Assembly (NCBI GenBank): GCA_964017045.1
Contig: OZ024807.1
Span: 16,171,941 to 16,235,940, forward strand
Origin: Omphiscola glabra
Lineage: Eukaryota > Mollusca > Gastropoda > Lymnaeidae
Direction: 5' to 3'
DNA length: 64,000 bases
Shown piece by piece: positions 1-64,000 of this stretch (position 1 is the stretch's first letter; every line of letters starts with the position of its first letter). The position numbers and the translations under genes are program-made. The notes beneath the pieces were generated by a model, which searched no databases, was not told the DNA's origin, and saw nothing but the letters and a program-made list of their open reading frames with translations.

Positions 1-1076
1 ACACAGTAAAACAGCGGCGTATGCCCCTTCGTAGAGACTGCGTTAACATTGGCGCCGGCTGTTATAAGAGCCTGCACAATATCAACCACCCCGCTGTTTA
101 CTCCCCAGAATAAAGGAGCCTGGCCTCTGGTGTTCCTTGCGTGTAAATCCGCCCCTGCACCGACGAGCTCGCGGACGCACGCGGCACTAACATGTGCCGC
201 AAACATCAAAGGTGTCGTGGCGTCAGTGCTGGGTGTATCGACTTCTGCTCCAGACTGCACCAACAGGCGGACAAATGATGTGTTTCCTCCCCGCGCTGCC
301 CATTTAAGGGCGGTGTCTCCTGTGGCACTCAGTGAGTTCACATTGGCGCCAAAACGGATCAAAGTCTTGGCGCAGTTGAAATGACCCCATTGGGTAGCTG
401 TGATCAGCGCCGTTTTACCGGCGTGGTTTCTCGCGTCGGGATTTGCTCCCGCCTCTAGTAAAGCCCTGACGCAATCGGTGTACCCCTAACGAGCTGCAGT
501 CATTACTGCGGGATCCCATTTCAATACGGGAGCATTCGGATTGCACCCAGCTTTTACCAGCAGCCTGATGCAAGTTTTATGTCCATTTGCGGCGGCATAC
601 GTCAAAGCGTTTCCCCGGCTGGACGCCAGGTTGACATCGGAACCGAGTTGCAGAAGTTGCTCTACTGCGGCCACCCTACCAAACTTGGACGCTACCATTA
701 AAGCAGTTTCACCATGTTTGTTCAGGACATTAATGTCTAACTTGTAGAGACAGGTATCACGTGATGCCCCATCGTTAACTGACACGACTTGAGGATGCTC
801 ATAATTTTGCTCATCCCTTTATTGCTTCCTAGGGGTTGTGTAGTCGATATCCGGGCCTTTGTAGCTAAGCAACTCTGTCTTCAAAGGATCTGGGTTATCT
901 TCTCCAATATAATTGACATACAAGGTTTGACGATGACCATCTGCTTTCTGTGTTACAAAGTCTTGCAATAGCTGGATGTCATCCAGTGCCACGGCTTCAA
1001 AGAAAGTGCACAGGTCTTCACAGCTGCTGCTGAGTTCATGGGTTCTCATGTACTGATGATAGTTGTACTCTGCCAT
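1..1076 (-). pseudogene. Ankyrin-repeat gene, left copy (5' part, two in-frame stops)
   Basis: One continuous frame runs from an ATG at 1076 (good context, AAGATGG) to the left edge. It holds a non-ankyrin N-terminus of about 85 residues (MAEYNYHQYM...) followed by ankyrin units such as HGETALMVASKFGRVAAVE, GNALTYAAANGHKTC and GDTALKWAARGGNT. The frame is broken twice: TAA at 819-821 and TAG at 486-488. The TAG falls where an ankyrin helix expects a residue before GYTDCV. No good intron explains either stop, so this is probably a decaying copy; stop recoding or assembly error remain possible. From about 430 leftwards the encoded protein is nearly identical to the right-edge copy (62027-64000), with a few substitutions over about 140 residues. 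Family role: ankyrin repeats are protein-interaction scaffolds. The 3' part lies outside the window. Confidence 0.8.
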
Positions 1077-1254
1077 CTTCTCGTAGGTGAATTTTTTTTT
1101 AAAAAGTCATCCAAGAGATTTCACATATATATTTAAAACAGGTTGTGTGCGTTCATTCTTCACTTTCTGTGGAAAAGAAAAAAAAATATTGGTGTGAAAT
1201 GGTATAGATATTTTCCAGATAAGTTTTTTTTAAATGCTTGGATCACCACTGCAA

Positions 1255-1390
1255 TTAACGAGCGCCCCCCCCCCCCCATTGGAAAACCATACAATATTAC
1301 ATGTAAAATATATCATTTGGCGCCCCTTTGTGATTAGCGCCCGGGGCATGATGCCCCCCTAACCCTCCCCCCTCGCTACGCGACTGGCCA
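1255..1390 (-). repeat. Degenerate MITE-like remnant
   Basis: Read on the minus strand it begins CAGTCGCGTAGCGAGG and contains GGGGCGCC, resembling the CAGTGGCGTAGC-type ends at 7803 and 39302. A C-run starts at about 1265. No clear target-site duplication is visible. Confidence 0.35.
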
Positions 1391-3200
1391 CCCCCCACCC
1401 TCTCGCCCTGGGATTCACCTATGATCTTAACAATGTCTACGAGACTACGGAATCAAAAGTACATTCAGTGCAGAGATAAAGGCAGCAACCAATCTATAAA
1501 TTTCGGATATCTGTACAAAATGCATTTTCTATGCCGCTGTTCATTCGTGTGCAATAGACTTGGTCATTCCGTCAAAGTTTTAGATTACGAAAGTGTTTTC
1601 ATTTTTCTCGCTGTATACTATTCTATACGGTACTTTCAAAAAAAAAAAATGAAATCTTTATTTATTTATAAAAATATTATGTTTGCGACTTCATTTTCCT
1701 TATCCTATTTGTCCATAATTTTCGGACACAAATCCGCATTTTAAATTAACGAGAAAGAGTAGCAATCACAAATTTAAAGATCAATGTGTAAAAGTAACAT
1801 ATAGCCATAAAGTAACCAGCACATAAATAAAGAAACATGTTTGAACGTAACCATACAACTGTAAAGTAGCCATCACATAAGACAAGTCAATTTTTTTTTA
1901 ATTAGACACGTAGACACGTGACATAGACTAAACGTCACATTAGTAAAGATCCGTTGTCATTCTCCATACATCTCTTTCACTTCCGCCGCTTGTGCGACGA
2001 AATGAATGGTATTCAATAAACCTTGCATCTATACAAACCATTCATTATGACTCGTAGGGGGTATTTTTGTGGAAGAGGCCCCCATGGGGGTTCATTAACT
2101 TTGCTTATCTTTAGAATACACCAGACGGATTTGTTTTGTTATTGTTTGGTGTTATTTTTTTAATATTTTTTTTTACATTTTTAGGCCGTCTTTTTTAAAA
2201 TTATTATCAATAACAGATGTGGGGCTACTTGTGTAAAGGTAATAAGGAAGGTTTTCCGGAATGATTCAAGGTTTTATCAAAGGAACCAGAATAAAGTGCA
2301 ACCACTTGTATAGTTACATACTTTTGTTGTGTCAGCAGATTTTCTTATGAATAAATGAAGTTGAATTTGCTTTCAACATTGCGCAAAATTAAGTAAGTCA
2401 GAAAAACGCATTTTTAAATCTTTTTTAAGCTTTATAACTTTTTTAATGGTATTGGGCTTTAAATGTGTTCAGCTTTGAGCAAGTACACCAAATGTGGGAC
2501 GTCCAGGATTATTAGTTTAGTAGTTATGGTTCCACAAGAAATGGACGATTTAACAAAATGAAAAGTAGCCAATTTCGTATCGATTTTTATCAAATTTCAA
2601 AACTTCTTAACTTTTTAAAATTTATTAAGCTATTGCAATAAACCAGGTATCAAAAATATTCTTTTAAAACGTTCTATCAAGTGAGTGTCCTTTTAAAATA
2701 CTCATGATTTTAAAATGAATTTTGGTTTGGACTACATACATGGAGAGGCAACGTTACAGGCGAGTCTCAGTCCTACGTAGTAGGTTGTACAACCTGCCAC
2801 CCTGGACTCTCCATAAGTCAAGTACGTACGCGTACGGCACAACCAGGCAGTAATTGGAGTTTGTTCCCCATGTGTCAGCCGGGACCATCAAAGGCGATTA
2901 GTTCTACGCACCCCCATTCTCGCCGATGGATAAGTGTGGGTTGACGTGTAAAATACAATTTGATGACCATATCCATGTCATGCATTTGGCACAGTGCACA
3001 GTTCGGCTTTCTACTACTGATACTTCAGTTCAATGTCAAGAATTGTTGAAATCTGTTATTTTTAATTTTCTTTTGTTTAAACTGTTTCGTAACAATTAAA
3101 TTATTATAGTATCATTTTCAACACTTCTCCCTTTAGACATAAGCCTCCCCCCACCCACCCTTTTCAGCTGAGCTACTTCCCCCTTAGTATTCCCCACAGC
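1391..3200. other. Gene-free AT-rich stretch
   Basis: No coding region or recognisable element is seen. There are poly-A and poly-T runs and short open frames without protein character. A GC-richer patch at about 2740-2940 may be an old repeat. Confidence 0.4.
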
Positions 3201-3234
3201 ACTCTGTCAAGGTGTTAGAATCCCCGAGAGCCTC
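3201..3234 (+). repeat. Left target-site duplication of the LINE
   Basis: This 34-bp segment beginning actctgtcaaggtgttag is repeated at 6591-6624 with a single mismatch (position 14). Similarity ends sharply on both sides, which is what a target-site duplication predicts. Confidence 0.7.
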
Positions 3235-3539
3235 GTGTGGAGTTTCTGATCTCCCATCAAGCGCCTCCCCAGGTGGCGGATAGGGGAATGCCCACCAGAT
3301 ATGGTAGGTACTGGGGAAATCAAATACCCAGGGTGGACCAAAATCAGAGCCTGCTGCCTTGCAGGGAGTGGACGAAACCACAAAGGCTAGGGTACCCTTC
3401 CCAAAATTAAGGGCAGCTCTCCGGAGAGTTGCGAGGGGCATCCCCCCAGACGGTTGTGCGCAGGGCTAACAACTCTGCTGCGTAAAAACTCTTTGTTACA
3501 AAAACGCAGACAAGAGCAACAAAGGACTTTACGGAATGC

Positions 3540-4439
3540 ATGACGCCAAGTAGTGAAAGCCAGAATCTGGAAACTACTAGGCCGACGACCATCATCTCCA
3601 CCAGGACCACCACCGCCATTGGAACATGGAATGTACGCACCATGTATGAGACAGGAAAGACTGTACAAGTAGCCGCTGAGATGAGGAACTATAACCTCGC
3701 CATACTAGGAATCAGCGAGGCAAGATGGATCGGGTGCGGACAGAAGAGACTAGCCTCAGGAGAGATGCTGTTATTCTCAGGGCACGAGAGTGACGATGCA
3801 CCACACACTCTGGGCGTGGCCCTGATGATATCCAAGGCAGCCCAAGGAGCACTCATTGGATGGGAGGCGCATGGGCCTAGAATACTCACAGCAACCTTTC
3901 GGACCAAAAAACACAGAATCAATTTGGATGTTATCCAGTGCTACGCATCAACAAACGAAAGTGAGGAGGAAGACAAAGATGAATTCTATAACAGATTGCT
4001 TACCATTACCCAGGGTCGCCCTAGGCGAAACATTGTCATCCTCATAGGAGATCTCAATGCCAAGATCGGCGGTGACAACACGGGCTATGAAGAAGCCATT
4101 GGGCGACAGGGGATAGGAGAAATGAATGATAACGGAGAAAGATTTGCCGACCTATGTGCCACAACAAATCTAGTCATAGGCGGGAGCTTATTCCAACACA
4201 GGAGGATACACAAGGCCACATGGGTTTCACCGGACCTCCAAACGATGAACCAAATAGATCATGTGTGTATTGGAAAAAAATTCAGGCGATCTCTCCAAGC
4301 TGTATGTGTCAGAAGAGGAGCTGACGTTGCCTCAGACCACCATCTTCTAGTGGCCCGGCTGAGACTAAAACTGAAAAGGCACTACACTGAGCAGACATCA
4401 TATAGGTTGCGCTACAACACCCCCCCTCTTGAAAGATAA
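3540..4439 (+). CDS. LINE endonuclease (APE-like) domain
   Basis: 299 codons in this frame. Motifs of the exonuclease-endonuclease-phosphatase fold are visible: TWNVRTM (residues 29-35), ISEARW with the metal-binding Glu, [17 protein letters not shown] and the terminal SDHH (residues 265-268). It nicks target DNA to prime reverse transcription. Proteins of this type are often annotated as craniofacial development protein 2-like. The frame ends at TAA 4437-4439 directly after a run of C. One base fewer or more there would join it to the RT frame ([10 protein letters not shown]), so the two were most likely one open reading frame of about 1000 codons. The first Met at 3540 may not be the original start. 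Confidence 0.85.
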
Positions 4440-6546
4440 GGCCAAACAGGAAGAGTTCAGGATCACTCTGTCCAACAAGTTCCAAGTCCTACAGGAACTG
4501 CTAGGAGACGAGACGATCGATGGAAAGTGGCAGGGAGTAAAGAAAGCAGTCAAATCAACATGTCAGGAAGTGTTGGGAAACAAGAAACATACACACAAAG
4601 AATGGATAACAGCAGATACATTGAAAGTGATAGAAGAGAGAAAAGGGAAGAATGCAGAAATTAACAACAGCCGTACACGAGCGCAGAAAGTTAGGTTCCA
4701 AAAGGAGTACTCAGAGGCAAATAAGAAAGTAAAGAAAAGCGCTACGAGGGACAAAAGGAACTTTGTAGACATGCTTGCCAAAGAAGCAGAAGAAGCAGCC
4801 TACCAAGGAAATATGCGGGAATTGTTCGCTACCATCAAGAAGTTGTCTGGAAAGTTCAGGAAGCCAGAGAGACCAATGAAGGACAAAGATGGTAAGAGCA
4901 TACCAAATGAGGAGCAACAGAGAGCCAGATGGAAAGAACACTTTGAGGAACTTCTAAACAGGCCAGAGCCAAGTAACCCACCAGATATTCAGCCAGCTGA
5001 CAGTGACCTGGCTATTGACTGCAACGCACCCACCAAAGAAGAGATCCGTATTGCCATCAAACAACTTAAAAATGGCAAGGCTGCAGGACCGGATGGCATC
5101 CCAGCAGAGGCACTGAAGGCTGGCGTGCACACCAGTGTAGATATGCTTCACCCACTGTTCTTGAAGATCTGGGAGGAGGAACAGGTACCTTCGGAGTGGA
5201 ATGAAGGATATCTCATTAAAATCCCCAAAAAGGGGGACTTAAGCTCCTGCTCCAACTATAGAGGGATCACCTTACTGTCCATCCCAGGCAAGGTTTTCAA
5301 CCGCGTAGTACTCAACAGAATGAAAGAAACTGTTGACCCCCTGCTGCGGGACCAACAGGCTGGCTTCCGGACCAACAGATCCTGTACTGACCAAATTGCA
5401 ACACTGCGCATCATCCTAGAGCAATCCCTGGAATGGAACTCACCCCTCTACATCAACTTCGTTGACTACGAGAAAGCCTTTGACAGTGTGGATAGGCAAA
5501 CTCTCTGGAGACTGTTGAGACATTATGGAGTCCCGCGGAAAATCACGGACTTGATCAGAAACTCTTACGAGAGGATGACCTGCCGAGTGGTCCACGGACA
5601 ACAGGTGACGGATGCTTTCCAGTTGAAGACCGGTGTGAGGCAAGGATGTTTGCTTTCGCCTTTCCTGTTCCTATTGGCCATTGACTGGGTGATGAAAACT
5701 TCCACACAGCAGAAGCGGAATGGTATTCAATGGACCTTGTGGGACCAGCTTGATGACCTCGATTTTGCTGACGATCTTGCCCTTCTCTCCCATACCCAAC
5801 AACAGATGCAGGAGAAGACCAGAAATATTGCAGACACTTCTGCACGTATTGGTCTTAATATTCACAAGGGGAAGAGCAAGGTCCTCAAGGTCAATGCCGC
5901 TACCAATACAGCACCCATCAGGCTCAAAGAGGAAGCGCTCGAAGAGGTAGAGAGCTATGTCTACCTTGGCAGCATCGTGGACAAGCAAGGTGGGACAGAT
6001 GCTGACATCAAAATAAGGGTAGGAAAGGCACGGGCAGCCTTCCAACAACTAAAAAATTTATGGGCCTCCAAACACCTAAATACCAAACTGAAGATCACAA
6101 CCTTCAACACAATGGTGAAACCGGTTCTACTGTATGGTGCAGAAACATGGAGAATCACTGCTGGGAATATGAAGAGAATCCAGTCCTTCATCAATAACTG
6201 CTTAAGAAGGATTCTCGGGATTCATTGGCCCGACAGAATCAGCAACCAGAAACTGTGGCAGCGGACAAAGCAAGAACCTGTAGAACAAGAGATCCTCCAG
6301 AGAAGATGGAGATGGATTGGCCATACGCTCAGGAAACCTGCCTCCAGCATAACTAGACAAGCCTTGAATTGGAACCCTCAAGGAAAACGGAAAAGAGGCA
6401 GGCCTAGGAACACTTGGCGCCGTGAAGTGGAGGCGGATACCAAGAAACTTGGCCACACTTGTGGGGGGCTGGAGAGATTGGCTCAGGATCGTGATGCCTG
6501 GAGGGCTCTTGTAGGCGGCCTATGTCCTAATCACAGACGTCGATGA
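4429..6546 (+). CDS. LINE reverse transcriptase domain
   Basis: About 705 codons without a stop. RT motifs in order: [15 protein letters not shown] (finger region), [31 protein letters not shown] (first catalytic Asp), [13 protein letters not shown], and [11 protein letters not shown] with the catalytic FADD. The C-terminus [25 protein letters not shown] and [15 protein letters not shown] matches RTE-type tails. The first codon here is TTG, so translation really depends on the upstream endonuclease frame, from which it is shifted by one base. It overlaps that frame by 11 bases. All catalytic residues are present. The region after 6546 is only about 44 bases before the target-site duplication. 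Confidence 0.9.
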
Positions 6547-6590
6547 AGATCGGCTGCTGTTCCTCGAGGACGAAAAGGCGAAAGATGAAG

Positions 6591-6624
6591 ACTCTGTCAA
6601 GGTTTTAGAATCCCCGAGAGCCTC
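6591..6624 (+). repeat. Right target-site duplication of the LINE
   Basis: Second copy of the 34-bp repeat at 3201-3234. It follows the LINE 3' end directly. Confidence 0.7.
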
Positions 6625-6923
6625 TTTTGTGCCAGGCGAACTATAAGCGTAGGGATACCAAAGGCAAAAGGTAGTAGTGCGCAGGTGGTCAGTAGAGCAG
6701 GGGAGGGCGAGTGGGTAGGACGCTAACCGTATCAGTGTTATTGTTAGTTTGTGTTAGTAGTGTTACCAGAGGGACATTTGGCGTGTGTGCTTGTTTGGCT
6801 AAGCTTGTTAGCGGAAACCACATTACTAGGGGAGAACTTTTTAGCTCAGAGTGTAGTGGAAGAAAAGTTTAGAACTAACAAATGCAAAGAGCTTTGTGTC
6901 AAGTGTTTGTGTAGTTCGGGTAG

Positions 6924-7061
6924 TCTGTGTTCCAAATACCCCTAGTCCTAGACAATACTCTGTGTTCCAAATACCCCTAGTCCTAGACAATACTCTGTGT
7001 TCCAAATACCCCTAGTCCTAGACAATACTCTGTGTTCCAAATACCCCTAGTCCTAGACAAC
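6924..7061 (+). repeat. 35-bp minisatellite, 4 copies
   Basis: Units starting at 6924, 6959, 6994 and 7029, with core tccaaatacccctagtccta. Copies are essentially identical, so the expansion is recent. Confidence 0.9.
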
Positions 7062-7149
7062 TTACACACGCGAATAAATTCACGACACACTCCAATTTAA
7101 CCCCCTCAAACATATTCTGGTCAGCTGCGTCGCAAGGAGGCGAGGGAGC

Positions 7150-7192
7150 TTTCCGCCCGGGGCGCCAAAATGCCTCACTACGCCACTGCCTC
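7150..7192 (-). repeat. MITE end remnant
   Basis: The minus strand reads GGCAGTGGCGTAGTGAGG then GGCGCC, one end of the same family as the elements at 7803 and 39302. No partner end was found. Confidence 0.4.
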
Positions 7193-7802
7193 TGGTCAAG
7201 GGTTTCTTGTCTATTGGCCTATTCTAGAGAAAAATCAGGTTTACCGCTGTACTGTAGGTGGACTGTATTGAAGTGTGCAATGGAAAATAGAGAAAATCAG
7301 GTTTACCGCTGGACTGTGTTAAAATATGCAATGGAAAATAGAGACAAAAATGCAAACAAAATAGATGAGAAATATAAATGTGCACACGTCTTTTAAAGCC
7401 GTTTATGTGAGACGATGTGTCTTATGCTAAAGAATACAAGTCTAATGACCGACGTGGTCGTGGTTCATTCTTATTTTGTACAGTAACCAAAAAATAAAAA
7501 AAAAGAACAACAAAACAGCACGACAATTTCCGAACCTATTAAATATTTTGTGGAATTTCAATCAGCTGGTTAAACAACGAACCTTACAACGTTTGGACAT
7601 GGAAACAATTGAGCTCTTCGCTTCTGTAACCTCCATAAATACCTTGCTTACACGAGACATGAACGGTGCTTTGCAATTACTTTGATTGACATGCAGTAGG
7701 TAATGGGTTTTTACAACCAGCACAAGACTAAAATATGTTTTGTTAGTTGTCTTCCCCCCCCCCTTTCCCCACACCCAGTAACTCCATGCGCAGTGTCCAA
7801 TG

Positions 7803-7956
7803 CAGTGGCGTAGCTAGGGTTGGTGCCACCCGATGTTGTCACTTCTACAAAAAAATGTATGTAGATGGACGGAAATGTCGCTGGTCCATATAAGGGAACA
7901 ACGTGCCACCCGGGGCGGACCGCCCCCTCCACTCCCCTTCCTATGTCATGTCTCTT
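7803..7956 (+). mobile_element. Small MITE, 8-bp TSD family
   Basis: Begins CAGTGGCGTAGCTAGGG. The far end (about 7940-7956) is a degenerate inverted copy. It is flanked by gtccaatg (7795-7802) and gtccaatt (7957-7964), a 7/8 match consistent with an 8-bp target-site duplication. That length suggests hAT or P superfamily (family knowledge). No coding capacity. Confidence 0.6.
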
Positions 7957-8033
7957 GTCCAATTGCATTGACCGCTCTTTGTATTATTTAAAACCGATTA
8001 AGCTTTGGACTTTGGAAATTACATTGAATTTTT

Positions 8034-8393
8034 AATGAAAGTGAATTATCATACAAGTGAATTTATCATGAAAGTGAATCATCATACAAGTGAATTTATC
8101 CTGAAAGTGAATCATCATACAAGTGAATTTATCATGAAAGTGAATCATCATACAAGTGAATTTATCATGAAAGTGAATCATCATACAAGTGAATTTATCA
8201 TGAAAGTGAATCTTCATACAAGTGAATATATCATGAAAGTGAATCATCATACAAGTGAATTTATCATGAAAGTGAATCATCATACAAGTGAATATATCAT
8301 GAAAGTGAATCATCATACAAGTGAATTTATCATGAAAGTGAATCATCATACAAGTGAATATATCATGAAAGTGAATCATCATACAAGTGAATT
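8034..8393. repeat. 33-bp minisatellite, about 11 copies, open on both strands
   Basis: Unit core gaatcatcatacaagtga. As 33 is a multiple of three, frames stay open: the plus strand reads 11-residue units (EFIMKVNHHTS), the minus strand MMIHFHDKFTC. No splice or homology support for a gene, so treated as non-coding. Confidence 0.9.
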
Positions 8394-8519
8394 TCTAGCT
8401 TTTGATCCGAATTTTCAAACGCAAACAACAGAGCTCTTTAAAGCAGAATTTAATTTACAATATCCTCTGAACGAACATGTATGGTCACAATGCGGCCAAT
8501 TTGGTCTTTAATTTAATTT

Positions 8520-9404
8520 AAAGTTCACAATAATGCCCAAGAGACTAAATTCATTGTCGACACTAAGCTACAAAGTCACTGCCTAGGTGTTGTGTCTAGC
8601 CAGACCAAGCTAGCGAATCACAACATTACAACTGCTAAGGCTGACAAAAGACGTGTTCCATTTGTTTACAATTTACATCCATCCGGACCATCCAATATAT
8701 TATTCTCTTGACCGTCTTGACTTAAGTGATGCGCAGCATAACAAATGGACCAGTGTTACAAGTTACATTGGATTTAAAAAAAATAATTTTAAACTACTTA
8801 CCCAACAGTAGCATTATAGACCTTGATACGCTGTGTTACCCTCCTGGTTCAGCTGTTCCACATTGTAGTGTTTGAAGCCGGTTAAGACTTCACTGTGATT
8901 ACTCGCGACAGGGGCGAATGATATAGACATAGAGGCCACATCATGTACCAAACTGGACTTGACCTACTTACGAGCACACAATGGAAAAAAGAGGGGCGGG
9001 CTGAGAAGAGCGAGAAAAAATGGGGGGGGGGGGCTTAATCCTTATTAGTTTGTTCAGGTAGCGTTTGATTTCTGGTCATCAACACACCCGAGTTGGGAAT
9101 ATTGATACACGATAATTAATATTACAATTATGGATAAGACCACTAATAATAATAGTATTACTAATAATAATTTTCAATAATTAGATACGACCGTATTTTA
9201 ATTTAATTTTTTTTTATTATTAAAAAAGATGGCCCGTGTGAATATCCTAATTCAACAGTTTCCAATATGTGCTAATCGTGCCCTTCTCATGGTCTCCATG
9301 GCCGCTGTAGGATACAAAATAACACAATTTTCTAGTTTGACAGGGTATGCCTAATAAGGAGTCCCTACAGATATGAATTCATCAATAAAATTAAACAACC
9401 CTTT
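8520..9404. other. Gene-free stretch
   Basis: No coding region or named element was recognised. A G-run lies at about 9020-9031. Confidence 0.35.
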
Positions 9405-9840
9405 AAAAAAACAAGTTTTTCGTATAAATCCTTTATGTGCATATTTTGCGTTTATGTAATAGTAGGGGATTTATCATTTGTGTGATTGTAGCAACTGAAT
9501 TTTTGTATGGAAATGGTTTTTATCCAACTTAGTGCATGTAAAAACTAATACAAAGACTAAAGATATATTTAAACCCAAATACGTCACAAATACAAAGTAC
9601 ACAGCAATAGCTACACAATTAATCTCCACACATAAACACGCATTTAATTTTCATTCATCTTCCCCTTAAATCAGGAAAACATTATTTTGGAGGATGGGGT
9701 GGGGCTGAACATTTGAAGTAATGTGTTGTCATCGGCAACGAGTCCATGCGTGACGTTTCAGACTGATAGGATGACAGAAAGTGGGTCATTTAGCCGTCCG
9801 ACGATTTTGCCACAAACATACGGACGAAAGAGAATTTAAT
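9405..9840 (+). repeat. Dispersed repeat, copy 1
   Basis: Shares about 400 bases in the same orientation with 52620-53055. Shared blocks include tttttcgtataaat, cttagtgcatgtaaaa, aacccaaatacgtcac and tgtgttgtcatcg. Family unknown; no coding capacity, so probably a non-autonomous element. Confidence 0.7.
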
Positions 9841-10440
9841 ATAAAAAAAATTAAAATATTTTAAAATTTTTGTTAAAAGACTCTCTTTAGAAGACGCGAA
9901 ATGAATTTTAAGAAAACAAATTTCTACGATTTAGTGCTCTTAAACTTGTCTTTAAAAGGTTATAGATTTTTATTTATTTTTCTTTTCCTGTAAATGTTTT
10001 ATAGAATCAAAAGTTGTATAGGTAAATTATTGACCAAATATTTTTTTTAAACACTAAGGGAACATGTTCAAAAAATTATTTGCTTAAAAAAAACGAGTTA
10101 TGAATGTTTAAACATAAAATTTAATTGTGTTAATTCATTAGTCTGGTGCGATGACAATCCGATAGTAGTATAGCTACGCCCCGTTTGTAGTAAACATAAA
10201 CACACCAACCAGCAAGTCATGTGATGTGAGTCTTGGTTCACGAAAATGAAGCACATAAAGTTAACCCAATTGGGATATAACGATGAGATGATTTTAGTTT
10301 TTCCTGCTATTGTTAAAATTAAACTATTAAACGTTAATCAATTTAAAGATTTGCTTTGATGCAATCTAAAAAATTTACTTGAAAATAGCTGGACTAAATC
10401 ATTTATAAACGAATCGGCCTTTGAAGGTTAAATATAAATA

Positions 10441-10444
<4 letters not shown>

Positions 10445-10486
<42 letters not shown>
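10445..10486. repeat. (AT)n microsatellite
   Basis: About 21 uninterrupted AT dinucleotides. Similar shorter AT tracts occur near 25770, 30444, 35479 and 55383. Confidence 0.95.
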
Positions 10487-10490
<4 letters not shown>

Positions 10491-11089
10491 TAGCCAATAT
10501 ATCCGGCTTCGCACGTTTTCTATTCAGAAAAAATCTATAGCAGTTACCTAAATTATTGAACTTGAAAGAAACACTTCGGTAGAGTACAAATTGAATTAAA
10601 AATCTTCTCCTATAAAAAGCCAAATTTATAATAGCTTGTGTAAACATTGAATTTTGACCATAAAATGCAGTTAATACACACGCTGAGCACAGCCAAACAC
10701 CACGATTTAAAGGCAAATACAACTTTGAAAAAAAAATTCTTATGGAAAAAGTTATTCACGAATACCAAAGCTATGGACGTTTATCAATTAAAATAGAATG
10801 GGATCCCCGACAGTAAACTATCCAAAGCGAGGCATTGTGAAAGTTATTCAGATATTTTCGTACTATTTTTGTGATATATTGATACATACATATATTTATT
10901 TATTTACTCAGCTCAGTGTATACACGCTTGTTTTATTTCCTTAATTTAAAAGAGAGACACATATGATTTTATACTTAGTAAGTAATGTTTTAAAATATTT
11001 TTTTTAAAAATCAAGCAAGAATATTCAAAATGAATTGAACATAACCTAATAGGCGAGAATGTAGGACAGGATTGACAAGCCAATACTTT

Positions 11090-11205
11090 TCCTCATGTTG
11101 TAATAACCCCCAAAAATAATTTTAGTAGATCCTTCGTAAACATGTGTAAGTGTCGTTCGACCCCCGAAAATGGTTGGGAACCAAAGGTTGAGAACCACTG
11201 CTTTA
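11090..11205 (-). mobile_element. hAT-type MITE relic
   Basis: Contains taataacccccaaaaataa and gttcgacccc, and ends ggttgagaaccactg. On the minus strand this is CAGTGGTTCTCAACC, the classic end of Charlie-like hAT elements. Only one end is recognisable. Confidence 0.6.
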
Positions 11206-12534
11206 TGGCCTCAATAGGTATTTTTAATGCAACAACAAAAAACATAAGCTGCCCTTTTCCACCGTCGCGGTTAAAATTTTTTAATAAAATATATTTTATA
11301 CATTTCTATTCTGCTCTAAATAAAATCTTACGTGCGTATCGACCTTCTTTGACACTGGGCTGTGTTACGTCTGTGGATTAGAAAATTATCTTCAATATTC
11401 TTTTGCTCTTGATGTTTATTATTTTTTAAATATCATTCTACAATTCCCAATGGCTCATGCTGTCCTGCAGCGAATGGTAGGTATTGCCCTGAACATGTGT
11501 TGTTAAAATGCTTAAACTTTCAACATTTTTTTAGTCCCGTGGTTGCCAAAGTGTGCGCTGCTCTACCCCTGGGAGACGCGGCTTCATCACAGGAAACTGT
11601 GGATTCAGCAAGGGCGCAAGAACTTGAAAACCATCTGGGGTCAAACTCTGGTCCAATCCATGCATTCCAATATTAACAAAAATGTCTGTAGAAGACATCA
11701 ATTTATGGCGATTCCATTCGTAAAAGTGTGATTTCACCACATTTCAAGCTTAGTAAGGTACAATAAATAGCATGTCCTAGTATAAGGCTAAGCACATTCA
11801 CCACATCCTGAATAATGATTCCCTTGTGTCATAGATGAGATGGTGGTGTGATGTATGGCCCGCCGCGTAACAAGTAGTATTAGTGTTGTTTAATGCGGGG
11901 CTGCTCCTGTCTGAGATAGTTCAGTATCCAGACGTTGAGGAATACGACGAAGACAACACAGGCGTCAATGAGTGCCTAAGATATTCATAATTAACAATTA
12001 TAAACAAGAGAATGTATTGATAGACCCACTATAGTCGAGTAATGTTTTTTTTTCAGCTGTTGACTCAGAAATTAGGTCATAGTCTGCAATTAACCGGAGT
12101 CGCTGACTCAGAATAAAGGTCATCGTCTGCAAATACCCGGCTTCGCTGGCTCAGAATATGGGTCATGAGTCGGTTAACAGAGACCAATTACAAAAATCGC
12201 TTTCAAAAAGTAACCCGTTTTAATAATTAGCCCCCATTGCATTAAATACTTTTCGAAAGGCCTTCGTTTCAGAGTTAACCATGCACTTTAACGTTGATTG
12301 GGTGAACAAAAGATTTTGAATGATCTAACTAAGACCAAAAGTTTACTTTGGGGAAAAAGCGGAGTATATTGACTAAAATATAAAATTGTATGCTTACTTC
12401 GATGTGTTTAGTTAATTGGCGACATTAAGGAATGTAAATTTGTGATATTACTCCATCTGTAGAAGAAAGTTACTTGAGCACGTATTGTTAACTTTGATCA
12501 CTGGTTCTCAGTTTGGGTGCTGAGTGACGCAGTC

Positions 12535-12855
12535 TTGGTGTCAGAGTTTAATACCCGATACCTTTAAAGTCTTTCAGAATTCAATACTAGATACCTCTAA
12601 TAAAGTATGTCAGTGTTCAATACCGAATACCTTTAAAGACTTTCAGGTTTTAATACCCGATACCTTTAAAGTCTGTCAGAATTCAATACCCGATTCCTTT
12701 CAGGTCTGTCAGGGTTCAATACCAATATCTTTAAGGTCTATCTTTATTTATTACCCGATACCTTTAAAGTCAGTAATTATTCGATACCTAATACCTTTAA
12801 GGTATGTCAAGTCAATACCGATACCTTTAAGGTCTTTCAGAGTTCAATACCGATA
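12535..12855 (+). repeat. Degenerate minisatellite, 30-40 bp units
   Basis: About 9 diverged units with core aatacccgatacctttaaag and gtctgtcag. Unit length varies. Confidence 0.75.
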
Positions 12856-13539
12856 CCCAGGCTGACAGAAATAAAAGAAAAGAAAAGAAGATAAATAACT
12901 TAGTTCTAGTGATGTCTGAGTAGATAATACTCACCGCCCTTTCCTTTGATGAGAACGACAAGGATAACGCCACAGAGTACAATAACAGCATCGACAACAC
13001 AACAACCAACAACAACAGCATTTACATTGCTATTATAGGAATCGGCATCAGCTACTGTGTGAAATGGGACCGAAGAACATTTATATCTCACATGCAACAC
13101 AATTTTACAGACTAAATCTACACTTAGACAGATCATACAGGCAGATACAAATAACACAGTATATATAGACATAGCTATAACTACACACAATACTAGAATC
13201 CGAAAACAAGAAACAACACATAATCAGTCTAAAAATACCCTCACAACACAGAAAATATATAGGGCATCACAGACTTGTGGCTTTTTTCGCAAACATAATT
13301 ACACAAACATTACATTAGAAACACTTTTCAGAATTAAAATACAAAACATAATTCAACAGATAATTTATAGAATATATAATAACATAATAAAAGCACATTT
13401 TAATAAAAGATTTGGGGGGGGGGGGGAAGGGGGGGCGCATTAAAGGTATTTGGAAATATTGATTTGGTCTATTATAATTTGGTGGCGACATTGATTTTAT
13501 TACAATTAAATATAGATAAACAATGTAAATAAAATAAAA

Positions 13540-13692
13540 TTTGACCCTTAAACAGGGGTCGCCTAAGACCATAGGAAAAAAACATATTTATGAAGTAGCC
13601 ACGAACATAAATTTAACGTTGATGGGTCACCGCAACATGAGGAAATATATTAAAGGGTCGCAGCATTAGAAAGCTTGAGAACCACTGATTTA
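13540..13692 (-). mobile_element. hAT-type MITE relic
   Basis: Contains caggggtcgcctaagacc and gggtcgcagcattag and ends gcttgagaaccactg at about 13690, the inverted form of the CAGTGGTTCTCAA terminus. Probably the same family as 11090-11205. It starts about 120 bases past a G-run at 13418-13436. Confidence 0.6.
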
Positions 13693-14295
13693 AAGATACA
13701 AAATTGTACGTACAGATATCGTCCGAAAAATACAACTTTCATAACAATGTATGCGAAGAAACGAAAATCAAAAAGTTAAGAACATAATTTTTAATCATTT
13801 CCGTACATTTATTAATTAACTGTCCATTTTGGAGTTATTTTCTTCATGAAAGAGCTAAAAGACAAACCAACGTTGTAAATGTAAAAAAAAAGTGATTTGA
13901 CGCATTATTTCATCAATATTACAAATACAATACACGAAAATTACATTCAAATAACAGAAATTCTTTTGTATGTATATCTGGAATTAACGCTAACATAATC
14001 AAACTTTAGATCGGATTAGCATTTTAAGAAATGCAGTTGTTCCATTAAACGGGTTAGTGAGCACCAATACATGAATTGTCAGCCTGATAGTCAAGCTATG
14101 AAACAGCGTTTCATTTATGAGTTTCTTTCTCTACAATAAGGAAAGGGTCTCTTAGTCCCTAGACAAATAAACGTGTCTCTTTGCTCCTAGACAAAGATAC
14201 GTGTTTCAGCTTCTAAAGAAATATACTTGTCTCTTAGATCCTCAACAAATATAAGTTTTCTTTTTCTGAAATCTAAAAATAAAAAATTATTCCAG

Positions 14296-14301
14296 TTTAT
14301 T
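14296..14301 (-). promoter_or_regulatory. Candidate polyadenylation signal of the lectin gene
   Basis: tttatt on the plus strand is AATAAA on the minus strand, about 107 bases past the stop codon of the terminal exon. Confidence 0.5.
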
Positions 14302-14407
14302 ACAAAAGCCGTTAAATTATACCGGGTAGAATACTGGTGATAAGATAAGTAAGCATTTATGGAAACTATGCAATAATGGTCAACTTCTAGGACGCACTGC
14401 CAGCCGG

Positions 14408-15567
14408 TTATATGTTATGATGGTTGCCGTGTTGTGCTTTCGTCACAGCCACGTAACCACAAACTTTCAATATGTCCAATGAGAAAAGAAAAATACTCCA
14501 ACAGATCAAGATAGCCACACCTGATAACCCAATCACCTGACTGGATGTCCTCCCGTCCCAATGACTCGATAACTCCCGACTACAGAACGCGGTCATCTTT
14601 CCGTTTTTCGTACCCAACTGACGTCTTAACGGGAACCCGAATAGAATAAGGTCACCAGGGAGGTCCGTGTTGTTGGACATCTTACAACACATACACGGGC
14701 AGATAGATGCTGCCATTTTGAGATTTCGCAGAGTTGTCATGTTTGGAATTTCATATTTCTTTGTGCTTTTAGAAGATGTCGGGAATGAGCTAGTGATCGC
14801 CACTGAAACAGTACTGCTTGTCAAGGTGGTTGCTAGTGTGGTTATCGTAGCGTCTGATGATGTCGAGATAAAGTTGTATGTGGTCGAGGTAGCTTTTTTT
14901 GTTTTCAAGGTGGCTCCTTGTGTGGTCAAGGTAGCCCCTTGTGTGGTCGAGGTAGCTCCTTGTGTGGTCAAGGTAGCCCCTTGTGTGGTCGAGGTAGCTC
15001 CTTGTGTGGTCAAGTTAGCCCCTTGTGTGGTCGAGGTAGCTCCTTGTGTGGTCGAGGTGGCTCCTTGTGTGGTCGAGAAACTTCCTTGTGTGGTCGAGGT
15101 AGCTCTTTGAGTGGTCGATGTAGCCCCTTGTGTGGTCGAGGTAGCTCCTTGTGTGGTCGAGGTGGCTCCTTGTGTTGTCGAGGAACTTCCTTGTGTGGTC
15201 GAAGTGGCTCCATGTGTGGTCGAGGAACTTCCTTGTGTGGCCGAGGTAACCCCTTGTGTGATCAAGGTAGTTCTTTGTGTGATTGAGGTAGCTCCTTGTA
15301 TGCTTGAGGTTTCTCCTTGTGTGGTTGCATCAGCTCCTTGAGTTGTCAAGGTAGCTCCGTGAGATATTGTTGCAGCTTCTTGTGGGGTTGTTGTAGCTGC
15401 TTGTGATGTTGTTGTAGCTGCTTGTGAGGTTGTGGTAGCTCCACGTGTGGTTGTTTCATTTTTCGGTATGGTTGCTGTAACCTCGGGTGTAGTTGTTGTA
15501 GCTTTCTGTGTGGTTGTTGTGGTAATTAAGCAAGCAGTATTGATTGGAGCGTCTGGTTGATACATCT
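14408..15567 (-). CDS. Lectin gene terminal exon: Thr-rich mucin stalk and transmembrane anchor
   Basis: 385 codons from the first Met (15565). About 270 residues are Thr/Ser-rich with a 7-residue repeat (STTQGAT and variants) encoded by a 21-bp minisatellite; dense O-glycosylation is expected. Then follow a small Cys cluster ([10 protein letters not shown]), a linker with [12 protein letters not shown], a hydrophobic span [18 protein letters not shown] suited to a membrane anchor, and a short tail ending [11 protein letters not shown]. The exon starts at 15567 if joined in phase 1 to exon 15 (acceptor TTATTCAG). An alternative acceptor at 15598 (CTTCTACAG) would need an unseen exon. Stop at 14408-14410. 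Confidence 0.8.
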
Positions 15568-18500
15568 CTGAATAATCAGTGGGATCGAAGTGTGGAGGCT
15601 GTAGAAGATTTTAATTTTCAAATAATATTCAGCTTAACATAATAGAATGACATTACAGTGATTGTAAAATGGGTTACAATCGACGGCGAGAAAAACAATT
15701 AACAGAATGCTAGAAAAGGACAAGATTATAATGGCTTAAATATTTTAACAATTACAATTATTCGAAAGTCGGAATAGACACCTTTTTTATAATTTGTTAC
15801 TGTCAGACGTACAAACATTTAGTTTTGCTTTCAAATGTTATTCTTTAGCCATTTAAGTTCTTTCATATGTTTGTGTTTTGTTTGTATCGTCAAACGCTAA
15901 GACTAGATTCACTGACCTGCTAAGGAAATTTGACTTACGTCTTGGCTAACCCAAACCCACCTTAACTAACCAAACCCCCAACCTAAACAAACCTAACACA
16001 ATCTTAACTATTCCACCCCTCTTATAAGTAGCACATCGCCCACCTCAGCTAACCCAGCCTCACCTCAACTAACCCAGCCCCCACCTTAGCTAACCCAACA
16101 ACACGTAAGCTAACTAAATATTAGTATACAGAATACCGATTTTAAAAATAATAGACCGTCAACGCAGTATACAAGGAATTGTGCCCGAAAGACGTTCCGC
16201 GAAGACCCCACATTGCAATGGTTAATGTATATATTTAATGTCACAAAGTCAGTCGTTCTGCATCATCACAATAATACATCATATCAAATACAAAAGCGTT
16301 TTGTGTATGTACTGGATGGCAAAAAGTGGTGACGCCCCGTTTTATGATTACGTTTTTAAGGAAACTAGTTTTTACGACACTGTGTTTAAGGAAATTAGTT
16401 TTTACGACACTGTGTTTAAGGAAATTAGTTTTTACGACACTGTGTTTAAGGAAATTAGTTTTTACGACACTGTGTTTAAGGAAATTAGTTTTTACGACAC
16501 TGTGTTTAAGGAAATTAGTTTTTACGACACTGTGTTTAAGGAAATTAGTTTTTACGACACTGTGTTTAAGGAAATTAGTTTTTACGACATGCTTTTAAAG
16601 AAAATTATTTTTTATGATACTGTTTTTAAGGAAACTAGTTTTTGCGACACTGTCTTTAAGGAAATTAGTTTTTACTACACTGCCTTTAAGGAAGTGAGTT
16701 TTTACGAAATTAGATTTAATGACAACTTCTTTAAAGGAAATTAAGTTTTACGACACTGTTTTTAAGGAAATTATGTTTTACGACATTGTCTTTAAGGATA
16801 TTCGGTTTTATGAAACAGCCTTTAAGGAAATTAGGTTTTACGACACTGTCTTTAAGGAAATTAGGGTTTACTACATATTTCAAGTGATTTTTTGCGTCTC
16901 AGAAATACTTTTCATGTCTTTCGTTTCAATTGTTCTAGCTTAAAAACGTGTTAAATTATTTCGAATTTTTATACACTTGTTGAAAATGAATATATACAAT
17001 GTAATTTTTAAAAAAATGTTTATTTATTCATTTCAATAACATAATAATTATATCTTATTGTGTCATTTACCGCCAAGGGCGGGTTCTGCAGTACACCCAG
17101 CTGGTGACAAAACTCGGCATCAGCGCACTGGGTGTAGGCCTCACGTATGTCGGTTGTGTTCCAAAAAGAAAGGTGGTAGTTCCCGGTTGAATATTGCTTG
17201 GAACAGCTGCGGTATGTTCGTCCGTTATCTGTTTAAGATATGAGTTACATATAAATAAGAGAATCTAAATCGCTGACTTCATACATTGAATATACTGTAA
17301 CAAGTTGAACGGCTGTATGATGATAATAATATTATCAAGCGCAACGTCTTTGAGCTAAAATGTACAGTGCATTACACTATGATGTTTTATAATCAATTAT
17401 TAATGAAAGTTATCAGCACCTTGTACTAATTTACCCCACCCCCACACACATATTTGTGTTGAAACATGTATGATTGCGTTCGAGAAAATAAATTTTAAAA
17501 AAATAATTATTATTATTACAAATTTAAAAAATAAATAAATCTATTATGTAAATCACAGGGTGACTACGTTAGTTTGTTTGTTTGTAAACTGGAAGATTGA
17601 TCTCATGAAAACCAAGCAATGGATATGAATCGAATTTGACTTGGTCATTCCTCCTAACCCACTGAGGGTTACTGGAAAGTGTGGTCATCATCTCAAAATA
17701 CTAAAAGATGTTTTAAAAAAAAAAACACTTAAAATGTAAATGCTCAAGCGTAAACTGGCTACGATCGACGTTCAAGTTATTTGGTGTAATGATCATCAAT
17801 TAGACTTTATGCGGTTTCTTTCACTGTTACACATCTAATTTAAAGTAAGCTGATACGTCTTTTTTTTAAATTTTGATTTTTTATTTATTTTGTAGAAAAC
17901 ATTTTTTTAAAAAAGCTTTATAAAACGTACTAAGTTCAGTGTGCTTAAAAAAAATATTTGAATTTTTTTTTTTTTTTAAAGTTTGTCCGTTTCAAATATA
18001 CGTTTCAAATTTACGGAAATACGCTTTGTAACATTTAAAAACACTACCTTTCAATGCGTTATATAAGGAGGGTTCAACATAATATTAGAATTATAACATA
18101 GTTTAGGGGCGTGCCTAAAGAGTGCTTGGGAGTAACTAGTGATTCATCGTCCTGGAGGTTATTTTAATACATTAAAAAATGCATACAATCTTACAATGTA
18201 TCTCCCCTAGGAGAATCTGATCACACAAGTTATCTCTCCTAGGAGAATCTGATCACACAAATTATCTCCCCTAGGAGAATCCGATAACACAAGTTATCTC
18301 CGCTAGGAGAATCCGATAACACAAGTTATCTCCGCTTGGAGAATCTGATCACACAAGTTATCTCCACAGGAGAATCTTATCACACAAGTTATCTCCACTA
18401 GGAGAATCTGATCACACAAGTTATCTCCACTAGGAGAATCTGGTCACACAATCATACGCGCAACGCCGTGCTAAAACCAAGTTCTAAAAAAAAAAAAAAA

Positions 18501-21500
18501 AAAAAAAACTCTCGAAATGTGGTCAGATGAGGCTGCTTATAAAAAACAGATGCACTTACGAACAACGTCAGTTAGTAGAAAATGTTATGGTTAGATCAAA
18601 TAATCCCCCCACCAACAAAAAAAAAATTATTAAAAAAAATTAAAAAATCAATGTTGTGAGAAACAATGAAAAAACTATTCGATGTGTAAATATTATTCAC
18701 CAATGAGTAAATTATTAATTTTTAATTACTTGTACGCTTTAAAGAATGATAATGTAAATCTCTTAATAAAATTTTAAATTTTCATCCACGTATCTTTTCC
18801 GAATAATATTACCCACTACATACATGAGAAAATAAGGATGTTTGTACCAAATACGTTTCAACGTGGATTAATGAATCTTGATCAAACTTTGGATACGTAG
18901 TTATAAAACTTTATTATCACCAAGGAAATGTGAACGGAGCTTGAATTATTTTTTTAAAATCCCTTTCAGGGATGGGGGCTAAAATGTCCTTTATTTTTCT
19001 TGTATGAGCTACATAAATACAATTTAATACAAAATCTAGATTACAGTTGGTACAAATGCACTTGACAATTCATATCACAAAATATTCACCACTGACCGGC
19101 CCATGAACACTAATTCTATTTTTCTTAAATACCACTTGCAATTTTGTAACACATTTTAATTGGTACAATTTTTTAAAGTTTAACTTTACACTATATCTGA
19201 AGAAAATATATAGGGCTTCTATAATAGTGATCGTTAAACGTCACCTTGTTTTTAAGTTGTATTTTTAAAACAATTTATAATTTCATGTACCCTTATGATT
19301 GTTTTTACATGTTTGATCAAATTTCTTTCTAATTTTCTTTTTTTTTTTAAAACAGTCCTTGACTTTTGTCTTTTAATGCCAAAATGCGAATTAAAAGATT
19401 TTAATTTAGAGAAATGTTTATCGACATGTAAAAATTGGACATAATCTACATGCGGCCCCCCCCCCCCAATAGCTTTACATTTGTCAATGTGGCCCTTCGC
19501 ACAAAACTTTTGCCCACCCCTGATCTAGTTGACAAAGCCGGGTACATTGTCTAGTTGACAAGCCGGGTACATTGTCTAGTTGACAAAGCCGGGTACATTG
19601 TCTAGTTGACAAAGCCGGGAACATTGTCTAGTGGACAAAGCCGGGTACATTGTCTAGTGGACAAAGCCGGGTACATTGTCTAGTTGACAAAGCCGGGTAC
19701 ATTGTCTAGTGGACAAAGCCGGGTACATTGTCTAGTTGACAAAGCCGGGTACATTGTCTAGTGGACAAAGCCGGGTACATTGTCTAGTGCACAAAGCCGG
19801 GTACATTGTCTAGTGGACAAAGCCGGGTACATTGTCTAGTTAACAAAGCTGGGTACATTGTCTAGTTGACAAAGCCGGGTACATTGTCTAGTTGACAATG
19901 CCAGGGACATTGTCTAGTTAACAAAGCCGGGTACATTGTTTAGTTGACAATGCCAGGGACATTGTCTAGTTGACAAAGCCGGGTACATTGTCTAGTTGAC
20001 AATGCCAGGGACATTGTCTAGTTAATAATAAAATTAAACCCTTTCATAATAAATCATACATGAAGATTTTTGGTTATTTACCTGTTACACTGTCGCAGTT
20101 GAAATCCTTGAAATCACTTGTGTTTGATGAGGTGACGACACGGACAATTTGCTCGTCTTGCTGGACCTCGAAGTCGTACCTATCAGACTGTGTCCTGTTG
20201 GGGAGTATCTGCGTCACACACGTGCCACTGAGACCCAGGACAACTTTAATGGCCTGGAAAGGTTTCCCCTGGTCGCTTTCCATCACATACAACGTGTCGG
20301 TCAGTAGTGGGATGTCCAGAACGTCTCCTTGGTTCATTGTTACTTGTGGAGACAGGCGGACATCTTGGCTTGTGATCTAAGTTAGTAAATGTTGGATAAA
20401 GAATATGGTATTTTTTTTTAAATACGTTTAAAAACTGTCGAAATGAGTCAAGTATTTTTGCTCGAACATTCAAGGAGTCATACAATAATAAAAATAATAT
20501 GGCCTTTAGAATTATAACATTTAAAATGTAAATCACATGCGAATACAGTTTAAAAAATTAGTTGTTTAAATTACCAACTATTCTGGAGAAAAGTTTCTAA
20601 AATATGCAGTCGATCTCATTAAAAAATGTGGTGGTTTTTTAAGCTTTAATTTGTTCAATACAAACTTTCAGACGCAAGAACCAACTAAATACCATGAAAC
20701 GTTTGATCGTTTCAATGGACATGTCGCTAACCAAAGCTATCGAACTAACACAAGTAGTAGAATGTAAACAATCGGGTCACCGACTGTTGTAATTTGGTTC
20801 TTAATCTTTCGAGATTACATGAATCTCTGTTGGATTAAGTTCTTTATTTTTTAAATAATTTAGATATAGTTTTGATCTCATATATTTTGAGGCACCCTGG
20901 TAAATCTTTAAAAAAATGTTCACAAAAGATTTAATTAAAGTCTAGCTCCACTCCTCATACGTATATCAGGGGGTATCAATCATGGATATTTCTTCCTCTA
21001 ATTGGTCATGAAAGGCTTCTTGCCATTTAAAAAACAGCCGGCAGTTAGGGTGTTTTAGGCCTTCCCCCATCTCTCATTTCTCTTCCTCCCCCCCCCCCAT
21101 GTCGACGCTCATGATCACGACCATCTTTTTAAAATTGTTTTAAAATAATTCAAAATGTTAATTTTAGACAAATTTATAAAGTTGTCGGTGTAATGAAAAA
21201 ATTAAAAAGTTGTCTTCATCTCAATATAATGACCACATCGCACGCTGTCCTTGTCATTGGAAGTAACCTTAGCAGTTATTTTACAGTTGTCGTAATTTAA
21301 TCAGGACACATGGATATGCAAGTCAAGAGGTATATTCATATTTGAAAAAAATTCATTTTTTCTCATGTAATGTTCTAACTGACCTTTATAATATTCTAAC
21401 TGACCTTTATAATGTTCTAACTGACCTTTATAATGTTCTAACTGACCTTTATGATGTTCCAGCTGACCTTTGTAATGTTCTAACTGACCTTTATAATGTT

Positions 21501-24500
21501 CTAACTGACCTTTATAATGTTCAAACTGACCTTTATAGTGTTCTAACTGACCTTTATTTGAGTCGCATTGTACAGAGCCAGAACTTTCATCAGGACTAAA
21601 TTTGCTGACGTCGATGTCGTCTGGTATGCTGACGTTGTTGTAGTTGACCTCTGAGATATGAACAAACCTCCACCATTGCCGCCTGACTGTATTGGAGATG
21701 ATGCTGAGGATACTAATATTGGCCCTGATAATAAAGACGTTGAATTTTGAGATAGCTTTGCTATCAAACTGGCCAGATCCGTTGACAGGAGCGGTGGCCT
21801 AGAGCCTTGGATCACGTGACGAGACGACGAGACTTCAGCGGGCAGGACCATGTCCAGAGTGTGGGAATAACTGCCAGCCTGGAAACATTGACCATGGTTA
21901 AAATGCGCTGACCCTACTTTCCGTGCTGGGATTTGAATTTCCATTAAAAGAATTAATAATATAATTAGGACCTTAGTTATCTTAAATGCTTAACAAAAAA
22001 TGTGAGTTATGACATGTGTTTCTTTTCAAATTTGTACTGATATATTTATTGTTACTTTAATTTCCTCAACTTTTGCTCGTTGTTAGAGTCATTTTTAATC
22101 TAATTCACATGTTTATTTGATATTGTTGTATAATTTGAAATATATACCTCAAATTATATCTAGTGTTGTATATTTTACCATTCGTCTGCTTTATTTAATT
22201 GACATATATATTGTTATACTAACAATTCCTCTAGTCCCAGCAAACACAGCGATACTTTTACTTGCATACACATAAACCCCACTCATGTCTTGGGGTGCTT
22301 CTAGCTGAATCGTTTGAGACGCCCCCAAACATCTCGTGATGAACCGCTGGCTGTAACATGGGCAAGAGATAGTTGCATTTCAGTGGACTACATGACTAAT
22401 TTAATTCGGTCCCTATCAATTTAAATAACCACTTGGAACAGGCTGGTCCTCACATTCTAGGCGAGTGGATCAGACTTTATTTAATTAGAACCAAGCCGTA
22501 ATATGCGGCATTTGGAAGAAAATTGGCGTAATATTAACATTCAGCTGTCTCTGCAAGCAGAGGTTCTCATGTTTTAGTTTTATTGGCTGAAATAGAACCC
22601 GGGACACCGTATGATGAATTCCATGAATATTTAGACATTTGTTATAAATAAAGTGCTGTGCAAGTGAATTGATGCTACATATTTTTTCATGCTAAAATCT
22701 TGTTCATTTTAGTGTGGTTTATTTTTGCAATAATTTTACCGTTCATGAACCAATTAAATTTGCGTAAAGTTTTCCTCATGTATCATAAACATCCCGTTGT
22801 CTGCTATATAAATGTACAATCCTATTACAAATAGTTGCCTTATGTCTCAACATCTATCAAATCGCTGCCATAAAAATTATATAAATGCAATACAATTAAT
22901 ACAGACAACCAAAAGAAAAATGTCGACATACCTTTCTAAAGGAAAGCCAAAATTATACAAGTTCGCAAGCACAAGTGCATTTGGCATCATGATTGTGATG
23001 TCTGTGTTATCGTGCCATGCAGTCACAGTTATCTGCAATAATCGGGACGTAGCGGCTACATTATTTTATATATCAATATACAATAATCATCGAATTGTAA
23101 CTAATGACAATATGGACCCCTATAGTCATAATCAATAGATAAGACTTGTTGTTTTTTTTTCTCCAGTTTTTGATCGTTGTTATGAGATTTGTTATAATGT
23201 GTCTTACCCTAATATTACTTAAACGTGGAGCTAAAGTGTCCACTTCCACATACGATTTTTTTTTTGTCTACGTCAGGGGTGGGCGAACTTTTTGTGCGGA
23301 GGGCCGCTTTAATAAAGGTAAAGCTGGGGGGCTGCATGTATATTATGTCCAATTTTTAAATGTCGATAAACATTTCTTTATATTAAAATCGGTAATTTCG
23401 CATTTTATTTTTAAAAAATACAAAATTTGAACGAAATTTGATCCAAAATGTTTTAAAAATCATAAAGGTACATGCAATTTAGTAAAATTCAACAAAGTAA
23501 CTTAAAAACAAATTAGCTTTTTTAAATTTCTAAATGCCTTCGAGGGCCGCATAATATCAGTTGCCGGGCTGTAGTTTTCCCACCTGGTTTTCCCCTGGTT
23601 TACACCGATTAAATTTGTAGCGCGAAGCTTTTTACCCATCCCTCCATTGATTGGGAAAAGTTTGTTTACTTTCGAATACGTCCTAATTTGATCTAAAGAA
23701 TGCTATCGGGTGATGCACTATTGCAACATTCTCCCTATAAATAAATCTAGCCGGGAGAGTGATTTGGCTAACTGTCGTTGACATGTACGAGACGTATATT
23801 TTTAACAAGGTTGTACTCTATGTGTGAGTATACATTAATATTTGTATCTAACTAGAATTGCACTTTTTCACTTGCTGTGCTGTAATTTAATATCGTTTTT
23901 ATTTATGTATATGTGATACATATTGTTTGTATTTTTAAATAAATCTAAAGAAAACAAAAATGAATATTGTTATTAACGCTACGTTTGATATCGGTTTCCT
24001 TCGTATACTTATTTTCATTCCTTTGTTACTTATTTTTGAATACACGAGCAGAATCTTAACGCAGAGTAAACTTTGAAAACCATGCAAAAGTAGGTAACAT
24101 TGCAAGGGGAAACATTTCGATCACTCAATACAACGAAGACAACATAGTTACGACTCTCGTCTTTACCGCTAACACTGAAGTGGGGCCTGTTTATTTTAAG
24201 AACAGTACAAGTTCTGAAACAGTGACGTCTGAAGGGGTGTGTGCTGAGGGGGGCGGGGGTCCCGTGGCAGCTGCCTTTTTTCCTTTATATAGTGGGGCAG
24301 CATCTTCTTTCCTTTACATAGAGATGTGGCATTTTCTTTCCTTTGTATAGAGATGCGGCATTTTCTTTCCTTTACATAGAGATGCGGCATTTTCTTTCCT
24401 TTATATAGATATGCGGCATTTTCTTTCCTTTACATAGAGATGCGGCATTTTCTTTCCTTTGTATAGTGATGCGGCATTTTCTTTCCTTTACATAGAGATG

Positions 24501-25764
24501 CGGCATTTTCTTTCCTTTGTATAGTGGGCGTCATTTTCTTTCCATCAAAGAGGTTTTCGTGGAAGTGACGCAAAAATCTGTGTCCTAAATTAAACTTAGC
24601 TGCGCTACTGAGCAGAAATATTCCAAATATGGAAGTAAGCGATGCAATGAGAACTATATTTTAAGACAAATGTAATTCTAATTACATTATTTTAAAGTTT
24701 AAACTATAACTCCCCCACCAGAAAAAAAATTATTAGTAGTAATTTAAAAAAAAATTTTAATGAAATAAAAAATAAAATAAAATAATTACATAAATGACCA
24801 ACTTTTTCTTCAACAAAACAACGTTCAAATGTGATGTTACAATTCTTTTACCAAATTTACAAGGCCTGGTATCCAATAGGTCAAGACGAAATAACTCTGT
24901 TTGTAATATTTACTTGGATAGATGAGAGTACTGCCGGCGCCACCACTGCCCCTGAGATACAGAACAACCGTGACGTAGTGGGTCGTTTTCAAAGAGGAAG
25001 CATATCCCGTAGATACTGATGTGGTATCTGAAACACAATGATCTTCTTTTATAAACATTATAATCAGGCTTGCCAACTCAATATATATATTATTTATATT
25101 ATTATATAAAATATATATTTAACAACAAATATACTAAGTCATTACAATTTTTAACGACAATGAAAACATGTTGACGCACAAGTAGAAAAATAATAGAGTT
25201 GAAATTATCAAGCTAAACGCAGATCAAATATCTTTTACAACTATATCTCTATGGCAGTATGTCGATATGAAGCATAAGCCTAACTTATATATCAGGTTAG
25301 TTTATCCTATGATATTCTCATGTCCTGAATTTCTCATGATTAAGATCTTGCAGGTTGAACGCACGCGAGAATAAATCAAAAACTTTGAGATGTCCCGTTT
25401 TGTGTCGCTTTAAACAATTTATTTTTTGTTAAATTTCTCATTTTGTAAAGGAAATTCCAAAGTTCTTGCAGACTTCTGCGGGAAATTCCTTTTAGCTCAA
25501 AATGTTATAAGCCATTAGTAAATTTATGGACCATGGGGAATTCTGGTTGCAATGATCTCGCAGTTTGTTTTAACTTGTTATATAACTTAGTATCATGTTC
25601 TGACACATTCTTTCTTCATTGATTCATTTCATATGATTTTATTCTCATCGTTTAAAGTGTTTTTTTTACTGTGAAATGTACAGAAATCAACATAATTTCA
25701 AAACATTATTACTCATATCATATAATAATGCTGAAATGTTTAGTAAAAATCTAACGCTCGGAGG

Positions 25765-25796
<32 letters not shown>

Positions 25797-28700
25797 GATA
25801 AGACACATAGAATTGCTATGAAAAGGCACAAAGACTTGCTATGATAAGACACATAGTCTTGCAAGAATCAAGGATCTCTACCATTATTAATGGGTTTAAG
25901 CTATGTCTTCTGAATAATTGTAAAATGTGCACTGCGCTCCAATTGCGTCCAATCCTCAACTGTGACCATGTCTCGGTGACTGAAATAAAGATACACCATT
26001 TCCACTTCAGCTGCAAAAAAAAATTTTATAATAATAATTTTAAAATAGAAATAAAAAAAGTATTTTGCATTAATGCTTAGCCTCTATGTGTGTGATGGTA
26101 TTTTTCCCCATAATGATTAGCCTCTCTGTGTGTGATGGTATTTCTCCCCATAATGATTAGACTCTATGTGTGTGATGGTATTTTTCACCATTATGATTAG
26201 CCTCTATGTGTGTGATGGTATTTTTCACCACTATGATTAGCCTCTATGTGTGTGATGGTATTTTTCACCATTATGATTAGCCTCTATGTGTGTGATGGTA
26301 TTTTTCACCACTAATACCATGCCAAACATTTCTCCTCTGCCAAAAAATAAAAATGATTTTTAAAATTACTGCTGATAGATTTCGTTATGTTATAAAAAGT
26401 ATCTTCACGAGTAGTCTGAAATTAAAAACAGCATTTTACCTGTCGATACAACTAGTTGTGAAAGTTTGGTTGAGTCGAACATTCCAGACGGTACCACAAT
26501 AAGATACGTGTATTTAAGAACATCTGTTGGTATGTAGAAGTGTTTTTTATCAACATTAAATTATTTTTCTGATAGAAAAAAATGAATCGGTGTCAGGTCA
26601 TAAATAATAGTGAAAATTATAATAATATTTGATAGTTTACAAAGCTCATTGCCACACGGCATTTTTGAACATTTTGGGAAAAGGAAGACTAAATAAATGA
26701 AATAGTTTTCAAAATAATTTTTTTATACTAGATTAGGTACCTTTAATTATAACGTAAGAAAAAATTTTTAAAAAAATTAAAATGTACAAAATTTAAGAAA
26801 TACAATAAATCTAATATGATTTTCTATAGTTCACTCAATTTCAGTAAACAGCCCTTAACTTTATTGACCAAATATCTGACGTTTGAGATACTTGATTTTT
26901 TTAAAGATATAACAATAAATAGAAATTAAGTTTCGGCTTCATCTAAATATTTGAAACATAGAATATTGTAGACTAGTAACTTTTTAATAAATAATTAAAA
27001 TATTTTAACTTTTTATAAATATCAATCTAGTCTAATATATATTATTTGGCCTGGATTTTCAACCTCTTTCATTTTACTTAACCTGTTTACTAATTAACTA
27101 ACAAAGTTCCTAAACTCATGATTAATTTCAAGCAAATGATATTAATGATAGATTTTTTTTCTATTTTACACATCTAATATTTAGGCAAAATGTCAAAATT
27201 TAGATTTGTATGGAACTTTTTAAAAATGTAACTACCCGCCCGTGAAACTAAAGGACACAACTTTTGAAAGCTACTGTTAAATATCTTTGCAACATGCGAT
27301 AGTTGTAGATTATGTTATACTTTACATTTAATACAAAATGGCCAGGCCTCGGTTATGCTGCCATTGACGGCACGGAGTCCTATCGTCTTGTGTTGTTCGC
27401 GCCCTGCCATCCAGGTCAGATGAACTCTGTTCTCATCGTCTGCTGTTACCGGGTCGGGCAGCCAATCGGATAGAGAGACGTTAGATTTGGATCGGATCCA
27501 TCTAAACACTCCGTTGTTGTATGTGTCATTGGCCGCCAGAAATACGTGCACATCATTGGGGAACTCTGAAGAAAGAGGAACACATACACATCATTTGAGG
27601 GACTCTGAAATAAGAGAAACACGTGCACATAATTGGGGAACTCTGGAGAAAGAGGAACACATACACATCATTTGGGGGACTCTGAAATAAGAGGAACACA
27701 TAAACATCATTGGAGAACTCTGGAGAAAGAGGAACACATACACATCATTTGGGGGACTTTGAAATAAGAGGAACACATTAACATCGTTGGAGAACTCTGA
27801 AATAAGAGGAACACATAAACATCATTGGAGAACTCTGGAGAGAGAAACAGAACAAAGACATCAATTGGGTTTAATCCAACTACACCTAGCTAATGAATAA
27901 TCATACCCTTGTTTCTTACACATGTTTTCTCTGACCGAAATGCCGCATTGTTCTTTGTACAGGCAACTCTTGATGTATAAGATAAAATAAGATAAAATAC
28001 ATTTACTGATATATATAAATGGAGATTTGTGGGCGGGGGTTGGGGATGGTATTCGTTGTACGTTTTGTTCAGTCTTAAAAATCCTCTTTCAGGTCTGGTT
28101 CTTCCTCAGAATTAGTCTTTAGCAAGACTTTCGTGGAATATTTTTGTGGCAAGAATAACGTTTGAGTTTTTGTGTGTTAGTTGTAATTATGAATACATTT
28201 TTTTCTTTTTGTTTGAACGGAGCTCTCTCTTTTTTTTTTTTCTTTTTTTTTTATAAACCGCCCCCCCCCCTTGCTTACCATCGTTCTCACATATCGGTAT
28301 TCATATTTATTTGTGCAATATCCTGAATGTAGGTGGTTCCCTTAGTTAAGAGGAACAAAATGTAATCCCAAAACCACCATGAGCAGAGAAGGTAACAAGA
28401 CTGACTTGGAAATAACCAAATCCCAGAATCGTTAGCTGTGTATATGGCTATTCTGTCAACCGGGAAGCCAATGTTGACGTGTACCAGGGATGAAGGCACA
28501 TTTGAGCCACCACGGAGTAAGATTGACGGATCCTGCTTTGCTGACCAGTTGATCGAAATGTTCTGTTGAAAATTAACCCGTGTTATACAATAAAGATAGC
28601 GATGAGAAAAGATAAATGATAATTTCAGGTTTATTTTAACTACGTTTTGATCCTCTGTTTTATTATAAAATAAATAAAAATATATATTAGAAAACATATA

Positions 28701-31700
28701 AATTTTGATTTAGTGATAAATCAAGGTAAACTCAGCCAATCAAGAGCATAGCTCTGTGGCAGGAAAGCCACTTAGGCAGTACCATTGACATAAATGGTGA
28801 ATTCGAAGCAGGTGTAAGGACTAGAATAAACAAAGGTTACATCAGCATGTGTGCTATTAAACAAAATATGAAAGCCGAAGGAGCTGAAGCTGTAAACCAA
28901 AGTCAGAATCTTTAACAGACATGTCAAAACAGTCCTACAATATGGAGCCGAAACTTGGAAAACAACAAAAAAGTACAGACCTCCATAAAGGCTTGTCTTA
29001 GAAAGATCATGAACACTAAATGGCCAAATACTATCACCAATACAAAATCTAATGGAAAGGACATACCAGGTGCCCATTGATGACGACATCATAAGGAAAA
29101 GATGGAGGTGGATAGGACAAACTCTACACAAAAAAAACAAATAGCATCACCAGACACATGCCTAACATGGAATCCACATGGAAAAAGAAAGAGAGGAAGG
29201 CCAAAGAATACATGGAGACGCAAGCTAGAGGCAGACATGCAAAGTATGGGAAAGGAAATCACAGGACCGTGATTAATGGAAAATTATGGTGTACGGCACT
29301 CTGGTGTTATACGGCATATGTCCCCCAATGGGGGAAAATCCATAAAGAAAAAAAAAGAAGATACATATATTAAGTGTGAAAATTACTATAACTGCTTCTA
29401 ATCGCTTGAAATGCAAATCTTTAGCAGTAAACTTTTTCAACAATCCTTTTGCATTACTCATATACAACTGAACACTTATAAGAATTGGGTTAAGTGATTC
29501 TGAATAAGAACTTTTTTATTTAAGCTAATATCATTAAAAATAACATTAACACGAGAGTTATGGAATAACTATTTCTACCTGTAAACATTGTTGGTCTTGA
29601 CCGCTGGCCATTTCACCAGTTTGACAAACAATCTTGCCATTTTCATACATCTTTACAAAAAAAATTCCCCTCATTCTGAAAGTGAAGAAAGAGGCGTGTG
29701 AAAAGATGAGTGTCGTAAATAAAAGAATTAAAATTATTAATTCATGAAGAAGAGGGTAAACAAATATATATTTTTAATTTTTTTTTCTTTATTTCAACGT
29801 TAACCACACTAATTTCATCAGCGAAGATCAAGCACAAACAAATTTGGCGATTCCTTTGCAAGTAGTGAGCTGAGTCCAAATATATTCTTACTCACTGCTC
29901 GGATTTTTCTCAATACTTAATCTTCATTGCATACGTTTAAGAATAGTTTATTTGAAGAATATGTGCGGAAAAAGTATTTCGAAGCTTTATCAGCATGTAA
30001 TAGTTCGTATTTTGCTTCTACTTACGGCGTTACCGTGATTTCAACATCATTCGTTATTGGCCATGGGTGATTTTCAATGACGGGTTCTTCAACGCTCTTT
30101 TCTGCGTCAGTTGATCCGGAACTTTGATTGGTGTTTAAAATCACTCGGGCGTCACCGTACGTCAGAACGTAAAAGGATACTCCCGATAATCCGTCAAAAT
30201 GGATTCCCTTGTCTTCCGGAAACGCCCATTCATCTAATGGCGTTGTAATTTCAATCTCTGAGAATAGTGTTAAAAAACGGAATTAATTCAATATACTGTT
30301 TCATTGTATGTGAAGCGCGGTGAGGATAGCTCAAGGCTGGTGTAAAAGGTTGTTAGCGTTCGGATACGTTTTGCTTTTCTTAAGAATGTCATTAGGTGAC
30401 GTCATTTATAGAATTTCTTTTCTGGATGTTACTTATTTCTTCCATTTATATATATATATATATATAGATACATATGAGCCGACAGCTTTCCTATCAGAGC
30501 GATTGTTCTTATCATTCCTAGTCATTTACGAAACGTAATACACTTCCAAGATTGTAATTTGTGTGTGTGTGTTTGTAATGTAATATTTTTGTATCTTTCG
30601 AGGATTATACGTTTTTTCTAGATGTGCTGAAAGTTTATGTTTTTTCTGTATATTTGACTTTGTATTTTTATACAAATTTAGTAGTATAATTAGACTGAAT
30701 ATTGATAATATCGCTTGCTGTGGTATTTTTTGTTGTTGTTGTTTTTTTAAAATTATTTCAGTTTTTTGTTACATAATATTCATTTAACGAATTCATATAA
30801 TGATCCATAACAATATTCTATTGTTTAATTTTTTTTTAAGTTTCTTTTACTTTTAAGTATTTAAGTCAAAAGCGGATATCGCTTAGTTACGATGGCTTGG
30901 TCATTTCCTTGCTATATTTTAAATTGGCTAACATTGACCAAATACGTGTAAATGCATATTTAAAACATGTATGCTGTATGAAAAAATAATAATTACAATA
31001 AACACAATACAGCCGGCTAATATGCAGTTTTTGAAAATTTAACAAAAATATACTTCTAAAAGGAGAAAAAAAGTTTGGCATATTTTAAACAAATTTAATA
31101 TCTTAAAAAGAATTGTGTATTTTTTAATTCATTTTTGTGAAAAAATTTTTGACACTGCTTTTAAATAAACCATACAATAAAATAATTTTATATTTTTCAA
31201 ACTGATAGCAATGTATGCTTGGGATCTTCAAAGATAAGTAAGAAAGATTCTGTATATTTTAAATTTTATTAACAGATTTATAGCAAACTAATCAAGTTTA
31301 AATAAAGTATAGTTTATATTACTTGTGATGATTGCAACATGAATGCATGCGGTCAGTAAACTACTAATCTCAAGAAAGGTAACTTCTTTTCCACTACATC
31401 CCCTGACATGACAAACACTAGCGTAAGATGTGGCAACTACACAACTTTTAAAAAAAAATATTTAATAATAGACGGGACTTTAGGCCAACTGCACAGGTTT
31501 TTTGGGGGTAGGGAACAGGCATACACTTAATCTTAAAAAGCCCCAGATGGCACTGACCCTCGCTTTGCCCAGGACAGCACGTGGTTGAATGTTTGGAATG
31601 TTTCATAAACTAAGGATATAAATCATGGTTACTAATGTTATAAAATTATAAGCGGACTTTACCCCGATAATTCGGTTTCACTATACATCAGTGGTAAAAT

Positions 31701-34700
31701 AACTGTTTATACCCCCTCCAAAACTCTGGCCAAACAGATGAGATTATTAAAAACAATGAAAACTACATCTGGTAAGAATATCTATACCCGTCTACACGTT
31801 CAAAGAGTACATCTGGTAAGGGCATCTATACCCGTCTACAAGGTCAAAATAAACATTTGGTAAGGGCTTCTGTACTCACCAACAAGTTGAAGTAAAGATT
31901 GTTTGAAAAAGTTGTAGACATCTTGTCCTGTTAACTCAGCCAAATTGCCAGCACGACACGGGTCCTGTTATGGAAAGTAGCACATCAATATTTTAATGAC
32001 GAACATCTCGATTACGTAACCATTAATCTAATCTATGACACTTATTTTGTTTTGCGATGGCATTCTTGGAAGAAAGACGGTTTTTAGATTGTTTTGTTTG
32101 TTTGTTGTTAGTGGTTTTACTTGTTAGTCTGTTTTTGTTTGTTTGTTCATTTCTTTTATTTATTTGTTTGTATTTGCTGCCCGGGGGGGGGGGGGGAGAG
32201 AGAAATCTGTTGCAAAGATAATATTGCTACGTATTTCAAAGGAAAGATAACCATCACTAGAAACAACCAGAAAGGTCAGTTCAACGTTGTATTTGTGTGA
32301 AAAAAATATGGAGAGCGACTACACCGCGTAAAAGTGTGACGTCACTACACCATAACAAGATAATGTACCGTATGAAACAATGCGTAATTAATATATTGTA
32401 TTTGGTCCATTTTCGAGGCAGAAAGATTAGTTAAATTAGATATACCATTGCGAAATAAATTATCTTTAAATATTTTTAGGTAAAAGTTAAAGATTTTTTT
32501 TAAAAATTTCTTTTGTTTGGACAATAATAAAACTAACCATGTCCTCGTCCAAATGTACAGGCGTTTTTGAAAATGTGTAACAATTCATGTTATAATATAT
32601 CCCGCCTGGGTCACAGGGGCTACCAACATCTGAAATTCAAAATATCTGAGTTCAACAACATTCGCTAATTTGATAAGCTGATAACATAGAATACAAATCA
32701 GAAGACGGCGATGGCTTTATTTTTTGCATATTGGTGTAAAGCCTGTATTTGGTTTGTCACTGAGACGGGTGTGGACCGGTCCTTTCTTCGAATCTCGAGG
32801 ACGCTTAAAAAATGTGCACATCTCTATAGTCAAGTTCTATTTGTAACGTATGACAGCTTCCGAAGAGTGAAGTCTTTGCATGTCTCGTTCTTTGTTGTCT
32901 CCGAAACGTTCATTTGATTGTCTCGTCTTTTGCGTCAAAGCTTTAGAATGACTTGTTGCACTATATCCTTTGTATATTTATGACAATAAATTGGCGTTTA
33001 GTCAAAGCTTTAGCCGACTTGGCAGGACACGTATAAAATTTACGTCTATTTCCTCAGGCCTTCCAACCACCTTGTTTTTTTAAACCCTCACTGAGTAGCC
33101 CTGGCAACCAGTGAAATATCTTCAATACCAGGCACAGAAACATTGTGTGAATTCCCTCTACATCAATAGGAGCCAGAATGATCAATTCATTGATCATGAG
33201 CCCTTAAGATATTGAAGAAGATGATGATGCAAACCCTAGAGCTAACATTTCATTTATCTTTTCACTATGGCTGAAACGTCTTTATTCTTTATTTCCAAAT
33301 AGTGCAGTTAAACTTTGTTTGAATTCACACTCATAGAATTTGATCGGTTCATGAAACCATGTCTCGAATCACCACTCAAACCAAACATTCTAGGTTTTGG
33401 AGTAAAGTTCGTATTGAATTTTATCTCTGAACCTATCATTCACCTAACGTTACAAGGGCTCCCACTATCTCTAACATTAAGGGGCACCACATTTACATAA
33501 AAAGATACACTTTTTTACTTTTAAAGTCCCCCGAGCTTCAAACAAACAAGAGACTAGATCACCTAGCCTCAAAGTAACCAAGTCACCAAGCAACCAAGCC
33601 ACCAAGTCACCAAGTCACTAAGCCACCAAGCCAACAAGTCAGATTAACTGATAAATATTAGATGATTCCTTTTAATGAACTATTATAAGTACTTTCTCGC
33701 AATGGATGGGATTCGTTAACCTTGGATGACAACTCATCTAAGAGAAGGCACACTCTGAAAACAAACCCGGAGATGGCGTCAGTAGGTGGTTAGACATTGT
33801 CACGGTAAAAATTCTGGCAACTCCTTCGACGTAGAACGCATAAAAGGCGAAGTTAAGGACTCAAGATATTCTGTTGATCATCTAGAGCATCCTGGTCTAT
33901 TCCGAGTCGTCTTGACAAAATCCTATCATATGATCAAATAGACAAGGACGAGAGAGTGAGGCTGACGAATTGAGCAAATCTCCCTCTTTTTAAAAAATAT
34001 TTCAGCTAAAGTCAAAGCGTCTACTCAGGTCGAAAAATGCCTTGGTCCTCTTTGCATGCGAAGGACGAACCAACAATACAAAAATAATAAATGATGTCAC
34101 GTTATTCTATGTTCACAAAACATAAACTGTCTATTCAAACACCTACACTTTTCACATATAAAACTCTGGTTCAGCCCACAAGAAACGTTCTGATAGAAAG
34201 GTAAGTTCGTCTTATTGTTGGTGCCTGCAATGCTCAAACAGTGTCGTTCAACATTTCCCCCGGTCACATTGCCAGCAGTAGAGTGCCCTTCATAAACGCT
34301 TCCAATCCACCAATTGGCTTCTGAAACAATTAATAATAAAGGAATTTCATTTTCTTTTCTGTAATTGGTTGATTTCAAGAGCTGACATATAGGCATTAGA
34401 ATCGTTAAATTAGGGGAAAAACTATCCGTGTTTAGTGCTCAAATTAAAAAACAAAACATCATGTTACGAAATTACCATTATCAACAATAATGGAGAGAAA
34501 GAAACATATTTTTTAACTTATTTAGGATTTGAGTTGTTTTCAATGAACTAACATTAAAATATGACATGTCCTCAAATCTGAAACTCTTCTATGTTCGGGT
34601 TACAGCAAGTATCTTCATCATCATCATGTCCCGTAGGCCCTTCGACCGTTGGGGCGCCACAGATGACATGAAAACTGTTCTTCTTCATTACTCTTGGTCT

Positions 34701-36943
34701 TCTGCCCTACGCATAGCATCGCCTAATTTTAATCCAGTCCATTCCTTGATTTTATCTTCCCATCTTTTTCTCCGTCTTCCTCTTCTTCTTCATCCTCTAG
34801 TTGTGCCCTGCATGATTTCTTTGGCCCTTGTTTACTGGTAACGTGGCCATTCCATTCAAGTTTGCGCTTTTTTACGGACACCAGGATAACAAGTATCTAC
34901 TATTTTTTAAATGACTTGCCTGCTGGGGAAAATGTCACCATGTCCGTAAGGAAACTCCTTGTTTCATTGGTTTTTGGGTTGGCCAGCCGGCCAAAGTCCA
35001 CACCACACTTTGCCTACAAATAGAGAAGCACATGGAACAATAGTAAGGTTTTCTAATTACACGGTTATTAGCTGCAGTGTTGAAAATTAAAGTTATTGAA
35101 ATCATTCGGTTATGGGTTGGAAAATATCTTTTAAAAATTGAGAAACTAATTGTGTTAAACGATCTAAAAGAAGTAAATGAATTTTTATTTTGAAAACATT
35201 TATTGATAATACGTATTAATTATAGACTGTACATTCTAGTTACATACTGTTCATACTAGTTACATACTGTTCATAATAGTTACATACTGTTCATACTAGT
35301 TACAGACGTAATCTTCTTTTGAATATTAAACTTAATTATAATTTTATTTTTTTAAATCCTAGTGACTTTTTTAACCATCTTCAAACATCTCTTCATTCAA
35401 TAACGTAACCGAAAGGCATAGGCATTTAATAATTATTATACCAATAACACAGTTTTATTGCAATATTGAAACATTGAATATATATATATATATATACAGT
35501 TATATACATATATATGTTTACATATATATATAGATATATAGATAGATATGGATACATAAAGACACCAATGTAAGGAGTACTTGCGCTGAGGTCCGGTTAA
35601 CAGACATCTGAACCATCTTGTAACAGTACTTATCAAAGTATTGGGCCCCACTCCAGAAGAAGCAAGGGTTGGTCATGACAGCTGAAATATAATAATTAAA
35701 AAAGTAACGTTTTAGTAGCTGCATAGATCGGCCCAAATGGGGCATTGTATCTGTAAGTCTTAAAATTCATAATAGACAAGCACACTAAACATTCGTGAAA
35801 TAGGGCATTAAAGGAGCATACTTTGTATAGAACAAACAGTTACATTTAAACATATTAAATAGAAACGAACTTAGTTTTATAAAGGGCCATCAGTTACATT
35901 GTGTACACAACACAGCTGAGAGCCGGAGAGCTGTTTACATCACAAAACAGAAAGTTGGAGAGCTGTTTAAATCACAAAACAGAAAGTTGGAGAGCTGTTT
36001 ACATCACAAAACAAAAAGTTGGAGAGCTGTTTACATCACAAAATAGAGAGTGGGAGAGTTGAATCAAACAACACCGTAGAAACCATGAGAGTGGAGTAGT
36101 GCCAGTGTGAACATAATTGTGCTGTGTAAAAGCGGGTGAGAAATTAAAATATCAATATAGTTCAGGGGCGTGAAAAAAATGTGCGGTTAAAAGCCTTTGG
36201 GGGATGTATGTTAAGAGCACTTATAGGGATTCGTATGAAGTTCGTTGGTTGTATGTATGTTTTGTCAAATTTTCACCCTCCCCCCTTTCCCGCTTACCCA
36301 ATTGCTTTATATTACATTTTGTGACAGATTTACACGAAACACAGTTTGTTATTATTTTAAAATCATATCCTTTACAAAAATATGTTTCAGCTTTCAAAAT
36401 TATCATATTATTGGCAAATCATTCGGAAAATAACAGGAAAATCCTATTGAGGTCAACAGTAAGGGGGCAGAAAGAATATTAAAACTTTGGTGTCCAGCCT
36501 GTCCTAAAAATTGTAATCAATCATTTCTCACCTCCAAAAGGTGCCTAGGTACAAGTTGGAGTTTGGGGGGTTATGCAACCCTTACTCCCCAACATTAACC
36601 AGCGAGTTGCGTGAACACGAATTTTAAGCCGTTACAGAGTGATTGTGAGCGGAAAAGTTAAGCCATCTGTCTGACATGCTCTGGTGCTCTAGTGAAACTA
36701 GGGCTGTCCTTAAGTTTATCTGCTTGGCGCATTACACGCTTTGGTTAAATGTGAAAAAGATAACACTTCTTGCTATTATAATACTGTAATATTAGCAGTT
36801 AGTATATACTTATGGACACATTAAACATGTTATAAAAATATATATGTATATAAGAAGAAAACTAAAGACACCACACATGATGACTTACTTTGTAAAACAC
36901 ACACAAGCAAGAAGGCTGATAAATTCTCCATTGAAGGCAACAT
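14408..36943 (-). CDS. C-type lectin / FAMeT / mucin-stalk type-I membrane protein, 16 exons
   Basis: Rebuilt from splice sites with matching phase: 36889-36943, 35581-35681, 34920-35013, 34147-34320, 32538-32629, 31880-31964, 30026-30257, 29579-29675, 28406-28562, 27326-27565, 26440-26523, 24861-25027, 22932-23032, 21552-21870 (or -21760), 20082-20376 (or -20363), 14408-15567. All introns are GT-AG except the one after exon 3 (GC-AG). The product is 1150 residues in one model or 1109 in the other. It starts with a signal peptide ([18 protein letters not shown]) and carries C-type lectin domain 1 (about 23-141), a second lectin domain (about 142-442) interrupted by a FAMeT-like domain (about 201-362), an unassigned extracellular region (443-764), a Thr-rich repeat stalk and a transmembrane segment with a short tail. 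Likely a cell-surface recognition receptor (inference). Exon boundaries are sequence-based only; extra or alternative exons are possible. Confidence 0.75.
14905..15345 (-). repeat. 21-bp coding minisatellite
   Basis: About 20 units, core ccttgtgtggtcgaggtagc on the plus strand, encoding TTQGATS on the minus strand. Unit length keeps the frame. Open frames on the plus strand here are by-products. Confidence 0.9.
15950..16110 (+). repeat. Degenerate taacc-rich repeat
   Basis: Diverged units around ttaactaacccaaccc, inside the last intron of the lectin gene. Confidence 0.5.
16345..16885 (+). repeat. 30-bp minisatellite, about 18 copies
   Basis: Core ttagtttttacgacactg. The first eight copies are identical, later ones diverge. 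Thirty bases keep frames open ([10 protein letters not shown]), giving a spurious 168-codon frame. Lies in the last intron of the lectin gene. Confidence 0.9.
16990..18180. other. Intronic AT-rich stretch
   Basis: Inside the last intron of the lectin gene; no exon or element recognised. Confidence 0.4.
18190..18453 (+). repeat. 32-bp minisatellite, 8 copies
   Basis: Core ctaggagaatctgatcacac, with a small palindrome (ctcccctaggag) in each unit. A poly-A tract follows at about 18486-18508. Confidence 0.85.
19240..19523 (-). mobile_element. hAT-type non-autonomous element, copy 1
   Basis: Ends ttttgcccacccctg at 19523, i.e. CAGGGGTGGGCAAAA on the minus strand, a typical hAT terminus. It matches 23274-23587 in inverted orientation over about 280 bases (shared attatgtccaatttt, gtcgataaacatttct). 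The other end is truncated near 19240. Confidence 0.7.
19524..20022 (+). repeat. 26-bp minisatellite, about 19 copies
   Basis: Core gacaaagccgggtacattgt. It abuts the hAT element on the left and ends about 60 bases from the exon 15 donor (20081-20080). Confidence 0.9.
20082..26523 (-). CDS. Lectin gene exons 11-15: unassigned extracellular region
   Basis: Exon 11 (26440-26523) reads [17 protein letters not shown]; exon 12 (24861-25027) [18 protein letters not shown]; exon 13 (22932-23032) [16 protein letters not shown]; exon 15 (20082-20376) [18 protein letters not shown] and [19 protein letters not shown]. This weakly recalls the IgGFc-binding N-terminal domain, but I cannot assign it. Exon 14 is ambiguous: one frame with acceptor at 21871-21872 and another with acceptor at 21761-21762 both keep phase, pairing with two different acceptors of exon 15. 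A TACTAAC branch point very close to the first exon-15 acceptor favours the second (exon start 20363). Exon A at 49035-49190 resembles the end of exon 15. Confidence 0.6.
21363..21560 (-). repeat. 21-bp minisatellite built from the exon 14 donor
   Basis: On the minus strand exon 14 ends AAATAAAG|GTCAGT. The adjoining 21-bp unit (TATAAAGGTCAGTTAGAA) repeats that junction about 9 times. See findings. Confidence 0.9.
23274..23587 (+). mobile_element. hAT-type non-autonomous element, copy 2
   Basis: Starts CAGGGGTGGGCGAACTTTTT and ends near gttttcccacctg. Contains gagggccgc at both ends. Inverted relative to 19240-19523. Lies in the intron between exons 12 and 13. Confidence 0.7.
24288..24540 (+). 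repeat. 29-bp minisatellite, about 9 copies
   Basis: Core atagagatgcggcattttct. Lies in the intron between exons 12 and 13 of the lectin gene. Confidence 0.85.
26071..26315 (+). repeat. 40-bp minisatellite, 6 copies
   Basis: Core attagcctctatgtgtgtga. Lies between exons 11 and 12, about 125 bases from exon 11. Confidence 0.85.
27326..32629 (-). CDS. Lectin gene exons 5-10: C-type lectin domain 2 with nested FAMeT-like domain
   Basis: Exons 5-6 give the first half of a lectin fold ([38 protein letters not shown]). Exons 7-9 (30257-28406) encode 162 residues resembling the farnesoic acid O-methyltransferase-like domain (Pfam Methyltransf_FA): [26 protein letters not shown], and [18 protein letters not shown] then [17 protein letters not shown]. 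Exon 10 resumes the lectin fold ([39 protein letters not shown]). The three inserted exons enter and leave in phase 1, so skipping them would rejoin an uninterrupted lectin domain. The inner disulfide of the second half appears lost (RVHL where a Cys is usual). The lectin call is firm, the FAMeT call moderate. Confidence 0.7.
27566..27850 (-). repeat. 37-39 bp minisatellite built from the exon 10 acceptor
   Basis: On the minus strand exon 10 begins after CTTTCTTCAG. About seven upstream copies repeat this pyrimidine tract, AG, and the first bases of the exon (AGTTCCCCAATGATGTG). See findings. Confidence 0.9.
28880..29275 (+). mobile_element. Degenerate LINE reverse-transcriptase C-terminal fragment
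   Basis: Broken frames preserve [26 protein letters not shown] and a basic [17 protein letters not shown] stretch, matching residues of the RT tail at about 6100-6430. Lies in the intron between exons 8 and 9 of the lectin gene. Many frameshifts; inactive. Confidence 0.75.
30305..30345 (+). repeat. Short LINE 3'-tail relic
   Basis: gtgaagcgcggtgagg followed by gctcaaggctggtg resembles the 3' end of the LINE fragment at 53570-53610. Confidence 0.4.
31735..31885 (-). repeat. 47-bp minisatellite at the exon 6 donor
   Basis: Three units; core atctggtaagggcatctat on the plus strand. The innermost unit overlaps the exon 6 end and donor (TTGTTG|GTGAGT). Confidence 0.7.
33540..33645 (+). repeat. 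Short accaagtc-type repeat
   Basis: Eight- to nine-base units around ccaagtcac, intron of the lectin gene. Confidence 0.7.
34147..36943 (-). CDS. Lectin gene exons 1-4: signal peptide and C-type lectin domain 1
   Basis: Exon 1 encodes the signal peptide and ends in phase 1 at a strong donor (GTAAGT). Exons 2-4 read [36 protein letters not shown] and [11 protein letters not shown]...RHCLSI...[14 protein letters not shown]. These are the hallmarks of a C-type lectin domain: paired N-terminal Cys, a G-x-LA-x-P helix-2 segment, the WIG motif, and the C-x-L, VSC and FICE cysteines, so all canonical disulfides look possible. The classical Ca-binding EPN and WND motifs are not evident, so sugar binding is uncertain. 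Exon 3 uses an AG|GCAAGT donor at 34919-34918. Confidence 0.8.
35235..35305 (+). repeat. 19-bp minisatellite, about 4 copies
   Basis: Core tagttacatactgttcata, intron between exons 2 and 3. Confidence 0.75.
35905..36060 (+). repeat. 32-bp minisatellite, about 5 copies
   Basis: Core agttggagagctgtttacat. First intron of the lectin gene. Confidence 0.85.
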
Positions 36944-36949
36944 CACTAA

Positions 36950-39290
36950 ACCTTCTCAGAGCTCAAAGTTAATTTGCAAATAAATAAATTCACAATATAT
37001 CTGTCAATGAAAACTTCATGAACATAAATTATCCATCATAATGTTCCACGTAGAATTTCATAAACGTTGATAAACTTTCTTCACGCGAGACGTCCGGATA
37101 CCTAGTGTCCCTAGGTAAAAATGTTAGTTCCAACCAAGAAACTTAATTAAAAAAATTAAGCAAAGCAATATTACATCAAGAAGTTAAAATATAGAAGAGA
37201 CCACGCCCAGTCCGTGTGATGAAATATTAAGACGATATGTGAGAACTTTAAGAACAACACCAGACAATCACATGAAAAACACATCCAAATAGATAGAGAG
37301 ATGGAGATATGGAGAAGCTGGAGAGATGGAGAGAGAAAGAGAGACAAGTGGAGAGATATGGAGAGAGAGGGGTGTGGAGAGATAGAGGTTAAGAGAGAAA
37401 GATGTGGATAGAGAGAGAGAGAGAGATGGAAATAGAGATGGAAAGAGAGGGAGATAAAGACATAGAGAGATGGAGAGAGAGAGAGAGAGAGATGGAGAGA
37501 GAGAGGGGAGAGAGAGAATACAATAAAAAAATCTGTTTGTAATATTAGATGGAAGTCAACTGAATATTTTATCGTTATTTGACTCATGAAGATAGTGTCT
37601 ATTTTATCAGTGCACAAGAATTGTGTGATTCATGTTTATACAGTTAAGGATGGGGGTCTCACACAAGGTGAGGTCGTTTGCCTATTTTCTAAGAAGATGA
37701 ATGGTTCAAAAGATATTCACCCCACAACTCTGGAAATAGTTTTCGTTTGTTAGATTTTTCTAAACTAACTATTTACATTTTAAAGTTTTTTTTAAAAATT
37801 ACTTTGATACCTATTAACATTATTTATGTTGAAAATTTAGGATTTTAAATAGTTGTATTTATTGTTCGTTTAAATTGTAAAAGTATTTCTAATGTTTTTG
37901 GTTTGACATATATCAATTTTAGCTAATTTTTTTTTCATCATCATGAACGTTATTTAAGATGTTCTTGTTGCCATGAATTTTATGACAGCGCCAGAAGAAC
38001 ACGAGCCTATTTTATATATCTGAATTGTTAAACGTTTTTTCCACACAAAAAACAAAAAAAAAACGGATAAGATCCACATTATACGCTTATAATATCCGTG
38101 GTTGTGGGTGTTAAAAATTATGAAATATTATTTGAATATATCACCCAAGATCAAAGATTCATGCTAAAGAAACTAATGATGTTGAGAAACCCTGTGAAAT
38201 TTGCTAACGTCATCATCAAATTATTTATCTCAAATTCATTAAAAACGTGTTCGCTGATCAGAGTAATCAGTTTTTAATTTAAACAAATATTAACCTTTAA
38301 AGTGTTTGCTTCTATGTATACTTTTATAACTCTTGAGTAACATTGAAGGTTAAGGGAAGGAAAAATATTTGTCATAAAAACGCTAGTAAATTAGACAAAA
38401 TTATTTCAAGACAACAATAAAAATAAATTAAGTATTTTACTTCAATCACTTTTGACATATGTAAAGGGTAAGGGAAATATATATTTTTTTAATGTTGGAT
38501 CTGATAATTTAACTCATCTTATTTACCCGACTCTCTCCTCGAAAATTAACATTCTTTGCCAAATTTTATATATCTCAAAAGGTCAATACTTCTTCCAGGC
38601 CACAATTATAAAATTTACACAAACATAAGACTCAATTGCTTTATCAATTCATTAACACATGTTTAAAAGACAAACAAAAAAACGTAACATTTTAAACAAA
38701 ACAAATAAAACATAACCCCCAAAAGATCTTGAAGAGTTGATGCGAAACAAAACACATCCCCCGGGCACCCTCGTGTTTACCTGGTTAATTATTGACGGAT
38801 ATTTCTTGAAAATAAACGACGGTTAATTAACTGAAGCTGTTTGCTGTCTGTGTCGAGCTGTTTGCTGTTGGTCAGCACTCGCCGTGGCCAAGTCATTGAT
38901 CGTAGGCCCCACACCGACAATAACATGTAAGTGTCCATTGTTGTCTATGACGACATTAGAGTTAATAATTAACACAATGGTCTCGGCCTTCTGCATCGGA
39001 GAGTGTCGGATTTAATTTCCACAGCCGGTTGTACGAATATCTTCTGTGTGACATTAACGTTATACAACCCTTTGTTGGTTGCCTAGAAATTTGAGCTTGT
39101 CAGAAGAGCATGGACACAAGCGCTATACAAGTAATCAATCATTAAATAACGATAATAAATGTTCACCTACATAACAAAAGTAACTTTACCCAATAGTGTC
39201 CATGAAACTATCGCCATTGTGGCCCAAGGAAAGAATCGAGAAATTTTAATAGCAATGACCTGCAGCGACGGATTGTTTTGAAACACATTA
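36950..39290. other. Region upstream of the lectin gene
   Basis: No coding region recognised. It should hold the promoter and 5' UTR of the lectin gene, but I cannot point to a TATA box or start site with confidence. A GA-rich tract lies at 37295-37520. Confidence 0.35.
37295..37520 (+). repeat. GA-rich low-complexity tract
   Basis: Mixed (GA)n and gagatgga units. Located about 350-580 bases upstream of the lectin gene start codon. Confidence 0.85.
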
Positions 39291-39293
39291 ATA

Positions 39294-39461
39294 GCTGTCG
39301 GCAGAGGCGTAACTAGGTTTTTGGCGCCCTTGGCTAATTTAATTTTTTAATAATAAAAATGTAAAAATTAGAGATTTGGCGGCGCCATTTTGAACAGGCG
39401 CAGGCCGGCGCCCTTGGCAACTGCCCGAATGCCAAGCCGTTGTTACGCCTCTGGCTGTCGG
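39294..39461 (+). mobile_element. Intact 152-bp MITE with perfect TSD
   Basis: Perfect 8-bp duplication GCTGTCGG at 39294-39301 and 39454-39461. Perfect 12-bp terminal inverted repeats CAGAGGCGTAAC (39302-39313) and GTTACGCCTCTG (39442-39453). Internal ggcgcccttggc occurs near both ends. No coding capacity. The 8-bp TSD suggests hAT or P superfamily. Confidence 0.9.
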
Positions 39462-40040
39462 AGACTTAAATAAGTGACGACCTTCGACTGTTGAGATATT
39501 TTACACCTGGTAGACAATCGTCTGCAGTCTTCTATATCTCCAAGAAAAATTACCTTTGGAGTCAACCACCATTAGCTTGTACAAGAATCCTAGATTGGGT
39601 CGCATGACCTCGCCAATGTTGTTAATATCTAGACTGGGTCACATAGACGTGTTTGCTAGCCCTCCTTCTCCGTTTTACTTGATGCAGTGTCCTTGGTTGT
39701 ACTATTTGAGTATCGTTTATCAAACGTATGAAATGGACATCTAAATACAAGTTTAATTAAAGGCATTCTCTAAGTAACAGAATTACATCAAGACTCCAGA
39801 AAACTGTTTGCAATATGTGTATAAATAACCCAAAATAGTTGTATGTCTTTTAACGCTCCAATTGTTTTACAAATTCCTTTAAGCCAACGCCCAAGATGGT
39901 CCAAACACATTGACACATTTTTCTTCACTCATCCAGTTAATGGACAGCTATGGCGTCACGGCCAAACAAACAATGGAATTGATCTTGCCAAATAGCATGA
40001 CAAACATTTAAGAAAGTGCTAGGAACATTTTTGTCAAAAT

Positions 40041-40215
40041 ATCGATGTTATACATGTATTTAATCATTGCGTCTTGTCATCATAGCGATGTTATACATTT
40101 ATTTCATTAAGTACTTCTTGTCAACATAGCGATGTTATACATGTATTTAACAAAGTACTTCTAGTCACCGTAGCGATGTTATACATGAATGTAATCAAGC
40201 AATTCTTGTCATCAA
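40041..40215 (+). repeat. 45-bp minisatellite, 4 copies
   Basis: Core agcgatgttatacatgtatt. Gene-free region. Confidence 0.85.
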
Positions 40216-40389
40216 GTACCGCTTAGTTATTGATCAATGGGCAGAGTATTGAGTTCAACTAAAGAATGAATGATATGGCGCGACGTGGAAAATCGTCTGG
40301 TCATCAGAAAATAAATGTTTTCCTGAATAAGAGTGTAATGAATACATTTTATGCCTATTGTCAAGGGGATTTTATGTATTTGTCATGCG

Positions 40390-40730
40390 TACTTCTATTT
40401 TACTACTATTATTACTACTTTTATTACTACTATTATTGCTGCTACTATTATTACTACCTTACTTACAACTATTATTACTAAAACTATTACTAATACAATT
40501 ATTACTACTATTATTACTAATATTACTACTACTATTACTACTACTATTGCTACTTCTATTACTACGACTATTGCTACAATTATTACTACTACTATAACTA
40601 CTACTATATTTAATACTATTTCTACTTGTATTACTACTACTATTACTACTACTATAACTACTAATATTACTTTTACTGTTGCTACTAGTATTACTTCTAC
40701 TATTAGTACTACAATTACTAACTAACTTAC
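40390..40730 (+). repeat. (ATT/ACT)n trinucleotide array
   Basis: Interrupted actatt and actact triplets. All open frames across it are low-complexity by-products. Confidence 0.95.
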
Positions 40731-40739
40731 TTAAGAAAA

Positions 40740-41075
40740 TCAGCAAACTATCGAGCCGAGGCTCATAAAGTTTTCCCCAGAACACCTACGTCACCCCCAA
40801 TCGGCATTCAACCACTCCCCCAGTGTTCTCTATTCCAGTCAGGCTGCGAAGCGGCATGCCGAGGGCTCCCCGCCCCTGAGACAGCCTCACCCACCCTTCC
40901 ACTCCATTGACTATGCGAGTGAGGCCGCATCTGAGAAGGGACGCCTGGTCAGCCGGGGTGATGCTTACACAGCAACCGGGCCGGACTTCCTTGGGCTGGG
41001 GTGGATACGATTGACGTCTCTAAAGCCCCCCCTTCCCACCCCGGGAGGACTCGTAGGTGTTTGCAGACGCCCTCT
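40740..41075. other. GC-rich island between repeats, possible LINE 3' remnant
   Basis: Markedly GC-richer than its surroundings and abutting the AT-rich satellite. It could be the 3' part of the LINE whose endonuclease lies at 44294-45573, on the same strand. No domain is readable, so this is inference. Confidence 0.3.
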
Positions 41076-41079
41076 AATA

Positions 41080-44000
41080 AGAAAATTTTTTTTAAAAATA
41101 AAATACATATATATCTATAAGAAAATAATTTTTTAAAAATAAAATACATACATATCTATTAGAAAATATTTTTTTTAAATAAAATACATACATATATATA
41201 AGAAAATAATTTTTTTAAAATAAAATACATACATATCTATAAGAAAATAAATGTTTAAAAATAAAATACATACATAACTATAAGAAAATAATTTTTTAAA
41301 TTAAAATACATACATATCTATAAGAAAATAAATTTTTAAAAATAAAATACATACATATCTATTAGAAAATAATTTTTTAAAGATATAATACATACATATC
41401 AATAAGAAAATAATTTTTTTTTAAAATACATACATGTCTATAAGAAAATAATTTTTAAAAATAAAATACATACATATCTATAAGACAATATTTTTTTACA
41501 AGTAAAATACATACATATCTATTAGAAAATAATTTTTAAAAATAAAATACATACATATCTATAAGAAAATAATTTTTTAAAAATAAAATACCTACATATC
41601 TATAAGAAAATATTTTTTTAAAAATAAAATACATACATACATATACGAAAATAATTTTTAAAAAATAAAAACATACATATCTATAAAAAAATAATTTAAA
41701 AAAAATAAAATACATACATATCAATAAAAAAAATTTTTTAAATACATACATATCTATTAGAAAATAATTTTTTTTAAATAAAATACATACATATTTATAA
41801 AAAATAATTTTTTAAAAATAAAATACATAGATATCTATAAGAAAATAAATTTTAAAAATAAAATACATACATATTTATAAGAAAAAAAAATTTTAAAAAT
41901 AAAATACATACATATCTATTAGAAAATAATTTTTTAAAAATAAAATACATAAATATCTATAAGAAAATAATTTTTTAAAAATAAAATACATACATATCTA
42001 TAAGAAAATAATTTTTTTTAAATAAAATACATACATATCTATTAGAAAATAATTTTATAAAAACAAAATACATACAAATATATAATAAAATAATTTTGTT
42101 TTTTAAAAATACATACATATCTATAACAAAATAAATTTTAAAAAATAAAATAAATACATATCTATAAGAAAATAATTTTAAAACATAAAATACATACATA
42201 TCTATAATAAAATAATTTTTAAAAATAAAATACATACATATCTATGAGAAAATAATTTTTTAAAAAATACAAACATTTCTATAATAAAATAATTTTTTAC
42301 AATAAAATACATACATATCTATAAGAAAATAATTTTCTTTAAATAAAATACTTACATATCTATTAGAAAATAATTTTTTAAAATAAAATACATACATATC
42401 TATTAGAAAATAATTTTTTTTAAAAATACATACATATCTATAAGAAATAAATTTTAAAAATAAAATACATATATATCTATAAGAAAATATTTTTTTTAAA
42501 TAAAATACATACATATCTATTAGAACATAATTTTTTTATAAATAAAATACATACATATCTATAAGAAAATAAATTTGTAAAAATAAATACATACATAACT
42601 ATAAGAAAAATTTTTTTTTAAATAAAATACATACATATCTATTAGAAAATATTTTTTTAAAACTAAAATGCATACATATCCATAAGAAAATATTTTTTTA
42701 AAAATAAAATACCTACATATCTATAAGAAAATTAATTTTTAAAAATAAAATACATACATATATATAAGAAAATAATTTTTTTAAAATAAAATACCTACAT
42801 ATCTATAAAAAAATAAATTTTTAAAAATAAAATACATACATGTCTATTAGAAAATAATTTTTTTTTAAATAAAATAATTACATATATATAAGAAAATATT
42901 TTTTTAAAAATAAAATACATACATATCTATAACAAAATAAATTTTTAAAAATAAAAAACATACGTATCTATAAGAAAATAATTTTTAAAAAATAAAATAC
43001 ATACTTATCAATAAAAAAATAATTTTTTAAAAATAAAATACATACATATCTATTAGAAAATAATTTTTTTTAAATAAAATACATACATATCTATAAGAAA
43101 ATAATTTTTTTAAAAATAAAATACATACATATATATTAGAAAATAATTTTTTAAAATAAAATACATACATATCTATAAGAAAATAATTTTTTAAAAATAA
43201 AATACATACATATCTATAAGAAAATAAATTTTTAAAAATAAAATACATACATATCTATTAGAAAATAATTTTGTTTAAATAAAATACATACATATATATA
43301 AGAAAATTATTTTTTAAAAATAAAATACATACATATCTATAAGAAAATAAATTTTTAAAAATAAAATACATACATATCTATAACAAAATATTTTTTAAAA
43401 ATAAAATACATACATATCTATTAGAAAATAAGTTTTTTTAAATAAAATAAATACATATCTATAAGAAAATAATTTTTTAAAAATAAAATACATACATATA
43501 TATAAGAAAATAATTTTTTAAAAATAAAATACATACATATCTATAAAAAAATAATTTTTTAAAAATAAAATACATACATATATATAAGAAAGTAATTTTT
43601 TAAAAATAAAATACATAAATATCTATAAGAAAATAATATTTTAAAAATAAAATACATACATATCTATAAGAAAATTAATTTTTAAAAATAAAATTCATAC
43701 ATATCTACAAGAAAATAATTTTTAAAAATAAAATTCATACATATCTATTAGAAAATTTTTTTTTTTAAATAAAATACATACATATCTATAAGAAATTTTT
43801 TTTTAAAAATAAAATACATACATATCTATAAGAAAATAATTTTTTAAAAATTAAATACAATCATATCTATTAGAAAATAATTTTAAAAAAAATAAAATAC
43901 ATACATATCTATAAGAAAATAATTTTTTAAAAATAAAATACATACATATCTATAAGAAAATAATTTTTTAATAATAAAATACATACATATTTATAATAAA

Positions 44001-44253
44001 ATAATTTTGTTTTTTAAAAATACATACATATCTATAACAAAATAAATTTTTAAAAATAAAATACATACATATCTATAAGAAAATAAATTTGTAAAAATAA
44101 AATACATACATAACTATAAGAAAATATTTTTTTAAAAATAAAATACATACATATCTATTAGAAAATAATTTTTTTAAAAATAAAATACATACATATATAT
44201 AAGAAAATAATTTTAAAAAAATAAAATACATACATATCAATAAAAAAATAATT
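41080..44253. repeat. 3.2-kb AT-rich satellite, about 42-bp units
   Basis: About 75 units with core aaaataaaatacatacatat followed by ctataagaaaataa and a T-run. The T-run varies in length. Very high AT content. It stops abruptly at 44253 against LINE sequence. Confidence 0.95.
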
Positions 44254-46140
44254 TCGCACTCATCCAGGAGTCTTGCATCTGGCGCAGTTGTAATTAGACC
44301 TGGCTGCTGATGTTCCTCAGTGCAGCTGTTTTTACTGCTGACTTTGGGTCATCTTTGATGGCTTTGTACGCCCGAAGTTTTTGCTCAAGTAGCATTTGGA
44401 TTGCTGTGTTGTTTTCATCAAACCAATCCCTGTGTTTTCTGATAGAGCGTCCGAGGCGCTCAGCGGGTTTGTTATACACCGTCTCATTAAGTGTTGTCCA
44501 CGCTGCCTCCGCGTCCTGGTTGTTCAGTATTATGGAATCAAGGCGTTTATCCAGGGTGTCAACAAAGTTTTCTCTCACATCAGGGATCTTCAGCTTACTG
44601 ATGTTGAGGCGTTTCGGAGCTTTGGTGGCCTGAGGTCGTCTCTTAGGTTGGGTGTGAATTTTCAACTTTGAGACGATGAGGCGGTGATCCGTCCAGCATT
44701 CTGCGCCGCACATGGCCTTAGTCACTCTCACATCCTGCCGGTCCATATTTCTGACGATGACATAATCTATTAGGTGCCAGTTTTTCGAACGGGGGTGCAT
44801 CCAGGAGGTCCTGTTGCGCGTAGGCAGGCTGCGTAGGCAGGCTAAATGTGGTGTTTATTATTAGAAGGCCGTGTTCAGCACATGTCTGAAGTAGCAGTAG
44901 GCCGTTGTTGTTGCACTTTCCAACACCATTCATCCCCAACACTCCTCCCCAGGATGTGTAGTCACTGCCGACACGTGCATTTTAAATCTCCAAGAATTAT
45001 GAGTTTGTCAGCAGTCGGTATGGTGGAGAACACAGTGTTCAAGTCCTCATAAAACTTTTCTATGGACTCTTCTGTGTTGGTCATGGTGGGTGCATAGGCA
45101 CTGACTAAAGTGGCAGCCTTCCTTCCATGGCAGAGGGGGAGTTTCAACGTCATGAGTCGGTCATTGATTCCCTCTGGAGATCTGGAGAGCTTGCTCTCAA
45201 GAGAGGTTTTGATAGCAAAGCCAGCTACGGCTTCACACGTTGCATCGGGGTCTCGTCCATTCCAGAAAAAAGAATAGCCAGCAAGCCTTTCCGTGAGTTC
45301 ACCTTTGCCAGAGAGTCTGGTTTCACTGAGGGCGGCGATGTCTATGTTGTATCTGACAAGTTCATGAGCAATGAGCGCCGTGCGTCGTTGAGGTCGGCTT
45401 TTAGAGTCCCTGTCAAGCAGTTTGCGGGTGTTCCACGTGGCAATTTTAAGTGAAATAGATTTTATCTTTGATTTTCGACCGCAAAAATTGGGTCCTCGTC
45501 GACCCTGTTTAGCCTGCCAGGGTTTGAAGGAGCAGGGAATACTTTGGGCTCCTATTCTAGCCCCCTTCCTCATGCATTTAGGAGAGCGTGCCCGTCGCCA
45601 CAGTATTTGGGATGATGGGAAATGGATGACTTATGACTTGCGCGGGTGACTTTGTTTAAAGTGAGGAACAGTTGCGCAGTGTCAACCTCACTCTCTCGTC
45701 CGGACCCACTGTGTCCAGTGGCAAGACTAAGTCAAGACGAGTGGAGATGGGTACGGATGCAGTGGATGACCAAGATATTCTACGTGCCTCATCTTGCTCT
45801 ACACACTCCACGGTGCGTTGCTGTAATCACCTTCTCATACGTTGAACCCAAATGGTCTCCTCCGCAGGATCGGACGACGTCCAGGCTTCGCATGCAATAG
45901 GTAGGCAGTGCCAATATCACCGAGGGTTTGAGGCCCAACATCCACCCTCGCCTGATTTAGCCGGCTAGAGGAAGCTGTTGCCCAGGGTATGGACGCTGTT
46001 GCATGCTAACATCTGCTGGGTTGCACAGGTGACAGTTTAGTTGCAGGAGAGGACCAAGGCGGACGAACTGTTCCTAGGCCTAGGAGCACAACGTTTTCCC
46101 CCTTGAGGGGTACTACCTCTGCCTGTACAACCCATTGTAA
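44254..46140 (-). mobile_element. Truncated non-LTR retrotransposon (5' leader and endonuclease)
   Basis: The minus strand holds a GC-rich leader (about 45574-46140) and endonuclease frames at 45573-44962, 44942-44718 and 44800-44294, out of frame with each other. Motifs: [77 protein letters not shown] and CWTDHRLIVSKL (catalytic His). The usual GDFNAR motif is broken to GDLKC. No reverse transcriptase follows; sequence stops at the satellite at 44253. Inactive; APE-type LINE, clade not certain. Confidence 0.85.
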
Positions 46141-46549
46141 AAAGGGGAAACACGTAAGTGAAACAAAATATTCCAACCAGAGTCTTAAGTATATTTTCTT
46201 CAGAAATGTTTATCTCCTATATCCAAATTTTTTAAATTAAGAACTCCTTCCTTTTTTTTGTACTTCTTGTTATTATACCGCCATCTTGAAGCCGTGTGAT
46301 AGGGTGTATAGGTCAGATGGCCGGGATAGGGTTGTATATTGAGGACATCAATGTTTTATATTTGTTGTATAAACACTAAAGACTAGCACTTGCCCTTGGC
46401 TGCTCGCCCTAACACGTACAGCTTTGTGCTCTTGTTGTTATTTACCGCTATCATGTCGTAGCCGGAAGTTTCCTTTTACCGTCTTATTAAATGATAATAC
46501 TTATCCGAAAACATGCTTTCTGATTTGGCCAAAGTTGTTCAGTTTCCAC

Positions 46550-47195
46550 AATAGTTATAATAATAGTTATAATAACAGTAATAATAATAGTAATAGTATA
46601 GTAATAATAATAGTAATAATAATTGTAATAATAATAGTAGTAATAATAGTAATAATAATAGTAATAATAATAGTTATAATAATAGTAATAATAATAGTAA
46701 TAATAATAGTAATAATAATATTTATAATAATAGTAATAATAATAGTAATAATAATTGTTATAATAATAGTTATAATAATAGTAATAATAATAGTAATAAT
46801 AATTGTTATAATAATAGTAATAATAATAGTGATAATAATAGTAATGATAATAGTTATAATAATAGTAATAATAATAGTAATAATGATAGTCATAATAATA
46901 GTTATAATAATAGTTATAATAATAGTTATGATAGCAGTAGCAATAACATTAATAATAACAGTAATAATAATAGTTATAATAATAGTAATACTATTATTAA
47001 TAGTAATTATAATAATAATAATAATAGTATTACTAATAGTAATAATAATAGTAAAATAATAGTAATAATAATATTAATATAATAGTAATAATAAGAATAA
47101 GAATAAAAATACTACTAGTAATAATAATAGTAATAATAATAGCAATAATAATACTAATAATAACAGTAATAATAACAGTAATAATAACCACAACC
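46550..47195 (+). repeat. (AAT/AGT)n trinucleotide array
   Basis: Mostly aataatagt-type triplets over about 650 bases. Apparent poly-Ile/Val frames are by-products. Confidence 0.95.
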
Positions 47196-47560
47196 ATCAC
47201 CACCACCACCAATAAAACCACTACACCACTACCACTACAACCACTTCTACCCCTACTACCACTACCACCACTACCACTACCCCTACCACCACTACCACCA
47301 CTACCACCACTACCACCACTATCGCTGCCGCTGCCACTGCTGCTGCTGCTACTACTACTGCTACTACTACTACTGCTACTACTACTACTACTACTACTAC
47401 AACTACTACTGCTGCTACTGCTACTGCTGCTACTGCTGCTACTACTGCTACTACTGCTACTACTGCTACTACTACTACCACTGCTACCACTGCTACTACT
47501 ACTACTGCTATTACTACTACTACTGCTACCACTACTGCTACTACTGCAACCATGTAGTAA
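47196..47560 (+). repeat. (CCA/CTA/GCT)n trinucleotide array
   Basis: Continues the previous array in the same triplet register but changes to accaccact, then gctactact. The minus strand encodes poly-Ser/Gly or poly-Val frames with no gene context. Confidence 0.95.
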
Positions 47561-47924
47561 TGAATGCGTCATTGATTTTATATTTTTAATAATAAATACA
47601 TTTGTATCTTTATTTCAACCTACAGTACTCTATTAGTAATAAAGGAAATCCCTTGCTTCGGAGTTAACAGCCCTTGCAGACACACTTGAATAATTTTGTT
47701 TTTTACTTTTTTGTTGGAAATGTGGGATGTATGACTAATATTTCCCTCCGTTCACTCCATTAACCCCATACAGTTTAACCCCCTACAATTTAGTCCCGAA
47801 ACACTATAAATTGTTGTTCCTGTTTTCATCATTTCTTTCCCCGTTTTTATGGGTGGCTTTTTATGGATGAACGACATGCTCCCCTCTCCTTCCCAACAGC
47901 TTAATTAAAAACATGTAAATTAAT

Positions 47925-48050
47925 TATAGTGAGTACAGAAACACCACCTTAATGAAAGTGAGTACAGAAACACCACATTGTGTGACTAGCTTGTATCTCA
48001 TGAAAGTGAGTACAGAAACACCACCTTGTGTGACTAGCTTGTATCTCTAT
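47925..48050 (+). repeat. Short minisatellite, 3 copies
   Basis: Core gtgagtacagaaacaccacc followed by ttgtgtgactagctt. Confidence 0.8.
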
Positions 48051-48070
48051 TTTTAATCACGGTGTCATTG

Positions 48071-48268
48071 CAGTGGCGTCGCTAGGATAAGTGCCGAAAA
48101 AGTAAAGTGTGGGACGGGTGGGAGAGAGTAGATTTTTGCCACTCATCCCCTTAGAGCCAAAAAAAAAACCTCCGTAGTTTGCCGAAAATGCTAACCCCTC
48201 AACATAAAGAAAATGTATTCCGACCGTTTTGAACCGCGCCCTTCCGGCTTCCCTCTCCAACACCACTG
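48071..48268 (+). mobile_element. MITE-like element, degenerate
   Basis: Begins cagtggcgtcgctagg and ends near ccaacaccactg, an imperfect inverted match. No clear target-site duplication. Confidence 0.4.
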
Positions 48269-48400
48269 TTAGGAACGATGTATTCATATGGTTGTCATCA
48301 TGAAACAGATCTCGGGTATTTTATAAGAAACCATGTCTTGATATTATTGCAGTAATAATTACGCCTTACCCATTAGAAGCCATGAAAGCAATGCCCTTAC

Positions 48401-48677
48401 CTTGTTGGACGTCGAACGTTTGGTTCCCAAAGGGTGACATAGTTCTCCGGCCCAAGGTTTGCGTGTAGGTCCGTTTTGACCACGCTACCTTTCTGAGTTT
48501 GCACGTGGTAAATCCCTGGTGTCGTGTAGCCGCCGGTGAAGCTCTTGGTAGCTCTTCCATTGTCTGCTTCATTATATAGTTTGAGATAGTAAAGCAGGTT
48601 TAAATATTTTTTTTTTTGCTGCAGTGTTTGATTACACAGCTTGGTGGTGAAATCAAAAAGGATGCCGTACAACGCGT
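48401..48677 (-). CDS. Probable exon B of a lectin-gene relative (possibly broken)
   Basis: The minus strand is open from an acceptor at 48679-48678 (GGAATTTAG) to a donor at 48400 (ACAAG|GTAAGG). It encodes ALYGILFDFTTKLCNQTLQ, FTGGYTTPGIYHVQTQKG and GPENYVTLWEPNVRRPT. An overlapping frame reads FDVQQGKGIAFMASN up to a second donor near 48368, which also looks protein-like, so a one-base frameshift is possible. Weak resemblance to IgGFc-binding-type extracellular repeats. No complete gene could be assembled. Confidence 0.45.
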
Positions 48678-49034
48678 CTAAATTCCATTGAAAACGTTAC
48701 CAAAAATACTTAGTGATTTGTATTTTTGTGGAATTTTCATTTTTTAAATTTTTATTGAAAAAATCTTAAGCAAAGTAAAAAAAAAAATTATAATTAAAGT
48801 GAGATTTACTTTTGCCGACAATCAATAAATATCGCTGCCCTACAATGTATGAGGCTTCCATTGTTAACATTAGTTTCTTTCACAATTATAGTAGTTAATC
48901 ATCGTTAAGATAAGCGCTCCTTAAACACTGGTACTCAAAATTTGATCCTATAAATGAAGTAGCCAAGATTTGACATAAAACAGGGGGGGGGGGGGGAATT
49001 TGTTTAAAGACAATAATTGTCTCTTTCCTCCCAC

Positions 49035-49190
49035 CTGATTCAATTTATTCCTACAGCTATAGGAACTGCAGTTGAAGTTATCCAGCCTCGCATCACCAAT
49101 GAAGTAAGCAGTTTGGTCGCCTTGTTGGATAAAAAAGTTGTAAGCCTGTCGTTCTGATGAGTGACAAACTAAGATTACCCCACATATCAC
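49035..49190 (-). CDS. Probable exon A, similar to the end of lectin exon 15
   Basis: The minus strand encodes CGVILVCHSSERQAYNFFIQ and FIGDARLDNFNCSSYSCRNKL, and ends at a donor AATCAG|GTGGGA. The stretch AYNFFIQQGDQ..DNFNCSS parallels [17 protein letters not shown] in lectin exon 15. No in-frame ATG is seen; an acceptor may lie near 49207. Probably an exon or relic of a second member of that family. Confidence 0.5.
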
Positions 49191-49460
49191 TAGATTTATT
49201 TGATTACTAAAAATAAGTTTACAGCATTTATCACTATAATTGTGTGAGTACTTAAACTAAGTTTACAGATTGTATCACTAGATTCATGTGATTACCTAAA
49301 CTAATATTACAGCATGTATCACTAGATGTATGTGAGTACTTAAACTAAGTTTACAGATTGTATCACTAGATTCATGTGATTACCTAAACTAATATTACAG
49401 CATGTATCACTAGATGTATGTGAGTACTTAAACTAAGTTTACATAATGTTTCTTCTTCTA
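49165..49460 (-). repeat. 44-bp minisatellite at the start of exon A
   Basis: About six units in an alternating two-type pattern (88-bp higher order); core gtatcactagatgtatgtga. The innermost unit overlaps the start of exon A. Confidence 0.8.
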
Positions 49461-49839
49461 TATATTAAGGGCCCACGAACAATTTTTGATCATTATGGCT
49501 CCTATGAATGTAGATATGATTTGCAATGTTTCTGTGCCTGGTGTTAAGGATATTTCACTGGTTACAAGAGATTGATTAAATTACTTAAACTAAGTTTACA
49601 TAATGTATTACTAGATTTATGGGATTACGTAAATTTCGATTGAACGGAGCAATAGAAAGAAAAAGAAAACACAAATTTACATTAGAACTTCTTGCTTTTT
49701 TTTTTTTTTTTGCAGAATGAAGAATCTTTGTTTAAAACTCAGGACAGTATTCGTCAAAATCTTTATTCATGCGCAGACATACGAAACAAATAAAACACAG
49801 CCAAAATTAACGTACAACCTCTGAAGTACTAACAATAAC

Positions 49840-50000
49840 TAAACTAACAGAAAAATGTGACAATAGATTAATACTTCTGTTTAAATAATTTAACTAACAG
49901 AAATAGTGACAATAGATTAATAATTATGTTTAAGTAATTTAAATAACAGAAATAATGACAATATATTAAAACTTCTGTTTGAATAATTTAAATGAGTGAA
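49840..50000 (+). repeat. 48-bp minisatellite, 3 copies
   Basis: Core aacagaaatagtgacaatag followed by attaatacttctg. Confidence 0.8.
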
Positions 50001-50469
50001 ATTGTTGAGTAATTACATTCGTTTCGATCCCATTCAAAATCTTTAAAAATTTTAATTCAATAAACACAAATACAATTAAATATTGTTTATTTATATCTAC
50101 TTGCAGAGAATTCCCCCTAGAGACTAGGTAAAACATTTAGCGAAAGTCTAGGGCCATCAGTTGATTAGTCTCGGGGGTCTGTGAGCAAGAAATCTCAAAG
50201 TCCATAAAGCAATGTTCTCTCATCTTAATAAGCTCCAGGCCAAAAATATAAAGTTAGAATGTCTTGTCTGTGTCACGAAGAAAAAAAGAATGGCAGTGGG
50301 GGCGCTGTACGCCATACAGGAAGCAGCGTTTTCTGACTGAAAACGTAAACGCATATCTTTAAGTTACATTTTGTTTATTAAGTCATGAAAGTGGTTCACT
50401 GAACAATTGAAAAGACACATGAGTCGAAATTTTAATTTGATTGTTAACTAGAGACCATGAGTCACAATT

Positions 50470-50880
50470 GTAACATTAGAGATTCACTGTCTTAGATATA
50501 TAACCCTTTAAATAGTTATGGTTTCTATTTGAGATCCACTGTCTAGATACCTAACCCCTCAAATAGCTCTGTTTTCTATTTGTGACCAACTTTCCTAGAT
50601 CATCTGACACTTTAATAAATCTATTTTCACTATTTGAGACACACTGCCCTAGATTATCTGAACCCTAATAAAGCTATGTTCACTATTTGAGACCCTCTGT
50701 CCTAGATTATCTGGCCCTTAACAAATCTATTTTCACTATATGAGACCTAATGTCCTAGACTGTCTGATCCCTTACAAAGCTATGCTCATTATTTAAGACC
50801 CACTGTCCTAGATTTATCTGACCCCTAACAAAGCTATGTGCACTATTTGAGACCCACTGTCCTAGACGATCTGATCTCTG
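50470..50880 (-). repeat. About 52-bp minisatellite starting at the GT14 stop codon
   Basis: About 8 units with core cactgtcctagattatctga on the plus strand. The first unit contains the last codons and TAG of the GT14 gene. Confidence 0.85.
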
Positions 50881-53800
50881 ACAAATGTCTGATTTCTATA
50901 GTAAAACTCGTCAAACTGCTTCACGCCCAGCAGCTCATCTCTTGTATCGTTGATCAATTTCTCTTCCAGACAGGATATGACGACACGGTCCTCTGTGATA
51001 AAAAATTTGTTTGCAAACAGTTCTGGTGCGTGCCCGAGTCGGTAGAGGTCGCCTGTAGGAAAGAGGTTGGCTTTACAGTTTACATTAATGAAGGAAAAGA
51101 AACGAATTTATTCTTCAATCGGTACAGTCAATGGATGTACAAACAAGGTGTTAAGTTTCAATCTGTACTGTCAATTGGTATTTAAAAAAAAATTTTAAGC
51201 GGTACAATAAATTGATGTACCAACAAGGGGCTCAATTTTAAGCGGTACAATTATTTGATGTATAAACAATGCATTCAATTTCAAGAAGTTATTTCAGTTC
51301 ATGGGTTTTGTACCCTGTACCTTCAATGGGTCAGGGGTAAATAGATTTAATGAAAGACATAGTTTTCAAGAGTGACATACATTTCAGGAAGCACATATAT
51401 TTAAGGAGGGATATCGATTTAAGTAAGGACATATATTTAAGGAGGGTGATAGATTTCAAGAGGGACATAGATTTCCACTAAGGACATACATATCAGGAGC
51501 GCATACATTTCAGGAGGGACACAGATTTCAGGAGGGATATAAATTTAATAATGGACATAGATTTCATGAAGGACATAGATTTCAGGAGTGACACTGTGAT
51601 TGAGATATTAGTATATCAACAAAACCTAAGAATTATGTACGCTAACACTACAATGACGCCTTACCTGTGCTTAGAATACATATTGACCGTACGGTATGCC
51701 CTGCGCACGTGTTCGGGTCGCCATACCAAATCTTATAACGCGTCAGAAATGAGGGCGCTATCAAGTCTGGATCATCTGTCGACAGTATTCAATATTACAT
51801 TACTGTCAATTGAAAATGTGGGGTGTCATGGGCGTAAGTCCATCTCCGTTATACAAAGGTGTAACTGGTGAATGAGAGTATGGATAAGCACATCTCCTTG
51901 ATACAAAGGTGTAACTGATGAATGAGAGCATGGGTAGGTCAATTTCGTGATACAAGGGTGTAACTGATGAATGAGAGTATGGGGTAAGTCCATCTCCGTA
52001 ATAAAAAGGTGTAACTGATGAATGAGAGTATGGGGTAATTCAATCTCCGTGATACAAAGGTGTAACTGATGAATGAGAGTATGGGGTAATTCAATCTCCG
52101 TGATACAAAGGTGTAACTAATGAATGAGAGTATGGGGTAATTCAATCTCCGTGATACAAAGGTGTAACTAATGAATGAGAGTATGGGGTAATTCAATCTC
52201 CGTCTTAAAAAGGTGTAACTGATGAATGAGAGTATGGGGTAAGTCAATCTCCGTTTATACAAAGGTGTAACTGATGAATGAAAGTATGGGTAAGTCAATC
52301 TCCGTGATACAAAGGTGTAACTGATGAATGAGCGTATGGGGTAAGTCAATCTCCGTGTGATACAAAGGTGTAACTGATTAATGAGACTGAGAGCATGGAG
52401 TAAGTCTATCTCCGTGAGACAAAGGTGTAATTGCTGAATGAGTTTATGGGTTTTGTTAACGCTATATAAATTTAGCTGACCATTGGTCCAATAAATGACC
52501 ATGCAGAAACACATAATGAACTGAAAATGTGATTGTTTATAATTACTCGTATTTTGGACCAGTCCTTTAAACTGAATAAATACTAGAACAAGTTTGAAGT
52601 CATTAGCAAGTTCGTTTTGAATATAATTTTAAAAGTCATAAAAACAAAGTTTTTCGTATAAATACTTTATATGCATTTTTTGCTTGCATTTATGTAATTG
52701 TAAGTAATTTATCATTTATGTGATTGTAGTAACTGATTTTTTGTATGTGAATGGTTCTTACCAAACTTAGTGCATGTAAAACCTAATACACTAAAGATAT
52801 AGTTTAACCCAAATACGTCACCTACAACAAGTACATAGCAGCTACACAAATAATCTCACACCAAAATACGCACAAATTTAATAAATCATAATTCAACTTC
52901 CCGAAAAAAACAGGAAACACTGATTTTTTGGGAGTAGAGGTGAAAATTTGATAGAATGTGTTGTCATCGCAATCTAGTTAGTCATAGGATGACGGGAAGT
53001 GGGTCAATTAACATTCCGAAGATTTTGCCAGAAACACATAAAAATGGGAAGGAACGTGATCACGTCACTCCAATACTTCCATACTTCATTGGCTCTCTTT
53101 ACAGGCAGGCATTGTCTGTTCGCTGTCACAACTCTTTCTCTGCTTCATGCCATTCTTATCTCACTGAACTGCTTTCTATATAATCACCCTTTCGCTTTGT
53201 TTTCCTCCGCAGACACGCATATGTTTTCTGTTCCCAAGACAAGCGCTAAAACACATGAACGAGCTTTTTCTTCCTGAACCCCCAAACAATGGAATTCTCT
53301 CTCATGACACATCCGAAATATACCGAACATCCAAGCTTTCAAAACTGCACTCAAGACACATCTCTTCAAACTCTACTATGCCGACTCATTATCGCCCGCC
53401 CCTGACCGATAAACATGTTCGATGATGATGGGTGCCGAACATGGCAAGACAGGGGTAAATAGTACTTGGGTGGGCGAGGTCAATGTTTTTACAAAGCTGT
53501 TTTAAAATGAATAGTTTTATGTAACTGTATTTAATGTCATGCTTCTGTTTTTTCTGTTTGCTAACTTTCATGTGAAGCGCGTTGAGTGTAGCCCTAGGCC
53601 GGGGTACGCTGCTATAAAAGACCACTTTAATAATAATAATAATATAAGGGATTTAATATTTAAAATTGTCGGGAATATCAGGCGTCATGTATGCTGTGTG
53701 GGGAGGGTGTTGTTTTTTAAATGATTATTTGTTTTAAAAGTTACGACATCCAACATGCTTATAATTATTTTATTTATTTTTCTAATGAATGTATGTAAAA

Positions 53801-56561
53801 CTCAAACAACGTACCTTTGAATGTCCCTCTCAGACCCACTCAAACAACGTACCTTTGAATGTCCCTCTCAGACCCACTCAAACAACGTACCTTTGAATGT
53901 CCCTCTCAGACCCACTCAAAAAACGTACTTTTGAATGTCCGTCCCTCTCAGACCCACTCAAACAATGTACCTTTGAATGTCCCACTCAAACAACGTACCT
54001 TTGAATGTCCCTCTCAGATCCACTCAAAAAACGTACCTTTGAATGTCCCTCTCAGACCCACTCAAAAAACGTACCTTTGAATGTCCGTCCCTCTCAGACT
54101 CATTCAAACAACGTACCTTTGAATGTCCCTCTCAGACCCACTCAAACAACGTACCTTTGAATGTCCCTCTCAGACCCACTCAAAAAACGTACTTTTGAAT
54201 GTCCGTCCCTCTCAGACCCACTCAAACAATGTACCTTTGAATGTCCCACTCAAACAACGTACCTTTGAATGTCCCCCTCAGACCCACTCAAACAACGTAC
54301 CTTTGAATGTCCCTCTCAGACCGAGCTGGGGGTTAAAGTTCAACGTGGCAAAGAAGGCTTCATCCGGTACATCTATGTACGTTGTCCAGTTCAGCAGACT
54401 CTCGGCCGTGTCATTGTGAAGTATGTAATCTACAAACAGTCTGGAGAGGTCAAGAAAACAAAGTTTTTCTGGATTTACAAGGCGGTTTTTTTTTTTTTTT
54501 TTTAAAGAATGGTTTATTTAGACTATAAATGTATTATCAGATTTTAATGATTGGATAAAAAGTGATATTTTCACTGTTACATAACAATGTATAATGGGAT
54601 GAATAATTAATGGTGATTTTGGTGTTGAGGGCAGTGAGTGTAATGTTAAGATAACAGCGATGAATACATGTGATGCTCAGCTGCAATCATTTCCATGTTT
54701 TTTTATTGGATGTTTGTTCCTCTTTTTATGTTCTTAGTTGATATAAATCAGCAAGTCCCTATCTCTCATTTTTGGATAGTGGACAGAAGCGTAAGGGACG
54801 TGGAGAAGTGGACATAGAGCAGTGGACATGGAGTAGTGGACAATAGCGTAGTGGACGTGGAGTAGTGGACATAGAGTAGTGGACGTGGAGTAGTGGACAT
54901 AGAGTAGTGGACCGGGAGTAGTAGACATAGAGCAGTGGACGTGGAGTAGTGGACATAGAGCAGTGGACGTGGATTAGTGGACAATAGCGTAGTGGACGTG
55001 GACTGTTGGACATAGAGTGGACGTGGAGTAGGGAACATAGAGTAGTGGACGTGGACTGTTGGACATAGAGTGGACGTGGAGTAGTGAACATAGAGTAGTG
55101 GACGTGGAGTAGTGAACATAGAGTAGTGGACGTGGAGTAGTGGACATAGAGTAGTGGACGTGGAGTAGTGGACATAGAGCAGTGGACGTGGAGTAGTGGA
55201 CATAGAGTAGTGGATGTGGAGTAGTGGACAGAGCAGTGGACGTGGAGTAGTGGACATAGAGTAGTGGACAATAGAGTAAAGTACAATGGAGTAGTGGACA
55301 ATATAGGTGAGGACGTGGGGAGTTGAAATTACCAATTAAGTGCAATAGTAATTTGATATCACGATCTTAGCACTGCATGTTTTATATATATATATATATA
55401 TATAATGTTCGTGAAAATATTGTTGCTTGTTGCCTTCACTTTGTCTACCACTGTGTCAACATGCAGCTTTAAGCCAGCTCACCTACTGGCCGTTATATGG
55501 ACAGATCCTTTTACTGGGCGAAGTCCGTCCGGCGGTGGGTCCTTCCAGCGTTCTGTGTTAGCGCTTGGTTATGTGAAAAGCGGAGAGATAAGGAATGAAT
55601 TAGAGGCAAATGTATTAACAATTTCAAAGCATAAAATTGATTTATCAATGTTTTGATTGTTATGTAATTCACAAAAGCGTTGTCCAACACACGAGTTATA
55701 TTGTATTCTGAGCTGTCAAAACATCAAACGCGTCTATTCAGCTGCCTAAGAACAGCCATGCCAACAAAATCATGCATCAATTAAAAAATGTCCATACTTT
55801 TTAATGGTCCCTTCAATGTTATTGGCCCCGTTGTAAGACTTGAGTATCTTGACCAGCTCAAAGTTTGTCTTCAGTGGGAACTCCTGGCCAGTCAGGTTGA
55901 TGAAATATTTCCACTTCCTGTAACGCCAGAGTTCCTTCATACAGATCAGATCCGCTTCAAGCACTGTGAATGTCCCCCACTGTACATCCACTCTCGTCGC
56001 GCTCAGAAACACGCTGCTGAAACACTCGGACATGGCCTTGATTGCGCCGAAGTAGCTCTCGGATGCCTTCAGGTCCACGTGGATGCAGTAGTAATTCTGA
56101 GGCCTGTAGATGGCCCGCAGTAATCTCTCCACCATTTCTATGTCTGCATAGACCACCAGCGAGAACGCTATAGGGAAATTCTTTTCATCCTCTGTCAGTG
56201 ACGACATCAAGTAGCCTCTGGTTTGACGGAAAACATCGCAGTCCTCTGTTAAATCCAGATAATTTTGTTCGTCCAGCGACGCGTTGAATGTTGGTGCCAA
56301 AGCTAGCGCTTCCTCCGTGTAGTTTTCGTCGCCGTCAAATATGCGCGCGCAGCTAATGTCTCTAAACCTAAGCTTGCTGGCCACACTGTGGACGTTGTTT
56401 ATTTCGTTTCTTAAAGACGCGTGCATTTTTAAATAGCTCTGAAAAAGTCTGCTGATATCGGAATTTTGGTTTAGGGAAAAGTTAAAAATAGCTGCAGACA
56501 TCACTAACAGTAATATTATCAATTTGTATCGTTTTGCCGCTCCAAAAGTAAAGTATTTCAT
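50862..56561 (-). CDS. Core-2 type beta-1,6-N-acetylglucosaminyltransferase (GT14 family), 5 exons
   Basis: Exons 55798-56561, 55483-55563, 54322-54440, 51665-51775 and 50862-51052, all GT-AG and all in phase, encode 421 residues, the usual length for C2GnT enzymes. Layout: short cytosolic end, type-II membrane anchor (YKLIILLLVMSAAIF, about residues 12-31), stem, then the Golgi-luminal GT14 domain. Recognisable blocks: IAFSLVVYADIEMVERLL, NYYCIHVDLKA, VQWGTFTVLEADL, YFINLTGQEFPL, RLFVDYILHN, FLTRYKIWYG and HAPELFANKF. Family role: transfer of GlcNAc from UDP-GlcNAc in beta-1,6 linkage to O-glycans. Which acceptor this one uses is not shown. Every intron but the first holds a minisatellite, and so does the region after the stop. 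A possible AATAAA lies at 50374-50379 (minus). Confidence 0.9.
51115..51290 (+). repeat. About 57-bp minisatellite, 3 copies
   Basis: Core gcggtacaataaattgatgt. Last intron of the GT14 gene. Confidence 0.75.
51345..51600 (+). repeat. Degenerate ggacatagattt-type minisatellite
   Basis: Units of 20-25 bases around aggagggacatagatttca. Ends about 65 bases from GT14 exon 4. Confidence 0.75.
51830..52455 (+). repeat. 52-bp minisatellite, about 12 copies
   Basis: Core acaaaggtgtaactgatgaa. Begins about 55 bases upstream (transcript sense) of the GT14 exon 4 acceptor. Confidence 0.9.
52620..53055 (+). repeat. Dispersed repeat, copy 2
   Basis: Second copy of the repeat at 9405-9840, same orientation. 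Lies in GT14 intron 3 and runs into the LINE fragment at about 53060. Confidence 0.7.
53060..53640 (+). mobile_element. 5'-truncated LINE 3' end (CR1/L2/jockey-like)
   Basis: Encodes, in shifted frames, the conserved RT tail: SLALFTGRHCLF, LFSSADTHMFSVPKTSAKTH and RAFSS, then a degenerate NSLP...FKTALKTHLFKLYYAD-like stretch. The 3' end reads gtgaagcgcgttgag and ends in (TAA)n at about 53625-53640. It sits inside GT14 intron 3, opposite in strand to the gene. Confidence 0.75.
53799..54320 (-). repeat. 38-bp minisatellite starting exactly at the GT14 exon 3 donor
   Basis: On the minus strand exon 3 ends CTCG|GTCTGAG. About 13 units begin at intron position +1; each contains GTCTGAGAGGGACATTCAAAG followed by GTACGTTG, so each carries a second consensus-like donor (AAAG|GTACGT). 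Confidence 0.9.
54770..55305 (+). repeat. About 28-bp minisatellite, about 19 copies
   Basis: Core gtggacatagagtagtggac. GT14 intron 2. The long minus-strand frames here (180-190 codons) are by-products. Confidence 0.9.
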
Positions 56562-56599
56562 GGCTTTTGTTTGCTTAAATACTTATGCACTCCATAGAA

Positions 56600-57860
56600 T
56601 GTGACATAATTGTAACACTGATAATGTTATAGTATGAAATAACTTATCATTTCCGTTCGTTATATCTACATGCACACTTTTTATACAACTCAATTGTTTA
56701 TGTGCTAAAAATGATGTTACAAATTGTAGATTATTTTTACGAAATAAGCAATGAGTTACAATAAAATATTTAACACGATGGATGAACCCATTTGAATCCG
56801 TCAAATTTGATATATATACGTAATAAATTGTACAAAGAATCCAGTCATATTTTTAATAAAGTATTGATAAATTTCCTTTATTTCATCATTCATTTGACTG
56901 GACCATAAAAACATGAACTAAATCAAGTTCAATTATATATTTTTACCATCAGAATCTCTAAATAATTACCTATCTATTTTGTTTAGAGAGTTTTTAATGT
57001 AGCCTCTTAATGTTCTTACATTTTATGAAGATTTACACATATTTGTAATATCCGCATGAGACAGTTTTTGATTTAAAAATCATGTAATTTATATATGTTT
57101 TCTTATATATACAGATTAGTGCTATGAAACTTCTCGTTTATATGTGTTATTTAAATTGGAATGTTTAATTGGGATTATATTTGATATTTTGAAAAGTAAT
57201 AATTACGTTCAAATAAAAAAAGTGATCCATTTATTTTCAAATATAAGAAATATTATTTTAAATGTTTTGCAAAGATCTTGAAATCTTGCATGTGTAGAGA
57301 TTTATTTTCAATGTGCAAGCGATACAAATGAATAATGTAGACTAATACTAGATATTAGATAACAGTTGTATCATGGGCGTTTAAAACAATTGTAATAACT
57401 TAAGGTAAATGATGAGTGGTTAATTTCAATAATTATTCTGTCCTATTTGTAAGGTTTTTTTTAAAATCGTATTATTACTCCAATATTTGTAAGCTACATG
57501 GAAACACCACTGTCACTATCTTTTAGCAATAACATATAATTTTTTTCAACTATTTTTAATATGTGTGTTTTCATTTATTCTTATAATATGGCTGGAAATT
57601 TGGCGAATATATAAAAACTCATTGAATTCACAAAATATTTAGAAAAGTTGGATTTTTTCCGACGTAGATTGTATCCTGAGCCAATTATAAAAGCAGCTTT
57701 CGCTCGAGTTAAATGTATGACTAGACCGGATTCATTTAAAGCGACTCATTCTGGCATCCCCATTAACTTAGGGCTACTTTTCTGGTTCTCAAAAACCGGT
57801 CAATTCTTATGGCAGATCCTGTTATCAATGAGATTTTCAACAAAAAAAAAACGTTTTCGC
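56600..57860. other. Gene-free AT-rich stretch upstream of GT14
   Basis: Should contain the GT14 promoter on the minus strand. No clear core promoter motif recognised. Confidence 0.35.
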
Positions 57861-57869
57861 TTTCCAGAG

Positions 57870-58762
57870 GGAAAGAACCTCAGGGACATGTTTGTTAGAA
57901 GCCACCTACCTCTTATTAAAGCAGATATAGGCAGAGTCAAGAGCCTTAGGGACATGCTTGTTAGAAGCCACCTCCCTGCTATTAAAGCATATATAGGCAG
58001 AGTCAAGAGCCTTAGGGACATGCTTGTTAGAAGCCACCTCCCTGTTATTAAAACAGATATAGACAGAGTCAAGAGCCTTAGGGACATGCTTGTTAGAAGC
58101 CACCTCCCTCTTATTAAAGCAGATATAGGCAGAGTCAAGAGAATTAGGGGCATGCTTGTTAGAAGTCACCTCCCTGTTATTAATGCAGATATAGGCAGAG
58201 TCAAGAGCCTTAGGGACATGCTTGTTAGAAGCCACCTCCCTGTTATTAAAGCAGATATAGGCAGAGTCAAGAGCCTTAGGGACATGCTTGTTAGAAGCCA
58301 CCTCCCTCTTATTAAAGCAGATATAGGCAGAGTCAAGGGCAGAGTCAAGAGACTTAGGGACATGCTTGTTAGAAGCCACCTCCCTGTTATTAAAGCAGAT
58401 ATAGGCAGAGTCAAGAGCCTTAGGGACATGCTTGTTAGAAGCCACCTCCCTCTTATTAAAGCAGATATAGGCAGAGTCAAGGGCAGAGTCAAGAGACTTA
58501 GGGACATGCTTGTTAGAAGCCACCTCCCTGTTATTAAAGCAGATATAGGCAGAGTCAAGAGCCTTAGGGACATGCTTGTTAGAAGCCACCTCCCTCTTAT
58601 TAAAGCAGATATAGGCAGAGTCAAGGGCAGAGTCAAGAGACTTAGGGACATGCTTGTTAGAAGCCACATCCCTCTTATTAAAGCAGATATAGGCAGGGTC
58701 AAGAGCCTTAGGGACATGCTTGTTAGAAGCCACCTCTCTGCTATTAAAGCACATATACGTAT
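57870..58762. repeat. 66-bp minisatellite with 78-bp variants, about 13 copies
   Basis: Core gggacatgcttgttagaagc. Both unit lengths are multiples of three, so long frames survive on both strands (22-residue units, SLRDMLVRSHLP... plus; NKHVPKALDSAY... minus). The 78-bp variant repeats ggcagagtcaag. No start context, splicing or homology supports a gene. Confidence 0.9.
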
Positions 58763-58779
58763 AAAACGTTTTTTACGCT

Positions 58780-59960
58780 AGAGAAACACTTTAGATTTAC
58801 CCCTTTTCGTCCCCTTGAACTACACATTTTTTTTTCTTTAAAAATTGTGAAAACATCGTCTTAAATTTACAACAAAGACTCTATACATAATATAAATATA
58901 TCTTCATCGAAACTCAAACAAGCTTTAGCCTTGTTTTTTAAATTATACATTATCAGAAAATCGTAAAGCAAATGATTCTTTTATCTTAAGAAGAATCTCG
59001 AAACCGTTTTTCACATCTATAACAGACTCGAGTGTCTTTTTGTAAAAGAAATGTCATTAATCTCATAAAAATATACTTCTACTTTACTTTTTGCAAAGTA
59101 AAACCAAAATATATATTTATTTTTTTTTGGAAAAAAAATATTAACCCATCTCCATTTTTCAAAATTAAATTTTCAAGTGTGTAAAATGATAGGGTTTTGA
59201 TATTCATGGGTATACGACGTATACAAATGTAACCACTTTTGGTTAACGCCATTGATTACCTTAATTGGTAAACATATGTTTATTTGTAAAAAGAGAAAAG
59301 AGAATGTAACATAAATGTAAACAATAGGATTTAAATATATTTTCATCCACGTAAAAATGTACACATCCTATTTCATACCTCCGATATATATGTACCCAAG
59401 AAGGTACATTTTTTATCAAATTCATTCCGTTATTTTGAGACGTATCGTGTGCTGCCTATGGGGCAAAATGACCATTCCCCTTCCCCCTTCCCCCCTCCTC
59501 CAAGATTTAAAAAAAAAAATAAAATCTTCCACCGGATTTTAGAACCTTCCATACACAAACTAATATATTTTGAACTTCATATGGTTTGTATGAGTTGTGT
59601 GTGAATTAGTGAATGCTATTTGGCTATGGAGTTTCGCTGCGCTGATTGACTTAAACGGCATATTTTTTATTAGGTGTATATTTAAAGGTTACATTTTTAT
59701 TACTTTAGAAATTTAATAAAAGTATATTTTTGGAATTAAAAAAGGGAAGACTTATTAAATATTAAAAATACAAATCTAAAATTTGTGTATGTTTTATTAA
59801 CAATTTAAAAAGTTATCAATTATATTTATTAATTTTACTTTTAAGAAGGGGAACATACATTATCTTATTTATCCTAAAAGGAAATATTTATTACCAGCCC
59901 CAAAAATATTTAATTAATAAATTATACATCTTTATTTTCAAGTGATACTTTAATCAAATT
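58780..59960. other. Gene-free AT-rich stretch
   Basis: No coding region or element recognised. Confidence 0.4.
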
Positions 59961-59974
59961 GTTTCCAAACTCTT

Positions 59975-60545
59975 CTAATAGCTTAAGTGACCAACTTTTC
60001 AACCAGCTATGTTGCATCATACCAAAGTTGCCTAACTATTATGTTGCCCCATTCTTATGTTGCCAAACTCTTATGTTGCCAACACCTATGTTACCCCCGG
60101 TCATATGTTGCCCTGCCCCACTACTGTGTTGCACCCTTCTTGTGATGCACCTCTCTTATATAGCACCACTCTTATGTTGCCCAACTCTTATGTTGCCCAA
60201 CTCTTATGTTGCCCCAGACTTATGTTGCCCAACTCTTATGTTGCCACATTCTTATGATGCCCAACTCTTAGGTTGCCCCAGACTTATGTTGCCCCACTCT
60301 TATGTTGCCCCACTCTTATGTTGCCCCACTCTTATGTCGCCCCACTCTTATGTTTCCCAACTCTAATGTCGCCCCACTCTTATGCTGCCACATTCTTATA
60401 TGTCGCCACACTCTTATGTTGCCCCACTCTTATGTTGCCCAGCTCTTACATTGCCACACTCTTATGTTGCTCAACTCTTATGTTGCACCCCTCTAATGCC
60501 GCCGTACTCTTGTGTTGTCCCACTATTCGTTTGCACCACTCTTGT
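59975..60545 (+). repeat. 15-bp minisatellite, about 35 copies
   Basis: Core cttatgttgccccact. Fifteen bases keep all frames open, giving several spurious Leu/Cys/Pro-rich frames. Confidence 0.9.
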
Positions 60546-60604
60546 ACCAGTTATGTTGTTTTTAACTCTCCAGCTTAAAACTTAACGTGTTTTTAAAGTA
60601 ACAC

Positions 60605-60685
60605 GGTGTTTACTGTTTTAGTTGGACCCAGTGTTTACTGTTTTAGTTGGACCCAGTGTTTACTGTTTTAGTTGGACCCAGTCTT
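60605..60685 (+). repeat. 25-bp minisatellite, 3 copies
   Basis: Core tttactgttttagttggacc. Confidence 0.9.
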
Positions 60686-60834
60686 TAGATTATATGGAGT
60701 GATTCTTTAGATACTCTTTAGATTATGTCACTTTGATCCACGAAGTACTAACAACTACTCAAACTAAAAGACTTGCTTCATTGTGTTGAGTACGTTATTT
60801 TAATTTGCATTGTTACAAAACATATTGAACGAAA

Positions 60835-61075
60835 TAGCTCCAAGTAACATAGCACCAAAGTAACATACAACCCAAGTAACATAAAACCCAAGAAACACAC
60901 AGCCCAAGTAACACACAACCCAAGTAACACACAACCGAAGTAACATACAACACAAGTATCATACAACCCAAGTAACACACAACCCAAGTAACACACAACC
61001 GAAGCAACATACAAGCAAGTATCATACAACCCAAGTAACACACAACCCAGGTAACATACAACCCAAGTATCCTTA
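60835..61075 (+). repeat. About 16-bp minisatellite
   Basis: Core aacccaagtaacacac; about 15 units. Confidence 0.9.
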
Positions 61076-61225
61076 CAGCTGTGTCCACATCTTTCATACT
61101 ACTCTCACTCACAGCTGTGTACACATCTTTCATACTCCTCACACTCACAGCTGTGTACACATCTTTCATACTCCTCACACTCACAGCTGTGTACACATCT
61201 TTCATACTCCTCACATCTAACACAA
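61076..61225 (+). repeat. 36-bp minisatellite, 4 copies
   Basis: Core gctgtgtacacatctttcat. Directly follows the previous array. Confidence 0.9.
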
Positions 61226-61334
61226 CTGTTTTAATGTCTATCATAGCATGCACCTTTCCAAGTCTTGAAAGACAGAGCGAATCATACTACCTGTACTTCA
61301 TTATTTTATCCATCAACACACTCAAAAAACAGCA

Positions 61335-61640
61335 CCGTATGGCATTCATTGATTAGAACTGTATGACATTCATTGATTAGAACTGTATGGCATTCATTGA
61401 TTAGAACTGTATGACATTCATTGATTAGAACTGTATGACATTCAATGATTATCACTGTAGACCTTCAATGATTATCAGTGTAGAAATTCAATGATTATTG
61501 CGGTAGACTTTCAACGATTAGCACGATGTGACATTCAGTGATTATTACGGTAGACATTCAGTGATTTATAATCAACATGGTATGCCATTCAATGATTACT
61601 TTAATTTGACATTCAAGGATAACGATTAGCAAAGTATGAC
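61335..61640 (+). repeat. 24-25 bp degenerate minisatellite
   Basis: Core cattcattgattagaactgt. Copies decay towards the right. Confidence 0.8.
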
Positions 61641-62026
61641 TATCTTCCAAACACGATTCTATTTAAACTAACACTCTCACTATTAGTACTGGTATAAAGA
61701 TAACGAAATTGGCGTTTTATTCAAACTTAGCATAAATAATTAATGTATCGGTTCACTTCACACAAACACCTCACTCAGCAATGCCGGCCTTAGGTAAAAC
61801 TTTCGCCCCGTTCGGCGCCCCCTTCCTGTATGGCTCCGCTCTTTTTCCGATTACGACATAGGCTATGGAACAAGTGTTATGATGCTATACATGTAGCTAA
61901 CCAGTAGATTAATCGTGGAATCACTAACTCCCTCACATTGTGATAAGTATTTTTTACGTATACAGTTGTCATTTGATTGCAGTGTTGGGGGACCTCCGAT
62001 GCAGTGTGAGTAAAGAGGAAGTGTCG

Positions 62027-64000
62027 TCATTGCTTGAAGATGGTTTGAACTGTTACAGTTCGTCGAGGCCGAAATATGTTGACTCCCATCTGTTGGGGTC
62101 CAAATATGTTGACTCTCTGTGTAATAAATATCCTCTCAACTTCATCGCTGCTTTCGACAGCACAGCTTTCGTCCGCACTGCTTTCTTCATCACTGGATAC
62201 TTCTTTGTGAAACCGAATGACCATCTGGTGATTGGCAGGAGCATTCACATCGTCGCCACTGTTCAATTTTGCTGTAATCTCTTTCCCAAACGGCCAGAAA
62301 TACAGCAGCGGTCTTTGTTTCGGCAACTTCCCGTATGCCAGCGGGTCAATGGCTAGTTTCAGCCCGGACCACTCCCTGACCGGCAGCATGGACACCGGCC
62401 CTTGAAAGTTTAGGAGAGCTTGGAGCTGTGGAGGGAGACCGGACAGACGGATACGTTCTGCTCTCTCCGGACTGGAACCGACCAGGCTGGACACGGCGAT
62501 GAACGCGAGCTTAACGAGTGGCCAAGGATGTTTGATAATTTCGTTCAAAAATGGTCGTGCATCTTTGTGCACGCTAAGTGTCAACTCGTCACCGGTGCCC
62601 TGCTCCGAAGCATTCCATTGCGCGCTCTTGAATCTGCGCAAGAAATTCAAATCCTCTTGAAAGATGTAACAGTTGGCGATTAGATATTTGGCAAGGCTGA
62701 TGTGCCCGCTTGAAAGTGCGCATGCGATGTTGGAGTAACGGCTCGCTCCAGATGCTGCTCGCTTCCAGTTTCGTTTTAGAACGATGCCATTGGACACAAA
62801 GAGGCGAATCATCTCCATTTCGCCATGAAGAATGAATTTCTTGAATGACCAAACGTAGGTTTTATTCCGGCACGTGCTAGCAAAGCAGAACTTTTGGAGC
62901 AGTAGAGGGCGGTAAAAGTCCGGTAAAACGGGATGAAATCCCACACTGAGGAGAACAGCGGCTTTATCCAATGATGCAAGATTGTTCTCGCTTTCTAGGC
63001 AGTGGACTACGGCGGCATTCTGGTGGTTCAAGGCATTGTCTTTGGTCAGAAACCTGAGGCAGGCCAGGTTTTTGTTGTAGCTTATGGCGTGCATCAGAGC
63101 AGTTTTCCCGCATAGATCCACCATGTTGACATCAGCGCCGCTCACAAGTAAAACGTTCTTAACGCTGTCGCAGTGAATCTCCTTCTCGGCCGCGTACATC
63201 AGTGCCGTCACACCTTCGTTGTCCTGTTCATTGACGTTCGCGCCGTGGGCCAGCAACTCTTTGCAGTACGCCGCGCTGCACACGCTGGCAGCCAACATGA
63301 GGGCCGTGCGACCGAAGGTATCTTTCCAATTCACCAAAGCCCCGGCCGCCAGAAGATCGTTGAATGCTCCGGTGAACTGCCCCATCACGGCCACCATCAG
63401 GGGCGATTTCCCAGTTTGATCTGCTATATTAACGTCGGCTCCTCCGAGCAGCAACGTCTTGAAACAATCCATGTGGTAGTTCTGGACTGCGTTCAAAAGC
63501 GGTGTTTTGCCTTTCAAATCTGTGGCGTTAACGTTTGCCCCCGCCGCAATGAGTATTTTGTTCATGTCATCGTCCCCATTCTTAACACTGTAAAACAGTG
63601 GTGTGTGACCCTTTGTGGATACTGCGTTAACATTGGCGCCGGCTGTTAAAAGAGCCAGCACAATTTCAACATCCCCACTGTTTACGCCCCAGAATAATGG
63701 AACCTGGCCCCTAGTGTTCCTTGCGTGTAAATCCGCCCCTGCACCGATGAGCTCGTGGACGCACGCGGCACTAACATGTGCCGCAAACATCAGAGGTGTC
63801 GTGGCGTCAGTGCTGGGTGTATTGACTTCTGCTCTAGACTTCACCAGCAGGCGGACAAGTGACGTGTTTCCTCCCCGCGCTGCCCATTTAAGGGCGGTGT
63901 CTCCCGTAACACTCATTGAGTTCACATTGGCGCCGAAACGGATCAAAGTCTTGGCGCAGTTGAAATGACCCCATTGGGTAGCAGTGATCAGCGCTGTTTT
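62027..64000 (-). CDS. Ankyrin-repeat protein with C-terminal SOCS-box-like segment (right copy, partial)
   Basis: The minus frame is open from the right edge to the stop at 62027, 657 residues; the 5' part lies outside. About 9-10 ankyrin repeats span the first half, e.g. GDTALKWAARGGNTSLVRLL, GHTPLFYSVKNGDDD, GKTPLLNAVQNYHMD, GVTALMYAAEKE and GKTALMHAISYNK. After a divergent helical stretch, 62400-62531 encodes PWPLVKLAFIAVSSLVG and LPPQLQALLNF. This fits a SOCS box: BC-box PLxxxAxxxV (Ala where Cys is usual) and an LPP Cul5-box-like end. Family knowledge: such proteins can act as substrate adaptors of Elongin-Cullin ubiquitin ligases. An acidic Ser-rich tail follows (SSDEESSADESCAVESSDE). 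Possible AATAAA at 61716-61721 (minus). The first ATG-like codon in frame is not the start. Confidence 0.85.
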   Translation of the reverse strand, partial: KTALITATQWGHFNCAKTLIRFGANVNSMSVTGDTALKWAARGGNTSLVRLLVKSRAEVNTPSTDATTPLMFAAHVSAACVHELIGAGADLHARNTRGQVPLFWGVNSGDVEIVLALLTAGANVNAVSTKGHTPLFYSVKNGDDDMNKILIAAGANVNATDLKGKTPLLNAVQNYHMDCFKTLLLGGADVNIADQTGKSPLMVAVMGQFTGAFNDLLAAGALVNWKDTFGRTALMLAASVCSAAYCKELLAHGANVNEQDNEGVTALMYAAEKEIHCDSVKNVLLVSGADVNMVDLCGKTALMHAISYNKNLACLRFLTKDNALNHQNAAVVHCLESENNLASLDKAAVLLSVGFHPVLPDFYRPLLLQKFCFASTCRNKTYVWSFKKFILHGEMEMIRLFVSNGIVLKRNWKRAASGASRYSNIACALSSGHISLAKYLIANCYIFQEDLNFLRRFKSAQWNASEQGTGDELTLSVHKDARPFLNEIIKHPWPLVKLAFIAVSSLVGSSPERAERIRLSGLPPQLQALLNFQGPVSMLPVREWSGLKLAIDPLAYGKLPKQRPLLYFWPFGKEITAKLNSGDDVNAPANHQMVIRFHKEVSSDEESSADESCAVESSDEVERIFITQRVNIFGPQQMGVNIFRPRRTVTVQTIFKQ

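Follow-up and report, generated by a model that had tools for sequence, protein, structure and literature searches.

Tandem duplications that resemble minisatellites and run across exon-intron boundaries, at donors as well as acceptors, are described in amphioxus under the name of mirages (PMC3087553, PMC3902484); these reports deal with the globin genes BflGb6 and BflGb9, with Adh3 and with TnC, and compare lancelet PGBD5. According to them, many of the repeats hold AG/GT signals, splicing is reported to be undisturbed, and the cause of the arrays is called unclear there too. An initial annotation of a 64-kb stretch of Omphiscola glabra DNA (hereafter the window, i.e. the whole stretch analysed) had reported tandem arrays seeded on exon edges in two neighbouring genes, together with the statement that no described mechanism links repeat birth to splice junctions. 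The amphioxus accounts overtake that statement, since arrays of this type are described in them; among the papers listed by open-access literature searches there was no report of mirages in a mollusc.

Like mirages, the snail repeat units span the boundary with exon-edge sequence (at 54301 and 27565, and with a short overlap at 21552 and 31880), 5' and 3' boundaries are both hit (three donors and one acceptor), and the repeats hold AG/GT signals. Unlike the amphioxus cases, the snail arrays occur in another phylum, three of them are common to a pair of inverted paralogues, and they can be judged by how densely arrays lie around them and by how many junction arrays chance would give; moreover, splicing is reported to be unaffected in amphioxus, whereas the snail arrays are known here from DNA sequence. 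Intron gain by tandem genomic duplication (PMC4974935) also copies splice-site sequence, but the snail case described below for a GCNT-like gene makes no new intron. With ordinary intronic minisatellites, including the other arrays of the window, the junction arrays share unit size, copy number and purity, and mid-intron arrays (26 bp at 19524-20023 and 32 bp at 18199-18451) are likewise common to both paralogues; the difference is that the unit of a junction array holds exon-edge sequence and a splice site. The snail junction arrays thus belong to a known kind of structure, their number in the sample reached does not convincingly exceed chance, and they extend amphioxus-type mirages to a mollusc.

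Both genes concerned lie on the minus strand of the window, and their exon models, all of them predicted from sequence, were built from homology and splice consensus, with searches over a genome of 745 Mb in 37 contigs. The GCNT-like gene (a core-2/I-branching enzyme) has PF02485 on exon 1 in Pfam, and this exon is 91% identical to Lymnaea stagnalis protein P0028. Its five predicted exons (E1 to 55798, E2 55563-55481, E3 54440-54301, E4 51775-51665 and E5 51052-50862) were fitted to gastropod relatives, with splice phases inspected by eye. E3 was placed by tblastn with gastropod proteins, PF02485 being weak and below the cut-off on E3 alone; the last exon, E5, was placed by tblastn and from the sequence itself, with its stop codon at 50864-50862. 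Eleven long exon-1-type GCNT matches, the window's own included, lie on contig C15 in several clusters.

The other gene, gene 1, runs from 35681 to 14409 with 14 predicted exons. A protein search with the joined exons (7994 candidates scored) found no relatives, and Pfam gave nothing useful on the exons taken singly. A close inverted copy of the whole gene lies at C15:16060290-16089844 (L033 to L035), about 82 kb from the left edge of the window. Between the two copies third codon positions are the most divergent in 10 of 13 exons (one tie and two exceptions, the first exon being partly covered), and 12 of the 13 align free of gaps, the remaining one carrying a 9-nt insertion. Three gene-1 exons bear the junction arrays described below, all on the minus strand: 21552-21798, modelled by homology to the paralogue with its splice sites read from the sequence; 27325-27565, by homology to the close paralogue and seven distant relatives; and 31880-31964, whose protein sequence is 68% identical to that of its counterpart in the paralogue. 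One step of the model, from exon 25027-24914 to exon 21798-21552, is out of phase, and an exon may be missing there. A Thr-rich, in-frame 21-bp array of mucin-like look lies at 14879-15451, within the final exon predicted for gene 1.

At the predicted gene-1 donor 21552, a 21-bp TRF array of 9.0 copies (21368-21557, minus strand) spans the junction with 6 bp of exon overlap and repeats the donor in each unit, such that AAGGTCAGT occurs 8 times, the real donor included. The 44-bp array at 31765-31875 (2.5 copies, minus strand, TRF) stops 5 bp short of the predicted donor 31880, and alignment shows a short overlap of the repeat unit with the exon. Its donor word is degenerate in the window and well preserved in the paralogue, where the counterpart array (L033:5852-6193, 7.7 copies) holds TTGGTGAGT 4 times. 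The third donor array, of 28/38-bp units at 53800-54322 (minus strand, TRF), belongs to E3 of the GCNT-like gene. A donor had been placed at 54322; the predicted donor does lie inside the array, but 54322 is the array edge and the exon ends at 54301, the overlap being 22 bp. Here the unit repeats the exon tail with GTACGT, and the intron carries the 20-nt E3 tail plus GTACGT 7 times unchanged and 3 more times with 1-3 mismatches.

The predicted acceptor 27565 of gene 1 is covered by a 38-bp array (77-bp as a dimer) at 27538-27837 on the minus strand (TRF), with 28 bp of exon overlap. This array repeats the pyrimidine tract, the AG and the exon head; CAG plus the exon head is copied upstream 4 times, with 1-2 mismatches each, and the repeats hold 6 acceptor-like sites. 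At the end of the GCNT-like coding region an array of 51-53-bp units (50475-50885, minus strand, merged from two overlapping TRF rows) takes in the stop codon ending at 50862 along with the final 24 bases of coding sequence; the coding end has 3 degenerate copies downstream, with 4-7 mismatches of 24.

The sixth case, an acceptor near 49200, did not hold. The 44-bp array at 49166-49443 (minus strand) lies against an incomplete exon that belongs to the remnant of a gene, as comparison with an intact relative of gene 1, L032, reveals: DNA homology of the window to the L032 exon at about 667-958 begins only at L032 position 856 (window 49157-49037), the earlier part of the exon is absent from the window next to the array, and the frame of the following exon is broken by small indels relative to L032. 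The site is thus a broken exon and not a splice acceptor. The remnant itself spans 47900-49260 on the minus strand, its exon being truncated where the array begins. In the intact relative an array at 1836-2712 (within region 1815-2712) begins 21 bp into the intron past a predicted donor. The list of six array-bearing exon edges is therefore partly confirmed: five stand, i.e. four predicted junctions and one stop codon, and the claim that the arrays repeat the splice signal itself is borne out at three donors and one acceptor, with exon-edge sequence copied into the adjoining intron.

The GCNT-like gene family indicates which sequence was the source of the copies. The motif G-T/S-F/Y-K/R-G, encoded by the E3 tail, recurs at the corresponding donor of all six GCNT paralogues fetched from the same chromosome (6 of 19 E3-type matches outside the window). 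No array and no copy of the tail was found at any of the six homologous donors (at most 3 mismatches; TRF score of at least 50; 252-258 intron bases), the sole sub-threshold row among them being a 20-bp TRF row of score 33 at L054. Because all six share the motif at the donor without an array, the E3 exon end predates the array, and the intron copies derive from it. The birth of a new intron by tandem duplication was also considered and is rejected, the donor position being the same in all six paralogues without an array.

The inverted copy of gene 1 enables the arrays to be followed between genes. All three gene-1 junction arrays are common to both copies, with copy numbers in window and paralogue of 9.0 and 22.7, 7.5 and 5.2, and 2.5 and 7.7, respectively, for the 21-, 38- and 44-bp arrays, these being differences between paralogues. 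The paralogue also has arrays unlisted in the window copy, e.g. 39 copies of 34 bp at L033:4370-5696. Comparison of 8 window units of the 21-bp array with the first 17 paralogue units gave 1.71 and 1.82 differences between 21-mers within each gene and 3.28 between genes. The unit that touches the exon shows 1.86 and 1.06 differences to its own array, as compared with 3.71 and 2.38 to that of the other gene; because it thus groups with the array of its own gene, homogenisation extends to the predicted functional donor. The junction arrays turn over by concerted evolution, with gene-specific units including the exon-adjacent one. The paired inverted genes, with array turnover reaching the predicted donor, may be useful as a natural system for studying spliceosome choice among identical sites.

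How unusual such junctions are depends on the density of arrays. TRF arrays of period 7 or more, after merging, number 48 and make up 23.3% of the window; elsewhere in the genome they make up 22.0% of 200 kb at 20 loci, a non-random sample with a range of 1.7 to 51%. With 48 merged arrays in 64 kb, an array in most long introns is expected, and the observation that nearly every long intron holds one is correct (all 8 introns longer than 1.1 kb, and 12 of 17 overall). Arrays cover 3 of the 34 junctions in the window, and one more junction lies at 5 bp from an array; by simple arithmetic, naive free placement at this coverage would cover 7.9 of the 34, a figure that, given selection in exons, is no more than a ceiling. 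The initial annotation had proposed comparing the distance from array to junction with shuffled placement. When the 21 intronic arrays were placed randomly in the 17 introns, with 30 bp of exon overlap allowed, the 4 junction arrays observed compared with 1.30 expected (P = 0.042), a value that is optimistic because the window was picked for this very feature. In distant gene-1 relatives, with exon edges set by a simple splice score, no array falls in the interval from -30 to +5 bp at any of 36 edges (18 exons); the closest one lies at a distance of 21 bp, at the donor of L032 exon m. Pooling with 42 further junctions (these 36 and 6 from the GCNT paralogues, with no hits) gave 4 observed and 2.03 expected (P = 0.15), the close inverted paralogue being excluded because its arrays are inherited. 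The weak excess in the window therefore shrinks on pooling, although a modest excess at junctions may be present.

We consider it probable that random short tandem duplications in a repeat-dense genome account for these structures, some of them having happened to span predicted junctions and been tolerated. Short tandem duplications would arise often throughout such a genome, and at a junction the duplicated unit comprises exon-edge sequence together with the donor or acceptor. A duplication across a junction would leave an intact splice site touching the exon, and the mRNA would be unchanged if that copy were used; junction duplications may be tolerated since the copy next to the exon would probably remain functional. 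Duplications inside introns would be tolerated in the same way, and those inside exons would usually harm the protein, except in frame, as in the Thr-rich array of the last gene-1 exon. Later slippage or unequal exchange could then spread decoy sites into the intron, shift copy number and homogenise units. The duplication mechanism, the near-neutrality of its products and the non-use of the decoys are inferred. The resulting null model is a simple one: with tandem arrays making up about one-fifth of the sampled sequence, some junctions would be swallowed without a special mechanism.

The alternative that survives best, which we nevertheless regard as unlikely, is a hotspot model, with tandem repeats arising preferentially at splice junctions in this lineage, e.g. 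through transcription-linked breaks or RNA-templated repair. The window permutation favours it, but the further junctions (none of 36 and none of 6) and the pooled value do not. Word counts across the genome provide a second line of evidence, on the premise that if donors commonly seed arrays, then donor words should be met as tandem triplets more often than the same words written backwards; splice-site weights and consensus words were taken from general knowledge. The two donor words point opposite ways: AGGTGAGT gives 2348+2870 = 5218 triplet matches compared with 1813+1514 = 3327 backwards, a 1.57-fold excess above the control consistent with a hotspot, whereas AGGTAAGT gives 871+1166 = 2037 compared with 2234+1966 = 4200, and the sums are 7255 and 7527. 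The acceptor word TTTTCAGG lies below its backward control (233+176 = 409 and 399+647 = 1046), which argues against the hotspot. Since big arrays dominate match counts, distinct arrays were counted as well, by eye and among the matches listed on C1, giving 10 for AGGTAAGT and 6 for its backward control in the first 5.8 Mb, 8 for AGGTGAGT and 11 for its control in the first 12.4 Mb, and hence 18 compared with 17 for both words.

Repeat units were also scored as donors. In a set of 95 arrays, taken from the window and from 11 loci that had not been picked for likeness to the 21-bp array, 16, 9, 9 and 7 units have a donor score of at least 6, 7, 8 and 9, respectively, compared with 12, 9, 6 and 3 reversed units. 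The figures are 23 compared with 11 at a score of at least 8, and 15 compared with 4 at a score of at least 9, in a sample biased by its make-up, i.e. the paralogue and loci picked for likeness to the 21-bp array. Donor-like units in sense orientation exceed those in antisense by 3 to 2 in 24 gene arrays of the window and by 4 to 0 in 23 paralogue arrays, which is in the direction that a hotspot would predict; these counts, from the gene-1 copies and the GCNT-like gene, are not independent, the arrays being partly the same by descent. The proposed special link between repeat birth and splice junctions thus finds a weak excess that shrinks as junctions are added, and donor words that are not enriched genome-wide. 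The more far-reaching proposal, that junctions are favoured birth places of minisatellites, with decoy ladders and concerted evolution up to the functional site providing a source of intron sliding and of new exons or introns in a protostome, appears to us improbable.

Selection for splice flexibility, also put forward in the initial annotation, would have the arrays kept because their decoys give flexible splicing or variants in protein length. In quality the decoys do equal the real donor (AAGGTCAGT is present 8 times and AAGGTACGT 10 times, the real donor counted in each), and the 21-bp unit corresponds to 7 codons, with one of its frames open in the window. However, three of the four unit lengths (38, 44 and 38 bp) are not multiples of 3, the frame that is open in the window meets a stop codon in almost all paralogue units (most of which are open in a different frame), and the six GCNT paralogues manage without an array. 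The frame-shifting units and the stops in the paralogue make such selection very unlikely. An error in the exon models, by which ordinary repeats in mid-intron would have been mistaken for junction arrays, is equally hard to credit: the models do rest on homology and splice consensus, gene 1 is without database relatives and has its phase mismatch, and the 49200 site was indeed mis-modelled, but gastropod proteins and the donors of all six fetched paralogues are in agreement with the edges of the GCNT exons, and the gene-1 copies diverge as coding sequence would in most exons, by third positions and by the near absence of gaps.

A dispersed, introner-like or otherwise transposed element that carries splice sites to many junctions is a further candidate: a query carrying the 21-bp array matches 62 places in the genome, and in six of these that were inspected the array periods range from 19 to 27 bp. 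The window also holds a 41-bp AT-rich array of 78 copies at 41077-44254, where local GC is about 10%. Endonuclease-like and reverse-transcriptase-like reading frames at 3486-6546 have, by eye, the look of a non-LTR element. Very similar reading frames lie near both ends of the window (10-384 and 63609-63968) and, judged by eye, are likely the antisense strand of ankyrin-like genes.
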